Source: Bradyrhizobium sp. NFR13
GTDB lineage: Bacteria > Pseudomonadota > Alphaproteobacteria > Rhizobiales > Xanthobacteraceae
Direction of reading: 5' to 3'
Length of the DNA stretch: 64,000 bases
Assembly: GCF_900114605.1 (NCBI RefSeq)
Contig: NZ_FOTP01000010.1
Span: 124,001-188,000 of the forward strand
The translations under genes were made by a program, and so were the position numbers. Each line of letters starts with the position of its first letter. Within the stretch, counting starts at the first letter, position 1. Shown here in pieces: positions 1 to 64,000 of the stretch. A model generated the notes under the pieces. That model did not search any database. It was not told the origin of the DNA and saw only the letters and a program-made list of their open reading frames with translations.

Positions 1-96
1 TTCCGGAGACGCCTGCTGCGCGGAGACCGGCAGCGCGATCACTGCAACGCTGAGCGCTAGACCAGCGGACAGCAGCATGTGCGAGAGCTTCTTCAT
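1..96 (-). CDS. N-terminal fragment of an exported protein (window edge)
   Basis: Reading leftward from the ATG at 96, the first 32 codons give MKKLSHMLLSAGLALSVAVI followed by ALPVSAQ. This is a clear Sec signal peptide: a KK n-region, a hydrophobic core and a VSA-Q cleavage site. The rest of the gene lies outside the window. It sits 23 bp downstream of rpiA on the same strand. From general memory of related genomes, a DUF2059 periplasmic protein often lies next to rpiA, but nothing visible here proves that identity. Confidence 0.6.
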   Translation of the reverse strand, partial: MKKLSHMLLSAGLALSVAVIALPVSAQQASPE

Positions 97-119
97 TCCA
101 ATTCTCCTTGGTTGCGCCG

Positions 120-818
120 TTACGGACGCTCGAAAACGCGAATTCCCTGCGATCCTGCCAGCATGGCGGTGCTTGCCAGACCGATAAACAAACCGTGCTC
201 GACCACGCCCGGAATGGCGCCGAGCAGCCCAGCCAGTCGGGGCGCATCGGTGATGGTCCCGAGCCGGGCGTCGATGATCCAGTGGCCACCATCGGTGACG
301 AAAGCATGGCCGTCCTTGCCGCTGCGAATGGCCATTTCGCCAGACAGGCCGCACTTGGCGAACACATCGGCAATCGCACGGCGCGTGGCCGACAGGCCGA
401 ACGGGATCACTTCCACAGGCAGCGGGAAGCGGCCGAGAGTCGGCACCCATTTGGAATCGTCGGCGATGACAATCATGCGGTCGGACGCTGCCGCCACGAT
501 CTTCTCGCGCAACAATGCACCGCCGCCGCCCTTGATGAGATTGAGCGCCGGATCGACTTCGTCCGCACCGTCCACCGTGAGATCGAGCCGATCGACCTCG
601 TCGAGTGTGGTCAGCGGCACGCCGCAACGTTCGGCATCGGCCCGTGTGGCTTCGGATGTCGGAACGCCAATGACCTTGAGACCGCCCGCCACGCGCTCAC
701 CCAGCAGTTCGACAAAATGCTTCGCTGTCGATCCTGTGCCGAGCCCGAGCTTCATGCCATCCTGCACATGCTCAAGTGCCTTGGCGGCAGCCTGTCGTTT
801 CAGCTGGTCCATAGTCAT
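120..818 (-). CDS. rpiA: Ribose-5-phosphate isomerase A
   Basis: This 232-residue cytosolic enzyme interconverts ribose-5-phosphate and ribulose-5-phosphate in the pentose phosphate (and, where present, Calvin) pathway. The family signatures are all visible: the phosphate loop GLGTGSTA around residues 25-32, the catalytic DGADEVD around 83-89, and [11 protein letters not shown] around 96-106. The length is typical of RpiA (about 220-235). The start at 818 has no strong ribosome binding site, and a second ATG two codons in is an equal option. It is divergent from gph, and the roughly 190-bp gap between them contains a striking double palindrome. The downstream neighbour is a secreted protein on the same strand. 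Confidence 0.95.
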
Positions 819-914
819 CGGCGCGGCGGTCCTTGCAGTTCAAAAACGGTCCCGCGGACGGGATGCGCCGCATATCTAGCGACGTTTGGCGGCAAGGAAC
901 AGGGCGAAGGACGT

Positions 915-954
915 GCATTCCCGGGGAATGCAGACCTGCATTCCCCGGGAATGC
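915..954. promoter_or_regulatory. 40-bp perfect palindrome between divergent rpiA and gph
   Basis: Two 19-bp arms (915-933 and 936-954) are exact reverse complements separated by only AC. Each arm contains its own near-palindrome of the form CATTCCC-S-GGGAATG, so the site is a palindrome of palindromes. It lies between the divergent starts of rpiA (818) and gph (1011). No T-run follows on either strand, which argues against an intrinsic terminator. A tandem operator for a dimeric regulator or a cruciform or REP-like element fits better. Function is unknown. Confidence 0.6.
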
Positions 955-1010
955 CAGATCGCATCCGGGACCCCTTGCGGTATCGGCCGATGACCGGTAG
1001 CGATCCTCAC

Positions 1011-1703
1011 ATGATCGATGCTCCCCCCGCCCCCCTCGTCGTTTTCGACCTCGACGGCACCCTCGTCGATACCGCCCCCGATCTCATCAGCGCGCTGAAT
1101 CATGTGCTCCATCAGGAGGGGCTGGCCCCCGTCCCGCTGGAATCCGCGCGGAAAATGATCGGCCAGGGCGCCCGGCGCCTGATCGAACGTGGGCTGGAGC
1201 TCGAAGGGCGCGAAATGAGCCCGGACGAGGTCACACGCCTGACCCACGACTTCATCGATTATTACGCAGAGCATATCGCCGACGCGTCCCGCCCTTTCGA
1301 GGGCCTGATCGCGGCGCTCGACGATATGGCCAAGCGTGGCTACCGCTTCGCGGTCTGCACCAACAAGTTGGAATGGCTGTCGAAGCTGCTGCTCGAAAAG
1401 CTGGAGCTGACCAACCGATTCGCTGCGATCTGCGGCGCCGACACGTTCGGCGTCTCGAAACCCGATCCGGTCATCCTGCAGCAAACGGTAGCGCGTGCCG
1501 GTGGCGTGATGTCGTCCGTCGTCATGGTCGGTGATGCCGGCCCCGATGTCGGTGTGGCGCGGCGGGCCAATGTCCCGGTGATCGGCGTTACATTTGGCTA
1601 TACCGATGTCCCGATTATCGAGCTCAAGCCCGACATCGTGATCGACCATTTCCGCGATCTACCGGCGAATGTCGACCGCCTGTTACCTCGACGCCCCGCC
1701 TAG
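1011..1703 (+). CDS. gph: Phosphoglycolate phosphatase, HAD family
   Basis: This 230-residue HAD-superfamily hydrolase is predicted to dephosphorylate 2-phosphoglycolate to glycolate. The nucleophile motif DLDGTLVDT lies at about residues 13-21, motif III is seen as SKPDP, and the acidic motif IV as GDAGPDVGVA. The alpha-helical cap follows the first motif, as in the Gph/PGP group. The ATG at 1011 is chosen because the HAD core begins about ten residues later. An in-frame ATG at 990 (MTGSDPH) is possible. HAD substrate assignment from sequence is approximate. It is divergent from rpiA, which also handles sugar phosphates. Confidence 0.85.
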   Translation: MIDAPPAPLVVFDLDGTLVDTAPDLISALNHVLHQEGLAPVPLESARKMIGQGARRLIERGLELEGREMSPDEVTRLTHDFIDYYAEHIADASRPFEGLIAALDDMAKRGYRFAVCTNKLEWLSKLLLEKLELTNRFAAICGADTFGVSKPDPVILQQTVARAGGVMSSVVMVGDAGPDVGVARRANVPVIGVTFGYTDVPIIELKPDIVIDHFRDLPANVDRLLPRRPA

Positions 1704-1852
1704 CCTGTTCACATAATTGAGTTTCTCAGGTTGTTGGGCGACTTTGTTAACCATCAATTAACTATAAGCGGCCTGCGTGTTGCGTCATATGTACGACGCT
1801 CCTATGGTTGTCCGGGGATGGCGGCTAGCCGCAAAACGTGACGGATATACCC

Positions 1853-2293
1853 ATGCGTAGAGTAATAGTTTTGGCAGCGGCAGGCTTGAGCCTGGCCGGT
1901 TGCAGTTCGTTCTCCATGGACGCATTCAAGTCGGCGCCGGAACCGGTTACCGTGCAGTTCGACTCGGTTCCGCCCGGCGCAGAGGTGGTCACGTCGATTG
2001 GCCCGAGCTGCAAGACCCCGTGCTCGCTGCCTCTGGCAACGGAAACCGGGTTCAGCGCGACCTTCACCCTCGCCAAATTCCAGCCGATGACAGTTCCGGT
2101 GACCGTCACCCGCGTTCCCGGGGATTTCACCTCGCCGGCACGGACCACGGTCGATCCGAGCCCGGTCGTCGCCGAATTGCAGCCCGCAACGCCGCCACGC
2201 CGCGCCCGCAAGGCTGCCAAGCGTGCAGCAGCGCCTGCCGCGGCCCCGGCCGCCGCAGCTGCGGCGGGCTCTCCGTTCCCCGCCCCGCGCTGA
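1853..2293 (+). CDS. Small lipoprotein with PEGA-like domain and Ala/Pro-rich tail
   Basis: The protein is 146 residues from the ATG at 1853. A GTG five codons upstream (1838) is an alternative. The N-terminus is a lipoprotein signal with lipobox LAGC followed by SSFS, so it should be lipid-anchored. Residues of about 35-110 contain the phrases VQFDSVPPGAEV and FQPMTVPVTV, which resemble PEGA-type carbohydrate- or cell-wall-associated beta domains (my inference). The last 35 residues are basic and then Ala/Pro-rich (PRRARKAAKRAAAPAAAPA), probably disordered. There is no obvious functional link with the neighbours gph and moaA. Confidence 0.75.
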   Translation: MRRVIVLAAAGLSLAGCSSFSMDAFKSAPEPVTVQFDSVPPGAEVVTSIGPSCKTPCSLPLATETGFSATFTLAKFQPMTVPVTVTRVPGDFTSPARTTVDPSPVVAELQPATPPRRARKAAKRAAAPAAAPAAAAAAGSPFPAPR

Positions 2294-2405
2294 TCCACCA
2301 AACATATACGTTGGCGTGATTGTGCCAGCTGCAACGCGTGACTAGATTGAACGTGCGGCGTTTTTCGCCGCGCGAGCAATCCATGTTTTGTAGTCAGGCA
2401 TCTGA

Positions 2406-3437
2406 ATGACCGTCTCCGAGTTGAGCCCTGCCCTGGCCTCCTCTGCCATGACCGATCCGTTCGGCCGGCGGATCAGCTATCTGCGTGTCTCGGTGACCGA
2501 TCGCTGCGATCTGCGCTGCTTCTACTGCATGTCGGAAGACATGACGTTCCTGCCCAAGGCCGACCTGCTGACGCTGGAAGAGCTCGATCGGCTCTGCTCC
2601 GCGTTCATCGCCAAGGGCGTCACCAAGCTGCGGCTCACCGGCGGCGAACCGCTTGTCCGGCGCAACGTCATGAGCCTCGTGCGTTCGCTGTCGCGCCACC
2701 TCAAGACTGGCGCTCTGAAAGAGCTGACGCTGACCACCAACGGCTCGCTGTTGTCCAAATATGCCGATGAGCTCGTCGATTGCGGTGTGAAACGCATCAA
2801 CGTCTCCCTGGATACGCTCGATCCCGCGAAATTCCGCACCATCACGCGCTGGGGCGATATCAACAAGGTATTGGCCGGCATCGATGCTGCGCAGGCAGCG
2901 GGCCTCGCCGTGAAGATCAATGCCGTTGCGTTGAAGAACATGAATGAGGACGAAATCCCCTCATTGATCGAATGGGCCCACGGCCGCGACATGGCACTGA
3001 CCCTGATCGAGGTGATGCCCATGGGCGATATCGGCGAAGGCCGTATCGACCAGTATGTGCCGCTGTCGCTGCTACGCACGCGGCTTGCCGGTCAGTTCAC
3101 GATGACGGATCTGCCGGACGACACCGGCGGTCCCGCCCGCTATGTCCGCGTTGCCGAAACTGGCGGCAAGATCGGCTTCATCACGCCGATGACCCATAAT
3201 TTCTGCGAATCCTGCAACCGCGTCCGCATCACCTGCACCGGCACGATCCACACCTGCCTCGGCCACGAGGATGCCTCCGACCTGCGCAAGCCGCTGCGGG
3301 CTTCCGCCGACAACGACCTCCTGAACGCCACGATCGACCGCGCCATCGGCCTGAAGCCGAAAGGGCACGATTTCATCATCGATCGCCGCCACAACCGGCC
3401 GAGCGTCAGCCGGCATATGAGCGTCACCGGCGGCTGA
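2406..3437 (+). CDS. moaA: GTP 3',8-cyclase MoaA (molybdenum cofactor biosynthesis)
   Basis: This 343-residue radical-SAM enzyme makes 3',8-cyclo-H2GTP, the first intermediate of molybdopterin. The N-terminal radical-SAM cluster motif CDLRCFYC is at residues 34-41. The C-terminal second [4Fe-4S] cluster is shown by [11 protein letters not shown] and a later Cys in TCLGHED. The sequence ends in GG, the conserved MoaA tail needed for activity. An internal ATG at 2448 (MTDPFGRR) is a possible alternative start. The molybdenum hydroxylase genes at 32.9-38.9 kb would need its product, though the two loci are not linked. Confidence 0.96.
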
Positions 3438-3626
3438 TCGACCGGCGGTGTTCCCGCCCCCAGACCCTCGACCAATGGCCTGCGACAAACCGTCAATTTC
3501 CGATTGACGATTGGATGACGCGCTGAAATGGTGCCGCCGAATTTCTTCGCCCAGCGGAAAAAGCTGCGCTTTCTCAGTGAGAAAGACGGAAAAGACGGGC
3601 GAAAGAACGGTATTCGGGGGGGAACT

Positions 3627-4163
3627 GTGGACGTACTCAAATTCACACGTGCGATCGATGCGCTGAGCGATGCCTTCGGGTTCATCGCCAAGTGGCTCGT
3701 GCTGCTCGCCTGCCTCGTCAGCGCCGGCAATGCCACGATCCGTTATCTCTTCAACTATTCGTCGAACGGCTGGCTCGAAATCCAGTGGTACATGTTCGCG
3801 GGCATCGTGTTTTTCGGCGCGGCGCAGACACTGCGCCTCAATGAGCATGTGCGCGTCGATCTGCTCTATTCGGCGGTTTCCGATCGCGCACGGTTGTGGA
3901 TCGACATCATTGGCCTGTGCGTCTTCCTGCTGCCGGCGATGACATACCTCACTTATATGACGCTGCCGTTCTTCCTGAATTCCTGGCACTCGCAGGAAGT
4001 CTCCAGCAATGCCGGCGGTCTGATCCTCTGGCCGGTGAAGCTTGTGCTGCCGCTCGGTTTCGGTCTGCTGGTGCTGCAGGGCCTCGCTGAACTCGCGAAG
4101 CGCATCGCCGCCCTCGCCGGCGTCGTCAAGATCGACACCCATTACGAAGCGCCGCTGCAATAG
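3627..4163 (+). CDS. dctQ: TRAP transporter small permease (DctQ type)
   Basis: This is the four-helix membrane subunit of a TRAP carboxylate importer. Helices are visible around FIAKWLVLLACLVSAGNATI, IQWYMFAGIVFFGAAQTL, DIIGLCVFLLPAMTYLTYM and VKLVLPLGFGLLVLQGLAEL, and the typical phrase LEIQWYMFA precedes helix 2. I use the GTG at 3627, which follows a G-rich Shine-Dalgarno-like stretch (GGGGGGGAA) and gives MDVLKFTRAIDAL, the usual family start. The frame is also open to an ATG at 3528, but that would add 33 very basic, unlikely residues. dctM follows 75 bp later. The periplasmic partner dctP is on the other strand at 6.9-8.0 kb. Confidence 0.88.
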   Translation: MDVLKFTRAIDALSDAFGFIAKWLVLLACLVSAGNATIRYLFNYSSNGWLEIQWYMFAGIVFFGAAQTLRLNEHVRVDLLYSAVSDRARLWIDIIGLCVFLLPAMTYLTYMTLPFFLNSWHSQEVSSNAGGLILWPVKLVLPLGFGLLVLQGLAELAKRIAALAGVVKIDTHYEAPLQ

Positions 4164-4238
4164 CGGCGTTCGCTTTTTCAGCCTCTCGCATTTCGACCAA
4201 TCCGTTCGATAGAACCAGTTCGATAGTCAGGACCACCG

Positions 4239-5648
4239 ATGTTTTCCTACGGCGTGTTCCCCCCGCTGATGTTCGGCACCATGATCTGCTTCATGGTGTT
4301 CGGCTTCCCGGTCGCCTTCTCACTGGCCGCGGTCGGCCTGTTCTTCGGCATTCTCGGCATCTTCACCGGTCATTTCGATCCGTCCTTCCTGCAGGCGCTG
4401 CCGTTTCGCTTCTACGGCACGATCTCGAACGACCTGCTGCTGTCGATCCCGTTCTTCACCTTCATGGGCGCTATCCTCGAGCGCTGCGGCCTTGCTGAAG
4501 ACCTGCTCGAAGGCACCGGCCAGCTATTTGGCAAGATTCCGGGCGGCCTCGCTTATGCGGTGATCCTGGTCGGCGCGGTGCTCGGCGCCATCACCGGCAC
4601 CGTTGCTGCTTCGGTCATCGCCATGGGCGTGATCTCGCTGCCGATCATGATGCGCTATGGCTACGACATGAAGCTCGCCACCGGCGTCATCGCGGCATCG
4701 GGCACCATTACGCAGCTGATTCCGCCGTCGCTGGTGCTGATCGTGCTGGCTGACCAGCTCGGCCGTTCGGTCGGCGACATGTATCTCGGCGCCATCGGCC
4801 CCTCGATCATTCAGGTCGTGATCTTCATTCTCTACATCGTCGTGTTGTCGATCCTGAAGCCGAACGCGATGCCACCGATCCCGGAACATGCGCGCGAGCC
4901 CATGAACTGGAAGCTCATCAGCCGCGTGCTATGGGGCATGATCCCCTCGATCGTCCTGATCTTCCTCGTGCTCGGCACCATCGGCCTCGGCCTCGCGACG
5001 CCGACCGAAGCCGGCGCCATGGGCGCGGTCGGCGCGATGGTTCTCGCCGCACTGCATCGTCGCCTCACCTGGCCGCTGGTCGAACAGGCCATGACCTCGA
5101 CCATGCGCCTGACTTCGATGGTGGTGTTCATCCTGATCGGCTCGACCTGCTTCAGTCTCGTCTTCCAGGGTATGGACGGTGCGCGCTGGATCGAACATCT
5201 GCTGACGGGCCTGCCCGGCGGCGTGGTCGGCTTCCTCGTCTTCGTGAACATCTTCGTGTTCTTCCTGGCATTCTTCCTCGACTTCTTCGAGATCGCCTTC
5301 ATCATCATTCCGCTGCTGGCGCCGGTCGCTGCCAAGCTCGGCATCGATCTCGTCTGGTTCGGCGTGCTGCTCTGCGTGAACATGCAGACGTCGTTCATGC
5401 ATCCGCCGTTCGGTTTCGCGCTGTTCTATCTGCGCGGCATCGCGCCGCCGGAAGTGAAGAGTCGCGATATCTACCTCGGCGCCATGCCATGGGTCGCCAT
5501 GCAGATCATTCTGGTGATCATCGTGATCTACTGGCCCGGTCTCGTGACCTACTGGATCGACAACACGGCAGTGGATACGTCCAACGTGAAGATCGAAATC
5601 CCGCAGATCGAGATGCCGGCAATGCCGGACTTCGGGCCGGCGAAATAG
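4239..5648 (+). CDS. dctM: TRAP transporter large permease (DctM type)
   Basis: This 469-residue membrane protein is the ion-coupled transport subunit of the TRAP system, with about a dozen hydrophobic helices. Family phrases include SIPFFTFMGAILERCGLAEDLLE near residue 70, GAVLGAITGTVAASVIAMG, ASGTITQLIPPSLVLIVLADQ, and the C-terminal NMQTSFMHPPFGFALFYLRG. The gene is preceded by a CAGGACC ribosome binding site. It forms an operon with dctQ upstream. A 5'-proximal GFA gene follows after 42 bp, so the three may be co-transcribed. The solute-binding protein at 6946-8034 belongs to the alpha-keto-acid/carboxylate TRAP group, so the substrate is probably a small carboxylate. Confidence 0.93.
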   Translation: MFSYGVFPPLMFGTMICFMVFGFPVAFSLAAVGLFFGILGIFTGHFDPSFLQALPFRFYGTISNDLLLSIPFFTFMGAILERCGLAEDLLEGTGQLFGKIPGGLAYAVILVGAVLGAITGTVAASVIAMGVISLPIMMRYGYDMKLATGVIAASGTITQLIPPSLVLIVLADQLGRSVGDMYLGAIGPSIIQVVIFILYIVVLSILKPNAMPPIPEHAREPMNWKLISRVLWGMIPSIVLIFLVLGTIGLGLATPTEAGAMGAVGAMVLAALHRRLTWPLVEQAMTSTMRLTSMVVFILIGSTCFSLVFQGMDGARWIEHLLTGLPGGVVGFLVFVNIFVFFLAFFLDFFEIAFIIIPLLAPVAAKLGIDLVWFGVLLCVNMQTSFMHPPFGFALFYLRGIAPPEVKSRDIYLGAMPWVAMQIILVIIVIYWPGLVTYWIDNTAVDTSNVKIEIPQIEMPAMPDFGPAK

Positions 5649-5690
5649 CGGATGACGTCACGATCGCGCATTACGATCGGAGGATAACCG

Positions 5691-6038
5691 ATGCTACATG
5701 AAGGAAGTTGCCACTGCGGCAACATCGCCTTCGAAGTCGAGGGCGACTTCAATTCGGCCATCGACTGCAACTGTTCGATGTGCCGTCGGCGCGGTGGCCT
5801 GCTCGCTTTCGTTCCACGCGACAAACTGGTGCTGAAAACCGCGCAAGAAAACCTGTCGACCTATACATTCAATCACCATGCCATTCAGCATCACTTCTGC
5901 AGCACCTGCGGCATTGCCCCGTTCGGCGAAGGAAAAGCACCCAACGGAATGATGATGGCATCGGTCAATGTGCGCTGCCTGCCTGCGGTCGATCTGAGCG
6001 CTCTGGATATCCAGCAGTTCGACGGCAAGGATCGCTAA
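5691..6038 (+). CDS. GFA-family (CENP-V/GFA domain) zinc protein
   Basis: The 115-residue protein has the zinc-binding Cys pattern of the GFA family: CHCG at residues 7-10, CNCSMC around 27-32, and CSTCG near residue 70. Some members of this family were described as glutathione-dependent formaldehyde-activating enzymes, but that activity is not general, so no reaction is assigned. A strong ribosome binding site (CGGAGGA) precedes the ATG. It lies directly behind dctQM and ends 5 bp before the convergent hydratase gene. Confidence 0.85.
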   Translation: MLHEGSCHCGNIAFEVEGDFNSAIDCNCSMCRRRGGLLAFVPRDKLVLKTAQENLSTYTFNHHAIQHHFCSTCGIAPFGEGKAPNGMMMASVNVRCLPAVDLSALDIQQFDGKDR

Positions 6039-6043
6039 CGCGA

Positions 6044-6832
6044 TCAGCCGACAAACATGATCTCGGCCTCGCCGAGCTTTTCAAATCGCACCACACAGCG
6101 ATCGCCGGGCTTCAGGAACGGCAGCCCCGTCCAGCTACCTGTCGTGACGATCTGACCGACCTTCACGCCGCCACCTGCACGCATCATGTTCGCCAGCGCG
6201 ACAGCGCCTGCGATGGGGTCATCGGTGGGATGGCCACCCTTGCGTTCGATCCGGGTTTCACCATTCACGATGAAAGTCATCTGCAGGTTCGGCAAATCGA
6301 GATGTGACCAGTCGGCCATCTCAGGCCCGAGCACCAGCCCGCCATTGATGCCGCAATCGGCAAGCTGCTCGAGCTTTGGCCGGCTCAGCGGCTCGCGAAA
6401 ACGACTGGAGACCACCTCGATCACCGGAAGCACAGCCACGGATTGCGCAATCTCTTCGCGCGTATAAGACGCCGCGCGCGCCGGCAAATCGCGGGTGAAG
6501 CGGAAGGCGACCTCGCCCTCGACGCCGAGATGCGGGACTTCAACCACAGACATATGCGCCGGGCTCGAACGGATCATCCGGGCTTCGATCAGACCGCGTG
6601 TCGGTTCGCCCTCGGGCGGCGCACCGGCCTTGAAGGCACCAATGGGCTGTCCGACGAGAGTGGCCACGCGATCCTGAATCTCGTGCGCCTCCGCAACCGA
6701 AGATGGCGTGACCGGAAGTCCCTCAATCTGCATGCCGCTGCGGCGCGCTTGGGCGAGAATTTCGGCAGCTACGGCGATCTCGGATTCGGTCATGACGGCA
6801 TCTCTCAAGGACAAAAGCTCTGCGGCGTCCAT
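6044..6832 (-). CDS. 2-keto-4-pentenoate hydratase family (FAH fold) protein
   Basis: A 262-residue protein of the hydratase/decarboxylase group (MhpD/DmpE-like, fumarylacetoacetase fold). These enzymes hydrate or decarboxylate 2-keto-dienoates in aromatic ring-cleavage pathways using a divalent metal. Supporting phrases are GAFKAGAPPEGEPTRGLI, the metal-ligand region GVEGEVAFRFTRDL, and the C-terminal TGSWTGLPFLKPGD. The start at 6832 (MDAAELL) gives the usual family length. The frame stays open upstream to 7009, but that would overlap the dctP terminator. An internal start at 6793 (MTESEIA) is possible. It lies between the two parts of the TRAP system and may act on its substrate, which is inference. 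Confidence 0.8.
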   Translation of the reverse strand: MDAAELLSLRDAVMTESEIAVAAEILAQARRSGMQIEGLPVTPSSVAEAHEIQDRVATLVGQPIGAFKAGAPPEGEPTRGLIEARMIRSSPAHMSVVEVPHLGVEGEVAFRFTRDLPARAASYTREEIAQSVAVLPVIEVVSSRFREPLSRPKLEQLADCGINGGLVLGPEMADWSHLDLPNLQMTFIVNGETRIERKGGHPTDDPIAGAVALANMMRAGGGVKVGQIVTTGSWTGLPFLKPGDRCVVRFEKLGEAEIMFVG

Positions 6833-6890
6833 GAGACTTAGCGGATTTCCGTGCCCGGCAATACCGCGCGGCATGCGTGCGTGCCCCAAC

Positions 6891-6922
6891 AAAAAGCCCG
6901 ACCTTCTCGCGAAGGCCGGGCT
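6891..6922 (-). terminator. Intrinsic terminator of dctP
   Basis: On the minus strand an 11-bp imperfect stem (arms at 6895-6905 and 6912-6922, loop CGCGAG) is followed by five T residues (6895-6891). It lies about 20 bp beyond the dctP stop and upstream of the hydratase gene, so dctP is probably a separate transcript. Confidence 0.75.
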
Positions 6923-6945
6923 CCATGTTTGATCGAGGCTTAAGA

Positions 6946-8034
<1,089 letters not shown>

Positions 8035-8237
8035 TCAAGCTCTCCTTTTGCGGGCGTTTTCCCTAGAATTCCTTTGAGCATATTCAGCGGCAAATCGTTG
8101 CGCGATTCAACCGAAGACGCTCTGGTGCAGAGGCTGTCTAACACGGTTATTCAGCCGCGGAAAACACGACGAACGTCGTTGCCAGCCCAATTGAACGAAA
8201 GTTCTATGCGACATCTCGGCCCCGGCCACCGGCCGGC

Positions 8238-9422
8238 TTACGCTGCCGCAATAACGGCCTGCAACCGGTCGCGGATCTGCGTGCCGATGGCCCGATAGAT
8301 CGCGGCGTGCGGGCCGTTGGGCTCGCTGACGACCACCGGCGTGCCGGCATCCGACATGGCGCGGATGGACATATGCAGCGGCACCTCGCCGAGGAACGGC
8401 ACCTTGAGCCGCTCTGCCTCGTGACGGGCGCCGCCATGGCCGAAAATGTCCGATCGCGTGCCGCATTCCGGGCACTGGAAATAGCTCATATTCTCGATGA
8501 TCCCGAGCACGGGCACGTTGACCTTGGTGAACATCGCAAGGCCTCGCCGCGCATCAATCAGCGCCAGATCCTGCGGCGTCGAGACGATCACGGCGCCCTT
8601 CAGAGGCACATTCTGCGCCAGCGTGAGCTGCGCGTCGCCGGTGCCCGGCGGCATGTCGACGACAAGGACGTCAAGCGTGCCCCAGGCGACGTCGCGCAGC
8701 ATCTGGGTGATCGCCGACATCACCATCGGCCCACGCCAGATCATCGCGGTCTCTTCCTCGACCAGGAAGCCGATCGACATGATCGACAGGCCGAAGCGCT
8801 CGATCGGAATCATCTTCCTGTTGTCGTCGAGAACAGGCTTTTCATTGATGCCGGTCAGCCGCGGCACCGAGGGGCCGTAGATATCGGCGTCCAACAAACC
8901 GACCTTCAGACCGAGATCCCGCAGGCCCAGAGCCAGATTGAGCGCGGTGGTCGATTTGCCGACGCCGCCCTTCCCCGAGGCCACGGCGATGATCGCCTTC
9001 ACGCCCGGAATCTCTGCCTGCTTGGACATCGCTGACGTCGCGCCCGGCGGCTGGTGCGGACGATGCGCCGAGACCGGCTGAACACCGCCGCCTTGCGGAC
9101 CATGCCCATGGCCACCGGGGCCATGGGAATGTCCTGCATGATCGTGGCGCTGCGGCGCAGCCGGCGCGCTGCCGGGCTTGCGTTCGGCGGTCAGTGCGAC
9201 CATTGCGCCGGTGACACCAGGGATTGCCCGCACCGCGGCTTCCGCCTGCGCGCGCACGCTCTCCCAGGCCCGCGCCTCGGCGGCGTCCACATTGATCGAA
9301 AACAGCACCTTGCCGTCTGTCACGACGATCTCGGACAACACATTGGCATGGATCAACGGCACACCGCGCGGCGATGTCACCTTGGCCAGACCATCCAGAA
9401 CCTGCTGCTGCGAAACGCTCAA
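8238..9422 (-). CDS. mrp: Mrp/ApbC-family iron-sulfur cluster carrier ATPase
   Basis: The 394-residue protein has an N-terminal MIP18/DUF59 domain (about 1-85), a His/Gly-rich linker (HDHAGHSHGPGGHGHGPQGG, about 115-135), then a deviant Walker A GKGGVGKST P-loop ATPase. The C-terminal CPEC motif in YFQCPECGTRSDIFG is the Cys pair that binds a bridging [4Fe-4S] cluster. It should load Fe-S clusters onto apo-proteins in the cytosol. The start is a TTG at 9422 with a GGGAGA ribosome binding site 8 bases upstream. No ATG exists at that position. The His-rich linker could also bind metal, which is inference. Confidence 0.93.
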   Translation of the reverse strand: MSVSQQQVLDGLAKVTSPRGVPLIHANVLSEIVVTDGKVLFSINVDAAEARAWESVRAQAEAAVRAIPGVTGAMVALTAERKPGSAPAAPQRHDHAGHSHGPGGHGHGPQGGGVQPVSAHRPHQPPGATSAMSKQAEIPGVKAIIAVASGKGGVGKSTTALNLALGLRDLGLKVGLLDADIYGPSVPRLTGINEKPVLDDNRKMIPIERFGLSIMSIGFLVEEETAMIWRGPMVMSAITQMLRDVAWGTLDVLVVDMPPGTGDAQLTLAQNVPLKGAVIVSTPQDLALIDARRGLAMFTKVNVPVLGIIENMSYFQCPECGTRSDIFGHGGARHEAERLKVPFLGEVPLHMSIRAMSDAGTPVVVSEPNGPHAAIYRAIGTQIRDRLQAVIAAA

Positions 9423-9738
9423 TGCGTGTCTCCCGATCGACGGATAATGCGAACCGCACAGATAGAGAACTTCCGCCCTAAGTCCATGCCGTTTCTAGGA
9501 TATGTTGAGAATTCCGGGATTGCTCTAGCACAAGACCGGCATCAGATTTTCTTTTGCAACGCACCATAGGTGGCTGAAGCCATGAGTGGTAACGGGGGCT
9601 TTGCCGCGTCCTGCGCAGCGACTATGCTGGCGCTCCTCACCACCAACGATCTCGTCGCCCCAAAATGTCAGGCGGCGCCCTCACTTCCCAACAGTCGACG
9701 TTCGGCAGCAAAGCCGACAGCATCCAAAGGGTACGGAC
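9423..9738. other. Divergent intergenic region, nothing further recognised
   Basis: These 316 bases separate mrp from the beta-hydroxyacid dehydrogenase and must hold both promoters. Short open frames here lack ribosome binding sites and family resemblance. No hairpin or repeat was seen. Confidence 0.5.
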
Positions 9739-10608
9739 ATGGCCAAAGTTGCATTCATCGGTCTCGGCGTCATGGGTTTCCCCATGGCCGGTCACCTTGC
9801 CACCAAGGGCGGCCACGAGGTCACCGTCTACAACCGCAACGCAACCAAGGCCAAAGCGTGGGTGGAGAAGTTCGGCGGCAAGTCCGCACCGACCCCGAAA
9901 GCGGCTGCTGAGGGCCAGGACTTCGTGATGTGCTGCGTCGGCAATGACGACGACCTGCGTTCGGTCACCACCGGCGCTGACGGCGCATTCAGTGGCATGA
10001 CCAAGGGCGCGATCTTCGTCGATCACACCACTGCCTCAGCCGAGGTCGCCCGAGAACTCGATGCCGCTGCGACCAAGGCCGGCTTCCACTTCATCGACGC
10101 GCCGGTGTCCGGTGGCCAGGCTGGTGCCGAAAACGGCGCCCTGACCGTGATGTGCGGCGGCGACGCCAAAGTCTATGCCAAGGTCGAGCCGATCATCACG
10201 GCCTATGCCAAGATGCAGAAGCTGCTCGGTCCCGCGGGCTCCGGCCAGCTCACCAAGATGGTCAACCAGATCTGTATCGCCGGCCTCGTCGAGGCCTTGT
10301 CCGAAGGCATTCACTTCGCCAAGAAGGCCGGTCTCGATGTGAATGCGGTGGTCGAGGTGATCTCCAAAGGCGCCGCGCAATCGTGGCAGATGGAGAACCG
10401 CTACAAGACCATGAACGATGGAAAATTCGACTTCGGCTTCGCTGTCGAATGGATGCGCAAGGATCTCTCGATCTGCCTCGCCGAGGCCCGCCGCAACGGC
10501 GCGAGCCTGCCGGTCACGGCTGTCGTCGATCAGTTCTACGGAGAAGTCGAGACGCTCGGCGGCAAGCGCTGGGATACTTCAAGTCTCTTGGCAAGATTGC
10601 CCCGGTAA
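9739..10608 (+). CDS. NAD(P)-dependent beta-hydroxyacid dehydrogenase (3-hydroxyisobutyrate / tartronate semialdehyde type)
   Basis: A 289-residue dehydrogenase. The Rossmann motif GLGVMGFPMAGHLA starts at residue 8, the substrate-binding DAPVSGGQAGAENGALTVM lies around 120, and the catalytic Lys is in GQLTKMVNQ near residue 170. These are the PROSITE-type signatures of 3-hydroxyisobutyrate dehydrogenases and tartronate semialdehyde reductases (MmsB, GarR, GlxR). The ATG at 9739 follows AAAGGGT. The frame is open further upstream but homology starts here. The neighbours (mrp, histidine kinase) give no hint of the substrate, so I leave the exact activity open. Confidence 0.88.
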   Translation: MAKVAFIGLGVMGFPMAGHLATKGGHEVTVYNRNATKAKAWVEKFGGKSAPTPKAAAEGQDFVMCCVGNDDDLRSVTTGADGAFSGMTKGAIFVDHTTASAEVARELDAAATKAGFHFIDAPVSGGQAGAENGALTVMCGGDAKVYAKVEPIITAYAKMQKLLGPAGSGQLTKMVNQICIAGLVEALSEGIHFAKKAGLDVNAVVEVISKGAAQSWQMENRYKTMNDGKFDFGFAVEWMRKDLSICLAEARRNGASLPVTAVVDQFYGEVETLGGKRWDTSSLLARLPR

Positions 10609-10792
10609 ACATCTAGGTTTCCTGAATAAATCACGGCGGAGCGGTGTCCGACAGGCGCCCTCCGCCGATACCATTTTTATCGAATATTAACCGGATTACT
10701 TCGTTCTTTAAGGCACCTCTTAATGATTGTGCGGCACAGATAGAGTCTGTGAAAAACCGCCCGCGTTTGCGTGCAGGATTTGTGTACGAGTG

Positions 10793-12394
10793 ATGAGTGA
10801 GCCCGCCGCCAGGCCCGAGGTCGTCCAGCTTCCGGCTGAACCGCCCGTCGCTGTTCCGCCGCGCAATCGCCGGGCGGCACAACAGCGGGTGCGCGAAGCA
10901 CGCGACCGGCTGACCTCGACATCGGGAACACGCCCCGCTTTCGATCGCGAACTGCTCCGCCAATACGCCCAGACCCGCCTCTCCGCCTCGCTCGTTGTCA
11001 CGCTGCTGGTGGTCGGCACTGGCATCCTGTTCGGGTTCTGGATGCAGCCGCTGCCGGCCGCCGCGTGGTCATGCGGCATGCTGTGCATTCACGCGGTGAT
11101 CCTGCGCGCCTGCAATCGCTATCTGGCGGAAACACCGACACCCAGCAGCACGCATAAATGGCGGCTGCGCTTTATCTTTCTGGACCTGCTCTACGGCCTG
11201 TCGTGGACGGTGATCCTGGTGCATCCGACCGGCGTCGACGTCGTCTCCAATTCGCTGATGATGTTCCTGATGCTGCTGGTGGTCGCGGTCTCCAGCATGC
11301 TCGCCGCAAGCCTGCCGATTGCCGCCTTTGCGGCCACCGCGCCGGTGACGCTCGGCGTCGCGCTGAGCTTCATCCTGCGCGGCACCTTCGACAATTACGT
11401 GCTGGCGGTTCTGGCTATCGCAGCCGAAGGCTATTTCGCACTGCTGGCGCAACGCCTGCATTCGACCACACTGGCGACGCTGGAAGCCCGCGCCGAGAAG
11501 GACGCGCTGATCGGCGAACTCGAACAGGCCAAGGCCATCTCGGACGAAGCGCGCCACCGCGCCGAGGCCGCCAACGTCGCCAAGTCGCGCTTCCTCGCAC
11601 AGATGAGCCATGAATTACGTACACCGCTGAACGCCATTCTCGGCTTCTCGGAAGTGATGAAGAGCGAGATCTTCGGCGGCCATGCCGTGCCGGTCTACAA
11701 GGACTATTCCGCGGACATCCATAATTCCGGCGTGCATCTCTTGAATCTGATCAACGAGATCCTCGACCTGTCGCGTATCGAGGCCGGCCGATACGAGCTC
11801 AACGAAGAAGCCGTCTCGCTGGTGCATGTCGTCGCGGACTGCCATCACCTCCTGAAGCTGCGCGCATCGAGCCGCGGTATCACCATCCACGAAGTATTCG
11901 AGCACGACATGCCGCGCGTTTGGGGTGACGAACGCGCGTGCCGCCAGATCGTACTCAACCTGCTGTCGAATGCGATCAAGTTCACCCCGCAGGGCGGCGA
12001 GATCTGGCTCAAGGTCGGCTGGACGGCATCCGGCGGGCAGTATCTGAGCTGCAAGGACACTGGTTCGGGCATCGCCGAAGAAGAGATTCCGATCGTGCTC
12101 GCGTCGTTCGGTCAGGGATCGAACTCGATCAAATCTGCCGAACAGGGCGCGGGTCTCGGTCTGCCGATCGCCAAGAGCCTGATCGACATGCATGGCGGCA
12201 CCTTCACGTTGAAATCGAAGCTGCGGGTCGGCACTGAAGTGATCATCACCTTCCCGCCTGAACGCGTGATGTCGGCGCTTGCGCCGATGACGCCCGACGC
12301 GCCGCCGTTGCAGCCGAATTACGAGATGAACGTCGCCTATGAAAAACGCCGGCCCCGCAACAAGCCGATCATGAATGCAGGAACCGGGCTATAG
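10793..12394 (+). CDS. Membrane sensor histidine kinase (PleC/DivJ/PdhS-like)
   Basis: The 533-residue protein starts with a cytosolic basic segment and then has about six hydrophobic helices between residues 60 and 215 (for example LVVTLLVVGTGILFGFWM and SLMMFLMLLVVAVSSMLAAS). A coiled coil follows (ARAEKDALIGELEQAKAISD), then HisKA with the phospho-acceptor in MSHELRTPLNAILGFSEVMK. The HATPase domain has N-box NLLSNAIKFTP, G1 DTGSGI and G2 GAGLGLPIAKSL. The H-box is of the class found in alphaproteobacterial cell-cycle kinases that act on DivK/PleD. No response regulator is adjacent, so the partner is encoded elsewhere. The ATG at 10793 is chosen; the frame extends upstream without a better start. 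Confidence 0.88.
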   Translation: MSEPAARPEVVQLPAEPPVAVPPRNRRAAQQRVREARDRLTSTSGTRPAFDRELLRQYAQTRLSASLVVTLLVVGTGILFGFWMQPLPAAAWSCGMLCIHAVILRACNRYLAETPTPSSTHKWRLRFIFLDLLYGLSWTVILVHPTGVDVVSNSLMMFLMLLVVAVSSMLAASLPIAAFAATAPVTLGVALSFILRGTFDNYVLAVLAIAAEGYFALLAQRLHSTTLATLEARAEKDALIGELEQAKAISDEARHRAEAANVAKSRFLAQMSHELRTPLNAILGFSEVMKSEIFGGHAVPVYKDYSADIHNSGVHLLNLINEILDLSRIEAGRYELNEEAVSLVHVVADCHHLLKLRASSRGITIHEVFEHDMPRVWGDERACRQIVLNLLSNAIKFTPQGGEIWLKVGWTASGGQYLSCKDTGSGIAEEEIPIVLASFGQGSNSIKSAEQGAGLGLPIAKSLIDMHGGTFTLKSKLRVGTEVIITFPPERVMSALAPMTPDAPPLQPNYEMNVAYEKRRPRNKPIMNAGTGL

Positions 12395-12395
12395 A

Positions 12396-12446
12396 ACATG
12401 ATCCCGAAAAGTGGATGCCGGTTTTCGGACCAGATCATGCTCACAA
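12396..12446. repeat. Interspersed palindromic intergenic repeat
   Basis: Right after the kinase stop, CATGATCCCGAAAAGTGG is followed by CCGGTTTTCGGACCAGATCA. The halves are an imperfect inverted repeat centred near 12418. I recall closely similar elements in many Bradyrhizobium and Rhodopseudomonas intergenic regions; no copy count can be given here. It may act as an mRNA 3'-end hairpin. Confidence 0.6.
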
Positions 12447-12497
12447 CGAAAATTTCGACGCTTGCGCAAGCAAGCCGATCCGCTTCAATATTACGGG

Positions 12498-12716
12498 ATG
12501 AGCAAAGAAACACCGTGTATCGCAGTCTGCTTCATCGATCCCAAGACCAAGCTCTGCCTCGGCTGCGGACGTACGCTGCCCGAGATCGCGCGCTGGGGAA
12601 AGATGGACAGCGCGGAGCGTATGGGCACGATGGCACTGCTCCCGGCGCGCATGGCCGAGGCCGGGCTGGAGCCTTCGTCGACCTACACCGCAAGGAAGAC
12701 ATCCGCGACCACCTGA
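12498..12716 (+). CDS. DUF1289 small Cys-rich protein
   Basis: A 72-residue protein with the pattern PCIAVCFIDPKTKLCLGCGR and then E-I-A-R-W, typical of the DUF1289 family (four Cys, probably a metal site). No function is established. The ATG at 12498 is chosen because the homologous part starts there (MSKETPCIAVC); the open frame upstream overlaps the intergenic repeat. It ends 10 bp before the protease gene, so the two are probably co-transcribed. Confidence 0.85.
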   Translation: MSKETPCIAVCFIDPKTKLCLGCGRTLPEIARWGKMDSAERMGTMALLPARMAEAGLEPSSTYTARKTSATT

Positions 12717-12726
12717 GAGGCTCGCC

Positions 12727-13239
12727 ATGAGCCGGGTCTTTCTTCTCGTCATCGTCATTGTCGCAACTGCGGGCGCTGCCCTCGCCTATGGTGATCCCAA
12801 GCAGATCTCCAAGGCCGGCAATCTCGTTACGGAAATTTTGCGCAAGCAGAGTCCGCCGCCGTTGCGACTGGTCGACGTGCCGCGCGGCAATACAGGCGAG
12901 TTCGGACTTGAGGCCAGGATCAACGGCGTGAAGACAGCCATGGTGATCGACACCGGCGCAACCTCGGTGGTGCTGACTTATGAGACCGCCAAAGCCGCGG
13001 GTCTGCCGCTCGAATTGCTCGACTACAATGTCGACGTCGAAACTGCGGGCGGCCGCACCAAGGCTGCGCGGTTGACGCTGGATCGTCTGGCCATCGGCAA
13101 ACTGGTGGAGCGTTCGGTGCCTGCACTGGTGGTGCCGCGCGGCCAGATGAAGACCAACCTGCTTGGCATGAGCTTTCTCGACCGCCTGGAAAGCTGGGAA
13201 GTCCGCGCCGACAAGCTGATGCTGCGCGGGTATCCGTGA
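12727..13239 (+). CDS. Retropepsin-like aspartic protease, clan AA, TIGR02281 type
   Basis: The 170-residue protein begins with a signal or anchor helix (VFLLVIVIVATAGAALA), then a single aspartic protease domain. The catalytic triplet is in AMVIDTGATSVVLT at about residues 74-87, and the second conserved stretch is NLLGMSFLDRLESWEV. Such proteins are periplasmic or membrane-anchored and would need to dimerise, since only one DTG motif is present. It is 10 bp behind the DUF1289 gene and convergent with the frameshifted gene at 13262. Confidence 0.88.
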   Translation: MSRVFLLVIVIVATAGAALAYGDPKQISKAGNLVTEILRKQSPPPLRLVDVPRGNTGEFGLEARINGVKTAMVIDTGATSVVLTYETAKAAGLPLELLDYNVDVETAGGRTKAARLTLDRLAIGKLVERSVPALVVPRGQMKTNLLGMSFLDRLESWEVRADKLMLRGYP

Positions 13240-13261
13240 GCGCGATGAAACTAAAAGGCGA

Positions 13262-13725
13262 TCATCTTGTGAAGTGAAAAGCGATGACTCGCCCTTCCTG
13301 CGAGGGAAAGGAAAGGTCGAAATCTTTTGGCAACTTCCAGTGGTCCGGATCGCCACTGATCCAAGTTGTCCCATCCCTCCCGATCGTGACTACCGCATTG
13401 GCAAGTGCAGTCAGAATGACCTCGGTCCTGTCATACAGTCTTCCACCACTCGGCAAGGACATCAAACGGTGGAAGGGCTCCAAGGAAACGACGCCGTTCA
13501 CCGACATTAGCCAATCTTTGTGGGCAGCTACAGCATACCAAAAACCACTTTGCTTCACCCATAAAGGATCTGCATTTAGTAAGGTCAGGTCCTCGACAAG
13601 TCGTCCAACAAGCCGGGCACCCGAGAGATCATTGCCAACAAATGACGTTTGCTTTCTGCGAATGAAACTAGGACGTCTTCGATCACGGGAATGTCGTCTA
13701 CGGCATAAACGCGGTCTTCAGACAT
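13262..13725 (-). pseudogene. Orphan gene split by an apparent frameshift
   Basis: From the ATG at 13725 (preceded by GGGGA) the first frame reads MSEDRVYAVDDIPVIEDVLV and runs to a stop at 13585. A second frame is open from about that point to 13262 and gives GNDLSGARLVGRLVEDL, then WYAVAAHKDWLMSVNGVV and FPSQEGRVIAFHFTR. The two parts read as one protein of about 150 residues if one base is gained or lost near 13650-13690. I do not recognise a family. Composition is less GC-rich than its neighbours, and it lies next to the dusA insertion site, so it may be acquired DNA. Alternatives are a sequencing error or two small genes. Confidence 0.5.
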
Positions 13726-13760
13726 TCGTTTATCCCCGTGAATCACTCCACGCGCCTATA

Positions 13761-14756
13761 TCACGCGGCTTGCGCCTCGGCCGACTCGTCCTCGACCAGC
13801 GCGATGGCATCGCGCAGCACCTGAATGCCAGCGCCATGCTTGACGCCGTTCTCCGCAAGATGGCGCCGGAACGCGCGCGCGCCGCGCACCGCATGGAAGG
13901 CACCGACAAAATGCCGGGTGATCGAGTGCAGCCGCGTACCCTGCGCGAGCTGATTCTCGATATAGGGCATCATCGCCTCGAAGGCGTTCTTCATCGTGGC
14001 GTACGGCGCCGGCTCGCCGAATAGTTCGGGATCGACCGCGAGCAGCCGCCACGGCTCCTGATAGGCCGCGCGGCCGAGCATCGCGCCGTCCACATGCGCT
14101 AGATGAGCAGCGGCTTCAGTAATGCCGACGATGCCGCCATTGATGACGATCGGCACATTGGGCATCGCCGCTTTCAGCCGGTAGACGCGGTCGTAATTCA
14201 GCGGAGGAATGTTGCGGTTCTCTTTCGGCGACAGGCCATTGAGCCAGGCCTTGCGCGCATGCACGATCAGGCTATCGGCGCCAGCTGCGACCACCGCGCG
14301 CGCGAGCGTATCGAGTGCCACTTCAGGATCCTGATCGTCGATCCCGATGCGGCACTTCACGGTGACGGGCACGTTCACGGCCTGCTTCATCGCGGTCACA
14401 CCGCGCGCCACCAGATCGGGCTCCGCCATCAGGCACGCACCGAAGCGCCCATCCTTCACACGATCGGAGGGGCAACCGACATTGATGTTGATTTCGTCAT
14501 AGCCGAAATCCGCACCGATCTTCGCAGCCTCTGCGAGGTGCGCGGGCTCCGAACCACCGAGCTGCAGCGCCACCGGGTGTTCACTGGCATCGAAGCCAAG
14601 CAGCCGCGCGCGGTCACCATGGATCACGGCACCGGTCGTCAGCATCTCCGTATAGAGCCGCGTCCGCCGCGACAGCAGACGATGGAAGACGCGGCAGTGC
14701 CGGTCGGTCCAATCCATCATAGGCGCGACAGAAAAGCGATAGTCTTGCGATTTCAA
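13761..14756 (-). CDS. dusA: tRNA-dihydrouridine synthase A
   Basis: A 331-residue FMN enzyme that reduces U20/U20a in tRNA. The N-terminal VAPMMDWTDRHCR, the RLYTEMLTTGAV segment, the catalytic Cys in NINVGCPSDRVKDGRFGACL, and the DusA-specific ending region with HSITRH identify the subfamily. The gene is intact, but the first ~20 codons appear to have been supplied by the island that follows: the relic beside serA (29833-29880) encodes a different 5' end (VNIRFCTAP versus SQDYRFSVAP). The 5' end of dusA is a known integration site for a family of tyrosine recombinases (dusA-associated integrases). Confidence 0.95.
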   Translation of the reverse strand: MKSQDYRFSVAPMMDWTDRHCRVFHRLLSRRTRLYTEMLTTGAVIHGDRARLLGFDASEHPVALQLGGSEPAHLAEAAKIGADFGYDEININVGCPSDRVKDGRFGACLMAEPDLVARGVTAMKQAVNVPVTVKCRIGIDDQDPEVALDTLARAVVAAGADSLIVHARKAWLNGLSPKENRNIPPLNYDRVYRLKAAMPNVPIVINGGIVGITEAAAHLAHVDGAMLGRAAYQEPWRLLAVDPELFGEPAPYATMKNAFEAMMPYIENQLAQGTRLHSITRHFVGAFHAVRGARAFRRHLAENGVKHGAGIQVLRDAIALVEDESAEAQAA

Positions 14757-15166
14757 TGAATTAACCTATGTCCTCAATGGGATGAAACACGAATACGTGC
14801 ACTCCAAACTAGCCGAATTTGCGCACGTTTGTACCTGTTTTGACCTCTCGGTGCACATATCGCGCGCTAAAGTTGGAGTGCACACGCAAGGCGACCTTCA
14901 CTCGATTGGCATCTGAAACCTGGCGCGCCTCCAGGTCTGGCGGCGACACGCTCCGACATCGTCGACATTTTAAGCGACCGCCCATGGATATCTGGCGCGA
15001 GAGCCAGCCTTGTTGCACGGCGGCGCGTCGACGATTTTATCGCGAAGAATATTGAGCGAATGAAGAGCAAGTCTTCATTCGCTAGGCGAGCAGACGCGGC
15101 GTTGTATTTGGAAGACCGAGTTACCGGCGACAGTTTCTCATGCGGACGATTTGCACGATGCGCTTG
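14757..15166. other. Gene-free island end with two inverted repeats
   Basis: No convincing gene lies in these 410 bases upstream of dusA. An inverted repeat has arms at 14797-14813 (GTGCACTCCAAACTAGC) and 14866-14883 (imperfect complement). A perfect 12-bp hairpin has arms AGCGAATGAAGA at 15055-15066 and its complement at 15072-15083 with loop GCAAG. The second could end uxaA transcription, though no T-run follows. The first lies close to the attachment site and could be a recombinase arm or excision site (inference). Confidence 0.5.
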
Positions 15167-16684
15167 TTACATCACAGCGCCGATTTGCCACGGCACGAAT
15201 TCGAGATCGCCATAACCCAAATCCTCCGATTTGGTGTGGGCGCCTGAAGCAACCTGCAGAATCTGATCGAGGATCTCCTGCCCTTTAGCCTCGATCGACG
15301 TTCCATCAAGCACGTCGCCGCAATTGATATCCATGTCGTCGGCCATGTTCCGATACATTTCGCTGTTCGTGGCGAGCTTGATGGAAGGTGTCGGCTTGCA
15401 GCCAAAGGCCGAACCGCGGCCGGTGGTGAAGCACATCACGTTGCACCCCCCGGCAACCTGACCGGTCGCGCCGACTGGATCGTAGCCGGGGGTGTCCATG
15501 AAAACGAACCCCTTCTCCTTGATCGGTTCGGCATACCCGTAGATTGCACGCAGCGCGGTCGTGCCACCTTTGGCAGCAGCGCCCAGCGATTTCTCCAGAA
15601 TTGTCGTGAGTCCACCGGCCTTGTTGCCTGGCGAGGGATTGTTATTCAACTGGCCACCATTGCGGCTGGCGTATTCTTCCCACCAGCGAATCCGCTCAAT
15701 GAGCTTCTCTCCGACGGAGCGGCTGACCGCACGGCGCGTCAACAGATGCTCCGCACCATAAATTTCCGGAGTTTCAGCAAGCACTGCCGTCCCTCCATGC
15801 TTGACCAACTGGTCGACCGCGGCTCCCAGCGCAGGGTTAGCGGTAATGCCCGAATATCCGTCCGAACCGCCACACTGGAGGGCGAGGACGATTTCAGACG
15901 CTGGCCGCGTCTCGCGCTTGGCGCGCGCAGCAACCGGCAGCATTGCCCGGATGCGTTCGACGCCCTGATCGATGGCTTTCCTGGTTCCGCCAGACGCCTG
16001 AATTGTCATGGTCTGGAAGTGATCGCCTTCCACCAGGCCATATTCTTCTTTCATACGATCGATCTGAAAGACTTCGCAACCAAGGCCGACCATCAGCGCG
16101 GCGCCGAGATTGGGGTGGGTCGCGTAACCCCATTGGGTACGGCGGAGCAAATCCCAGCCCTCCCCATAGGATGCCATTCCACACCCGGTGCCATGCACAA
16201 ACGCCACCGCGCCATCGATCTCGGGATAGTCATCAAGCAGTCCGGAGCGATTGACCTCTTCGGCAATGAATTTCGCCGTCGTTGCCGAACAATTCACGGA
16301 GGTCAGGATGCCAATATAGTTTCGCGTTCCGGTTCTTCCGTTTGGTCGCACATAACCTTCAAAGGTTGCACGCAGCTCGGGCGGCAATACTTCCGAGAGT
16401 TTGGCTCCCTCGGCAAACTGATAGTCGCGCGCGAAGTCATGCATGACGACGTTATGCTCGTGCACCCAGTCGCCGGGCACGATGTCCTTCGATGCGAAAC
16501 CAATGATCTGGCCGCACTTCCGCACCGGCTCGCCCTTATGGATGGCGGCGGTGGCCATCTTGTGCCCCCGTGGTATTCGCTGCTGTGCGACCAGATTGGC
16601 AAGACCGGTACCGAGAAGGATTTGATCGACGGCGACAATCACGTTGTCGTCGGACGATAAACGGATCGTTCGTGGCGTGCTCAT
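15167..16684 (-). CDS. uxaA: Altronate dehydratase (UxaA/GarD family)
   Basis: The 505-residue protein is the full-length fusion of an N-terminal SAF domain (about 1-95, with HKMATAAIHKGEPVRKCGQIIG) and the Fe-dependent dehydratase domain (GRTGTRNYIGILTSVNCSAT, HGTGCGM, CGGSDGYSGITANPALGAA). Length matches UxaA/GarD (about 495-525). In this operon it most likely dehydrates D-altronate to 2-keto-3-deoxygluconate, because KDG kinase and KDPG aldolase follow in the divergent unit. Galactarate dehydratase is the main alternative but would not feed KDG kinase. It lies 30 bp downstream of the GntR gene on the same strand and is probably co-transcribed with it. Confidence 0.85.
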   Translation of the reverse strand: MSTPRTIRLSSDDNVIVAVDQILLGTGLANLVAQQRIPRGHKMATAAIHKGEPVRKCGQIIGFASKDIVPGDWVHEHNVVMHDFARDYQFAEGAKLSEVLPPELRATFEGYVRPNGRTGTRNYIGILTSVNCSATTAKFIAEEVNRSGLLDDYPEIDGAVAFVHGTGCGMASYGEGWDLLRRTQWGYATHPNLGAALMVGLGCEVFQIDRMKEEYGLVEGDHFQTMTIQASGGTRKAIDQGVERIRAMLPVAARAKRETRPASEIVLALQCGGSDGYSGITANPALGAAVDQLVKHGGTAVLAETPEIYGAEHLLTRRAVSRSVGEKLIERIRWWEEYASRNGGQLNNNPSPGNKAGGLTTILEKSLGAAAKGGTTALRAIYGYAEPIKEKGFVFMDTPGYDPVGATGQVAGGCNVMCFTTGRGSAFGCKPTPSIKLATNSEMYRNMADDMDINCGDVLDGTSIEAKGQEILDQILQVASGAHTKSEDLGYGDLEFVPWQIGAVM

Positions 16685-16714
16685 TGGTGAGTTCTCATTT
16701 CAGGTCAGATCAAG

Positions 16715-17620
16715 TCAAACAGTAGCCTGGCGTAAATGATCAACCGACTTCAACAGCGTCTTGCGTGCCGTCTGCAGATGCGTCCGGCATTTAGCGTCAA
16801 TGGCGTCCAGATCGCGGCTGCGCAATGCTGCGATATATGCGAGGTGCTCGTGCAAGGCGACATAGTTACGTTCTTTTTCGTCGGCCTTGTTCCACTGATA
16901 GTGGTAATGGAAGATCATCGATATCACGTCGTAGAAGTTCAAGACGAAGCGGTTCTGTGAGGCGTCATGAACGAGGCGATGAAGTCGTTCGTCGAGTCGC
17001 GAGAACTCCCGGTATCGTTCATCGATGTTTTCCAGCAGGTGATGATGTTCTCGCTCGATCGCGTCGAGCTCGGACCAGGCCGCAGCGTCCGGCGGCAGTT
17101 CGGCAAAACGATGCGCCGAGCGGAGTTCGAACATCTCGCGGATCTCGTAGATCTCCATCGCAAAATCAGTCGTGATCCCCTTGAAGACCCACGCGCTGTT
17201 AGGACGGCGCTCCAATAGGCCAAAGTGATTGAAGTGTGTGAGATGTTCGCGGATGGCGGAGGTTGATGTCGAGAACTGGCGGGCCAGTTCGGCACAGTTG
17301 ATGAGCTCTCCCGGGCGAAAATCGCCCTGCAGAATCCACTCCATGAACCGGCGCCCGACGATATCGCTGACGGACTCGGTCTGCGCTTCGGGAAAGTAAT
17401 CGTCTGCCACCGGTGAGCGCACGAGATGTCTGCGGCTGCCGTCGCGGTGAATGATATTGGCATTGGCGAGAGAGGACAGCACGGCGCGCACCGTCGTGCG
17501 ACTGACATCGAGAGCCTGCGCCAGTTCGAGTTCTGAACGGAGATGCGTACCAAGTTCGTGCTTCGCGAGCATATTCAAGCAGCGGTTGTGGGCGCGTTTG
17601 AAGACAGCGTTACTCTTCAT
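16715..17620 (-). CDS. GntR-family regulator with two N-terminal winged helices and an FCD domain
   Basis: The 301-residue protein has a first winged helix at about 10-65 (LELAQALDVSRTTVRAVLSS) and a second at about 85-145 (CAELARQFSTSTSAIREHLT, then GLLERRPN). An FCD ligand domain covers about 150-290 (EIYEIREMFELRSAHRFAEL, RLHRLVHDASQN, EHLAYIAALRSRD). Most FadR-type regulators have one winged helix; here two follow each other. It is divergent from the dehydrogenase/ABC/kinase/aldolase unit and upstream of uxaA, so it probably controls both in response to a hexonate or KDG-type ligand. The ATG at 17620 gives the complete first helix-turn-helix. Confidence 0.85.
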   Translation of the reverse strand: MKSNAVFKRAHNRCLNMLAKHELGTHLRSELELAQALDVSRTTVRAVLSSLANANIIHRDGSRRHLVRSPVADDYFPEAQTESVSDIVGRRFMEWILQGDFRPGELINCAELARQFSTSTSAIREHLTHFNHFGLLERRPNSAWVFKGITTDFAMEIYEIREMFELRSAHRFAELPPDAAAWSELDAIEREHHHLLENIDERYREFSRLDERLHRLVHDASQNRFVLNFYDVISMIFHYHYQWNKADEKERNYVALHEHLAYIAALRSRDLDAIDAKCRTHLQTARKTLLKSVDHLRQATV

Positions 17621-17747
17621 TCTTGCGATCGATCCTCAGTAGCAAAAAAGCTATTCGGCGCTTTCAGTTTTTTACAGATAAAAAACAATTTGACGAAGTA
17701 CCAGCCCTTAAAGATTCATGGCCTCACAAAAAAGCTCGAGGAAACAC

Positions 17748-17825
17748 ATGACGACGGTTCCCACCCTATCGATAGCAGTGACTGCAAACCCCGACGCCAG
17801 CTACTCGGCGGCAGCGGTCGCGTGA
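17748..17825 (+). CDS. 25-residue leader ORF coupled to the uxaB-like gene
   Basis: An ATG with a strong ribosome binding site (GAGGAAACAC before it) opens a 25-codon frame, MTTVPTLSIAVTANPDASYS followed by AAAVA. Its TGA overlaps the GTG of the next gene (GTGA at 17822-17825), the classic arrangement for translational coupling. The peptide resembles nothing I know. It may be a leader that sets translation of the dehydrogenase, or the true N-terminus of that enzyme with a -1 shift. Confidence 0.45.
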   Translation: MTTVPTLSIAVTANPDASYSAAAVA

Positions 17826-18955
17826 CCGGTCGGATCATCCAGTTCGGGACCAGTCGCTTCCTTCAGGCCCATGTCGGTGTTTTCGTCCACGAGGCACGTG
17901 TTTCCGGCCAAGACGTCGGGCCGATTGCCGTTGTTCAAGCATCAAATTCTACCGGTCGCGCCGGACGCGTTCAGGCATTTGGCCGGCCCGAAGGCTATCC
18001 CGTCCTGATCCGCGGTATCGAAAATGGCGTCAAGATCGACCGGCGCATCGACGTTCTGAGCGTGGACCGTGGATTCTCCGCAGCGCGCGATTGGCGGGAA
18101 TTGTCTGGCTGTTTCGTCGCGGAAGCGGATGTCGTCGTCTCCAATATGGGCGATACCGGTTACGAGGTTGCAGACAGCGACCGCGGATCGGCTTTGCTAT
18201 CCGGCGACGTGCCACAATCCTTTCCGGGCAAGCTGACAGCTTTGCTCCACCGGCGCTGGCGGGACGGCGCCCGCCCGTTGACCGTGCTGCCTTGCGAACT
18301 GGTTCACCGCAACGGCCGCATCCTCGAAGAGAGAGTGCTGGCGTTGGCAAGCGAGGCCGGCGCACCGTCAGCTTTCGTCGAATGGATTGCGAAAGAGATC
18401 ATCTTCGCCGAAACGCTGGTCGATCGCATCGTGTCGGAGCCGATCGAGCCTATCGGCGCGGTCGCTGAGCCCTATGCGCTGTGGGCGATCAAGCGCGCCC
18501 CTGGCCTTTCAGCGCCGTGCATCCACCCCGCCATCGTTCTGGCCGACGAACTCGAACCGTTCGAGCGACTCAAGCTGCACATTCTCAATCTCGGCCATAC
18601 CGTGCTTGCCGACATCTGGCTGTCCGAGAGCCGCGCTCCGAACGAGACCGTGCGAGAAATTCTTGCGAACGCCTCCATCGCTGAACGGCTTGATCATATC
18701 CTGCAGCGCGAAGTGCTGCCAGGCTTCGCCGTTCATGGCATGGAAGCGGAAGCGCGCGGGTACATTGTGACGACGCTCGACCGTTTTCGAAATCCGTTCC
18801 TTGATCACCGGATTTCCGATATCGCACAGAACCACGTCATGAAGATCGACCGGCGTATTCTTGCATTCCTCAAATGGATCGCCGAGCGCGGGCACGCGCC
18901 TGCAACTCCCAAGCTCGATGCGTTCAAAGCGCGACAATCGGCGCTTCAAGCCTGA
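17822..18955 (+). CDS. uxaB: Mannitol-dehydrogenase-family oxidoreductase, probable tagaturonate reductase
   Basis: A 377-residue polyol/hexonate dehydrogenase. The family N-terminus IIQFGTSRFLQAHVGVFVHE begins within five codons of the chosen GTG (17822). The catalytic Lys-Asn-His signature is visible as KLHILNLGH (K-x4-N-x2-H), as in Pseudomonas mannitol 2-dehydrogenase. In this operon the expected reaction is NADH-dependent reduction of D-tagaturonate to D-altronate. D-mannonate oxidoreductase is the alternative. It is shorter than E. coli UxaB (483) because C-terminal segments are missing. No ATG exists at the homologous start. The frame is open upstream but has no family resemblance. It begins a long divergent operon. 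Confidence 0.75.
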   Translation: MTGRIIQFGTSRFLQAHVGVFVHEARVSGQDVGPIAVVQASNSTGRAGRVQAFGRPEGYPVLIRGIENGVKIDRRIDVLSVDRGFSAARDWRELSGCFVAEADVVVSNMGDTGYEVADSDRGSALLSGDVPQSFPGKLTALLHRRWRDGARPLTVLPCELVHRNGRILEERVLALASEAGAPSAFVEWIAKEIIFAETLVDRIVSEPIEPIGAVAEPYALWAIKRAPGLSAPCIHPAIVLADELEPFERLKLHILNLGHTVLADIWLSESRAPNETVREILANASIAERLDHILQREVLPGFAVHGMEAEARGYIVTTLDRFRNPFLDHRISDIAQNHVMKIDRRILAFLKWIAERGHAPATPKLDAFKARQSALQA

Positions 18956-18972
18956 GATGAAATAGAACCGGC

Positions 18973-19656
18973 ATGACCTATCATTTCGATTTTTCGGCGT
19001 TGCTGCCGTATTGGCCAGAATTCGCCCGTGGCATCTGGCTGACCTTGCAGTTGTCCGCCATCTCGACGGTGTTGGGTTTCGTTCTCGGCACGCTCTGCGC
19101 CATTGGTCGTGCCGATGGTTCGCGCTGGGTCAAGTGGCTTGTCGCCATCTACGTCGAGGCGATCCGCAACACCCCACTGCTGGTACAGGTCTTCATCATC
19201 TATTTCGGTATCGCGACCCTCGGCTTACATGTCTCAGCCAACTTGGCCGCGGTCATCGCCCTGGTCATCAATGTCGGGGCCTATACCTGCGAGATCGTGC
19301 GTGCAGGTATCGAATCCGTCCACAAATCGCAGATCGAAGCCGCCGAATGCCTGGGGCTGTCCCGCGTCCAGACATACTGGCATGTGGTGTTACGTCCGGC
19401 GATCGAGCGCGTCTATCCGGCGGTTACCAGCCAATACGTCCTCTTGATGCTGGCATCCTCCATCACGTCGCAGATCTCGGCCGAGGAACTGACCGCCGTC
19501 GCCAACCGGATCCAGTCCGATACGTTCCGCGCCTTCGAAACCTACATCGTCACCGGCGTTCTGTACCTGCTGCTGTCGCTCGTCGTCCGTATCTGTCTGT
19601 GGCTGTTCGGATTGGCTATCTTCGTTCGTCGGCGCAAGCTCGGCACGGCGATCTAG
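18973..19656 (+). CDS. ABC transporter permease, polar-amino-acid (HisM/Q) family
   Basis: The 227-residue inner-membrane permease has the N-terminal HisMQ signature (ARGIWLTLQLSAISTVLGFV), the AIYVEAIRNTPLLVQVFIIYF phrase split over helices, and the EAA loop EAAECLGLSRVQTYWHVVLR that docks on the ATPase. It forms a heterodimer with the next permease. Although the family is named for polar amino acids, its place in a hexonate operon suggests a sugar acid as substrate. It is 17 bp downstream of the dehydrogenase. Confidence 0.88.
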   Translation: MTYHFDFSALLPYWPEFARGIWLTLQLSAISTVLGFVLGTLCAIGRADGSRWVKWLVAIYVEAIRNTPLLVQVFIIYFGIATLGLHVSANLAAVIALVINVGAYTCEIVRAGIESVHKSQIEAAECLGLSRVQTYWHVVLRPAIERVYPAVTSQYVLLMLASSITSQISAEELTAVANRIQSDTFRAFETYIVTGVLYLLLSLVVRICLWLFGLAIFVRRRKLGTAI

Positions 19657-19665
19657 GAAAAGTCC

Positions 19666-20319
19666 ATGCCGACATTCAGCCTCGTTCATCTCGAATTCCT
19701 TCTCACTGCCGCGCAGTGGACGATCGGCCTGTCGATCGCAGCCTTTGTCGGCGGCGGCCTGGTCGGGTTCGTGGTCGCGCTTGCGCGCATCTCCGACCTG
19801 CGTGTGTTGCGAATTGCCGCGACAGTCTACATTCAGCTCGTTCAGGGGACGCCGCTGCTCATTTTGCTGTTCGCCATCTATTTCGGCATCGCGCTGCTCG
19901 GTTACACCAATCTGCCTCCGCTCATTGCGGCCAGCGCGGGCCTCATCATTTACTCCTCGGGATTTCTTGCCGAGATCTGGCGCGGCTGCATCGATTCCGT
20001 TCCGAAGACGCAATGGCAGGCGGCGGAGTGCCTCGCGCTCACGCGATGGCAGCGCATGGTGAAAGTCATCCTGCCCCAGGCAGCGCGCATCGCCACCGCC
20101 CCCACCGTCGGCTTCCTGGTACAGATCGTCAAAAATACGTCGCTGGCGTCTGTGGTCGGCTTTGTCGAATTGGCCCAGGCCGGAAAGCTCATCAACAATT
20201 CGATCTACGAGCCGTTCACGGTCTTCATGATCGTCGCGCTCATTTATTTCGCGATCTGTTTCCCGCTCTCGACCTGGAGCCGGAGCCTGGAAAGGAAGCT
20301 CAATGTCGGCCGTCGTTAG
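19666..20319 (+). CDS. ABC transporter permease, polar-amino-acid (HisM/Q) family
   Basis: This 217-residue permease pairs with the preceding one. It has about five hydrophobic helices, the typical YIQLVQGTPLLILLFAIYFG and an EAA loop (AAECLALTRWQRMVKVILPQ). The gene starts 9 bp after its partner and its 3' end overlaps the ATPase gene by 17 bp, which implies coupled translation. Its helices are otherwise unremarkable; the substrate is inferred only from the operon. Confidence 0.88.
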   Translation: MPTFSLVHLEFLLTAAQWTIGLSIAAFVGGGLVGFVVALARISDLRVLRIAATVYIQLVQGTPLLILLFAIYFGIALLGYTNLPPLIAASAGLIIYSSGFLAEIWRGCIDSVPKTQWQAAECLALTRWQRMVKVILPQAARIATAPTVGFLVQIVKNTSLASVVGFVELAQAGKLINNSIYEPFTVFMIVALIYFAICFPLSTWSRSLERKLNVGRR

Positions 20320-21055
20320 TCTTTCAAACGTCCATAAGCAGTTCGGTTCGCTCAAGGTCCTCGACGGCGTATCGTTCGAGGTGGGACGTGGCGAAGTCGC
20401 TGCCATCATCGGTCAATCCGGCTCCGGCAAGTCGACCGTCCTGCGATGCATCAATGCGCTTGAAACGATCCAGCAAGGGACAATCGATGTGTGCGGCCAC
20501 GCATTACACGATGCGAGCCTCAATCGCCGCGCCTTGCATCTCGACGTCGGCATCGTGTTCCAGAGCTACAACCTGTTTCCGCACCTGACCGTCGAACAGA
20601 ACATCATGCTGGCGCCCGTCAGCGTGAAGTCGATCCCCAAGAAGCAGGCCCGTGAACTCGCCCGCGAGGTGTTGACCCGCGTCGGGATGGAGGCAAAGGC
20701 GGAGAATTACCCCGAGCAACTGTCGGGCGGTCAACAGCAGCGGGTCGCGATCGCCCGCTCGCTCGCGATGAGTCCGAAGCTGATGCTGTTCGATGAAGTG
20801 ACGTCGGCGCTCGACCCGCAGCTGACCGGCGAAGTGCTGAGAGTCATGGAAGATCTCGCGCGCGGCGGCATGACCATGATCCTCGTCACGCATGAGATGG
20901 CGTTTGCGCGAAAGGTCGCATCCAAGGTCATCTATATGCATCAGGGCAAGGTCTGGGAAACCGGATCCGGCGACATGCTCGATCAGCCAAAGACAGCCGA
21001 GCTCCGCAATTTTGTTGGAGGCGTCTCCCACGATCGCGCCGAGGCGTCCGTCTAG
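20303..21055 (+). CDS. ABC transporter ATP-binding protein (GlnQ/HisP type)
   Basis: The 250-residue ATPase has Walker A GQSGSGKST (about 38-46), Q-loop in VGIVFQSYNLFPHLTV, signature LSGGQQQRVAIARSLA, Walker B LMLFDEVTSALDP, and the switch His in LVTHEMAFARKV. Sequence style is that of the GlnQ group. It energises the two permeases encoded just upstream. The D-loop reads SALDPQ, and the Walker B carries the usual catalytic Glu. Confidence 0.92.
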   Translation: MSAVVSLSNVHKQFGSLKVLDGVSFEVGRGEVAAIIGQSGSGKSTVLRCINALETIQQGTIDVCGHALHDASLNRRALHLDVGIVFQSYNLFPHLTVEQNIMLAPVSVKSIPKKQARELAREVLTRVGMEAKAENYPEQLSGGQQQRVAIARSLAMSPKLMLFDEVTSALDPQLTGEVLRVMEDLARGGMTMILVTHEMAFARKVASKVIYMHQGKVWETGSGDMLDQPKTAELRNFVGGVSHDRAEASV

Positions 21056-21099
21056 GCGGACGTCAAAACCAGGTTTCAATTCAAAAAGGGACGAAACAC

Positions 21100-21900
21100 A
21101 TGATCAGAAGGCATTTTCTCGCAGGTGCAGCCGGGCTCGTCGTTGCCATGGGCCTGCTCACCCACTCCTCCGTTTCAGCTCGTGCCGATACGCTCGACGA
21201 TATCAAGAAGCGTGGCAAAATTATCGTGGCGCTTGATCTCGGTTCGCCGCCGTTCGGCATGTTCGACGCCAAGATGCAGCCGACCGGCTCGGACGTCGAA
21301 AGCGCCAAGCTGCTGGCCGCCGACCTCGGGCTACCGCTTGAGATCGTTCAGGTGACCAGCCCCAACCGCGTGCCGTTTTTGCTGACTGGCAAAGCCGACC
21401 TCGTCATGGCGTCATTCAGCGTCAACGAGGAGCGCAAGAAAGTCATCGACTTCTCCATCCCCTACGGCGTGATCCAGGTCGTGATCGCTGCACCCAAAAA
21501 GATCGAGATCAAGGACATCGCCAGTCTGTCAGGCATGCGGCTCGGCACGACGCGCGGCTCCACCAACGACAAGGAAGCGACGGATCAGGCCAAGGGCGCA
21601 GACATCGTGCGCTACGAGGATGACGCCACGCTGAACACGGCGCTGATTTCCGGACAGGTGAAGGTCATGGCTTCGTCCGCGCAAGTGATGGCGACGGCGA
21701 ATGAGCGACTGAAGAACGACCCGCTCGAAATCAAGCTTGTGCTCAAGACCAATCCTTATGCGATCGGCATCCGCAAGGGCGATGACGCCCTGCGTCAGGT
21801 CTTGAACGATTGGGTCGAGAAGAACCTCGCCAACGGCAAACTCCGTGCGATCTACGCCAAGTATAACGGCGTCGAGCTGCCCACAGAGATGCCGAAGTAA
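21100..21900 (+). CDS. Periplasmic solute-binding protein, family 3
   Basis: The 266-residue protein has a Sec signal (MIRRHFLAGAAGLVVAMGLL, cleaved near ARA-D) and the SBP_bac_3 fold: TLDDIKKRGKIIVALDLGSP, GLPLEIVQVTSPNRVPFLLT and GKADLVMASFSVNEERKKVI. It should deliver the substrate to the two permeases. In amino-acid binders an Arg and an Asp hold the alpha-amino-acid group; I cannot tell from sequence alone whether those are kept. The operon points to a hexonate. The long 5' spacing (44 bp) and good GGGAC ribosome binding site may raise its expression over the membrane parts. Confidence 0.88.
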   Translation: MIRRHFLAGAAGLVVAMGLLTHSSVSARADTLDDIKKRGKIIVALDLGSPPFGMFDAKMQPTGSDVESAKLLAADLGLPLEIVQVTSPNRVPFLLTGKADLVMASFSVNEERKKVIDFSIPYGVIQVVIAAPKKIEIKDIASLSGMRLGTTRGSTNDKEATDQAKGADIVRYEDDATLNTALISGQVKVMASSAQVMATANERLKNDPLEIKLVLKTNPYAIGIRKGDDALRQVLNDWVEKNLANGKLRAIYAKYNGVELPTEMPK

Positions 21901-21963
21901 CTTTCCCTTGCGGCCCGGGCTTGCACCGGGCCGCGCTTTATCTCGATGAGAAAGACCTAGCGA

Positions 21964-22974
21964 ATGAAAGCCTTGATCTGCGACGAGCCGGGCCGGTTGT
22001 CCCTCGTGGAGCGCCCAATTCCCGTTCCGGGAGACGGCGAGGTTCTCGTGCGAATCCGCCGGGTTGGCATCTGCGGCACCGACTTCCACATCTTCCAGGG
22101 CAAGCATCCCTTCCTGCAATATCCCCGCGTCATGGGCCACGAGCTGTCGGGTACGGTCGAGAGCGCTCCCGCCGGAAGCGGCCTGGCCCACGGGCAGAAT
22201 GTCTACATCGTGCCCTATCTGTCCTGCGGCAAGTGCATCGGCTGTCGGCACGGCTTTACAAATGCGTGCCAGAACATCGCGGTACTTGGCGTGCATCGCG
22301 ACGGCGGCATGGCGGAATTTCTGGCGGTTCCAGCCAGCAATGTGATCCCCGCCGGCAACGCTTCGCTCGACGATGCGGCAATGATCGAGTTCCTGGCGAT
22401 CGGTGCGCATGGTGTGAAGCGCGGCGGCATCTCGGCGCAGGATCGCGTCCTCGTCGTCGGTTCAGGTCCTATCGGCATGTCGGCGATTATCTTCGCCAAA
22501 GCACGTGGCGCGGACCTCACCGTGATGGATACGCGTGAAAATCGTTTGGCTTTTGCTCGCGATTCACTCGGTGCCGATCACCTTTTGATCGCCAATGCCG
22601 ACGCAGAGGCCGAGGCAAAGAAACTGACGGACGGCGACTTCTTCGACGTCGTCGTCGACGCGACCGGAAATGCCGACGCCATGCAGCGCGGCTTCGGCTT
22701 TATCGCCCATGGCGGACGCTATGTCCTGGTCAGCGTCGTCCCCACCGAGATCACGTTCTCGGATCCCGAGTTTCACAAGCGGGAAACCACGCTGTTCGCC
22801 AGCCGCAACGCCCAGCCGGACGATTTCGCCGAAGTGGTTCGCCAGATGGATGCGGGCAAAGTCCCGACCCGGGCGCTCAACACCCATCGTGGTCCCCTGT
22901 CGGATGGCGCATCGTTGTTCAAGGACTGGCTGCGTCCGGAAGCCGGTGTCATAAAGGCCATACTCGAAGTGTAA
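21964..22974 (+). CDS. lgoD: Zinc-dependent alcohol dehydrogenase, probable L-galactonate 5-dehydrogenase
   Basis: A 336-residue medium-chain dehydrogenase. Catalytic zinc ligands are seen in VGICGTDFHI (Cys37) and MGHELSG, and the structural zinc Cys cluster as CGKCIGCRHGFTNAC. The NAD-binding motif is VVGSGPIGMSAI. Phrases such as QYPRVMGHEL, GVHRDGGMAEFL and FSDPEFHKRETTLFASRNAQ resemble E. coli LgoD (YjjN) as I remember it. LgoD oxidises L-galactonate to D-tagaturonate, exactly the substrate needed by the uxaB-like enzyme in the same operon. L-gulonate or another hexonate remains possible. Confidence 0.75.
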   Translation: MKALICDEPGRLSLVERPIPVPGDGEVLVRIRRVGICGTDFHIFQGKHPFLQYPRVMGHELSGTVESAPAGSGLAHGQNVYIVPYLSCGKCIGCRHGFTNACQNIAVLGVHRDGGMAEFLAVPASNVIPAGNASLDDAAMIEFLAIGAHGVKRGGISAQDRVLVVGSGPIGMSAIIFAKARGADLTVMDTRENRLAFARDSLGADHLLIANADAEAEAKKLTDGDFFDVVVDATGNADAMQRGFGFIAHGGRYVLVSVVPTEITFSDPEFHKRETTLFASRNAQPDDFAEVVRQMDAGKVPTRALNTHRGPLSDGASLFKDWLRPEAGVIKAILEV

Positions 22975-23002
22975 CTCGTCGCTTTCAGTCTGGGATTGAT
23001 CC

Positions 23003-23926
23003 ATGCCGGATAAGTCGAAAATTGCCTGCATCGGCGAGTGCATGATGGAGCTGACGCAGCCGCTACCCGGCCATCATACGCTCGGCTATGGCGGAGATAC
23101 GCTCAACACCGCGATCTACTGCGCGCGACTTGGATTGGCCGTCGATTATGTGTCCGCGCTCGGCGATGATCCATGGAGTGATCAGATGATCGCCGGATGG
23201 CAAGCCGAGGGGATCGGCACCCATCGTGTCGTCCGAGTGCCAGGAAAACTGCCCGGCCTTTACATCATAGAGACAGGCACTAATGGAGAGCGTCGCTTTT
23301 ACTACTGGCGGGAAAATTCAGCGGCGCGTCTCCTGTTGTCGCTGCCCGAAACGCCCGCCATTCTCGAGGGGCTGTTGACGTATGACCTCGTCTATCTCTC
23401 GGGCATCACGCTGTCGCTTTATGACGAGGCCGGACGCAAGCTGCTGATGCAATCGCTCGATCGTCTTCGCAAGGCGGGCGGCCGGGTCGCATTCGATGCC
23501 AATTTCAGACCCCGGGGCTGGCCTGATCGCGCGGCTGCGCAGCGCGCCTATCATGATGTCTTCGAGGTCGCGGACATTATCCTGGCATCTGTCGAAGACC
23601 TCGACATGTTGTTCGGCGAGTCCGAGGCCAAGGACGTCGTGACGCGCCTTCGCGTTCCCGAGCTCGTTCTCAAACTGGTCGAACCATCATGTCGCGTGCG
23701 CGCGCCGGGCATTGACCAGATCATCCCGGCGACGCCGATCGACCGCGTGGTCGATACCACAGCCGCAGGCGACAGCTTCTCGGCGGCATATCTTGCAGCG
23801 CGCCTTGGCGGTGCCGGCCCCGTCGAGGCCGCGAAAGCGGGCCATCGTCTTGCCGGCACCGTCGTGCGCTATCCCGGTGCTATCATTCCCCGATCGGCTA
23901 TGCCGGACGGCGTGGCCCGTAACTGA
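23003..23926 (+). CDS. kdgK: 2-keto-3-deoxygluconate kinase (PfkB family)
   Basis: The 307-residue ribokinase-fold enzyme phosphorylates KDG to KDPG. Signs are the N-terminal IACIGECMMELTQ, the GGDTLNTAIYCARLG substrate loop, ERRFYYWRENSAARLLL typical of KdgK, and the C-terminal catalytic motif DTTAAGDSFSAAYLA, where the base Asp follows A-A-G. The usual G-A-G-D reads A-A-G-D, a common variant. It lies between the LgoD-like gene and eda, 28 and 20 bp apart, and completes the lower hexonate route. Confidence 0.88.
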   Translation: MPDKSKIACIGECMMELTQPLPGHHTLGYGGDTLNTAIYCARLGLAVDYVSALGDDPWSDQMIAGWQAEGIGTHRVVRVPGKLPGLYIIETGTNGERRFYYWRENSAARLLLSLPETPAILEGLLTYDLVYLSGITLSLYDEAGRKLLMQSLDRLRKAGGRVAFDANFRPRGWPDRAAAQRAYHDVFEVADIILASVEDLDMLFGESEAKDVVTRLRVPELVLKLVEPSCRVRAPGIDQIIPATPIDRVVDTTAAGDSFSAAYLAARLGGAGPVEAAKAGHRLAGTVVRYPGAIIPRSAMPDGVARN

Positions 23927-23946
23927 ACCAACTGGCGAGAAAGCTC

Positions 23947-24606
23947 ATGACCGATCATTCGACGTCTGTCTCCCGGCAGGAAGCGCTTGTCCGAATTCTC
24001 GGCGCGGCGAGAGTAGTCCCTGTGATCACCATCGATCGCGTCGAGGATGCCGTGCCACTGGCGCGCTCGCTCGTCTCCGGCGGAATCCGCGTGCTCGAAA
24101 TCACGCTGCGGACATCTGCCGCGCTCGAGGCAGCGAAGGCGATCATCGCGGAAGTGCCCGACGCGATCGTCGGACTGGGTACCGTGCTCGATGGCACCGA
24201 CCTTGAACGAGCCGCGTCTATCGACGCGAAGTTTGCCCTCAGCCCCGGGGCTACACCTGAACTGCTTCAGGCGGCTTCGCGAAGCCATATTCCTTTCATC
24301 CCGGGAATCGCGACGGCGTCCGAATTGATGGCGGCATTGGCACATGGTTTTGAGATCGTAAAGTTCTTCCCGGCACAACAGGCGGGCGGAATACCGGCAT
24401 TGCGCGCGCTAGGTGGACCGTTTCCGCATGCCCGCTTCTGTCCGACCGGCGGCATCAGTGCCGCCAATGCCAGCGAGTGGCTGTCCGAACGCAATGTTAT
24501 CGCGGTCGGCGGATCGTGGCTCTGCCCTGTGCCGGATATCAGAGCGGGCAATTGGGACAGCATTACCGCGCAAGCTCGCCAGGCAATGGACACCCTGGCT
24601 CCTTGA
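23947..24606 (+). CDS. eda: KDPG aldolase
   Basis: The 219-residue class I aldolase cleaves 2-keto-3-deoxy-6-phosphogluconate to pyruvate and glyceraldehyde-3-phosphate. The catalytic Glu is in GGIRVLEITLRT (about 45-50), and the Schiff-base Lys in FEIVKFFPAQQAGG (near 140). The glycine-rich phosphate site is CPTGGISAANASEW. It is the last gene of the operon; 38 bp later the convergent TonB receptor ends. No intrinsic terminator with a T-run was seen between them. Confidence 0.93.
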   Translation: MTDHSTSVSRQEALVRILGAARVVPVITIDRVEDAVPLARSLVSGGIRVLEITLRTSAALEAAKAIIAEVPDAIVGLGTVLDGTDLERAASIDAKFALSPGATPELLQAASRSHIPFIPGIATASELMAALAHGFEIVKFFPAQQAGGIPALRALGGPFPHARFCPTGGISAANASEWLSERNVIAVGGSWLCPVPDIRAGNWDSITAQARQAMDTLAP

Positions 24607-24644
24607 AGGAAGCGAGCATCGTCTCTGAGGACAAAATCCAGCGA

Positions 24645-26951
24645 TTACATGTCCACGGTCATCGACAGGAGATATGTACGCGGTGCTCCCAGGAAGAACG
24701 TTCCGAATGAGGCCACGCTGGACCAGTAGCTCTCGCCGGTCACATTCTGAACGTTCGCGCGGAAAACCGTCTTCCTGCCGTTGATCGCCGTGGTGTAACG
24801 GGTACCGAGATCGAGCCGCGTCCAGTCCGGGATCGGCTGCTTGTTCGCCGTATCGACGAATTGCTTGCCCGTGTAGATGACTGCCCCGTTCAAAGTGAGC
24901 CCCCTCACCCACGGGAGATCCCACTCAGCTCCAACATTGGCCTGTATGTTCGGAACGCCGATTGGCGTTTTGCCCACATTCGCCGCGACGGCGGTCTTCG
25001 TCAGGGTACCATCCAGCAGCGACAAGCCTCCGAGGACACGGATATCGGTCATGAGTTCGCCGTAGACGTTGAACTCGAGCCCACGGACTTGCTGTTCGGC
25101 GGTCGCCGCGAAGCGCCCGGCGGACAGCTCGCCGCTCGCCTTCGATATCTCGAAGGCACTGAAGGTGGTGGCGAACCGGCCGAAGTCCACCTTGATGCCG
25201 GCCTCGTACTGCTTGGCAATGTAGGGCTGGAGTACTTCGCCGAAATTGGAGGCGGTCTGGGGCGCGACGTCGCCTCGGCTCAGACCTTCGATATAGTTTG
25301 CGTATAGAGAGACGTTGTCCCTCGGCCGGACGACGAGACCGACCACTGGAGTAGTCGCGCTCCTGTCGTAGGACGACGTCAGCGTTCCGACATTGGAGAG
25401 ATAGTTGTTCGCCTCGATGCCCTGGCGCCGGACACCCAAAGTCAACAGGATACGCTCATCGAGCACGGACAAGGTGTCAGCAATCGAGAGCCCCGTGAGC
25501 TCACTGTCCGAAAGCCGGGGGCGCTCGCTGATCTCATTCGCGAACTGGGTCGGCGCCACGGTCGGATTATAGATGTTCGACGTGACCAGACTGCCATTGG
25601 TCAGCCGCCGGTACAGCGTGTCATGATAGACCGATGCCTGGAAGGCGACCGCATGGTGGACGACGCCGGTATCGAAGCGGGCGCGGACGCCGCCATCATA
25701 TGTGCTTCGATCGATGCTAAGCCCGAAGAATTGGGGCGTTGCGGTGGTGTCGCCGCTCGTGTTCACGATCGTCGGAAGACTGAAGAATCGCTCGACGTTG
25801 GTCCGAGATCCTCCGACATCGGCGAACAGCGTAACCTGATCGCTGACATCGTATTCGGTCCGCAGCAAGGCCGACTGATCATTGATGTGCGACCATTCCC
25901 AGGACTGCGTCACGTTCAGCCGATCGTCCGGAGCCTTCGACACAGGCAGGCCGGGAGCCATGAGAAAGGGACGTGACGGAGCGTCGAACCGATCGGTCTG
26001 GGCGATGAGATAGAGCCAGGACCTGAATCGTTCGCCCTGATAGTCGAGGGCTAGCGATCCGACACCTGTCGTTTCGGACTGGCGGTCGATGGGCGTATCG
26101 CCGCCACGCAGGCTGCCGTTGACGCGCACGCCCCATTCCTTGCTGTCACCGTAACGCCTCGCAATATCCCAGTGGCCACCGAACTGTGCGGCAGAACCGT
26201 AACCTGCGGTGAAGCGGGTCAAGTCTTCTCCCGCGCGCTTGGGCACGACATTGATGACGCCGCCGACGCCGCCATTGGGCGCGATGCCCGAGAGCGCAGC
26301 TGACGGTCCTTTGAGCACCTCGATACGCTCGACGTATTCCGTGAAGATGCGGTATGTCGGCGCGATCCCGTAAAGGCCCTCGAACGCGAACTCACCGCTG
26401 TTGCCTTCGTTGATCGGGAAGCCGCGAATGTTGAAGGAATCGAGCACGCCGCCCGTCGGATGGGAACTGCGTACGGAAGGATCCAGGATCAAGGCATCTG
26501 CAGCCGTCGCCGCCTGCTGATCCTGGATGAACGTGTCCGTGTAGCTCCCCACATTGAACGGCGACTTCATCGTATCGGTGTTTCCGAGCAGCCCCAGACG
26601 TCCGCCTTGAGCGACCTGGCCGCCCGCAAAGGCGGGCACGACACCCGACTGCGACGGCCCCGATCGCGCCGCGGCCGTTTGGGTTTGCGTCTGCGGGGCG
26701 TCAGACGCTGTGGCGCGCCGTGAAGCTGATCGGACCCCGGCGACATTTCGTTTGGTTGGTGCGCGGCGGACCAACCGCTGCGTCGGAGCATCGACGGTCA
26801 CGGGAGGAAGAGCAGTGGCGCCTTGCGGTGTTTGAGATTGAGCGGGCGCTTCAAAAAACGCCGCGAACGTCACGCTACTCAGTAGTGTCACGCCAAAGCG
26901 AGCCACCGTCCGACCCCCACCTGCAAGTCGCATTCCCAGAAATTCCCTCAT
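24645..26951 (-). CDS. TonB-dependent siderophore receptor
   Basis: An outer-membrane receptor of 768 residues from the ATG at 26951 (MREFLGMRLAGGG). The annotated frame stays open to 27050, but the signal peptide (FGVTLLSSVTFAAFFEAPAQ, cleaved near SQ-T) sits correctly only with this start. The plug domain has VLKGPSAALSGIAPNGGVGG and NVVPKR, and the barrel ends in an aromatic-type terminal strand (YLLSMTVDM). There is no N-terminal STN signalling domain and no FecI/FecR pair nearby, so it is a plain uptake receptor of the FhuA/FhuE/FoxA class, probably for a ferric hydroxamate (weak inference). It is convergent with the hexonate operon and unrelated to it in function. Confidence 0.88.
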   Translation of the reverse strand: MREFLGMRLAGGGRTVARFGVTLLSSVTFAAFFEAPAQSQTPQGATALPPVTVDAPTQRLVRRAPTKRNVAGVRSASRRATASDAPQTQTQTAAARSGPSQSGVVPAFAGGQVAQGGRLGLLGNTDTMKSPFNVGSYTDTFIQDQQAATAADALILDPSVRSSHPTGGVLDSFNIRGFPINEGNSGEFAFEGLYGIAPTYRIFTEYVERIEVLKGPSAALSGIAPNGGVGGVINVVPKRAGEDLTRFTAGYGSAAQFGGHWDIARRYGDSKEWGVRVNGSLRGGDTPIDRQSETTGVGSLALDYQGERFRSWLYLIAQTDRFDAPSRPFLMAPGLPVSKAPDDRLNVTQSWEWSHINDQSALLRTEYDVSDQVTLFADVGGSRTNVERFFSLPTIVNTSGDTTATPQFFGLSIDRSTYDGGVRARFDTGVVHHAVAFQASVYHDTLYRRLTNGSLVTSNIYNPTVAPTQFANEISERPRLSDSELTGLSIADTLSVLDERILLTLGVRRQGIEANNYLSNVGTLTSSYDRSATTPVVGLVVRPRDNVSLYANYIEGLSRGDVAPQTASNFGEVLQPYIAKQYEAGIKVDFGRFATTFSAFEISKASGELSAGRFAATAEQQVRGLEFNVYGELMTDIRVLGGLSLLDGTLTKTAVAANVGKTPIGVPNIQANVGAEWDLPWVRGLTLNGAVIYTGKQFVDTANKQPIPDWTRLDLGTRYTTAINGRKTVFRANVQNVTGESYWSSVASFGTFFLGAPRTYLLSMTVDM

Positions 26952-27466
26952 CAACAACACGTCGGCCGACGCGAAATGGCTCCGCACGCGGCGTGCAACG
27001 ACCATGGATCCACGATCCGCTCTCGGCGTCCGCGCTCGGCCGTCACTCAACGTGAATCATGTTCTCCGCAGACTCGCATTCCGGATGAGCTGCCTGCGCC
27101 TTATCGGCAACGTCCGATTGCTCGTGATCTGCAGCGCTTCACTAGAGAGACGCCATCGTCACCGCAACGCTAATGCACGCGCTGCGATTTAGAATGTCTC
27201 GATCATCGACGACTCGTGTCGGTTGAGCTCGTGTCTGGAAAGATTCAAAAATTCTTTGGGAAGATTCTGCAGCATCTCAAGATGCGCAAATCAAAGGGAA
27301 CGTCGTGAGCTCTGGCGGTGGTTCGACGCCCGCCGTCAGCATCTCCGTATGGAGTCGGGCCCGCCGCGACAGCAGACGATGGAAGACGCGACAATGCCGG
27401 TCAATCCATCATCGGTACAATGGAAAACGTCTATCTAAGCAGGAAAAAAGAAGTCATCGCAAATGG
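26952..27466. other. Gene-free stretch between the two island segments
   Basis: 515 bases without a supportable gene. The part next to 26951 should contain the promoter of the siderophore receptor, but I could not see a clear Fur box. The remainder is lower in GC and ends in the dusA relic at 27335-27430. Confidence 0.5.
27335..27430 (-). pseudogene. Degenerate fragment of the dusA 5' end (relic B)
   Basis: On the plus strand this matches dusA 14638-14724 over about 80 bases, including the 20-mer CCGCCGCGACAGCAGACGAT that is identical in both copies. There are about eight substitutions plus a 5-bp deletion at the PMMDWTD codons. It cannot be translated (in-frame TGA and frameshift). It covers roughly dusA codons 5-40. 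It most likely marks an older insertion event at dusA. Confidence 0.8.
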
Positions 27467-29371
27467 TCAGAACGAAGCAGCGGAGCGATAATTCTTGGCT
27501 TTGATATCCCGCAGCGTTGATGCCGATTCCGATGCTGGTTGCGTCAGTGTTTCCCGTGCGAAGCGAACGCGATTCCGACCGCTCAACTTTGCTCGGTAAA
27601 GGGCGGCGTCAGCAGCATCAATCAAGCACCGCCACCCATCCTGACCGCCACGCCCTTTTGCCACGCCGAAGCTTGCAGTGACGCGCAATCGGGTACCGTC
27701 GGAAGTAATGATCTCGTGTAGCTGCAACGCAAGCCGGATTTTCCTGGCCAACGCTACGGCGCCGGCAAGATCATGGTCCGAGACCAGAATTGCGAACTCC
27801 TCACCGCCAAAACGAGCGACGATGTCGGTTGGACGCACGAGAGAGCGCATGAGGCGCGCGGCTTCTTTGAGGACATCGTCGCCGGCGAGATGACCATGCG
27901 TATCATTAATCCTCTTGAAATGGTCGAGATCGATGAGGATGAGAATGCTGGCGTCGTCCGCCTTGGTCTGGCCATCAACGCGACGCTCACCAAGCTGGTC
28001 CAGTGCACGTCGGTTGAGGACGTTGGTCAACCCATCGGTCTCAGCCTGCAATTTCAGTTGCCCCATCAGGGACGCACGCTCCTGCAACTTGCCTTGCAAG
28101 ATATCAATCGCATCGAACAGATGTAACATCTCAGAGGCGTGATACAGGTCACGTTTCAATGCGCTTGGGTTATCTTCCGCCAAGCCGATCACCTCTTCCC
28201 CGGCTCGTAGCAACGGCCGGAAAATACTGACCTGAATGGAGAGGACGAAGCCAATTAGCACAGCAAGCAGCAAGGCAGTCACGGCGGCGACAGCGATAAG
28301 AATTTTTAGTGCACGGTCGCGTGCCGCGACGACATTCTCAACGGCTAGATTCAAGAACTCACTGCGAAAGTGTTCCAGCGGCTGAAGTGTGGCGACGAAG
28401 CGCGTCGTCAGTTGCTCAGCTGTCATCGAGTAGCTGCCCGATAGTCGGCCTTCCGCAATGAGCGTATCGATGATCGCAAGTCCCTTGCCGAAGAACAGAC
28501 GCTCCACATCCCGTCGACTGTCCAGCAGACGAGCATCTCCGCGGTACAGCGCATCCTGGCCTCCGACGAGGCGCCAAAGCTCCAGAATGCGACCGCGTGT
28601 GCGACCGACCTCGATCAAATTCCTGAGTTCCAGTTTTTCACCGAGAGCGACCGGCGCCATAATCTGGGAGGCTATCCGGCCGCCGTATTCCCGAAGATCA
28701 CTCAATATCTGGCCTGTGAGGACCGGGCCCGCCAGACTCGTATCGCTGTTAACCAGTTCGTTGGCCTTCCAAGCAATCGCGGCCTGGAGTTCATCGACGA
28801 CCACGAACATCTGCCCGATCGCCTGTTGAATATCCTCAACACGACGATTTTCGCGCGGTATGGAGACGACGCGGTCAACTTCCATTCTGGCTTGCGAAAG
28901 CTCCTCCCGCACCCGATCGAACAAGCGTTTTGGAACAGGATGATCGTGCAACCCATACGGCATAGCCAGATGAGCGGCCACCCCATCGAGGGCGGCATCG
29001 CTTCGAGTCCGGAACTCGGCAAGCCTTTTCGATGCCGAGCTGTCGGTTGACGCTTCCGCAGCCATCATGACGTTGGCTGGGCCACGTTCCGCAGAAAGGT
29101 GATTAGCGGCGTCGAGGAGCAGCCGGAAAGCCTGAATGTCGAAGAGATTTTGCCGGGCTTGAGCGTAATCCACGTACAGCCGGCCGATGATGGTGAGAGC
29201 AAGGATGACCGTGCAGACAATCGCCAAGCCGGTGCGTGTCCAAAGCTTCCGACGAAGGCTATGTTCAGCCTTGCTCTTGGATCCGTCCATCCTGCGACCG
29301 AATTGGGCTTTGACTCCTTCAGTCTTTGCTTCGACAGAATTCGACAACTTCAAATTTATAAATCGAAACAT
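27467..29371 (-). CDS. Membrane diguanylate cyclase (GGDEF)
   Basis: The 634-residue protein has transmembrane helices near residues 50-68 and 380-402, with a periplasmic helical sensor of about 310 residues between them (nitrate-sensor/NIT-like helical bundle by appearance). After a short linker the GGDEF domain starts at TDGLTNVLNRRAL. The active site is GGEEF in VARFGGEEFAIL, and an inhibitory site RPTD lies five residues before it, so it should be an active, feedback-inhibited c-di-GMP synthase. No EAL domain is present. It is the only gene between dusA relics B and C, so it was probably carried as cargo. The start at 29371 has a GGGG stretch upstream. Confidence 0.85.
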   Translation of the reverse strand: MFRFINLKLSNSVEAKTEGVKAQFGRRMDGSKSKAEHSLRRKLWTRTGLAIVCTVILALTIIGRLYVDYAQARQNLFDIQAFRLLLDAANHLSAERGPANVMMAAEASTDSSASKRLAEFRTRSDAALDGVAAHLAMPYGLHDHPVPKRLFDRVREELSQARMEVDRVVSIPRENRRVEDIQQAIGQMFVVVDELQAAIAWKANELVNSDTSLAGPVLTGQILSDLREYGGRIASQIMAPVALGEKLELRNLIEVGRTRGRILELWRLVGGQDALYRGDARLLDSRRDVERLFFGKGLAIIDTLIAEGRLSGSYSMTAEQLTTRFVATLQPLEHFRSEFLNLAVENVVAARDRALKILIAVAAVTALLLAVLIGFVLSIQVSIFRPLLRAGEEVIGLAEDNPSALKRDLYHASEMLHLFDAIDILQGKLQERASLMGQLKLQAETDGLTNVLNRRALDQLGERRVDGQTKADDASILILIDLDHFKRINDTHGHLAGDDVLKEAARLMRSLVRPTDIVARFGGEEFAILVSDHDLAGAVALARKIRLALQLHEIITSDGTRLRVTASFGVAKGRGGQDGWRCLIDAADAALYRAKLSGRNRVRFARETLTQPASESASTLRDIKAKNYRSAASF

Positions 29372-29528
29372 GCAACCCCAAACGCGCAGGACTTAAAATA
29401 TCCTTTCAATGGCCCCATACTTTCGAAGCCAGTGTGATGCTCAAAATATCGGCATCCAACTTCCGATCAGTGAATCAACTTGGTAACGAGTTTGTTTATT
29501 TCCGGCGCTCCGTAATATTGTCTTCGAC

Positions 29529-29550
29529 CGATCAACCAGGTGGTTGATCG
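29529..29550. promoter_or_regulatory. 22-bp perfect palindrome upstream of the GGDEF gene
   Basis: Arms CGATCAACCA (29529-29538) and TGGTTGATCG (29541-29550) are exact complements separated by GG. No T-run follows. It lies about 160 bp upstream of the GGDEF start, a possible operator site. Function unknown. Confidence 0.4.
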
Positions 29551-29832
29551 AGCATCATCTCATTGGGGTGTTCGCCGTAATTTCTGAGGCGTAGTTTCAT
29601 CCGTCGTAGAGCGCCTCGGCGTTATTAGCCGAGATGCTATACGAGGATTGCCGACCAAATCACTCTGAAGCGCACAATCATACGGATTTGCGCAGTAGGC
29701 TGCGATACACGACAACGTCCAAACGAAAATGGAAGCGCGAGATCGCTCGCTTCTCGCGCGTCGAAAATAGATTGGCAGAGCATTTGGTAATGCACGGCTT
29801 ATCGAGTTCGCTCAACGCTTTGCTTTTCCGCT

Positions 29833-29880
29833 CGGTCAGTCCAGTCCATCATCGGCGCGGTGCAGAAACGGATGTTCACC
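29833..29880 (-). pseudogene. Original dusA 5' end left beside serA (relic C)
   Basis: Read on the minus strand from 29879, GTG AAC ATC CGT encodes VNIRFCTAPMMDWTDR, the DusA N-terminus, and then diverges. It begins about 40 bp after the serA stop on the same strand. The segment differs from the 5' end of the intact dusA at 14.7 kb except in the PMMDWTD core, as expected if the island replaced the 5' end of the gene. Confidence 0.75.
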
Positions 29881-29919
29881 TGCGTCTATCCCATGTCGTT
29901 CGTGCAGCATACCTGCCGC

Positions 29920-31188
29920 TCAATCCTTGTATTCGTAGAGCAAGCGCGCGCGGATCGTACCTTCCAGCGCCCGAATATCCGCTAGCACCCGCTCGCTGTC
30001 CGCTGCGGACGCATCGGCGTCGAGCACGACATAACCGATGTCATTGCTGGTCTCGTAATACTGCGCTGCGATGTTGACCGCATGGCGCGCCAGCACTTCG
30101 TTCAGCCGTCCCAGCATGCCCGGAACGTTGCGCTGAACCTGAATGAAACGCGTGCCTGACGGGCGCGCCGGCAGTTGCACCTGTGGGAAGTTCACCGCGC
30201 CCATGGTCGAGCCACTGTCGCTGTAGTCGATCAGCTTGCGTGCGACTTCGGCGCCAATGCGCTCCTGGGCCTCTTCGGTGGAGCCACCGACATGCGGCGT
30301 CAAGATGACGTTCTCCAGACCCTGCAGCGGGGTCACGAAGCGCTCCTGATTGGAGCTGGGCTCGACAGGGAATACGTCGACGGCAGCGCCGCGGAGCTTA
30401 CCGCTGCGCAAGGCATCGGCGAGCGCGTCGAGATCGACCACCGTGCCGCGGCTGTTGTTGATGAAATAGGCGCCGTCCTTCATGGCGGCGAACTCGTCGC
30501 GACCGATCATCCCCTGCGTGGCCGGTGTCTCCGGCACATGCATGCTGACCACATCGCTCTGCGCGAGCAGTTCCTGCAGGCTTCCAACGGGTTCGGTGTT
30601 GCCGTGACGCAGCCGGTCGGTGTGGTCGTAGAAGATCACGCGCATGCCCAGCGCTTCCGCCAGATTCGAGAGCTGCGAGCCGATGCTGCCGTAACCAACG
30701 ATACCTAGAGTCTTGCCACGCACCTCATAGCTGTTACTGGCCGATTTCTCCCAACCGCCTTCATGCGCCAGATTGGAGCGCGAGATGATCCGGCGGAACA
30801 GCATGACGATCTCGCCGATCACCAGTTCGGCAACCGAGCGCGTATTCGAGAACGGCGCATTGAACACCGGAATGCCTGATCGCCGCGCAGCGTCGATGTC
30901 CACCTGATTGGTGCCGACGCTAAAGCAGCCGATCGCGATCAGCCGGTCTGCAGCATCGAGCACGTCCTGGGTGATCTGCGTGCGCGACCGGATACCGAGA
31001 ATGTGGACGCCCTTGAGCGCTTCCTTCAGCTCATTGCCACCGAGCGCCTTGGAGAGCCGCGTCACGCTGGAATAGTCTGCCGCTCCGATCAACTCGACCG
31101 CGCTGTCGTTCACGCCCTCGAGCAGAAGGATTTTGATCTTGTCTTTCGGAAGGGAAAGCTGCGGCAAAGGCAGGCTGTTCTTGGTCAC
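29920..31188 (-). CDS. serA: D-3-phosphoglycerate dehydrogenase (E. coli type, with ACT domain)
   Basis: The 422-residue enzyme catalyses the first step of serine synthesis, oxidising 3-phosphoglycerate to 3-phosphohydroxypyruvate. The NAD motif GIVGYGSIGSQLSNLAE lies near residue 160, the catalytic Arg/Glu/His are in SRTQITQDVL, VFPVEPSSN and ILTPHVGGSTEEAQE, and a C-terminal ACT domain (RNVPGMLGRLNEVLARHAVN) gives serine feedback. Length and domain order match E. coli SerA (410) rather than the longer type. The gene seems to be the original upstream neighbour of dusA. Confidence 0.95.
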   Translation of the reverse strand: MTKNSLPLPQLSLPKDKIKILLLEGVNDSAVELIGAADYSSVTRLSKALGGNELKEALKGVHILGIRSRTQITQDVLDAADRLIAIGCFSVGTNQVDIDAARRSGIPVFNAPFSNTRSVAELVIGEIVMLFRRIISRSNLAHEGGWEKSASNSYEVRGKTLGIVGYGSIGSQLSNLAEALGMRVIFYDHTDRLRHGNTEPVGSLQELLAQSDVVSMHVPETPATQGMIGRDEFAAMKDGAYFINNSRGTVVDLDALADALRSGKLRGAAVDVFPVEPSSNQERFVTPLQGLENVILTPHVGGSTEEAQERIGAEVARKLIDYSDSGSTMGAVNFPQVQLPARPSGTRFIQVQRNVPGMLGRLNEVLARHAVNIAAQYYETSNDIGYVVLDADASAADSERVLADIRALEGTIRARLLYEYKD

Positions 31189-31477
31189 GGTCGCGGCGTC
31201 CTTTGAGCAACGAATGAGATGAGAACCACGCGCGAGCGGTAAAGCTCCCGGTTGGTTCGGCTCAGATCGTCTGGTTCGATTTGGCGCCTGTTTAACGTCA
31301 CCGCGCCGATCTTGCTACGGGTATCTAAGCCATTGAAATCACTTATCTCTGATCCGAGGTCACAGAGGAGCCGGTTCGGGACCGCGCTGTGGCCTGCGAG
31401 AATCTGGATGGCTGGCCTGCCCACGCGATCCCGCAAGGAACGGAACAGAGCCCAGGCAATTGTCATGCGAATTCAGC

Positions 31478-32758
31478 GTGAGGCGCCGGAGCGCCTTGCC
31501 TCCCCCGACTTCAAGGTGCCCCATTTCCGATCTCGATCCCGATACTACCGAGCAGGCTGATTTGCGCGGCGGACGCTCGCCGTGGTTTGCCGGCCTGCGG
31601 CACGCTCCCCGTGCGTCCCTCACCGAAGACATCGCATGCGATGCACTGATCGTCGGCGCGGGCATCACCGGTGCCCTGATGGCCGAGCAGCTGACGCGGC
31701 AGGGACTGGATGTCGTCATCGTCGATCGCGAACTGCCCGGGCGCGGCAGCACGGCGGCGAGTACGTCGATGCTGCTGTGGGAGATCGATCGTTCGCTGCA
31801 GGAGCTGACACATCTCTATGGCTACGAACGTGCTGTACGTGCCTATCGTGCCAGCTATGACGCCGTACATGGATTGAAGGCGCTGGTTCGCTCGCTCGAC
31901 CTGCGCTGCGATATGCGCGCCAAGGCCTCGCTCTATCTTGCCGCAGGCGAGAGTGCCAAAGAGCTGATCGAAGAACACGCGCTTCGCAAACGCGCCGGCC
32001 TGCCCGGCACACTCCTCGATCACAAAGCCCTCCTGTCCGAATACGACATTGCCCGGGCGGGTGCCATCGTCTCGCCCGACTCGGCGGATTCCGATCCGTT
32101 ACGACTGGCGCTGGCCCTGCTGAATGTTGCGACGTCGCGCGGTGCGCGATTGTTCGAAGCGGAGACGACCGCGTTCGACACCGCAGGCCATGAAGTCGGC
32201 GTGCAATTGACGGACGGTCGTATCATCGAAGCACGCCACGTCGTGCTGGCGACGGGCTATGTGATGCCCGACATCGTGCAAACCACCGTCCAAAAGCCGT
32301 CATCGAGCTGGGCGATCGCGACAAAGCCGCAGCCGGACAGACTCTGGCGCGACGGCGTGCTGATCTGGGAAGACAGCAAGGATTATCTTTACGCCCGAAC
32401 CACCGCGTCTGGCAGGATCATTATCGGCGGCGAAGACAGCGGCAAGATCATCGATCCCGATGCACGCGATGCCCTCATCCCGGCCAAGGCGCGCGCGCTG
32501 ACGGAGAAGCTCGCCGCCCTTTGGCCGCGCGCCGAACTTGCAATCGATCACCGCTGGGCCGGCACCTTCGATACCACGCGCGACGGCCTCCCCCTGATCG
32601 GGCCGGTGCCCGGACATCCGCATCTCTATGCCGCCTATGGCTATGGCGGCAACGGCATCACCTTCAGCTATCTCGCGGCGCAACTGATCGGCGGACTGAT
32701 CGCGGGCAAACGCTCTCCGTTGCTCGACGATTTCGCGCTGCAACGCGACATGGCCTGA
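31478..32758 (+). CDS. FAD-dependent oxidoreductase, DAO (glycine/D-amino-acid oxidase) family
   Basis: A protein of about 426 residues with the ADP-binding Rossmann motif DALIVGAGITGALMAEQL, then GRGSTAASTSMLLWEID (FAD contact, typical of the DAO family) and the C-terminal GTFDTTRDGLPLIGPV and YGYGGNGITFS. The substrate is not known. The start is unclear. No ATG lies upstream of the Rossmann motif, so I use the GTG at 31478. A GTG at 31516 would fit family N-termini (MPISDLD-like) if one C of a CCCC run were removed, which suggests a small indel. It is divergent from serA and upstream of the molybdenum hydroxylase genes. Confidence 0.75.
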   Translation: MRRRSALPPPTSRCPISDLDPDTTEQADLRGGRSPWFAGLRHAPRASLTEDIACDALIVGAGITGALMAEQLTRQGLDVVIVDRELPGRGSTAASTSMLLWEIDRSLQELTHLYGYERAVRAYRASYDAVHGLKALVRSLDLRCDMRAKASLYLAAGESAKELIEEHALRKRAGLPGTLLDHKALLSEYDIARAGAIVSPDSADSDPLRLALALLNVATSRGARLFEAETTAFDTAGHEVGVQLTDGRIIEARHVVLATGYVMPDIVQTTVQKPSSSWAIATKPQPDRLWRDGVLIWEDSKDYLYARTTASGRIIIGGEDSGKIIDPDARDALIPAKARALTEKLAALWPRAELAIDHRWAGTFDTTRDGLPLIGPVPGHPHLYAAYGYGGNGITFSYLAAQLIGGLIAGKRSPLLDDFALQRDMA

Positions 32759-32867
32759 AACCTGGCGCGCGACTCGGCGATTTTCAGCTATCCCCATGTG
32801 ATGAAAACGCAGGCGCTGAACGCACCGTTTTGCGTCAGCAATCCTGATTGACTTCCAAAAGCCGATT

Positions 32868-32884
32868 GTTAGCATACAAGTGAA
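32868..32884. promoter_or_regulatory. Predicted operator (degenerate copy) before the molybdenum hydroxylase genes
   Basis: GTTAGCATACAAGTGAA matches the repeated palindrome found at 44259, 46979 and 47062 (core TTTGC-NN-ACAAACGAA) in about 13 of 16 positions. It ends 31 bp upstream of the first gene. The symmetry is weaker than in the other copies. Confidence 0.45.
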
Positions 32885-32914
32885 TTTTGGCCCTCCTGCC
32901 CGGGGTTTTTCCGC

Positions 32915-33772
32915 ATGAAGCCGGCGCCGTTCACAAGGCATGTGCCACGTACCGTGGATGAAGTTGTGAGTGCATTGGCGGAGTTTGCGCCGCTCGACGG
33001 CCGCATTCTGGCAGGTGGCCAGAGTCTGGTGCCGATCATGGCGTTCCGCATGGCGCGGCCGGCGCATTTGATCGATATCAACGAGGTCGAAGGCCTCGAC
33101 CGCCTCGCTGTCGATGGCGACTATCTGTCCATCGGCGCGCGCGTGCGTCATGGCGCATTCCACAAGCCGGTGATCGACGGACCGCTCGGCAAGCTGCTCG
33201 CTTTCGTCGTCAGCCACATCGCGCATTATCCGATCCGTATGCGCGGCACCTTCTGCGGCAGCCTCGCCCATGCCGATCCCGCCTCGGAATGGTGCCTCGT
33301 CGCTGCGACGCTCGATGCGCAACTCGTCGTAAAGAGCGTGCGCGGCGACCGCATCGTTGATGTCACAGATTTCCTCGAAGGCATCATGTCGACGTCGCTG
33401 GCCGAGGACGAATTTCTCGCCGAAGCGCGTCTGCCGCTGCTGCCTGACGATACCAAATTCGGCTTCTACGAATTCAGCCGCCGCGCTGGAGATTTCGCGA
33501 TGTCGGCGGCGCTGGTCACCTATCGGCTTGTCGATGGGGTGATCACTGACGCTTGTGTCGGCATTGGCGGCGCTGAGGATCGTGCACGGCGCATTCCGGA
33601 AGCCGAGAATGTCCTGAACGGTCAGGCCCCCTCGCCCGAGCTGTTCGTCGCGGCCGGTGAAGCGGCCGCCACTGCGATCGAGCCACTGGAGGATGCTCAG
33701 ACCACGGCCGAATATCGCCGCGATCTGGTCCGCGCCGTCACGCGCCGCGCGCTGGAGCGCTCGACGCAATGA
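32915..33772 (+). CDS. Molybdenum hydroxylase FAD subunit (CoxM type)
   Basis: The 285-residue medium subunit of a xanthine-dehydrogenase-family enzyme, carrying FAD. The pyrophosphate-binding loops are seen as LAGGQSLVPIMAFRMARP (about 32-50) and RGTFCGSLAHADPASEW (about 108-124), as in CoxM and CutM. It lacks the extra [4Fe-4S] insertion of 4-hydroxybenzoyl-CoA reductase. The stop overlaps the next start (ATGA), so it is made together with the large subunit. A predicted operator lies 31 bp upstream. Confidence 0.9.
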   Translation: MKPAPFTRHVPRTVDEVVSALAEFAPLDGRILAGGQSLVPIMAFRMARPAHLIDINEVEGLDRLAVDGDYLSIGARVRHGAFHKPVIDGPLGKLLAFVVSHIAHYPIRMRGTFCGSLAHADPASEWCLVAATLDAQLVVKSVRGDRIVDVTDFLEGIMSTSLAEDEFLAEARLPLLPDDTKFGFYEFSRRAGDFAMSAALVTYRLVDGVITDACVGIGGAEDRARRIPEAENVLNGQAPSPELFVAAGEAAATAIEPLEDAQTTAEYRRDLVRAVTRRALERSTQ

Positions 33773-36135
33773 CGGTGCACACCAAGGGCTCCGGAACAAC
33801 CTGGGTCGGGCGCTCCATACGCCGCCTCGAGGACCCCTCCCTCGTCACCGGCCGCGGCCGCTTTACCGCAGATTTGCCGGCCACCCATTGGGTGCGCTTC
33901 GTCAGGAGCAGCGTTGCCGCCGGAACGATCGAAAAGGTCAGCGCCCCGGAAGGCGCGGGCATCGTCACAGCAAGGGATCTGACAAAGCTGAAGCCAATCC
34001 GGCCGATGCTGAGCAAGTTTAACTATGTCGCGGTCGGCCAGCCGATCCTCGCCGATGGCGTCGTGCGCTTCACCGGCGAATCCATCGCTGCCGTCTACGC
34101 GCCCAGCAAGGATAAGGCAGAAGACATCGCCGATCAGGTCGAGGTGGAGATCGCCGAAGGTACGCCGCTAATCGACTCCATGGATGCGCTGGCCGACAAC
34201 GCGCCGCTTGTTCATGCCGACACCAAGCACAATGTGATCGTCGAAGGCCGCATTGCGACTCCGGGTTTCGAGGATATCTGGAAAACGGCGCATCAGGTGC
34301 TACGCGTCGAGGCACGTTCACGCCGGCAGAACGCGACGCCAATGGAGGCGCGCGCCGGCCACGCCGCCTATGACAGCGCGACCGGCCGCGTCACGCTGAC
34401 CTGCACCACGCAGATGCCGCATCTGACGCGCACCGCCGTCTGCGACATTCTCGGCATTCCCGAGTCCGAACTGCGCGTCGTTGCCCCCGATGTCGGCGGC
34501 GGCTTCGGGCAGAAGATGTCGCTGGCACCGGAATATGTGCTGCTGGTCTGGCTGGCGCGCAAGCTAAGCAGTTCGGTGGCCTGGACCGAGGATCGCCGCG
34601 AGAACCTGATCGCGAGCTTCCACAGCCGCGACCAGCATGTTCAGCTCGAAGGCGCGTTCGACGCAAAAGGAAAGCTGCTCGCGCTGCGCGGCGACATCGT
34701 CGCCAATATCGGCGCCTATTCCTGCTTTCCGACCACCTGTGGCGTCGAACCGCTGATGGCGCTGGCCGAGCTGCCTGGCCCTTACGATGTGCGCGCCTAT
34801 GATTGCCGTTCGCGCGGCGTCATGACCAATACCTGCCCGATGGCGCCCTATCGCGGCGTCTCGCGGCCGGTCATCACCTTCGTGCTCGAACGGCTGATGG
34901 ACAAGGCCGCCGCCGCGTTCGGCATCGAGCCGACCGAACTGCGCCGCCGCAACCTGATCGACAAGTTTCCCTATACGTCAGCCACAGGTCTCGTCTTCGA
35001 CGACGGCAGCTACAAGGAAACCATGGAGATGGCCATCAAGGCCATCGACCTCGACGCGTTCCGCAAGCGCCAGAAGACGGCGCGCGATGCCGGCCGCTAT
35101 CTCGGCATCGGCATTGCCACATTCTCCGAGCGTACCGGCTATGGAAGCCCGGCTTTTGCCGCGCGTGGCATGGAGATCACGCCGGGCTTCGAGACCGTGT
35201 ATCTGACCATCGATCCCTCGGGCTTCGTCGAGGCTCGCATCGGCTCGTCACCTCACGGTCAGGGCCTGCGCACATCGCTGGCGCAGATCATTGCCGACGA
35301 GATCGGGATCGATCCGGAATTCATCAAGGTGGTTCATGGCGACACCGATCGCGCTCCCTATGGCTGGGGCACATTCGCCAGCCGTTCGCTGGTGCTGTCC
35401 GGTGGCGCCAGCCTGCTGGCTGCGCAGAAGATCCGGGCCAAGCTCCTGAAGATGGCGAGCCATCTGCTGGAAGCCGCGCCCGAAGACATCACGCTGCAAT
35501 CCGGCTCGGCGCATGTGATCGGCACCGACCGCTCTGTCACCATCGCGTCGATGGCCCGCGCGGCCTATCACCAGGCCCACATCTTCAAGGGCGAGATCGA
35601 ACCGGGTCTCACCGAAACCGGCACCTACGATCCATCCGGAACCTTCTCCAATGCCTGCCACGTCGCGATTGTCGAAGTCGATATCGAGACCGGCCGCGTC
35701 GAGATGGAGAAATTTCTCGTCGCCGAAGACGCGGGGCTGATCATCAACCCCATGATCGCCGATGGTCAGGTCCACGGCGGCGTTGCACAGGGCATTGGTA
35801 ATGCGCTGCTGGAAGAGATCATCTATGACGAGACCGGCAATATCCTGACCAGCACGCTGGCGGACTTCCTGCCGCCGACGACGCACGAAATTCCCGAGAT
35901 CGAGCTGCATCACATCGAAACCCTGACCGGCAATTCCATCACCAAGGCCAAGGGCCTCGGCGAAGGCGGCGCCATCGGGGCGCCCGCGGCGGTGATATCC
36001 GCGATCAACGACGCGCTGTCTCCGTTTGGAGTCTCCATCGACGAAATGCCGGCAACACCGCAGCGTATTCGCGCTGCCCTGCGCAATAGCGGAAAATTGC
36101 CGAACACACTCCCAAGCACGGGAAGGCTCGCATGA
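33769..36135 (+). CDS. Molybdenum hydroxylase large subunit 1 (CoxL type)
   Basis: The 788-residue molybdopterin-cytosine-dinucleotide subunit. It starts with the usual SIRRLEDPSLVTGRGRF, then shows the GGGFGQKMSLAPEYVLLVWL glycine loop, APYRGVSRPVITFVLERLMD near the active site, and the catalytic Glu in KGLGEGGAIGAPAAV. The active-site loop is not AYRCSFR, so it is not a form I CO dehydrogenase. Members of this group hydroxylate aromatic or N-heterocyclic compounds; the substrate is unknown. It overlaps CoxM and CoxS by four bases each. Confidence 0.9.
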   Translation: MTVHTKGSGTTWVGRSIRRLEDPSLVTGRGRFTADLPATHWVRFVRSSVAAGTIEKVSAPEGAGIVTARDLTKLKPIRPMLSKFNYVAVGQPILADGVVRFTGESIAAVYAPSKDKAEDIADQVEVEIAEGTPLIDSMDALADNAPLVHADTKHNVIVEGRIATPGFEDIWKTAHQVLRVEARSRRQNATPMEARAGHAAYDSATGRVTLTCTTQMPHLTRTAVCDILGIPESELRVVAPDVGGGFGQKMSLAPEYVLLVWLARKLSSSVAWTEDRRENLIASFHSRDQHVQLEGAFDAKGKLLALRGDIVANIGAYSCFPTTCGVEPLMALAELPGPYDVRAYDCRSRGVMTNTCPMAPYRGVSRPVITFVLERLMDKAAAAFGIEPTELRRRNLIDKFPYTSATGLVFDDGSYKETMEMAIKAIDLDAFRKRQKTARDAGRYLGIGIATFSERTGYGSPAFAARGMEITPGFETVYLTIDPSGFVEARIGSSPHGQGLRTSLAQIIADEIGIDPEFIKVVHGDTDRAPYGWGTFASRSLVLSGGASLLAAQKIRAKLLKMASHLLEAAPEDITLQSGSAHVIGTDRSVTIASMARAAYHQAHIFKGEIEPGLTETGTYDPSGTFSNACHVAIVEVDIETGRVEMEKFLVAEDAGLIINPMIADGQVHGGVAQGIGNALLEEIIYDETGNILTSTLADFLPPTTHEIPEIELHHIETLTGNSITKAKGLGEGGAIGAPAAVISAINDALSPFGVSIDEMPATPQRIRAALRNSGKLPNTLPSTGRLA

Positions 36136-36611
36136 GCGACAAGACCGACATCACCCTCACCATCAACGGCCAGTCCCACGCCATTCGCGTGGAGTCCCGT
36201 CGCACGCTTGCGGATGCGATCCGCGAGGATTGCGGCCAGACTGGCACCCATATCGGCTGCGAACACGGTGTATGTGGCGCCTGTACTGTGCTGGTGAACG
36301 GCGAGCCCGTGCGCTCCTGCCTGATGTTCGCGCAACAGGCTGACGGCAAGCAGATCCGTACCGTTGAAGGCCTTGCCGATGGCGACGAGATGCATCCGAT
36401 GCAGCGCGCCTTCATGGAGAACCATGGTCTGCAATGCGGTTTCTGTACGCCCGGCTTCCTGATGCTCGCCGTCGGCGTGCTGGAGCGTGAACCGGATATT
36501 TCCGACCACGATCTGATCGACGTGCTCTCGTCGAACCTGTGCCGCTGCACAGGCTATCAAAACATCATCAAGGCGGTGCGCGCCGCCGCGGTGGAGATGC
36601 GCCAATCGTGA
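36132..36611 (+). CDS. Molybdenum hydroxylase [2Fe-2S] subunit (CoxS type)
   Basis: The 159-residue electron-transfer subunit has the plant-ferredoxin-type site GCEHGVCGACTVLVNG near residues 43-58 and the second cluster motif QCGFCTPGFLM, then LCRCTGYQNI. All eight Cys are present. It lies between two large-subunit genes and overlaps both by four bases, so it may serve either one or both. Confidence 0.93.
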   Translation: MSDKTDITLTINGQSHAIRVESRRTLADAIREDCGQTGTHIGCEHGVCGACTVLVNGEPVRSCLMFAQQADGKQIRTVEGLADGDEMHPMQRAFMENHGLQCGFCTPGFLMLAVGVLEREPDISDHDLIDVLSSNLCRCTGYQNIIKAVRAAAVEMRQS

Positions 36612-38920
36612 ACGCTGCCGCCAAACCGGGACTGATTGGCCAATCCGTCACCCGCAAAGAAGACGGCCCGCTGCTCCGCGGCCAAGGCAAGTTTGCAGCC
36701 GACATCAACTTTCCGAACCAGCTCTATATGCGCGTGGTACGTTCGACCTATGCCCACGGCAACATTGTCTCGATCGATCTCGCGCCAGCGCTCGCCATCA
36801 CAGGCGTCGTCGCCGCATGGAGCTTTACCGACGTCGCCGACATTCCGCCGATCGACTTCCGCCTGACACGGCTTGAGCAACTCGCCGCCTATCGGCAGAC
36901 CATTCTGGCCAAGGACAAGGTGCGCTATGTCGGCGATCCCGTGGCGGTGGTGTTCGCAGAAGACCCCTATCTTGCCGAAGATGCGGCAGAGCATGTCGTG
37001 GTCGAAATCGAGGAACTCCCGGTCATCCTGCATGCCGACGGCAAGATCGGCGAATTCCGCGACGGACTACCGACCGAGACGGCTCTGATCGAGAAGGGCT
37101 ATGGCGACGTCGACGGCGCCTTTGCAAGTGCCCATGCGGTTGTCAGCCTGTCGCTCTCTATCGGCCGCCATTCCGGCGTCCCTATGGAGACGCGCGGGGC
37201 CATCGGCCGCTATATCGCCGAGACCGACATGCTGGAAATGTACGGTGCTGCGAAAGTCCCGCACTGGAATCGCGACCAGCTTGCGAAGATGTTCGGCCGC
37301 ACCGCTGCCAACACCAATCTGTTCGAAGGCCATGTCGGCGGCGGCTTCGGCATTCGCGGCGAGATGTATCCCGAGGACGTATTGGTATGTCTGGCCGCGC
37401 TGCGCCTCGGCCGCCCCGTGAAATGGATCGAGGATCGCCGCGAGCATCTGATCGCGGCTAATCACTCCCGGCAGCAGACCCACCACATCCGCGCGGCGAT
37501 CGATCGCGACGGCAATATTTTGGCGATCGACAACGAGTTCTTCCACGATCAGGGCGGCTACATGCGCACTCATGCCGCCACCGTGCCCGACCTCGCCGCT
37601 GCGATGCTACCCGGCCCCTATCGCATTCCCGCCTATCGCGTGCTCGGCCATATCCGCCTGACCAACAAGACGCCTGGCGGCACCTATCGCGCGCCCGGCC
37701 GCTATGAGAGCACCTTCGTGCGCGAGCGCTTGCTGGATGCGGTCGCGGCCAGAGTGGGGATCAGCGGCGTCGAGGTCCGCCGCCGCAACCTCATCGCAAC
37801 CAGCGAGATGCCGGTCACGCGTGCATTGGAAACGCTCGGCACCGACATCGTGCTGGATTCAGGCGACTATCCAAAGTTGCTGGACAAGGCGCTGAATGGC
37901 ATCGGCTGGGACGACCTGCAGACGCAGATTACGTCGCGTCGCAAGGCAGGCGAACTGGTCGGCTCCGGTGTCGCCATGTTCGTCGAGAAAAGCGGTCTTG
38001 GCCCGTTCGACGATGTGCGGATCAATGTCGGGACCGACGGGCTCGTGGAAGTCGTCACCGGCGCCGCTTCGGTCGGCCAGGGCGTTGAAACTGTCATCGC
38101 TCAGATTTGCGCAGAGAAACTCGGCGCCAGCTATGACAATGTCAGCGTGATCCACGGCCAGACCAACCGTATCGCCAGAGGCCTCGGCGCCTTCGCCTCA
38201 CGCGTCTCCGTGATGACGGGCGAAGCGACGCGGCAAGCCGCGCTGAAGCTGCGCGACAAGGCTCTCGCGGCCGCAGCTGAATTGATGCAGTTGACGGCCG
38301 ATCAACTCGATGTCGTCGATGGCGAGATTGTCCGCCTTGATGGCGGTACTGGCCCATCGATGACGCTCGGCGAGATCGCAAAGGCGCTCGAACCGGGAGG
38401 CAATCTGGTTGGTGATGGCGAACCGGGCCTGTTCGCCGAAGCATCATTCGAATCCAAGCATATGACTTACCCATACGGCGTCCATGTCGCCTTCGTCTCG
38501 CTGGCGCGCGATACAGGCGGCATCAGTGTCGAGCGGTATCTTGTCGCCTATGACATCGGCAAAGCGATCAACCCGATGCTGGTCGATGGCCAAATCGTTG
38601 GCGGCGTGGCCCAAGGCATCGGTGGTGCGCTTTATGAAGAGTTCACCTACGACGACCGCGGCGAACCGCTGGCGGTAACCTTCGCCGACTATTTGATGCC
38701 GACGGCCCGCGAAGTACCTGATGTCGAAGTGATCATTTCCGAGGATGCGCCGAGCCCGCTCAACCCGATGGGGCTCAAGGGCGCCGGCGAAGGCGGCACC
38801 AATGCCGTCGGCGCGGCGATTGCAGCGGCGATCGACGACGCGCTCGGCCAACCCGGGGCTATCACGCAGCTGCCGGTCTCACCGCAGCACGTGAAGGCGC
38901 TGCTCAACGCCAAAGTCTGA
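36608..38920 (+). CDS. Molybdenum hydroxylase large subunit 2 (CoxL type)
   Basis: A second large subunit, 770 residues from the GTG at 36608, which overlaps the coxS stop. Motifs include SVTRKEDGPLLRGQGKFAAD at the start, GGGFGIRGEMYPEDVLVCLA, GTYRAPGRYESTFVRERLLD and the catalytic Glu in KGAGEGGTNAVGAA. It differs clearly from large subunit 1 (YRAPGRYE versus YRGVSRPV), so it is no recent duplicate. The two may catalyse successive hydroxylations with one shared FAD/Fe-S module, or form separate enzymes. It is convergent with the MarR gene, whose stop abuts at 38921. Confidence 0.9.
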   Translation: MNAAAKPGLIGQSVTRKEDGPLLRGQGKFAADINFPNQLYMRVVRSTYAHGNIVSIDLAPALAITGVVAAWSFTDVADIPPIDFRLTRLEQLAAYRQTILAKDKVRYVGDPVAVVFAEDPYLAEDAAEHVVVEIEELPVILHADGKIGEFRDGLPTETALIEKGYGDVDGAFASAHAVVSLSLSIGRHSGVPMETRGAIGRYIAETDMLEMYGAAKVPHWNRDQLAKMFGRTAANTNLFEGHVGGGFGIRGEMYPEDVLVCLAALRLGRPVKWIEDRREHLIAANHSRQQTHHIRAAIDRDGNILAIDNEFFHDQGGYMRTHAATVPDLAAAMLPGPYRIPAYRVLGHIRLTNKTPGGTYRAPGRYESTFVRERLLDAVAARVGISGVEVRRRNLIATSEMPVTRALETLGTDIVLDSGDYPKLLDKALNGIGWDDLQTQITSRRKAGELVGSGVAMFVEKSGLGPFDDVRINVGTDGLVEVVTGAASVGQGVETVIAQICAEKLGASYDNVSVIHGQTNRIARGLGAFASRVSVMTGEATRQAALKLRDKALAAAAELMQLTADQLDVVDGEIVRLDGGTGPSMTLGEIAKALEPGGNLVGDGEPGLFAEASFESKHMTYPYGVHVAFVSLARDTGGISVERYLVAYDIGKAINPMLVDGQIVGGVAQGIGGALYEEFTYDDRGEPLAVTFADYLMPTAREVPDVEVIISEDAPSPLNPMGLKGAGEGGTNAVGAAIAAAIDDALGQPGAITQLPVSPQHVKALLNAKV

Positions 38921-39382
38921 TCAGGTAATCTTCTTCAGCAACCGCGTCAGCGTGCGCTGCTCTTCGGCCGTCAACGGTCGCAGCGTCTTGGCACTGACCT
39001 CCGCTGCAACGCGGATTGCCGCATCGACCACACGGGCGCCCTTCTCGGTCAGCGACACCGCACGGCGACGGCGATCCGTAGGGTCGCTACCGGTGGTGAT
39101 GAAGCCGCGCAGGCCCAGCCGATCCACAACCCCCTTGATGGTCGCGGCATCGAGATAGACCAGCCGCCCGAGATGGTTCTGTGAACTCGGGCCGACCTCA
39201 TGCAACTTCGCCAGTACCGCGAATTGCGTCTGGGTCAGATCCTCGATCATGTTGGACATGAAGATCGAGGTGTGGCGCTGCATCGCCACGCGCATCAAGA
39301 AGCCGACCTGGGAGTCGAGGACATAGTCCGGCGGCGTCTCCGCGGTCGGAAGGGCCTTCAGCTTGGTCGGTTTCTGCGCCAT
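38921..39382 (-). CDS. MarR-family transcriptional regulator
   Basis: The 153-residue winged-helix protein matches MarR regulators of aromatic catabolism: dimer helices at both ends, a recognition region (GPSSQNHLGRLVYLDAATIK), and the wing DPTDRRRRAVSLTEKGARVV. It is the last gene of the minus-strand Liv transporter unit (69 bp after livF), so it is probably under its own control. It is the best candidate to bind the TTTG-N4-CAAA palindromes found upstream of five transcription units around it (inference). Confidence 0.9.
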   Translation of the reverse strand: MAQKPTKLKALPTAETPPDYVLDSQVGFLMRVAMQRHTSIFMSNMIEDLTQTQFAVLAKLHEVGPSSQNHLGRLVYLDAATIKGVVDRLGLRGFITTGSDPTDRRRRAVSLTEKGARVVDAAIRVAAEVSAKTLRPLTAEEQRTLTRLLKKIT

Positions 39383-39451
39383 GTCGTCCCCGATGATCTC
39401 TTGCTAGTTATGAACGATCTTCGGTTGCCGCGACAGTTGAAGTTTTGGTCG

Positions 39452-40180
39452 TTACACCGTCAAATAAGCGCGTTGAATGTCAATATTCTCCGCAAGCTCG
39501 GCCATCGTGCCATTCCATTGGATCTGGCCCTTTTCGAGGACATAGGCCCTGTCCGAGACCAGTTCGGCGAAATGCACATTCTGCTCCGACAGCAGGATCG
39601 ACACTCCAGCCTTTTTCAGTTCGAGAATGGTATTGGCCATCAACTCGACGATCAGCGGGGCGACCCCTTCGGACGGTTCATCGAGCAGGATCAGCAGCGG
39701 ATTGCCCATCAGCGTCCGCGCCACGGTGAGCATCTGCTGTTCGCCGCCGCTCATCCGCCCTCCCGGACGGTTCGGCATTTCGCCCAAGTTCGGGAACAGC
39801 GCCAGCAACTTCTCCTCGGTCCAGACCGGCGCCGGAACGCCGTCGCTGAACTTGCGCGGCGGCTGGCGACCGATGTCGAGATTTTCCAGCACCGTCAGAT
39901 CGGAGAAGATACGACGGTCTTCCGGCGTGAAACCGAGGCCGAGCCGCGCGATCTCATAAGGCTGCCGACCGGAGATATCGTGGCCATCGAACCGGATCTT
40001 GCCGGTAGACTGCGCCATCAGGCCCATGATGGCCTTCATGGTCGTGGTCTTGCCCGCACCATTGCGCCCCATCAGCGCAACAACTTCGCCGCGCCCGACA
40101 TTAAGGCTGAGATCATAGAGGATCTGTGCGGCCCCATAGGACGCACCGAGATTTTCGACCGAGAGCATCGGGGCGCTCAT
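39452..40180 (-). CDS. livF: Branched-chain/aromatic-type ABC transporter ATPase (LivF)
   Basis: A 242-residue ATPase with Walker A GRNGAGKTT, signature MSGGEQQMLTVARTLM, Walker B LILLDEPSEGVAPLIV, and switch SEQNVHFAELVSDRAYVLEK, all typical of LivF. It overlaps livG by four bases. Together with livG, the fused permease and the binding protein it forms a complete HAAT-type importer. Such importers in this bacterial group often carry aromatic acids rather than amino acids. Confidence 0.92.
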   Translation of the reverse strand: MSAPMLSVENLGASYGAAQILYDLSLNVGRGEVVALMGRNGAGKTTTMKAIMGLMAQSTGKIRFDGHDISGRQPYEIARLGLGFTPEDRRIFSDLTVLENLDIGRQPPRKFSDGVPAPVWTEEKLLALFPNLGEMPNRPGGRMSGGEQQMLTVARTLMGNPLLILLDEPSEGVAPLIVELMANTILELKKAGVSILLSEQNVHFAELVSDRAYVLEKGQIQWNGTMAELAENIDIQRAYLTV

Positions 40181-40947
40181 CTATGTGCCTCCGATTTCTG
40201 GAATGTCTTGCCGGTGCCGAAATACACTTCCCTCACCTGCGGATTGTCGCGGATCGACTTCGCATCGCCGTCGGCGATCAGCCGGCCCCGCGCCAACACG
40301 ATGATGCGATCAGCGAAGGCAAAAACCACATCCATCGAATGTTCGGTGAACAGCACGGAGATGCCCTTCTCGATCACCAGGCGTTTCACCAGCGCGATCA
40401 GATCGTTGCGCTCCTTGGGCGCCATGCCGGCGGTCGGCTCGTCCATCAGCAGCAGGCGGGGATCGTTGGCCAGCGCGATCGCCAGCTCGACGCGCTTGAC
40501 ATCACCATAGGCCAGCTCGCGGCTGGGCCGATCGGCAGCATCCTGCATGCCGACCTGAGCCAGCAGCTCCAGCGCGCGGGTGCGATGGAGCGACGATGCC
40601 GGCTTCCATAGCCGATAGACCTGATTGGCATGAGAGATCAGCGCCATCTGCACATTCTCGACGACCGTCATCGAGTTGAATGTGGCGGCTACCTGGAAGG
40701 TACGACCGATACCAAGCCGCCAGATATCGCGCGGCTTCTTGCCGTTGAGCTTAGCGCCTTCAAACCAGATCTCGCCGGAATCCGGCGGCAGCTGCCCGTT
40801 GATCATGTTGAAGCAGGTCGACTTGCCGGCACCATTGGGGCCGATCAGCGCAAGAAATTCACCACGCTTGATGTCGAACGAGACCTCGTTGACGGCACGA
40901 ACCCCGCCGAAGGACTTTGAGAGAGAGCGAATGGCGAGGTCGCTCAT
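40177..40947 (-). CDS. livG: Branched-chain/aromatic-type ABC transporter ATPase (LivG)
   Basis: The 256-residue ATPase has Walker A GPNGAGKST, Walker B LLLMDEPTAGMAPKERNDLI, and the LivG-type C-terminal extension with IADGDAKSIRDNPQVREVYF. The usual LSGG signature reads SRELAYGDVKRVELAIALAN, the normal LivG variant. It overlaps both neighbours by four bases, so translation is coupled through the operon. Confidence 0.92.
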   Translation of the reverse strand: MSDLAIRSLSKSFGGVRAVNEVSFDIKRGEFLALIGPNGAGKSTCFNMINGQLPPDSGEIWFEGAKLNGKKPRDIWRLGIGRTFQVAATFNSMTVVENVQMALISHANQVYRLWKPASSLHRTRALELLAQVGMQDAADRPSRELAYGDVKRVELAIALANDPRLLLMDEPTAGMAPKERNDLIALVKRLVIEKGISVLFTEHSMDVVFAFADRIIVLARGRLIADGDAKSIRDNPQVREVYFGTGKTFQKSEAHR

Positions 40948-42842
40948 GATGCGGCCTTCGATGTTGTGTTTCGTCGTGAGATCAGCTTGACGAAGCCACC
41001 GACGATGCCGCTCGGGAACGCAAGCACCAGCAGCAGGATGATGCCACCCAGCAATGCGCGCCAGTACTCTGTCGAACGCATCATGAAATCCTGCAGCACC
41101 GCATAGACGGAGGCGCCGACAATCGGTCCGGTCAGCGTCTGGATGCCACCAAGGAGGACCATGACGAGACCATCAATGGAGCGGCTGACGCCGATGGTCT
41201 CCGGCGAGATCGAGCCCTTGGCAAAGGCGAACAGCCCACCGGCAATGCCGCAAACTGCACCGGCAATGGCGAAAGCGAGCCAGTGTACGCGCTTGACGTC
41301 GAGACCGATCGCTTCGGCGCGCAAGGGAGAGTCACGCCCTGCCCGCATCGCGTAACCGAATGGCGCGAACAGGAATTTGCGGAGCAGCAACACACCGAGC
41401 GCGGCCAGAGCCAAGGTCAGGAAGTAGAACGGCCCGCGCGTATCGAACGGCGCGGAGGGCCAGATACCGAGCACACCATTGGAGCCGCCGGTCAGTGTTT
41501 CCCACTGGAACACGGCCGCCCATACGATCTGGGCAAAAGCCAGAGTGAGCATCGCCAGATAGACACCGGACAGACGCACCGCGAACCAGCCGAACAACAA
41601 TGCGCCGACCAGCGCCAGCACCGGCGCTGCAGCCAGCGCGAGCCCCATCGGCGCAGCAAACCATTTCACCAGCAGTGCCGCTCCATAGGCGCCGAGGCCG
41701 AAATAGGCCGCGTGACCGAATGAATGCATGCCGCCCGGCCCCATGATGAAATGCAGGCTGGTCGCGAACAGCACGGCAATCAGCACGTCGATGCCGAGCA
41801 CAAGCGTATAGGGCGAGCTCTTGGCGATCAGCGGCAGGCACACGAGGACGACGAGAAGGATGAGCCCCGCAATCTTCGTGGCCGGCGTCGCCGGGCGCAG
41901 CGGTTCTTCGGGCTCCGCGACACTGCGCACAGCCACCTGCTCCCGACCGAGCAAGCCGTAGGGCCGCGCGATCAGCACCGCCGCCATCACGAGAAATTCT
42001 GCGACCAGCGTGAGCTTCGAGAAATTCACGGTGAAGCCACCAAAATTGACCACGCCGAGGCCGATGCACAGCGCCTTGACCTCGGCGATGATAACCGCCG
42101 CAAGATAGGCGCCGGAGATCGAGCCCATACCGCCAACCACCACGACGACGAAGGCGTCGCCGATCACGATCAGATCAGTCGCCAGCGTCGCAGGTTCGCG
42201 CGCGATTTGCAGGGCACCGCCAAGACCTGCGAGCAAAGCACCCAGCGCGAACACGCCCGTGAACAGCATAGCCTGATTGACGCCAAGCGCGCCGACCATC
42301 TCACGATCCTGCGTGGCTGCACGCATCAAGCGACCGAAGCGGGTCTTGGCCAGCGCCAGATGCAGCATCCAGAGCACGAAGGGGCCGACGAAGATCAGGA
42401 AGATGTCATAAGTGGGCAGCCGACGGCCGAGCACTTCGATGGAGCCGGTCAGGCCAGGCGCACGCGGGCCAAGCAAATCCTCAGGACCCCAGATCCACAG
42501 CGTCGCGTCGTTGATGACGAGCACCAGCGCGAAAGTGGCAAGCAATTGAAACAGTTCGGGCGCGCGATAAATCCGCCGTAGCAGAAGAATCTCGATGGCA
42601 GCACCGATCAAGGCCACCAGCAAGGCGGTCAGAACAATGCCGCCCCAGAAACCGACGGCACCGCCGACCTTGGTGGCGACGCTGTAAGCGATATAGGTCC
42701 CGATCATATAGAGGGACCCGTGAGCGATGTTGACGATCCGGGTAACGCCGAAGATCAACGACAACCCGGCAGCGACGAAGAACAGGCCGGAAGCGGCAGA
42801 CAGGCCGTTCAGTGCCTGAAACAAAAACGCGTTGAAACTCAT
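40944..42842 (-). CDS. Fused ABC permease LivH-LivM
   Basis: One 632-residue protein joins the two permeases that are normally separate. Residues of about 1-295 are LivH-like (AAGLSLIFGVTRIVNIAHGS at the start; EAA region TRFGRLMRAATQDREMVGAL). A linker of about 25 residues is rich in Glu/Pro. Residues of about 325-620 are LivM-like (LHFIMGPGGMHSFGHAAYFG; EAA region FAPFGYAMRAGRDSPLRAEA). No stop or frameshift is visible at the junction, so the fusion is real in this sequence. It would give a 1:1 permease ratio by design. Confidence 0.92.
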   Translation of the reverse strand: MSFNAFLFQALNGLSAASGLFFVAAGLSLIFGVTRIVNIAHGSLYMIGTYIAYSVATKVGGAVGFWGGIVLTALLVALIGAAIEILLLRRIYRAPELFQLLATFALVLVINDATLWIWGPEDLLGPRAPGLTGSIEVLGRRLPTYDIFLIFVGPFVLWMLHLALAKTRFGRLMRAATQDREMVGALGVNQAMLFTGVFALGALLAGLGGALQIAREPATLATDLIVIGDAFVVVVVGGMGSISGAYLAAVIIAEVKALCIGLGVVNFGGFTVNFSKLTLVAEFLVMAAVLIARPYGLLGREQVAVRSVAEPEEPLRPATPATKIAGLILLVVLVCLPLIAKSSPYTLVLGIDVLIAVLFATSLHFIMGPGGMHSFGHAAYFGLGAYGAALLVKWFAAPMGLALAAAPVLALVGALLFGWFAVRLSGVYLAMLTLAFAQIVWAAVFQWETLTGGSNGVLGIWPSAPFDTRGPFYFLTLALAALGVLLLRKFLFAPFGYAMRAGRDSPLRAEAIGLDVKRVHWLAFAIAGAVCGIAGGLFAFAKGSISPETIGVSRSIDGLVMVLLGGIQTLTGPIVGASVYAVLQDFMMRSTEYWRALLGGIILLLVLAFPSGIVGGFVKLISRRNTTSKAAS

Positions 42843-42912
42843 CGGAGGAATCCCCCTCCCCGCGTTGAACGTGCGGGGAGAGTATCAACGGCGATCATCG
42901 TCGTACTTCCTG

Positions 42913-44136
42913 TTACTCGGTCACGGGACGGAGCTTCTTCACTTCAGCGTCGCTGGGCAACACCGTCGCGCCATCGACATATTTGAAGTCGGCCATGGTG
43001 CCCTTGCCGCCTTCAAGCGCGATCTTGCCGACATAAGCGCCCATCGTCGCCTGATGATCGCTGGCGCGATACATGAACGGACCAAACGGGCTGTCGAGCT
43101 TCAGACCTTCGAAGGCGGCGATCAACTTGTCGGTGTCTGTCGAACCTGCTTTGGCGATACCGGCAGCCAGAGAAGTCATCGTGACATAGCCGACGATCGA
43201 ACCGAGACGCGGATAATCGTTGTATTTCTTCTGATAGGCCGTCAGGAAGGCCAGGTATTCCGGGGTCTTGATCTTGTCCCAGGGATAGCCCGTGACGATC
43301 CAGCCGACCGGCGCTTCTTCCTTCACCGGATCGAGGTATTCAGGCTCGCCCGACAGCAGGCTCACAACGGTGCGATCCTTGAACACGCCGCGTGTGGTGC
43401 CCTCGCGCACAAGCTTGGAGAAATCCGCACCGAACAGCACGTTGAAGATCGCGTCCGGCTTGGCATCGTCGATGGCCTGCACAACAGCGCCGGCATCGAC
43501 CTTGCCGAGCGGCGGCGCCTGCTCGGTGACGAATTCGACGTCCGGCTGCTGCGCCTTCAGCATTTCCTTGAAGGTTGCGACTGCAGCCTGACCGTATTCG
43601 AAGTTCGGATAGACCAGCGCCCAGCGCTTCTTCTTTGCCGCAACCGCGGCCGGCATCAGCATTGCAACCTGCATATAGGTCGTGGCGCGCAGACGGAATG
43701 TATACTTGTTGCCGTTCTGCCAGGTGATCTTGTCGGTCAGCGGCTCGGCAGCGAGGAAGAACACTTTCTTCTTGCCGGCGAATTCGGTCACCGCGAGACC
43801 GATATGCGACAGGAACGTTCCCGCGATGATATTGACGCCTTCGCGCGTCACCAGCTCATCGGCCACGCGCACTGCATCGCCCGGCGTCGAACCATCGTCG
43901 CGCGAGATCACTTCAAGCTTCTTGCCAAGCACACCGCCCTTGGCATTGATCTGTTCGATCGCCAGCTCCCAGCCCTTTTTGTAGGGATCGAGGAACGCGG
44001 TCTGTGTCTTGTAGCTGTTGAGCTCACCGATCTTGATCGTGTCCTGCGCGCGCGCCGCGTGGCCGAACGACAATGTCAGTGCGCCGGCCAGGGTGCCGGC
44101 AATCGCGAGTGAGTGAAGGGAACGAGCCGTCATCAT
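42913..44136 (-). CDS. Periplasmic branched-chain-type binding protein (LivK-like)
   Basis: The 407-residue Peripla_BP_6 protein starts at the ATG at 44136 with GGAG seven bases upstream. The signal peptide is SLHSLAIAGTLAGALTLSFG, ending ARA-Q. The fold is seen as TIKIGELNSYKTQTAF, KGWELAIEQINAKGGVLGKK and ISRDDGSTPGDAVRVADELV. It is the first gene of the importer operon. Relatives bind aromatic acids, amides or amino acids, so the ligand is open. The upstream region has a copy of the regulon palindrome. Confidence 0.9.
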   Translation of the reverse strand: MMTARSLHSLAIAGTLAGALTLSFGHAARAQDTIKIGELNSYKTQTAFLDPYKKGWELAIEQINAKGGVLGKKLEVISRDDGSTPGDAVRVADELVTREGVNIIAGTFLSHIGLAVTEFAGKKKVFFLAAEPLTDKITWQNGNKYTFRLRATTYMQVAMLMPAAVAAKKKRWALVYPNFEYGQAAVATFKEMLKAQQPDVEFVTEQAPPLGKVDAGAVVQAIDDAKPDAIFNVLFGADFSKLVREGTTRGVFKDRTVVSLLSGEPEYLDPVKEEAPVGWIVTGYPWDKIKTPEYLAFLTAYQKKYNDYPRLGSIVGYVTMTSLAAGIAKAGSTDTDKLIAAFEGLKLDSPFGPFMYRASDHQATMGAYVGKIALEGGKGTMADFKYVDGATVLPSDAEVKKLRPVTE

Positions 44137-44253
44137 GATCGAACTCCGTTGTGATCGACGTTTGCGATAGAAGTGATTCTCGCCCAAGCCTTCGCAAGAA
44201 ACGGATCGACCGTTCGCCCTTGCGTCGCTTGCAGCCCCGTGTTTGCAACGCGA

Positions 44254-44274
44254 ATTAGTTTGTACGCAAATAGT
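44254..44274. promoter_or_regulatory. Predicted regulon operator before the Liv-type operon
   Basis: The core TTTGTACGCAAA (44259-44270) is an inverted repeat TTTG-N4-CAAA. Read on the minus strand it gives ATTTGCGTACAAACTAAT, close to the copies at 46979 and 47062. It lies about 120 bp upstream of the binding-protein start. Confidence 0.6.
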
Positions 44275-44295
44275 CCGGCGCACCCTCTTCGTTGT

Positions 44296-44309
44296 CAAGA
44301 CCGGTCTTG
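44296..44309. promoter_or_regulatory. 14-bp perfect palindrome CAAGACCGGTCTTG
   Basis: A self-complementary site about 25 bp beyond the regulon operator, on the promoter side of the Liv-type operon. It does not resemble the other palindromes in the window and may be the site of a second regulator. Function unknown. Confidence 0.35.
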
Positions 44310-44393
44310 GTGCAACATGCCTAGCACACCGCTGAAGTTTTGATCATCCGATGTCCGCAGATTGCGTGCGCAACTGCGACGTAATTTCGCAGA

Positions 44394-44427
44394 GATGCGC
44401 GGCGGCGATATTCCGCCGCCGCGCATC
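44394..44427 (-). terminator. Strong hairpin after the SDR gene
   Basis: Arms GATGCGCGGCGGCG (44394-44407) and its exact complement (44414-44427) enclose a six-base loop. It begins 13 bp after the SDR stop on the minus strand. No T-run follows on that strand, so it may act as an mRNA 3' stabiliser or a weak terminator. Confidence 0.5.
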
Positions 44428-44439
44428 CTGTTTTGACGA

Positions 44440-45249
44440 CTATCGGTCGCGGAAGCGATCCATCAGCGCCTTGTCCTGACCGCCGTCGATTTCGATCATG
44501 GTGCCGTTGGCCATCTGCACGAGTGGTGATGCGAGCATCACGACGAGGTTTGCAACTTCCTCGACTTCGGCGATGCGGCCGAGCGGGATCGAAGCGGGTG
44601 CCAGCTTGTCGGCTTCCTCGTAGGAAATCTTCATGTCGCGCGACATGGCGTTGACGAGGCCGGCCCAGCGCTCGGTGCGAACCGGGCCCGGATTGACGGC
44701 GCAGAACGAGATGTTGTGACGGCCGTACTGACCTGCGAGCGACAGGGTCATGTTCTGACCGGCAGCGTTCGCCGCACCTGGCGCGATTTCCCAATAGGAT
44801 GGCTTGACGCCGTCATTGCCGATCAGGTTAACGACGCGGCCGCCCCCCTGCTTGACCATGATCGGCAGCGCGTAGCGCAGGCAGCGCACATAGCCCATGA
44901 ATTTGAGCTGGAGCGCCTGCTCCCAGTCGGCTTCGGTGAGGGTCTCGATCACACCGCCCGGTGCCGAACCGGCATTGTTGATCATCAGATCGATGCTACC
45001 GAGTTCCTTGGCGGCTTTCTCGACGAAGTTCTTGGCGTCCGCATCCTTGGTCAGGTCCGCGGTGATCGCGACCACCGTCACGCCGAACGCATTCCTGATC
45101 TCTTCGGCGGTTTTCTCGAGTGGCTCCATGCGTCGAGCGCAGATGGCGACATTGACGCCCTCCTTCGCCAGCGTCATCGCGATTGCCTTGCCGATACCTT
45201 CGCTGCCGCCGGTGACGAGAGCGCATTTGCCTTTGAGTTGGAGATCCAT
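44440..45249 (-). CDS. SDR-family protein lacking the usual catalytic residues
   Basis: The 269-residue protein has a normal SDR cofactor site (ALVTGGSEGIGKAIAMTLAK, NNAG as INNAGSAPGG, and VNPGPVRTERW). By my alignment the catalytic tetrad is replaced: the helix-4 Asn is Lys (QLKFMGYV), the Ser of the strand is in NLIGNDG, and the Tyr-x3-Lys motif reads Pro-x3-Asn (APGAANAAGQN). It therefore may not be an ordinary dehydrogenase. It ends the hydrolase/enoyl-CoA hydratase unit. A tolerant family with another active site is the alternative. Confidence 0.8.
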   Translation of the reverse strand: MDLQLKGKCALVTGGSEGIGKAIAMTLAKEGVNVAICARRMEPLEKTAEEIRNAFGVTVVAITADLTKDADAKNFVEKAAKELGSIDLMINNAGSAPGGVIETLTEADWEQALQLKFMGYVRCLRYALPIMVKQGGGRVVNLIGNDGVKPSYWEIAPGAANAAGQNMTLSLAGQYGRHNISFCAVNPGPVRTERWAGLVNAMSRDMKISYEEADKLAPASIPLGRIAEVEEVANLVVMLASPLVQMANGTMIEIDGGQDKALMDRFRDR

Positions 45250-45300
45250 GTGCGTGTCCTTCTGAGGTTGGCGGAAGTGGAATCGAAAATTGTCGGTAGA

Positions 45301-46089
45301 TCAGCTTCCCGTAAAGCGCGGGGGTCGTTTCTCGGCAAAGGCCTTGCGGCCTTCAGCGTAGTCAGCGCTGGCATCCGCCGCAGCATAGAACTGCTCGGCC
45401 TCGGCCAGGAGATCAGCATCATTTTTGCTCAGCGCACGAATGGCAGCCTTGGCCGCCTTGATCGTCAGAGGCGCGTTGCCCGCGATCTTGTGCGACAGCG
45501 CCGCGGTCATTGCCGTGACCTCCGCCTTCGGGACGATCACATGCACCGCGCCAAGCTCATAGGCGCGCGACGCGGGCAATCGATCGGCGGTGAACAACAC
45601 CTGACGCGTGGCGCCCGCGCCGAACACGCGGATGAAGCGCGCGATGCCGCGCGGGTCGTAGCCGAGGCCCAGCTTCGCCGCCGGAACGGCGAAGAAGGCG
45701 TCGGAGGCAGCCACGCGCATGTCGCAGCTCGCGGCAACCGATGAGCCGGCGCCCATGCAGCCGCCGAAGATCACGCCGATGGTCGGCTGCGGAATGGCCT
45801 CGATGGCAAGACAGGTACTCTCGACGAGATCGTCATAGGCGCGCGCATTGCCCTCGCCTGATCGAGCCGTCGCGAAATCGGAAATGTCCGCGCCAGCCGA
45901 GAACATGTCCTCGCCCTCGCCGCGAATGACCACCACACGCACGTCCTTGCGCGATCGAACGTCCTGCGCAAAGGCGGCGATCTTGTTCCACATCGCCGTG
46001 GAGATCGCGTTACGTCGTGCCGGATTGGCCAGACGCAGCGTCGCGATGCCGTCTGCAATATCGATGGAGATATCGCCGGGCGCTGTCAT
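45301..46089 (-). CDS. Enoyl-CoA hydratase/isomerase family protein
   Basis: A 262-residue crotonase-fold protein from the ATG at 46089 (MTAPGDISIDI). The oxyanion-hole motifs are FSAGADISDFA (about 62-72) and IGVIFGGCMGAGSSVAASCD (about 100-120). The first catalytic Glu position of true enoyl-CoA hydratases reads Met-Gly-Ala-Gly, so hydratase, isomerase or C-C hydrolase activity is open. The stop codon of the hydrolase is 4 bp upstream of the start, so the two are co-translated. The open frame upstream of 46089 is antisense noise. Confidence 0.85.
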   Translation of the reverse strand: MTAPGDISIDIADGIATLRLANPARRNAISTAMWNKIAAFAQDVRSRKDVRVVVIRGEGEDMFSAGADISDFATARSGEGNARAYDDLVESTCLAIEAIPQPTIGVIFGGCMGAGSSVAASCDMRVAASDAFFAVPAAKLGLGYDPRGIARFIRVFGAGATRQVLFTADRLPASRAYELGAVHVIVPKAEVTAMTAALSHKIAGNAPLTIKAAKAAIRALSKNDADLLAEAEQFYAAADASADYAEGRKAFAEKRPPRFTGS

Positions 46090-46093
46090 TGGA

Positions 46094-46954
46094 TCAGACC
46101 GCCGGCTTGTGCGACATCCAGCGACCGGACTCGGCCGCCGGGAAAAGCTCAGCCAGCGCTGCATTGAATGCCGCCGGCTCTTCGCTGGTGATGGTATGAC
46201 CGGCGCGCGGCAATACCAGAAGACCAGCCGTCGGCACCGTCCGCTTGAGGAAGATGCTGGGATCGAGGCACCAGTCGTCCTCGTCGCCAACAATGATCAG
46301 CAGAGGTGGCGTGAATTTTTCAAGTTGCGGCTTCATCTCCCATAGCATCGGGCGCTTGGCCTGCAGCTCGCGCATGGTCAGCGCATGCCCGACCGGGGAA
46401 TGATCGGCCAGCATCCGCGCAAACTCGGCAAAGCCGCGCGGGTCCTTGTTCTTATGCGTCTGACGCGTTGCACCATCAGCATAACGCGCTGCAGCGATCG
46501 GAAAATCGACCGTCTCGAACATCTTGGCGGTCTCACGCGAGGCTGCGCGGCCCTGCTCGACGAAAGCGGAATCTGGGCTGGAGCCGTAGCCGCAGCTGGC
46601 TGCGGTCACTGACAAACAACGACCCGGATAATGAATGCCGACATGCAGCGCTGTCGACGCGCCCATGGAATGACCGACGATATGCGCCTTGTCGATCTTC
46701 AGCGCATCCATCAGCGCGATGACGTCATCGCGCGCGATGTCCTGGCCGTAGCGCGCAGGATCGGTCGGTACGTCCGATGGCGGATAGCCACGCTGGCTAT
46801 AGGTGATGCAACGATAGGAGCGCGAGAAGTAGCGAAGCTGCGGCTCCCAGGTGCGGTAATCTCCCGCATACTCATGGACGAAAACCACAGGACTCCCGGT
46901 GCCGACTTCCTCATAATAGAGTTGCGTTCCGTCGGGGGTCGTCACGTGCGGCAT
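46094..46954 (-). CDS. Alpha/beta hydrolase
   Basis: The 286-residue hydrolase has the oxyanion/HG-type region VVFVHEYAGDYRTWEPQL, the nucleophile elbow GHSMGASTALHVG (Ser near residue 97), the acid in IIVGDEDDWCLDP, and the catalytic His in RAGHTITSEEPAAF. In a ring-degrading cluster it could cleave a C-C bond, a lactone or an enol-lactone. It is the first gene of a three-gene unit (hydrolase, crotonase, SDR), with a regulon operator 25 bp upstream of its start. Confidence 0.88.
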   Translation of the reverse strand: MPHVTTPDGTQLYYEEVGTGSPVVFVHEYAGDYRTWEPQLRYFSRSYRCITYSQRGYPPSDVPTDPARYGQDIARDDVIALMDALKIDKAHIVGHSMGASTALHVGIHYPGRCLSVTAASCGYGSSPDSAFVEQGRAASRETAKMFETVDFPIAAARYADGATRQTHKNKDPRGFAEFARMLADHSPVGHALTMRELQAKRPMLWEMKPQLEKFTPPLLIIVGDEDDWCLDPSIFLKRTVPTAGLLVLPRAGHTITSEEPAAFNAALAELFPAAESGRWMSHKPAV

Positions 46955-46978
46955 CGTCGCCTCCTGCAGTCAGAGCAG

Positions 46979-47002
46979 ATTTCATTTGCACACAAACGAA
47001 AT
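46979..47002. promoter_or_regulatory. Predicted regulon operator before the hydrolase unit
   Basis: The core TTTGCACACAAA (46985-46996) is flanked by ATTTC (46979-46983) and its complement GAAAT (46998-47002), a 24-bp interrupted palindrome and the most symmetrical copy. It lies 25 bp upstream of the hydrolase ATG, a position suited to repression. Confidence 0.65.
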
Positions 47003-47059
47003 GCTAGTAGCGTTATTTCACGACTGCAAGAGGATTTAGTGGATTCAATTTTGGCATAT

Positions 47060-47078
47060 CATTTGCAAACAAACGAAT
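47060..47078. promoter_or_regulatory. Predicted regulon operator before the NMT1-type ABC operon
   Basis: CATTTGCAAACAAACGAAT repeats the 46979 site with one core change. It lies 63 bp upstream of the binding-protein ATG. Two copies about 75 bp apart in this divergent region could each serve one side. Confidence 0.6.
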
Positions 47079-47140
47079 ATCGCAACGCCGCATAAACCGA
47101 TCGAAAAGCCACGCGCCACAACGTTTCTTGAGGAGATGTC

Positions 47141-48121
47141 ATGACCGGACTTTCGCGACGCGCCTTCACAATGGGCACGGCTGCTACGCTGATGAGCAGC
47201 GCGCTCGCAACAAACTCGCAGGCGCAGACGCCGACAAAAATCCGCGTGGGTAGTCTGACACTTCCCGTCTTCGCACCGATCATCGTCAACATCATGAAAG
47301 CGCAGAAGTTCGATACCAGGAACGGTTTCGAGGCAGAGGTTCAGGTCTACCCTTCTTTCTCTGCTTATTATGCGGGCCTCGCTACCGGCGAAATCGACAC
47401 GCTCATCGGCGGCCCAACGTATTTCCAGAAGCTGCGCCTGGAAGGCGTGCCGCTGCAAATCGTTGCAACAGGTGCGACGCTCGCCGATCTCGTCATCATC
47501 ACCAAGGATCCCGCCATCAAGTCGCTCGCCGACCTGAAAGGCAAGCAACTCGCCGCCGACATGGGTAGCGGACAATTCCAGATCCTGTCGATCTACGCAA
47601 AATCGAAAAAGCTGGACCTCGCCAAGGACATGACACTGGTCAACGCGAATTTCGCTGTCGCGCGTGCGCAGCTTGCCGCCAGCCGCGTCGATGCCGCGAT
47701 GATCATCGAGCCGATCGCCACGATGATGATGAAGGACGATCCGTCGCTGAAAATCATCTTCAACGCCAACGACGGCTGGAAGGAGATCGCAGGCACCACC
47801 GGCTGGGAGCTGGTCTATGCCATGCGCGAGGACACCATCAAGAAGGCACCTGACGCGCCGAAGAAGTTCGTGGCCGCACTCGCTGACGTCACCAAATATC
47901 TGCGTACCGATCCTGATGGCGCCGACAAGATCGCGGTCGAGACGGTGAAGCTGCCTCCCGGCATCCTGAAGGAAGCCGTGCTCGCCAAACGCTGGGACTT
48001 CGACGCCAAGCCAGCCTGGGACGCCACCGAACGCAAGAGCATCTGGGATACGTTCGAGCGCGCCGTCGCCGCCGGCTTCCATCCAAAGCTGCCTGACGAA
48101 GCGATCATCTATGCCCCCTGA
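47141..48121 (+). CDS. NMT1/THI5-type ABC transporter binding protein
   Basis: The 326-residue protein has a twin-arginine signal (LSRRAFTMGTAATLMSSALA) and the nitrate/taurine-type SBP fold: KIRVGSLTLPVFAPIIV, FSAYYAGLATGEIDTLIGGP, IKSLADLKGKQLAADMGSGQ, and ARAQLAASRVDAAMIIEPIA. Relatives bind sulfonates, nitrate, pyrimidines, phthalate or other aromatics. Placed beside aromatic-type catabolic genes and sharing their operator, it probably imports the same compound or a precursor. The ATPase and permease follow with overlapping ends. Confidence 0.88.
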   Translation: MTGLSRRAFTMGTAATLMSSALATNSQAQTPTKIRVGSLTLPVFAPIIVNIMKAQKFDTRNGFEAEVQVYPSFSAYYAGLATGEIDTLIGGPTYFQKLRLEGVPLQIVATGATLADLVIITKDPAIKSLADLKGKQLAADMGSGQFQILSIYAKSKKLDLAKDMTLVNANFAVARAQLAASRVDAAMIIEPIATMMMKDDPSLKIIFNANDGWKEIAGTTGWELVYAMREDTIKKAPDAPKKFVAALADVTKYLRTDPDGADKIAVETVKLPPGILKEAVLAKRWDFDAKPAWDATERKSIWDTFERAVAAGFHPKLPDEAIIYAP

Positions 48122-48922
48122 TGAGGCACGGACTGCCACGCCATTCGAGGAACCGATCTTCGAAAGGTCACCGCGAAGCCTGATGATCTCCAGCCTGCCG
48201 CGCGAGACGATCATATCGATCGTGCTCTTCGCGGTGGTCTGGCAAATCATGTCCTATCTGGCGCCATCGCTGGGGATACCCGCTTTCGCGATCCCCGGCC
48301 TCGGCCGTATCGCCGAAAGCCTGACCAAGATTACCCCGCTCGACGTCGCGGTGACGCTCGGCCGCGTGCTGCTGTCGCTGGTCGTCTCCTTCGTCATCGG
48401 ACTGCTGGTGGCGGTGCTGATGTATCTGTCCGGGAGCGTCGAGAAATATCTGCGCCCGATGGTGCGTATCCTGATGGCTGTGCCGGTCGTTTCCTGGATC
48501 CTGTTCGCGGTTCTGTGGTTCAAGGGCGTCGAATTCCGCATCGTCTTCGTGCTGGTTGTGGTTTGCGCGCCGGTTTTCACGGTCGATGCCCTCGACAACA
48601 TGCGCGAGGTGTCGCGCGACCTGAAGCAGATGATCCGCTCCTTCCGGCCGACGCCGCTGCAGTTCTTTCACAAGCTGATGCTGCCGGCGATCACGCCGGG
48701 GATCATCACTAGCTGGAAGATCACGCTCAGCCTCGCCATACGCGTCGTGACCATCGCCGAACTCGTCGGCGCAGTCACGGGCATCGGGCATCAGCTGTCG
48801 GTCGCGCAGGAACTGTTCTCTGTTGCCGACGTGTTTGCCTGGACACTGGTGCTGGTCATCCTGCTGTTTCTCCTTGAGGCGTTGCTGGTGCAACTCGAAA
48901 CACGTGTCCTGCGGTGGCGAGC

Positions 48923-48926
<4 letters not shown>
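48111..48926 (+). CDS. ABC transporter permease (SsuC/TauC type)
   Basis: The 271-residue permease has about six helices and the SsuC-type EAA-like loop (SFRPTPLQFFHKLMLPAITP). It begins 11 bp inside the binding-protein gene and ends in the ATGA overlap with the ATPase gene, so the three genes are tightly coupled. The N-terminal 25 residues are hydrophilic (ARTATPFEEPIFERSPR), a normal cytosolic tail. Substrate unknown. Confidence 0.88.
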
Positions 48927-49705
<779 letters not shown>

Positions 49706-49728
49706 ACAACGATCCACCGACCTCTCCA

Positions 49729-49758
49729 CGTCATGCCCGGGCCTGTCCGGGCATGACG
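49729..49758. terminator. Hairpin between convergent genes, interspersed repeat type
   Basis: Arms CGTCATGCCCGG (49729-49740) and CCGGGCATGACG (49747-49758) are exact complements around GCCTGT. Such CGTCAT-CCGG palindromes are common intergenic repeats in this bacterial group (from memory). There is no T-run. It may end both transcripts. Confidence 0.5.
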
Positions 49759-49776
49759 GAGTGAGTCGTAGCTACC

Positions 49777-50625
49777 TCACCCCATAATCGCCTTGGCGGC
49801 GTTACCCATGGCTTCCACCGACGCATCGCCCGTATCCGCGAAGCACAGAATGCGACATGGGCATGACTCGAGCCCGTCATAGCGCCAGGGGAATGCGCCG
49901 ATCAGGCAGCGCTGGTTGAGCATGAGTTCGATGTCGCCGCCGATATTCTCGGCATGCAACAGACCTTCCTGGAACGCGTAGTTGTGGAACGGGAACATAT
50001 CGGCAGAGACATGCCGGCCCGAGAGCTTGTGCGTGTATTCGAAAGTGCCGAAGAATTCAGCCGGCGTCTTGCCGTGTTTCTTGGTGAACTGCGCCGCGAT
50101 GTCCGGACGCATGTTGCGGATCGAGGTGTTCATGGAGTGATCGCAGGACCCGGTATCCATGCCGAACCACTTGATCTTCTTCTCGAGCATCCAGTGCAGC
50201 GTGTCGAGGTTCGGGCCCGGATGATAGCAGAAGTATTTCACCAGATCTTGCTGTGCCTGGCCTTCGTAATATTTGTGCCATCCGGTGTGCAGGATCAGGA
50301 TGTCACCTTCGCGGATGTCGGCACCCGAGCTCTCGATGATCTCCGGCGTGATCACGGCCCAGTCATGCATCTTGCTGGAGATGTCGACAACGACGCCGCG
50401 ATTGAAAAGGTAATCCAGCGGCAGCGAGGCCATGTCGCCCTTACGCCCGTCGGTGGCGTGCATCGCGCCGTCGAAATGGGTGCCGGCATGCAGCGCCGTC
50501 TCGATCCGCTGCGCCACGATCATCTGCGTCTGCAGGTTCTGGGCATAATACATCTTGTTGCCGGCATAGCCGACCCAGCCGGGCGTGTGGATGTTCATGA
50601 CGTGGGAGAGATCGACGACTTTCAT
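49777..50625 (-). CDS. Cyclase-family metal hydrolase
   Basis: The 282-residue protein contains the HAGTHFDGAMH motif, the H-x-G-T-H-x-D signature of the cyclase/kynurenine formamidase/isatin hydrolase family. These enzymes use Mn or Zn to hydrolyse N-formyl, lactam or imide bonds. Further support is LSHVMNIHTPGW at the start, DILILHTGWHKYY and WFGMDTGSCDHSMN. The start at 50625 (MKVVDLSHVM) has an AAGGAC ribosome binding site; ATGs five and 21 codons upstream are weaker. A ring-opening role after the Mo hydroxylases is attractive but inferred. Confidence 0.85.
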   Translation of the reverse strand: MKVVDLSHVMNIHTPGWVGYAGNKMYYAQNLQTQMIVAQRIETALHAGTHFDGAMHATDGRKGDMASLPLDYLFNRGVVVDISSKMHDWAVITPEIIESSGADIREGDILILHTGWHKYYEGQAQQDLVKYFCYHPGPNLDTLHWMLEKKIKWFGMDTGSCDHSMNTSIRNMRPDIAAQFTKKHGKTPAEFFGTFEYTHKLSGRHVSADMFPFHNYAFQEGLLHAENIGGDIELMLNQRCLIGAFPWRYDGLESCPCRILCFADTGDASVEAMGNAAKAIMG

Positions 50626-50672
50626 GGTGCTGTCCTTCATCGTTTCGGGGCGCCCACCGGCAGGTGGAAATC

Positions 50673-50690
50673 GTAAGCATGCAAACAATT
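50673..50690. promoter_or_regulatory. Predicted regulon operator (degenerate copy) before the cyclase gene
   Basis: On the minus strand the site reads TTTGCATGCTTA, matching TTTG-N4-CAAA with two changes in the second half. It lies about 50 bp upstream of the cyclase start. Taken alone it would be weak; it is listed because the other units of the cluster have the same element. Confidence 0.35.
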
Positions 50691-50920
50691 CTGCGCAATG
50701 CCCGGAGATGCAGGATCAGGGCCAGAAACAGACCGACAAACGCCGGGCTGCCACGACAATCCTCGATTGTGAAAGCGCCGTTCAGCGCTTGCGTTGACAT
50801 CGATATACCCGGCGGATACGCCAATTTAATGAACTGCTGCAAAGACAGCGTCAGCGATGCGGCCACTGCCGTTTCGGTGCAGGTGCCACGATCAGGCACG
50901 TTACCAGGAGTGGCGTTGCC

Positions 50921-52222
50921 ATGATGGATTTCGCCACCCGGGTCCACAATCACAACTACCGGCTCGATCCGATCATCCGGTCATTGCTGGACACCGACTT
51001 CTACAAATTCCTGATGCACCAGTTCATCTGGATGCTCTATCCGAAGGTGCCCGTGACCTTCGGCCTGATCAACCGCACCAGGACCGTCCGGCTCGCCGAG
51101 ATCATTCCAGAGGCTGTGCTGCGCGCCCAGCTCGATCATGCCCGCACGCTCTCATTCCGTGAGAACGAACTGATCTGGCTGGCGGGTAACCGCTTCTATG
51201 GCCGCCGCGACATCTTTCGTCCGGAATATATCGAATACCTGCGCAGCTTCAGGTTGCCTGACTACAAGCTTGAGACCATCGATGGTCAATATGTCCTGAC
51301 TTTCGAAGGCTCCTGGGCCGAAGTCACCATGTGGGAAATCTATGCGCTCGCCATCGTCAGCGAGCTGCGCTCGCGGATTGCGATGTCCACCCTCGACAAA
51401 TTCGAGCTCGACATTCTCTACGCCCAGACCAAGACCAAGATCTGGAACAAGATCAAGAAGCTCAAGTCCCATCCCGACCTCAGACTTGCGGAATTCGGCA
51501 CGAGGCGCCGTCACGGCTATCTGTGGCAGGAATGGGTGACGGACGCGATGGCCAATGAGCTTGGCCGCAGCTTCGTCGGCACCTCCAACGCCCTGCTCGC
51601 GTTCAAGCATTCATTCGAGGCCATCGGCACCAATTCGCATGAATTGCCGATGGTGTTCGCCTGCCTCGCCGAGAACGACGAGCAGTTGAAGACCGCACAA
51701 TATGACGTGCTGGCCAAGTGGCAGGAGGTCTATGACGGCGAGCTCCTGATCATCCTGCCCGACACATTCGGCATGACGCAGTTCCTGCGCGATGCGCCGC
51801 CCTGGGCCTCGAAATGGACCGGTATGCGCATGGACAGCAAGGAGCCGGTTGCGGCAGGCGAGGAGATGATCGCCTGGTACGCCATGCGCGGCGAGGATCC
51901 GCGCAAGAAACGCGCGATGTTCAGCGACGGGCTCGAAGTCGATCTGATGATCGATCTGCATCAGCGCTTCCGCGGCCGTATTCGCGAGAGCTTCGGCTGG
52001 GGCACCATGGCCACCAACGACTTCCGCGGCGCCCATCCGCGCGGCCTCGACACACTCGATCCGATCAGCCTGGTCTGCAAGGTGACCGCCGCGAACGGCC
52101 GCCCGGCGGTGAAGCTATCGGACAATCCGGCCAAGACGACTGGCTCAAGCCCTGCGGAAATCGAACGCTATCTGCGCATCTTCGGCCGCGAGGGTGTCGC
52201 CGAGCAACCAGTGATCGTGTAG
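50921..52222 (+). CDS. pncB: Nicotinate phosphoribosyltransferase
   Basis: The 433-residue enzyme converts nicotinate and PRPP to nicotinate mononucleotide in NAD salvage. The N-terminal DPIIRSLLDTDFYKFLMHQF, the catalytic-loop SFVGTSNALLAFKHSFEAIG with the conserved His region, and C-terminal DPISLVCKVTAANGRPAVKL identify PncB. Length matches E. coli PncB (400) with a modest extension. It is divergent from the cyclase gene and is a housekeeping gene, though a nicotinate-related substrate for the cluster would give the neighbourhood some meaning. Confidence 0.93.
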   Translation: MMDFATRVHNHNYRLDPIIRSLLDTDFYKFLMHQFIWMLYPKVPVTFGLINRTRTVRLAEIIPEAVLRAQLDHARTLSFRENELIWLAGNRFYGRRDIFRPEYIEYLRSFRLPDYKLETIDGQYVLTFEGSWAEVTMWEIYALAIVSELRSRIAMSTLDKFELDILYAQTKTKIWNKIKKLKSHPDLRLAEFGTRRRHGYLWQEWVTDAMANELGRSFVGTSNALLAFKHSFEAIGTNSHELPMVFACLAENDEQLKTAQYDVLAKWQEVYDGELLIILPDTFGMTQFLRDAPPWASKWTGMRMDSKEPVAAGEEMIAWYAMRGEDPRKKRAMFSDGLEVDLMIDLHQRFRGRIRESFGWGTMATNDFRGAHPRGLDTLDPISLVCKVTAANGRPAVKLSDNPAKTTGSSPAEIERYLRIFGREGVAEQPVIV

Positions 52223-52245
52223 GTCGACGACAGCCACAAATTCAA

Positions 52246-52333
52246 CTGTCGTCGCCCGACTTGATCGGGCGATCCAGTAAACTCATGTGTAGCGGCGTGT
52301 ACTGGGTCACCCGATCAAGTCGGGTGACGACAG
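52246..52333. repeat. Long intergenic inverted repeat, 34-bp arms
   Basis: Arms at 52246-52279 and 52300-52333 are complementary with about three mismatches, around a 20-base loop. Each arm contains its own smaller palindrome (CCCGACTTGATCGGG, an interrupted self-complement). The type (GTCGTC-CCCG...CGGG-CCAGTA) recurs in Bradyrhizobium/Rhodopseudomonas genomes from memory. It lies between convergent pncB and the acyl-CoA synthetase gene. Confidence 0.65.
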
Positions 52334-52356
52334 AAGAGCGACAAATACAAAGAAAA

Positions 52357-52380
52357 CGCCGCCCGGTTTCCCGGACGGCG
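52357..52380. terminator. Bidirectional terminator between pncB and the acyl-CoA synthetase gene
   Basis: Stem CGCCGCCCGG / CCGGACGGCG with a TTTC loop. On the minus strand it is followed by TTTTCTTTG, and on the plus strand by CTTTGTTTT, so it can stop transcription from both convergent genes. Confidence 0.75.
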
Positions 52381-52409
52381 CTTTGTTTTGTGTATCGTCG
52401 GAAGGCCGC

Positions 52410-54572
52410 TTACAGCAAGCCTGCTCCGCGTGCCCACTTGTACTTGGCGCCGAGCACTTCCACCGGAAGCTCCGTCGAATAGGCATAGGCCGGAATGCCG
52501 TTCAGATAGAGATATTCGGCGGCTTCCTCGACTTCGATATCACCCGCGAGCGACGCGACCATCGGCTTCTCGATGCCCTTGGCCTTCATCGCATTCTTGA
52601 TCTCGACCATATTCTTGGCGAACACCATCGGCGGGGTCACGATCGTGTGCCAGTAGCCGAGGATCAGCGAATGGATGCGCTCATCTTCGAGACCGAGCTT
52701 CACGGTGTTGACATAGGTGATTGGCGGTTCGCCACCGGTGATGTCGACCGGATTGCCAGCCGCCCCGAACGGCGGGATGAACTTGCGGAACGCAGCATCG
52801 AGATCCGGCGGCATCGCCATCAGCGACAGGCCGTTGTCGACCACCGCATCCGACAGCAGCACCCCCGAACCACCGGCGCCGGTGATGATCAGAACGTTCT
52901 CACCCTTCGGCGTTGGCAGCACAGGGATGCCACGTGCGAATTCGAGGAGCTGACGCAGCGAACGTGCCCGAATGACACCGGACTGCTTCAGCACGTCCTC
53001 ATAGATCTTGTCGTTGCCGGCGAGCGCGCCGGTATGCGACGAGGCCGCTTTGGCGCCGGCCGAGGTACGGCCTGCCTTGAGGACGACGACCGGCTTCTTC
53101 TTCGACACCCGCTTGGCGGCTTCCGCGAAGGCACGACCGTCCTTCAGATCTTCGCAGTGCTGCGCGATGATCGTGGTGTTCGGATCCTGTTCGAAGAAGG
53201 CGAGCAGATCGTCCTCGTCGATATCCGACTTGTTGCCGAGACCGACGATGGCCGATACGCCCATCTTGGCCGAGCGCGAGAAGCCGATGATTGCCATACC
53301 GATGCCGCCGGACTGCGACGACAGCGCGGCCGAACCCTTCACGTCGTAAGCCGTGCAGAAGGTCGCGCAGAGATTGGCCGGCGTATAATAGAAGCCATAG
53401 ATGTTCGGCCCCATCAGGCGGACATCGTATTTCTTGCCGATGGCGACGATTTCTTCCTGCAGTTCAGGCTCGTTGGCTTCGGCGAAACCCGACGGGATCA
53501 GCACCGCGCCCGGAATTTTCTTCTCGCCGCATTCGGTCAGCGCGCCAGCCACAAACTTCGCGGGGATCGCAAACACCGCCGTGTCGATCACGCCGGGCAC
53601 GTCCTTGACGCTCTTATAGGCCTTGCGGCCCATGATCTCGTCGGCCTTCGGATGGATCGGATAGATCTCACCCTTGTAGCCGCCATTGATGAGGTTCTTC
53701 ATCACCGAGTTGCCGATCTTGCCATCTTCGGCAGAGGCGCCGATCACGGCAACGGCCTTCGGCATCATGATGCGGTTCATCGCCGCAACGATCTCTTCCT
53801 TGGCGCGCGGTGCCGGCTTCGGCTTGTAGTCGAAATCGACGACGATACGCACGTCGGCGGCGATCGCATCCTTCTTGGTCGCGAAGACCGGATTGAGGTC
53901 GAGCTCGACCATTTCAGGGAAATCGCTGACGAGCTGCGACACCTTGACGATGATGTCGGCCAGCGCTTCACGGTTGGCAGGATCGCCGCCGCGCACACCG
54001 TGCAGCATCTCGGCGGCCTGAATGCCATCGAGCATCGACAACGCATCTTCATTGGTGGCAGGCGCGAGGCGGAAGGTGACATCCTTCAACACTTCGACCA
54101 GCACGCCGCCGAGGCCGAAGGCCACCAGCTTACCGAACGAACCGTCGGTGATCGAACCGATGATCACTTCGGTGCCGCCCATCAGCATCTGCTGAACCTG
54201 GATACCTTCTATCTTGGCATCTGCCTTGTACTTCTTGGCATTGGCCAGAATGGTGTCGTAGGCTTTCTGCGCGTCTTCGGCGGTCTTGACGCCGACGATG
54301 ACGCCGCCCGCTTCGGTCTTGTGGAGAATGTCCGGCGAGACGATCTTCATCACGACCGGGAAGCCCATGCCGCTTGCCATCTTGGCAGCGTCAGCGGCTG
54401 AGGTGGCCACGCCTTCTTTCGGCACGGGAATGCCGTATGCGTCACACACAAGCTTGCCCTCGGGGGCGGTCAGGCTGGTGCGCTTGTCGGCTTTGACCGC
54501 ATCGAGAACTTTGCGGACGGCCTGTTTAGCCGATGGTGTTGCTTCTTTGACGGCAAGATTCGATTGGGACAT
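52410..54572 (-). CDS. ADP-forming acyl-CoA synthetase (acetate-CoA ligase family)
   Basis: The 720-residue protein starts at the ATG at 54572 with a GGAGGA ribosome binding site. The order is unusual but known: an ATP-grasp domain first (about 15-235, with FPVVMKIVSPDILHKTEAGG), then CoA-binding (AVAVIGASAEDGKIGNSVMK) and ligase domains (SSQSGGIGMAIIGFSRSAKM, SSHTGALAGND with the likely phospho-His). It makes an acyl-CoA from a carboxylate and ATP, releasing ADP. Next to oxc and frc it may activate oxalate or formate, or regenerate the CoA donor. It is divergent from the GntR gene and shares operator sites with it. Confidence 0.88.
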   Translation of the reverse strand: MSQSNLAVKEATPSAKQAVRKVLDAVKADKRTSLTAPEGKLVCDAYGIPVPKEGVATSAADAAKMASGMGFPVVMKIVSPDILHKTEAGGVIVGVKTAEDAQKAYDTILANAKKYKADAKIEGIQVQQMLMGGTEVIIGSITDGSFGKLVAFGLGGVLVEVLKDVTFRLAPATNEDALSMLDGIQAAEMLHGVRGGDPANREALADIIVKVSQLVSDFPEMVELDLNPVFATKKDAIAADVRIVVDFDYKPKPAPRAKEEIVAAMNRIMMPKAVAVIGASAEDGKIGNSVMKNLINGGYKGEIYPIHPKADEIMGRKAYKSVKDVPGVIDTAVFAIPAKFVAGALTECGEKKIPGAVLIPSGFAEANEPELQEEIVAIGKKYDVRLMGPNIYGFYYTPANLCATFCTAYDVKGSAALSSQSGGIGMAIIGFSRSAKMGVSAIVGLGNKSDIDEDDLLAFFEQDPNTTIIAQHCEDLKDGRAFAEAAKRVSKKKPVVVLKAGRTSAGAKAASSHTGALAGNDKIYEDVLKQSGVIRARSLRQLLEFARGIPVLPTPKGENVLIITGAGGSGVLLSDAVVDNGLSLMAMPPDLDAAFRKFIPPFGAAGNPVDITGGEPPITYVNTVKLGLEDERIHSLILGYWHTIVTPPMVFAKNMVEIKNAMKAKGIEKPMVASLAGDIEVEEAAEYLYLNGIPAYAYSTELPVEVLGAKYKWARGAGLL

Positions 54573-54610
54573 GGCTTCCTCCTTCACGTCTTTTCCAATA
54601 GACGGATTGA

Positions 54611-54627
54611 TGGCATTTGGTATGCCA
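54611..54627. promoter_or_regulatory. Predicted GntR operator 1 (acyl-CoA synthetase side)
   Basis: TGGCATTTGGTATGCCA is a perfect TGGCAT-N5-ATGCCA inverted repeat. It lies 39 bp upstream of the synthetase ATG. One of five copies in the oxalate locus. Confidence 0.7.
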
Positions 54628-54691
54628 GAAACTTGATTGTCAAGGCGCGTTGCAGCGCAAAATTGCTGAAATAGCTGTCATCTTGACATGC

Positions 54692-54708
54692 TGGCATCTG
54701 GTATGCCA
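54692..54708. promoter_or_regulatory. Predicted GntR operator 2 (gntR-oxc side)
   Basis: TGGCATCTGGTATGCCA, again perfectly symmetrical, is 51 bp upstream of the GntR start, where it could autoregulate gntR and control oxc and frc behind it. Confidence 0.7.
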
Positions 54709-54759
54709 AAAATTCTTGACGTTATTTCTGTGGTAGGACATCTCGACTGGAGATGATTC

Positions 54760-55491
54760 ATGCCCACGCGAAAACAAACCAAGGCGCCGTCCGTCATGTC
54801 TGAAGCCGATATCGCGATCGTTCGGATTGCACCGGAGACCAGCTTCAAGACCAAGGCCTATGAAGCCTTGAAAGAAGCCATTCTTAAGATGGACATCTAC
54901 ACCTCACCCGATCCGGTGATGCTCGACGAGCGCGCTCTGTCGGAACGGCTCGGTGTCAGCCGCACACCCATCCGCGAAGCCATTGCGATGCTGGAGCAGG
55001 ATGGCTTCGTAAAGACTGTGCCACGCCGCGGCATCGTCGTTGTCAGAAAGACCAAGGTCGAGATCGTCGACATGATCCGCGCCTGGGCGGCGCTGGAAAG
55101 CATGGCCGCGCGTCTGATCACGACTACCGCACGCAAAAAAGATATCTCGGCGCTGCGCGACTTTTTCAAGGACTTCAACAAGGACCGTCTGCCACAGGAC
55201 CACGTTGAGGAATATTCGAAAGCGAATATCGCTTTCCACCAGGCACTGATCTCGCTCAGCGAGTCGCCGGTGTTGGTCGATATGACCAACGATATTCTGC
55301 TGCATGTGCGTGGCTATCGTCAGCTAACCATCGGACGCACGGACCGTACCGCGACGTCCCTGCCCGAACATCTGGCCATCATCGAAGCGCTTGAGGAGCG
55401 CAACACCGAGCTCGCGGAAAAGCGCGCGCGCGATCACACGCTCGGTCTGGCTTCTTATGTCGAAGCCCACGGCCAGGAATTGTTTACGTAA
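54760..55491 (+). CDS. GntR-family (FCD) regulator of the oxalate locus
   Basis: The 243-residue protein has an N-terminal tail, a winged helix ([20 protein letters not shown] at about 62-81, wing [14 protein letters not shown]), and an FCD ligand domain ([57 protein letters not shown]). FCD proteins bind small carboxylates, so oxalate, oxalyl- or formyl-CoA-linked acids are possible effectors. It is divergent from the synthetase gene, and oxc follows 85 bp downstream. It likely recognises the TGGCAT-N5-ATRCCA sites. Confidence 0.9.
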
Positions 55492-55576
55492 GCGCCGTCT
55501 CGCGACGGTTCACCACTCCGCACCACGTCCAATTGAGCAACGACCAACAGTCACAAGAAAAGTCAGGGAGAGCGGG

Positions 55577-57316
55577 ATGTCCGCAGTAGTCCAGAGCATC
55601 GATACCAACGCAGCCGCCGAGCAGGAATTGACCGATGGCTTCCATCTGATCATCGATGCGCTCAAGCTCAATGGCCTCAACACGATCTATGGCGTGCCGG
55701 GCATTCCAATTACCGACTTCGGCCGCATGGCGCAGGCCGAGGGCATCCGGGTGCTGTCGTTCCGTCACGAACAGGCCGCCGGCTATGCCGCATCGATCGC
55801 TGGCTATCTCACCAAGAAGCCCGGCGTCTGCTTGACCGTGTCGGCACCCGGCTTCCTCAACGGCCTTACGGCGCTGGCCCATGCCACCACCAACTGCTTC
55901 CCGATGATCCTGATCTCCGGCTCGTCCGAGCGCGAGATCGTCGACCTGCAGCAGGGCGACTATGAAGAAATGGATCAGCTCGCGATCGCCAAGCCGCTAT
56001 GTAAAGCCGCATTCCGCGTGCTGCATGCGGCCGATATCGGCATCGGCATCGCCCGCGCGATCCGCGCCGCGGTGTCCGGTCGTCCCGGCGGTGTCTATCT
56101 CGATCTGCCGGCCAAGCTGTTCGGTCAGGTGATGAATGCCGATGCGGGCAAGAAGTCGCTCGTGAAGGTGATCGACGCCGCGCCGGCACAGATCCCTGCC
56201 CCGGATTCGATCAAGCGCGCGCTCGACGTGCTGAAATCTGCGAAGAAGCCGTTGATCATCCTCGGCAAGGGTGCTGCCTATGCGCAGGCCGACGATGCCG
56301 TGAAGGCACTCGTCGAGACATCCGGCATTCCGTTCCTGCCCATGAGCATGGCCAAGGGGCTCCTCCCCGACACGCATCCGCAGTGCGCGGGCGCTGCGCG
56401 CTCCACCGTGCTGAAGGACTCGGACGTCGTCATGCTGATCGGCGCACGCCTCAACTGGCTGCTGTCTCACGGCAAGGGCAAGGCTTGGGGCAGCGCGCCC
56501 AAGAAATTCATCCAGATCGACATCGAGCCGAAGGAAATGGATTCCAACGTCGAGATCGTCGCGCCCGTCGTGGGCGATATCGGCTCCTGCGTCGCAGCTT
56601 TGCTCGATGGCATGGGCAAGAGCTGGCAGAAGGCATCGTCCGACTGGACATCAGCAGTCACCACGAAGCGCGACGAGAACGTCGCGAAGATGGCGCCGAA
56701 GCTGATGAACAATAACTCGCCGATGGACTATCACGGCGCGCTCGGCGTCCTCCGCACCATCATTGCCGAGCGGCCCGACGCAATGCTCGTCAATGAAGGC
56801 GCCAACACCCTCGATCTCGCCCGCGGTATCGTCGACATGTATCAGCCGCGCAAGCGCATCGATGTCGGAACCTGGGGCATCATGGGCATCGGCATGGGCT
56901 ATTGCATCGCCGCCGCCGTCGAGACCGGCAAGCCGGTGTTGGCGATTGAAGGCGACAGCGCATTTGGCTTTAGCGGCATGGAGGTCGAGACGATCTGCCG
57001 TTACAATCTGCCGGTCTGCATCGTCGTCTTCAACAATGACGGCATCTATCGCGGCACCGACGTCAACCCGACCGGCGGCCCGGACGTTGCGCCCACTGTC
57101 TTCGTCAAGGGCTCGCGCTACGACAAGATGATGGAAGCCTTCGGCGGCATCGGCGTGAATGCGACCTCGCCCGACGAACTCAAGCGCGCCGTCAATGCGG
57201 CGATGGATTCCGGCAAGCCGACGCTCATCAATGCGGTGATCGATCCGGCGGCCGGCAGCGAGAGCGGCCGCATCGGCAACCTCAATCCGCAGAGTGTGCT
57301 CAGCAAGAAGAAATAA
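55577..57316 (+). CDS. oxc: Oxalyl-CoA decarboxylase
   Basis: The 579-residue thiamine-diphosphate enzyme splits oxalyl-CoA into formyl-CoA and CO2. The N-terminal [20 protein letters not shown], with [20 protein letters not shown] (the catalytic Glu region), and the C-terminal ThDP/Mg motif [20 protein letters not shown] ... FNNDGIYRG match Oxc. Length matches Oxalobacter Oxc (568). The ATG at 55577 follows CAGGGAGAGCGGG; the frame is open upstream through the regulator but without homology. Paired with frc it forms the two-step formyl-CoA/oxalate cycle. Confidence 0.95.
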
Positions 57317-57325
57317 CACATCAGG

Positions 57326-57350
57326 CGGGGTCGCGAGACCCCGTCTCCTT
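57326..57350 (+). terminator. Hairpin between oxc and frc
   Basis: Stem CGGGGTC/GACCCCG (57326-57332 and 57337-57343), loop GCGA, then TCTCCTTTTCT. The T-tract is interrupted, so it may only partly stop transcription and set a different oxc:frc ratio. Confidence 0.5.
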
Positions 57351-57395
57351 TTCTCATATGCCGAGGCGGCGAAACTAGTTTACGGGAGCAAAACA

Positions 57396-58673
57396 ATGAC
57401 ACAGGCGCTCAAAGGCGTTCGCATTCTGGACTTCACCCACGTTCAATCTGGCCCGACCTGCACGCAGTTGCTGGCATGGTTCGGCGCCGATGTGATCAAG
57501 GTCGAACGCCCCGGCGTTGGCGACATCACCCGCGGCCAATTGCAGGACGTGCCGAATGTGGACAGCCTGTATTTCACCATGCTGAACCACAACAAGCGTT
57601 CGATCACCCTCGACACCAAGAACCCGAAGGGCAAGGAAGTCCTCACCGCGCTGATGAAAGAGTGCGATGTTCTCGTCGAGAACTTCGGACCCGGCGTGCT
57701 CGACCGCATGGGCTTCCCGTTCGAAAAGATTCAGCAGATCAACCCGAAGATGATCGTCGCCTCGATCAAGGGGTTTGGTCCCGGTCCCTATGAGGACTGC
57801 AAGGTCTATGAGAACGTCGCGCAGTGCACCGGTGGCGCCGCTTCCACCACCGGCTTCCGCGATGGTCTGCCGCTCGTCACCGGCGCACAGATCGGCGATA
57901 GCGGCACTGGCTTGCATCTCGCTCTCGGCATCGTCACCGCGCTGTATCAGCGCACGCAAACCGGCAAGGGCCAGAAGGTCACCGCTGCGATGCAGGACGG
58001 CGTGCTCAACCTGTCGCGCGTCAAGTTGCGCGACCAGCAGCGCCTCGCTCACGGTCCGCTCAAGGAATACAGCCAGTTCGGCGAAGGCATTCCGTTCGGC
58101 GATGCCGTGCCGCGTGCCGGCAACGACAGCGGCGGTGGCCAGCCCGGTCGCATCCTGAAGTGCAAGGGCTGGGAAACCGACCCGAACGCTTACATCTACT
58201 TCATCACTCAGGCGCCGGTCTGGGAGAAGATCTGCGACGTGATCGGCGAACCGACCTGGAAGACCGACCCGGCCTATGCCAAGCCGGCCGTTCGTTTGCC
58301 GCGCCTCAATGAGATCTTCGCACGCATCGAACAGTGGACGATGACCAAGACCAAGTTCGAGGCGATGGAAATCCTCAACAAGGATGACATCCCTTGCGGT
58401 CCGATCCTGTCCATGAAGGAACTGGCCGAAGACCAGTCGCTCCGCGCCACCGGCACCGTGGTCGAAGTCGATCACCCCGAACGCGGCAAGTATCTGTCGG
58501 TTGGTAATCCGATTAAGCTATCGGCCAGCCCCACTGAAGTGACGCGTTCGCCGCTGCTCGGCGAACATACCGACGAAATCCTCAAGCAGGTGCTCGGCTT
58601 CAGCGATCATCAGGTGGCCGAAATCCACGATTCCGGCGCACTCGATCCGCCGCGCAAGGTTGCCGCTGAGTAA
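57396..58673 (+). CDS. frc: Formyl-CoA:oxalate CoA-transferase
   Basis: The 425-residue class III CoA-transferase moves CoA from formyl-CoA to oxalate. The catalytic Asp, Asp169 in Oxalobacter Frc, is Asp168 here in [15 protein letters not shown]; Gln17 is kept (FTHVQSGP), and residue 48 is Gln, as in the Oxalobacter enzyme as I recall it, rather than Trp. GGGGQPGR-like glycine loop is seen as [17 protein letters not shown]. The ATG at 57396 follows ACGGGAGCAAAACA. A strong terminator follows. Confidence 0.95.
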
Positions 58674-58704
58674 TTTCAGCAGGAATATCAGATAATTACA
58701 TGCG

Positions 58705-58730
58705 AAAGGCCGCCGGTTGGCGGCCTTTTT
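58705..58730 (+). terminator. Intrinsic terminator after frc
   Basis: Stem GGCCGCC (58708-58714) and GGCGGCC (58719-58725) with loop GGTT, followed by TTTTTC. A textbook rho-independent terminator that ends the gntR-oxc-frc transcript. Confidence 0.85.
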
Positions 58731-58830
58731 CATTTGTGCCGGCCGAGGCGGAACTTTAATAAGAAAATCAAATCGACCAATATCGCACTGCAAAATTCTC
58801 ATGCTGCTATGCAAACAAGACAATTGTCCT

Positions 58831-58847
58831 TGGCATCTGGTATACTT
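58831..58847. promoter_or_regulatory. Predicted GntR operator 3 (before the 45-residue gene), one half degenerate
   Basis: TGGCATCTGGTATACTT keeps the first half perfectly, but the second ends ACTT instead of CCA. It is 59 bp upstream of the small ORF. Weaker than the other copies. Confidence 0.5.
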
Positions 58848-58906
58848 AAATTGATCCCAGATGATGAGGCGCCACCACGAGGCAGCCTTCAGGAAAGGAT
58901 CAAATC

Positions 58907-59044
58907 ATGTCGAAGACTGCTTCCCTCGACCTCGCGACCTCCACCGGCTTATTCGCTCGCTTCATGGCCTCGCTCGATCGCGCGCTGATGGCCAGCGCAC
59001 GCATCTCGGCCCGCAACGGCGACCTGCCCCGCTTCGGCCTGTAA
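58907..59044 (+). CDS. Conserved-looking 45-residue small protein in the oxalate locus
   Basis: The ORF reads MSKTASLDLATSTGLFARFM and ends RNGDLPRFGL. It has a good AGGAAAGGAT ribosome binding site, its own strong terminator and an upstream operator copy, all signs of a real gene. The middle helix (FMASLDRALMASARISARN) is amphipathic. It resembles small DUF1127-like proteins in shape, but I cannot assign a family. It is too short for most gene finders. Function unknown. Confidence 0.7.
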   Translation: MSKTASLDLATSTGLFARFMASLDRALMASARISARNGDLPRFGL

Positions 59045-59120
59045 GGCTACGACTTCACTACTTTTGACTACTTTTGCGCGGCCAGCCCGCGCAAAATTCT
59101 CTGCGTTCCTCCCGACGACT

Positions 59121-59149
59121 GGCCCCGGATTTCCGGGGCCGTTTTTTTT
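59121..59149 (+). terminator. Intrinsic terminator after the 45-residue gene
   Basis: GGCCCCGGA (59121-59129) pairs with TCCGGGGCC (59132-59140) around TT, then G and eight T residues. A very strong intrinsic terminator. Confidence 0.9.
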
Positions 59150-59237
59150 GTTTGTGTAGTTGCATCGCAGCGAGGTCTCGCGCTCCCTGCGACATTTCAG
59201 CCTCCCCGGCTTTTAACGGCTCTAATCGCTTGCCGCT

Positions 59238-59254
59238 TGGCATATCGCATACCA
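59238..59254. promoter_or_regulatory. Predicted GntR operator 4 (before tctCBA)
   Basis: TGGCATATCGCATACCA fits TGGCAT-N5-ATRCCA with one mismatch in symmetry. It is about 300 bp before tctC, so the promoter is probably near here and the mRNA leader long. Confidence 0.65.
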
Positions 59255-59553
59255 AAATGCGCGAACGGTAATGCTTCACGTTTGAATAGAAAGCATACCT
59301 GGGGAGGACAAAGGCTGAGCTGCCCTCGCGGGCATGCAATGCCGCGCGCGCCATGACAAAGCGATCCAGACCCACTCATCCTTCTTGCAGGCGAGCTACT
59401 TCGAGGCTCGACACTCTGACGTGCGCATATGGCGCATGCAAGGACGTGTTTGCACACCTGCAGCCAGGACTTTCGAAGGAAGACCCGACTACGCACTGAC
59501 GATTTCAAAGTCGACGAACGATCGACGCCACCAAAACGAATGGGAGAGAAACA

Positions 59554-60567
59554 ATGAAACGCCTTGGTTCATGTCTCACGCTGGCGGCCGCTGCATCCAT
59601 TCTCTGCCTGGGAGCTTCTCTCCCGGCGTCCGCCGCATGGGAGCCGACGCGCCCGGTCGAACTGATCGTTCCCGCCGGCACCGGCGGCGGAGCCGATCAG
59701 ATGGCGCGCACCATTCAAGGCATCATCACAAAGCACAGCCTGATGAAGCAGCCGCTTGTCGTCATCAACAAGTCGGGCGGCGCCGGCGGCGAAGGCTTTC
59801 TCGATGTGAAGTCCGCGAACAACAATCCGCACAAGATCATCATCACCCTGTCGAATCTGTTCACCACACCGCTCGCCACCGGCATTCCCTTCAACTGGAA
59901 GGATCTCACGCCGGTCGCGATGCTGGCACTCGACGAGTTCGTATTGTGGGTGAATGCCGACAAGCCCTACAAGACAGTGAAGGACTACATCGACGCCGTG
60001 AAGGCCGCACCGGCCGGCACGATCAAGATGGGCGGCACGGGCTCCAAGCAGGAAGACCAGATCATCACGGTCGCGGTCGAGAAAGCGATTGGCAGCAAGT
60101 TCACCTACATCCCCTACAAGGGCGGCGGTGAAGTCGCAGTGCAGCTCGTCGGTCAGCACGTCGACTCAACCGTGAACAATCCGATCGAGGCCGTTGCGCA
60201 GTGGCGCGGCGGCAAGGTGCGGCCACTCTGTGTGTTCGACAGCAAGCCGATGGCCTATGACGAGCAGGTCGCCGACGGCAAGGGCTGGAAAGACATTCCA
60301 ACCTGCAAGTCACAGGGGCTTGACATCGAATATGTGATGCTGCGCGGCATCTTCATGGGGCCGAAAGCAACGAAGGATCAGATCGATTATTATGTCGAGC
60401 TGTTCAAGAAGGTCCGCGCGACGCCCGAGTGGCAGGACCTGATGAAGAGCGGCGCCTTCAACACGACCTTCATGACCGGCGGTGAATATGCCAGCTGGGT
60501 TGGCACCGAAGAGAAGCGCCACGAGACCCTGATGAAGGAAGCCGGCTTCCTCGCGCAAGGCAACTGA
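59554..60567 (+). CDS. tctC: Tripartite tricarboxylate transporter binding protein (TctC/Bug family)
   Basis: The 337-residue periplasmic protein has a Sec signal (SCLTLAAAASILCLGASLPA, cleaved near SAA-W) and the Bug fold: WEPTRPVELIVPAGTGGGAD, INKSGGAGGEGFLDVKSANN and GGTGSKQEDQIITVAVEKA. Bug proteins bind small carboxylates by two water-bridged loops. It starts with a GGGAGAGAAAC ribosome binding site. Located inside the oxalate locus, it likely brings in oxalate or a related di/tricarboxylate; citrate is the classical but not the only ligand. Confidence 0.9.
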   Translation: MKRLGSCLTLAAAASILCLGASLPASAAWEPTRPVELIVPAGTGGGADQMARTIQGIITKHSLMKQPLVVINKSGGAGGEGFLDVKSANNNPHKIIITLSNLFTTPLATGIPFNWKDLTPVAMLALDEFVLWVNADKPYKTVKDYIDAVKAAPAGTIKMGGTGSKQEDQIITVAVEKAIGSKFTYIPYKGGGEVAVQLVGQHVDSTVNNPIEAVAQWRGGKVRPLCVFDSKPMAYDEQVADGKGWKDIPTCKSQGLDIEYVMLRGIFMGPKATKDQIDYYVELFKKVRATPEWQDLMKSGAFNTTFMTGGEYASWVGTEEKRHETLMKEAGFLAQGN

Positions 60568-60656
60568 CGCGGCACCATGACGCCGGACCTGATCGCACAT
60601 CAGGTCCGGCGCATGCAACACGCTGATCGACGCAGATCTCTCACACAGAGTTGTCC

Positions 60657-61154
60657 ATGACCACGCAGCAATCTCACAACGCAGGCCCATCCCACAAATC
60701 CGTCGAAGCCGGCGTCACCACCGTCATCGGCCTGTTCGGCGCCATCGTCGTCTATGGCAGCGTCAAGGCCGGCATCAACTGGGGCGCGGAGGGACCGAAA
60801 GCCGGGTTCTTCCCGTTCTATATCGGGCTGTTCATCATCATCTCCAGCCTGATCAATCTCTGGAATACGCTGCGCGAGGATGACGGCAATCTGTTCGCCG
60901 AATGGGGCCAGTTGCGCCAGGTCTTCAGCGTTGTGATTCCCACCGGCATCTATGTCGGCGTCCTGCCCTTCATCGGCCTCTACGTATCCTCGATGATCTT
61001 CATCGCATGGTTCATGCGCTGGCTCGGCAAATACGACTGGCCGATCATCGCCGCCATTTCCCTCGGCATGCCCATCGTCACCTACCTGATCTTCGAACGC
61101 TGGTTTCTCGTGCCGCTTCCCAAGGGACCGCTCGAGGATCTGCTCGGCCTGTAA
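60657..61154 (+). CDS. tctB: TTT transporter small membrane subunit (TctB)
   Basis: The 165-residue protein starts at the ATG at 60657 (MTTQQSHN; a TTG two codons upstream is possible). Four hydrophobic helices are visible, with the TctB-like phrase GPKAGFFPFYIGLFIIISSL and the C-terminal VTYLIFERWFLVPLPKGPLE. It has a small role-supporting function with TctA. A cytosolic N-terminal tail of about 20 residues is polar. It lies between tctC (89 bp) and tctA (57 bp). Confidence 0.9.
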   Translation: MTTQQSHNAGPSHKSVEAGVTTVIGLFGAIVVYGSVKAGINWGAEGPKAGFFPFYIGLFIIISSLINLWNTLREDDGNLFAEWGQLRQVFSVVIPTGIYVGVLPFIGLYVSSMIFIAWFMRWLGKYDWPIIAAISLGMPIVTYLIFERWFLVPLPKGPLEDLLGL

Positions 61155-61211
61155 TTTCCGCGATCTCCAATTCCGTTGCGTCTGCCAGTCTCTTTCTAAG
61201 GACTACTCGAA

Positions 61212-62717
61212 ATGGAAGAAATTGCTAATCTGTTCCAGGGTTTTGCGGTCGCGCTGCAGCCGTTCAACATCGCCGTGATGGTTCTTGGCATTGTGCTCGG
61301 CGTGATCATCGGCGTGCTGCCCGGCCTCGGTGGCGCCAACGGCGTCGCGATCCTGCTGCCCCTCACCTTCAGCATGCCGCCGACCTCGGCGATCATCATG
61401 CTGTCCTGCATCTATTGGGGCGCATTGTTCGGAGGTGCGATCACCTCGATCCTGTTCAACATTCCCGGAGAGCCATGGTCGGTTGCCACGACATTCGACG
61501 GCTATCCGATGGCGCAGCAGGGCAAGGCTGCTGAATCGCTCACCGCCGCATTCACATCCTCTTTCGTCGGCGCACTGTTCGCCGTCATCATGATCACGCT
61601 CGTTGCGCCGCTGGTCGCAGGCTTCGCGTTGCGGTTCGGACCCGCGGAGAAATTCGCGGTCTATTTCCTGGCGTTCTGCAGTTTCGTCGGGCTGAGTAAG
61701 GAACCGCCCTTCAAGACTATCGCTGCCATGATGATCGGCTTCGCACTCGCAGCCGTCGGCCTCGATTCTATCACGGGACAACTGCGTCTCACTTTCGGCT
61801 CGACCGAACTCCTCAATGGCTTCGACTTCCTGATCGCCGTTATCGGCCTGTTCGGCCTCGGTGAAATCTTCCTCACCATGGAAGAAGGCCTGCGCTTCCA
61901 GGGTGGCAAGGCGAAGATCGATCTTCGCGTCGTGCTCCGCACCTGGATGAGCCTGCCGCAATACTGGATGACGTCACTGCGGTCCTGCATCATCGGCTGC
62001 TGGATGGGCGTTACGCCGGCGGGCGCGACACCGGCCTCGTTCATGAGCTACGGCATCGCCAAGCGCGTCTCCAAGAACGGCCACAACTTTGGCAAAGGCG
62101 AGATCGAAGGTGTGATCGCGCCGGAAACGGCTGCACATGCCGCTGGTACCGCCGCGCTGCTGCCGATGCTGTCGCTCGGCGTCCCCGGCTCGCCGACCGC
62201 CGCGGTTCTGCTCGGCGGCCTTCTGATCTGGGGGCTGCAGCCGGGGCCAATGCTCTTCGTCGAGCAGAAGGAGTTCGTCTGGGGCCTGATCGCGTCGATG
62301 TACCTCGGCAATCTCGTCGGCCTGATCATTGTGCTGACTTGCGTGCCGATTTTTGCAGCGATCCTGCGGGTTCCATTTAGCATTATTGCACCGCTCATCC
62401 TGGTGCTCTGTGCGATCGGAGCCTACTCCGTCCACAATAGCACCTTCGATGTGGTGATGATGCTGGTATTCGGAATCATCGGTTACGCACTGAAGAAGTG
62501 TAACTATCCCCTCGCCCCGCTGGTGCTTGCCATCGTACTTGGCGACAAGGCCGAGGAAGCCTTCCGTCAGTCGCTGCTGGGATCGCAGGGATCGCTCGGG
62601 ATCTTCTTCTCGAACACGCTGGTGAGCAGCATCATGATCCTCGGCCTGATCGCCCTGTTCTGGTCGGTGATCCAGAACGGCTTCACTCGGCTGCGTACTC
62701 GCGCTGCAGCAGCGTAA
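61212..62717 (+). CDS. tctA: TTT transporter large membrane subunit (TctA)
   Basis: A 501-residue, roughly 12-helix transporter. The first signature GVLPGLGGANGVAILLPLTF (about 37-56) and SCIYWGALFGGAITSILFNI are typical, as is the second-half repeat GVIAPETAAHAAGTAALLPM with LGVPGSPTAAVLLGGLLIWG. The duplicated glycine-rich loops define the TctA family. With tctC and tctB it forms one secondary, binding-protein-dependent importer. A terminator follows. Confidence 0.93.
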   Translation: MEEIANLFQGFAVALQPFNIAVMVLGIVLGVIIGVLPGLGGANGVAILLPLTFSMPPTSAIIMLSCIYWGALFGGAITSILFNIPGEPWSVATTFDGYPMAQQGKAAESLTAAFTSSFVGALFAVIMITLVAPLVAGFALRFGPAEKFAVYFLAFCSFVGLSKEPPFKTIAAMMIGFALAAVGLDSITGQLRLTFGSTELLNGFDFLIAVIGLFGLGEIFLTMEEGLRFQGGKAKIDLRVVLRTWMSLPQYWMTSLRSCIIGCWMGVTPAGATPASFMSYGIAKRVSKNGHNFGKGEIEGVIAPETAAHAAGTAALLPMLSLGVPGSPTAAVLLGGLLIWGLQPGPMLFVEQKEFVWGLIASMYLGNLVGLIIVLTCVPIFAAILRVPFSIIAPLILVLCAIGAYSVHNSTFDVVMMLVFGIIGYALKKCNYPLAPLVLAIVLGDKAEEAFRQSLLGSQGSLGIFFSNTLVSSIMILGLIALFWSVIQNGFTRLRTRAAAA

Positions 62718-62747
62718 GTAACGATACAAATAACTGTTCAAACCCAA

Positions 62748-62773
62748 AAGCCGGCGGTCTGGACCGCCGGCTT
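62748..62773 (+). terminator. Hairpin after tctA
   Basis: AAGCCGGCGGTC pairs with GACCGCCGGCTT (62748-62759 and 62762-62773) around TG. It is a perfect 12-bp stem 30 bp after the tctA stop, but the T-run is weak (CTTCAT). Confidence 0.65.
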
Positions 62774-62855
62774 CATGCTGTCTTGTAGTATCGCAGTACA
62801 GCATTCAGTCATGCGAAACTTGCAGCGGCAAATTGGCAAGATTTCGCTTGTTAGT

Positions 62856-62872
62856 TGGCATATCATATACCA
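62856..62872. promoter_or_regulatory. Predicted GntR operator 5 (before oxlT)
   Basis: TGGCATATCATATACCA is close to symmetrical. It is 65 bp upstream of the oxlT start and gives oxlT its own control point after the tctA hairpin. Confidence 0.65.
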
Positions 62873-62936
62873 AACTATCCTTCGCAGCTGTCGAGCTCTC
62901 AATAGAACAGCGCTTTAGGAGGAATGATGACTGATG

Positions 62937-64000
62937 CAGTTCACGGGGCGGCGCCGACAGCCGCACGTGTCAGCGACGCGTATCGCTGGACACAACTCGC
63001 CATCGGCGTTGGCGCGATGGTGATGATCGCCAACTATCAATACGGCTGGACATTCTTCGTCCCCGACATCCAGAAGAAGTTCGGCTGGGATCGCGCCTCG
63101 ATCCAGTGGGCCTTCACCCTCTTCGTGCTGTTCGAAACCTGGCTGGTGCCGGTCGAAGGATGGTTTGTCGATAAATACGGCCCGAAAATCGTCGTCCTTA
63201 TCGGCGGCATCCTTTGCGCCGTTGGCTGGGCGATCAACGCACAGGCCACAACGCTCAACGGCTTCTATCTCGGCATGATCATCGCGGGCATCGGCGCTGG
63301 TGGCGTCTACGGCACCTGCGTCGGCAACGCCCTGAAGTGGTTTCCTGACAAGCGCGGCCTCGCCGCCGGCATCACCGCTGCAGGCTTCGGTGCAGGCTCT
63401 GCGCTCACCGTGGCGCCGATCCAGGCCATGATCAAGGATTCCGGCTTCCAGACCACCTTCCTGTATTTCGGCCTCGGACAAGGCATCATCATCGTGATCC
63501 TCGCCTTCTTCCTGTTCGCGCCGAAGGCCGGACAGGTCCCCGCCGTCACGCAGAATGCGAACATCATCCAGACCCGCCGCAACTACGCTCCGACGGAAGT
63601 GATCCGCCATCCGATCTTCTGGCTGATGTACTTCATGTTCGTGATCGTGGGTGCCGGTGGCCTGATGGTGACAGCGAACCTGAAGCCCATCGCGGCGGAC
63701 TGGAAGATCGACAACGTGCCTGTCACGCTGATGGCCGTAACGATGACGGCGGTCACCTTCGCAGCCACGATCGACCGCGTACTCAACGGCCTGACACGTC
63801 CGTTCTTCGGCTGGATCTCCGACATGATCGGCCGCGAGAACACGATGTTCATCGCCTTCGGCATGGAAGGCCTAGGCATCTGGGCGCTGTATATGTGGGG
63901 GCAGGATCCGCTGTGGTTCGTGCTGCTGTCGGGCTTCGTGTTCTTCGCCTGGGGTGAGATCTATTCGCTCTTCCCATCGACCTGCACCGACACCTTCGGC
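62937..64000 (+). CDS. oxlT: Oxalate/formate antiporter (MFS), truncated by the window end
   Basis: At least 354 residues of a 12-helix major facilitator. The N-terminal WTQLAIGVGAMVMIANYQYG with WTFFVPDIQKKFGW, the motif VDKYGPKIVVLIGGILCAVG and RGLAAGITAAGFGAGSALTV are those of the OxlT group. A Lys in helix 11 binds oxalate in OxlT, but that part lies beyond the edge. Of two adjacent ATGs I choose 62937, four bases after AGGAGG. It exchanges oxalate for formate, complementing oxc-frc. The frame is open at 64000. Confidence 0.92.

Follow-up and report, generated by a model that had tools for sequence, protein, structure and literature searches.

We analysed a 64,000-bp stretch of DNA (the window) from a soil bacterium of the Tardiphaga group, in which the ends of the serA and dusA matches lie 15,167 bp apart, versus 45-86 bp in six relatives. 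The features of the locus, with their positions in the window, are as follows.

13761-14756, minus strand: dusA, starting with TTG, whose first codons and upstream sequence are element-derived (open reading frame, alignment, upstream match to element ends)
14701-14727, minus strand: presumed attachment core within dusA (attR side), a 24/27 match to 29833-29859
14722-14943, plus strand: element right end, comprising the dusA start, a shared intergenic region and the ~15-20 first integrase codons (frameshifted)
14944-15159, no strand: spacer without significant match among the searched loci
15160-24606, no strand: catabolic module (Pfam and NCBIfam; match to contig C170 of genome G003)
24639-27337, no strand: TonB siderophore-receptor block, also located in the serA-dusA gap of G009
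27335-27430, minus strand: middle dusA relic, holding codons 1-43 of a previously resident allele
27439-29832, no strand: GGDEF element, also located in the serA-dusA gap of G002 (87% over 27439-29642), its left end adjoining the serA-side relic
27467-29371, minus strand: GGDEF gene
29833-29880, minus strand: old dusA 5' end (attL side) beside serA (alignments, shuffle scores, core scan)
29920-31188, minus strand: serA, a short (PRK11790-type) phosphoglycerate dehydrogenase (NCBIfam NF008759, 630.7 bits, cut-off 404)

According to Pfam and NCBIfam, the catabolic module encodes an altronate/galactarate-dehydratase family protein, a GntR/FCD regulator and a tagaturonate-reductase-like protein, together with a polar-amino-acid-type ABC transporter, a Zn dehydrogenase, a KDG kinase and a KDPG aldolase. 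Contig C170 of G003 matches the module over 15160-22970 (86%) and 22979-23438 (85%), where the contig ends. The G+C content is 0.53-0.59 near 14.5-18.5 and 27-30.5 kb versus mostly 0.60-0.66 outside the island, and the middle of the island (18-27 kb), at 0.585-0.634, is not distinct. A tRNA as the insertion target was rejected, since the window contains none. The spacer at 14944-15159 is unaccounted for by the layered-island reading given below.

Island edges and dusA relics

The edge of the island next to dusA corresponds to the right end of an integrase-bearing element. Specifically, positions 14722-14943 match the dusA/integrase junctions of two Bradyrhizobium loci with an intact integrase, at 81% over 226 bp (L011) and 81% over 220 bp (L013). 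The integrase stub in this segment reads away from dusA and is recognised by nucleotide match only. A profile built from nine dusA-adjacent integrases gave no match in the six frames of 13-32 kb (best E 0.59), and PF00589, which has six matches in the genome, has none on the window's contig (C10). In G007, of the same genus, an intact integrase adjoins dusA; the integrases of the relatives are named from their position and from their similarity to one another. The sequence-only reading that no integrase is left thus holds for an intact gene and for profile matches, but a 5' stub does remain. Since an intact integrase is missing beside dusA and the profiles find no match, the island is a decayed derivative of a dusA-specific island and not a functional member, and its excision as a circle is not expected in a locus with no integrase.

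The dusA 5' end, compared by blastn with the rest of the window, has one relic in the middle of the island (27334-27415, 86% identity over 87 bp, E 3e-24) and another beside serA (29833-29859, matching 14701-14727 at 24/27 bp, E 0.001). Relics were scored by local alignment to the best of eight reference alleles and compared with 300 single-base shuffles. The middle relic scores 149 and the serA-side relic 59, where the shuffle maxima are 28 and 26, respectively; both are beyond chance. The three copies of the dusA 5' end noticed in the sequence-only reading therefore exist, and its coordinates, strands and distance of ~40 bp between the relic and the serA stop (29920) are correct; the stretch shared by the outer copies has the three differences it counted, over 27 bp instead of 26 bp. 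The piece beside serA, which it had called short, is in fact longer, because the uninserted dusA start of G016 matches 29841-29946 continuously through the serA 3' end (79%, E 2e-22). The weight of this relic lies in that longer match and not in the 27-bp piece alone, which in a scan of its own genome reaches E 1e-4, weaker than the best downstream control match (1.6e-5). The relic beside serA is the former dusA start. Today's dusA has a start and an upstream region that match element right ends and not this serA-linked start, so the gene has received an element-supplied 5' end while the old one stayed by serA, as had been proposed.

We scanned 95 loci (two genomes counted twice) for the 21-bp core with up to four mismatches, and found eight places in 952 kb upstream of dusA versus none in 717 kb downstream. 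Places with 1-3 mismatches occur in the window, G002 and L046, while the five others have 4 mismatches and are probably due to chance. The far core of the window has 1 mismatch to our self-made consensus and lies 15,132 bp upstream. In G002 a core relic matching at 20/23 bp adjoins serA, 2548 bp upstream of the core (score 31 against a shuffle 95% level of 25 and a maximum of 35), and the left-end sequence directly past it is the same as in the window. Neither the 341 bp tested beside serA in G005 nor the 681-bp gap of G015 holds a dusA relic above chance, the score in G015 coming from the gap's own end adjoining its dusA. The serA side of G009 contains no convincing dusA relic or left att (score 24, shuffle 95% level 22, maximum 27), and positions 24590-24660, between the TonB and aldolase genes of the window, contain no att, right-end or dusA-relic sequence (score 15, shuffle 95% level 21).

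The middle relic is closer to other alleles (149 to G009, 144 to G002) than to the window's own dusA (116). It contains the core, but with a 5-nt gap, and 166 bp of element right end are deleted before it. Additionally, it extends 64 nt beyond the presumed att core, which is seen at none of the other loci among the 92 scanned; the serA-side relic and a Bosea relic in L046 do not extend past the core in this manner. Canonical site-specific insertion therefore does not explain the middle relic, which probably records an acquisition that followed the GGDEF element and was stacked on it.

Empty sites and single layers in relatives

The empty site, in which the serA and dusA matches nearly adjoin, was found in G016, G001, G012, G008, G013 and G010, that is, in six of the 11 genus genomes carrying the same serA type, and the earlier proposal that serA and dusA were once contiguous is borne out. 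The short-type serA gene has a patchy distribution, so this adjacency is an older state, perhaps not a deeply ancestral one. Two other relatives each carry a single piece at the site: G002 has the order serA-GGDEF-dusA with a gap of 2.6 kb that lacks TonB, while G009 has serA-TonB-dusA with a gap of 3.2 kb that lacks GGDEF. The TonB block is 93% identical to that of G009 over 24639-27250 and 89% over 27266-27337. Copies at 86% identity or more occur in two of 18 genus genomes for each of the GGDEF and TonB pieces, always at dusA; TonB matches of any kind are present in 13 of the 18, the next best at only 57%. Of the two insertions suggested from the sequence, the claim of more than one event stands, as GGDEF and TonB occur separately in G002 and G009, but the middle relic is too long for a simple insertion at the same site.

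We relied on a 7.3-kb backbone tree, (G000,(G002,((G009,G001),G016))), with nodes of 99 or more, rather than on the dusA-body tree, in which nodes within the clade are weak (57-61) and the clade order differs. The backbone tree does not fit one gain per piece and requires several losses or recombinational exchange. Exchange at serA-dusA is likely, though not proven, given two serA allele types (dS 0.31-0.34 versus 0.64-0.73). The dS of the GGDEF gene between the window and G002 is 0.32, inside the neighbouring-gene range of that pair (0.29-0.73), and that of the TonB gene between the window and G009 is 0.19, just under the corresponding range of 0.22-0.59; one outlier reading frame, o39200 (odd dS/dN, dS 0.07-0.13, perhaps a wrong frame), was left aside. 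A very recent arrival of either piece is thus unsupported, while transfer of TonB after the split from G009 is possible, its dS being slightly below the lowest neighbour.

Probable layered acquisition and its alternatives

The 15 kb between serA and dusA are very probably an immobile genomic island that grew in layers as DNA was repeatedly acquired at the 5' end of dusA. The best reading comprises at least two acquisitions, GGDEF and then TonB and/or the hexonate-catabolism module, with right ends of two element types, and we infer the following order. As layer 1, an element whose integrase was directed at dusA would have entered at the core, in dusA codons ~10-19, leaving the old start by serA (29833-29880) and giving dusA a new one; its surviving cargo would be the GGDEF gene, as in G002. 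As layer 2, the TonB-receptor block (as in G009) would have joined inside the resident dusA at codon ~43, creating the middle relic. Layer 3, which may coincide with layer 2, would have brought the hexonate-catabolism module and the right end of another element type (that of Bradyrhizobium L011/L013), which would form the present dusA start and upstream region. The integrase genes would have decayed afterwards, the last one surviving only as the stub, which was kept probably because it adjoins sequence on which dusA would now depend.

For layer 2 (and layer 3), homology-facilitated illegitimate recombination is a credible route, which we propose with reserve. A linear donor with TonB (and the catabolic genes) and its own dusA would have recombined homologously within dusA at one end, while its other end joined dusA at codon ~43 through micro-homology. 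Accordingly placed sequence exists in G009, where GACGACGG directly left of the TonB block matches dusA codons 41-43, the junction in the window, and shared runs of at least 8 bp occur at only 6e-5 of 200,000 random junctions between both stretches. The route also suits a relic that extends past the core and has a G009/G002-like allele as its source, in a clade whose serA-dusA alleles probably recombine. On the other hand, a dusA relic formerly present in G009 could have dwindled to these 8 bp, the donor is unseen, and the junction is altered by a few bases and was picked after the match was noticed. It is somewhat unlikely that layer 2 entered at the normal core as an integrase-bearing dusA element whose left arm also held dusA codons 20-43, gained for example when an excision was imprecise. 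Such an element would give the same arrangement with known enzymes, and the element ends here are those of dusA-integrase loci, but such carry-over is found at none of the other loci among the 92 scanned and G009, with the same TonB block, has no convincing dusA codons there.

A native origin of the GGDEF, TonB and catabolic genes, followed by their loss in the empty-site relatives, is improbable. The dS values indicate that the GGDEF and TonB pieces are not young in the clade, but the clade-B empty sites (G012, G008, G013, G010) lack the cargo, and element ends form the edges of the island; an old gain with later loss in G016/G001 is possible and compatible with the layered-island reading. 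Simple duplication of the dusA 5' end with no insertion, which the length of the middle relic beyond the att site might recall, is highly implausible, given that the G009 and G002 alleles resemble this relic more than the window's own dusA does, that relatives carry the flanking pieces singly at this site, and that the serA-side relic is contiguous with serA like the empty site.

Returning to the layered island, we tentatively consider dusA in this group a one-way recorder, in which incoming elements capture its promoter and start, and the dusA-proximal end, having become indispensable, is kept with the stub while the rest erodes. Cargo would thereby become fixed at this core gene. Further elements, brought in by an integrase or through homologous or illegitimate recombination, would stack, and earlier starts would become fossils, resulting in integrase-less one-gene dusA mini-islands (GGDEF, TonB receptor, Fic). 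This suggests a route to island permanence in which a host gene comes to depend on an element end. Successive horizontal acquisitions can here be ordered from relics of one core gene, with relatives keeping the empty state and single layers.

Comparison with described islands

Cis-mobilizable elements and accretion islands carry cargo between att sites without an integrase of their own, accretion proceeding via successive insertion. The island resembles them in its integrase-less cargo between att sites and its probable successive insertion, but differs in showing no sign of mobilisation, a damaged first-layer right end and a middle junction that is not an att site.

Islands specific to dusA, with dusA-associated integrases and a 21-bp att within the dusA 5' end, are described in the portion of Farrugia et al. 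2015 (PMC4482086) used here. The presumed core is equated with that att by position. The imperfect direct repeats at both island ends lie where expected for dusA islands, and further likenesses to those of PMC4482086, as far as that portion describes them, are the dusA 5' target, the old 5' end on the far side, the new dusA 5' end supplied by the element, and the integrase (here a stub) near it. Unlike them, the present island has no complete integrase, at least two stacked layers and a middle relic longer than the att site. A tandem pair at dusA, IEVpaBan1a/b, is known from SGI1-like elements of Vibrio (PMC8409611), so the suggestion that the composite might be undescribed does not extend to tandem arrangement as such; those Vibrio elements carry integrases and SGI1-like mobilisation genes, and a decayed composite is not among the ones described in the part of that source consulted. 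Our search of titles and abstract starts found no Tardiphaga dusA island or comparable composite. As far as this literature goes, the integrase-less one-gene mini-islands, the integrase stub retained by the dusA start and the over-long relic are new. Surveys that rely on an integrase to recognise occupied dusA sites will overlook islands. In the single-layer relatives, the gaps of 2.6-3.2 kb contain no integrase and are shorter than the 4758 bp of the smallest island in the consulted portion of PMC4482086.

Copies of the dusA start and the serA-dusA junction

To locate copies of the dusA 5' end, we aligned that of the intact gene to the window by blastn. The two genes that flank the region are:
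13761-14756, minus strand, dusA, open reading frame
29920-31188, minus strand, serA, open reading frame
Copies of the dusA start were found at 27334-27415 (86% over 87 bp; the middle relic) and at 29833-29859 (24/27 bp; the serA-side relic). Against the dusA starts of the genus, the middle relic scores 149 and the serA-side relic 59, far above the maxima of 28 and 26 from 300 shuffles each. Additionally, the 21-bp presumed attachment core was scanned with up to 4 mismatches at 95 dusA loci (two genomes represented twice), giving 8 matches in 952 kb upstream of dusA and none in 717 kb downstream. Three of the eight, in the window, the genus genome G002 and L046 (Bosea sp. OK403), carry 1-3 mismatches; the other five, with 4 mismatches each, are probably chance. 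These data confirm the three dusA 5' copies claimed by the sequence-only reading.

The piece beside serA extends beyond the 27-bp core: aligned with the genus genomes G016 and G001, this piece is the old start of dusA, which joins the end of serA without a break and stops where the core ends. In G002, too, a relic of the core adjoins serA (20/23 bp, score 31; shuffle 95% level 25, maximum 35), and the left-end sequence after it is shared with the window. An old 5' end left at the far side is a reported trace of dusA-specific islands (PMC4482086), and the left edge of the window resembles those islands, with the core matched by position and not by the letters of the published logo.

The closest named match to the window is Tardiphaga robiniae (L077). 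Among the 18 genomes of the genus, dusA is present in 17 (the exception being G006), and 11, the window's own included, have a serA that shares 84% identity or more with the window's copy. In six of these 11 (G016, G001, G012, G008, G013, and G010) the serA and dusA matches end only 45-86 bp apart, while the gap measures 662 bp in G015, 2.6 kb in G002, 3.2 kb in G009, 15.2 kb in the window, and 36.9 kb in G005. Five more genomes carry a 71% identical serA, either on a contig other than that of dusA (G003, G004, and G014) or about 500 kb from dusA (G011 and G017); G006 and G007 gave no serA match at E 1e-100. The serA of the window belongs to the short PRK11790 type, whose distribution is patchy: 21 of 61 genomes, counting the window's own, have it at E 1e-150 or better. 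This serA may itself be an old arrival at dusA. The 37-kb gap of G005 (C1:4411120-4448023) shows no integrase profile match in the 18 kb adjoining dusA.

Two further observations concern the empty sites. Shortly before the dusA start of L123 (G001), where the left junction of G002 sits, lies a core-like CGATGATGGATTGGAC, which has more than 4 mismatches, outside the limit of the scan, and is a possible footprint of an earlier insertion. L084 and L085 (G001 and G016), the two clade-A genomes with an empty site, share a block of changes in dusA codons 16-36 right behind the core (MMDWSDTHCRVFHRILSKR), which changes the core in its right half and is unique to them among the aligned loci, its first part (WSDTHCR) occurring also in L020 (Afipia massiliensis). 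This block could be a recombination scar or mark a site no longer accepting elements.

An integrase remnant at the right edge

It had been claimed that no integrase is left, which has to be revised. Specifically, positions 14722-14943 are 81% identical to the junction of dusA with a divergent intact integrase at loci L011 and L013, 80% to L009 (integrase stub only), and 72% to L005 (integrase intact). The match enters the integrase reading frame, with ATFTRLASETWR, read in one frame of the window, opposite ASFTQLPSGNWR of L011, before a frameshift; therefore, the first ~15-20 integrase codons remain. The profile search proposed along with that claim was run and found nothing in 13-32 kb, and PF00589 has six matches in its genome but none on its contig; the stub is missed by profiles alone, though present at the nucleotide level. 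G007, which belongs to the same genus, still has a complete integrase of this kind next to its dusA. A different right end, in an alignment judged by eye, is common to G002, G009, G011, and G014, so the dusA site has served two or more types of element.

We then surveyed 98 dusA loci, of which two come from one and the same genome and a few extend less than 1 kb upstream. An intact or contig-cut integrase adjoins dusA at 11 (L005, L006, L011, L013, L022, L025, L032, L043, L044, L098, and L121), and at L023 the match lies 4.4 kb from the gene. Four loci (L008, L009, L060, and L081) keep an N-terminal match only (profile positions 1-28, 1-31, 2-61, and 6-67), the rest being lost, and the gene is broken at L015, L019, L048, and L082. 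The profile gave nothing at the other 78, the window among these. Thus, other loci besides the window also keep an integrase start beside dusA. An element can supply the dusA promoter and N-terminus, according to published evidence (PMC8409611), and retention of the stub fits this; we infer that it is kept because dusA relies on the element end.

Probable layers of the gap and the middle relic

The 2.6-kb gap of G002 contains a GGDEF gene, 87% identical to window 27439-29642 and continuous from there on the serA side, and the 3.2-kb gap of G009 contains a TonB receptor, 93% identical to 24639-27250 and 89% to 27266-27337. Each has copies of at least 86% in 2/18 genus genomes, both at dusA; TonB finds some match in 13/18, the next best at 57%. 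The reductase gene of the catabolic module was not found in G002 or G009. Genus members that carry it are the window's genome and G003 (82%, on a contig without dusA), and 10/200 genomes, the window's own counted, have it at E 1e-100 or better. The G003 match begins at 15160, just beyond the dehydratase stop, and extends to the G003 contig end. Judged by Pfam and NCBIfam, the module is predicted to serve hexonate catabolism. We take its enzymes to be, in order, a dehydrogenase yielding tagaturonate, a reductase yielding altronate, a dehydratase yielding KDG, a kinase, and an aldolase, on paper a complete route from an L-galactonate-like substrate. The substrate is left general because the best NCBIfam matches of all these enzymes except the aldolase fall under the cut-off.

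The middle relic, whose core has a 5-nt gap, scores 149 against the G009 dusA allele, 144 against that of G002, and 116 against the window's own, and it sits behind the GGDEF gene, where G002 has its dusA, minus 166 bp of right end that were deleted. Given this allele likeness and position, it is probably the start of the dusA resident once the GGDEF layer was in. Past the core it goes on for another 64 nt, as far as codon ~43, where it meets the left end of the TonB block; among the 92 loci, out of 95, that had enough upstream sequence, so long a relic occurs in the window only (E 2.7e-25; best downstream control 1.6e-5), and the single relic of Bosea L046 is canonical, ending at the core (E 1.4e-12). 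We lean slightly towards illegitimate recombination as its origin, since GACGACGG lies directly left of the TonB block in G009 and the same eight bases stand in dusA at the window junction. Among random junctions between these two stretches, the proportion with a shared run of at least 8 is 6e-5, although the match was looked for after the junction was seen, and GACGACGG in G009 could also be explained as what is left of a dusA relic there. The alternative, an element whose dusA arm was longer, is slightly less favoured than illegitimate recombination.

Timing, exchange and related islands

The pieces are not very recent arrivals: leaving aside one outlier ORF (0.07-0.13), dS between the window and G002 is 0.32 for GGDEF (neighbouring genes in this pair 0.29-0.73), and between the window and G009 it is 0.19 for TonB (neighbouring genes 0.22-0.59). 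TonB may have been exchanged later than the window-G009 split. The window stands at the base of its clade in the backbone tree, so a single gain per piece requires losses in G001 and G016. Exchange of the serA-dusA region by homologous recombination is likely, because the serA alleles of the clade form two types that cut across this tree.

Published work describes dusA islands with att sites and a replaced 5' end (PMC4482086) and a tandem pair of them (PMC8409611). Our literature search, which was of limited coverage, found no published case of a layered dusA island without an integrase, of dusA mini-islands that hold one gene in 2.1-3.2 kb, or of a relic overrunning the att site. In Bosea L046, the dusA gene harbours a mini-island of 2.1 kb without an integrase (7804-10000), independent of Tardiphaga, in the order old dusA start relic (48 bp, ending at the core), Fic-family gene (PF02661), and new dusA start.
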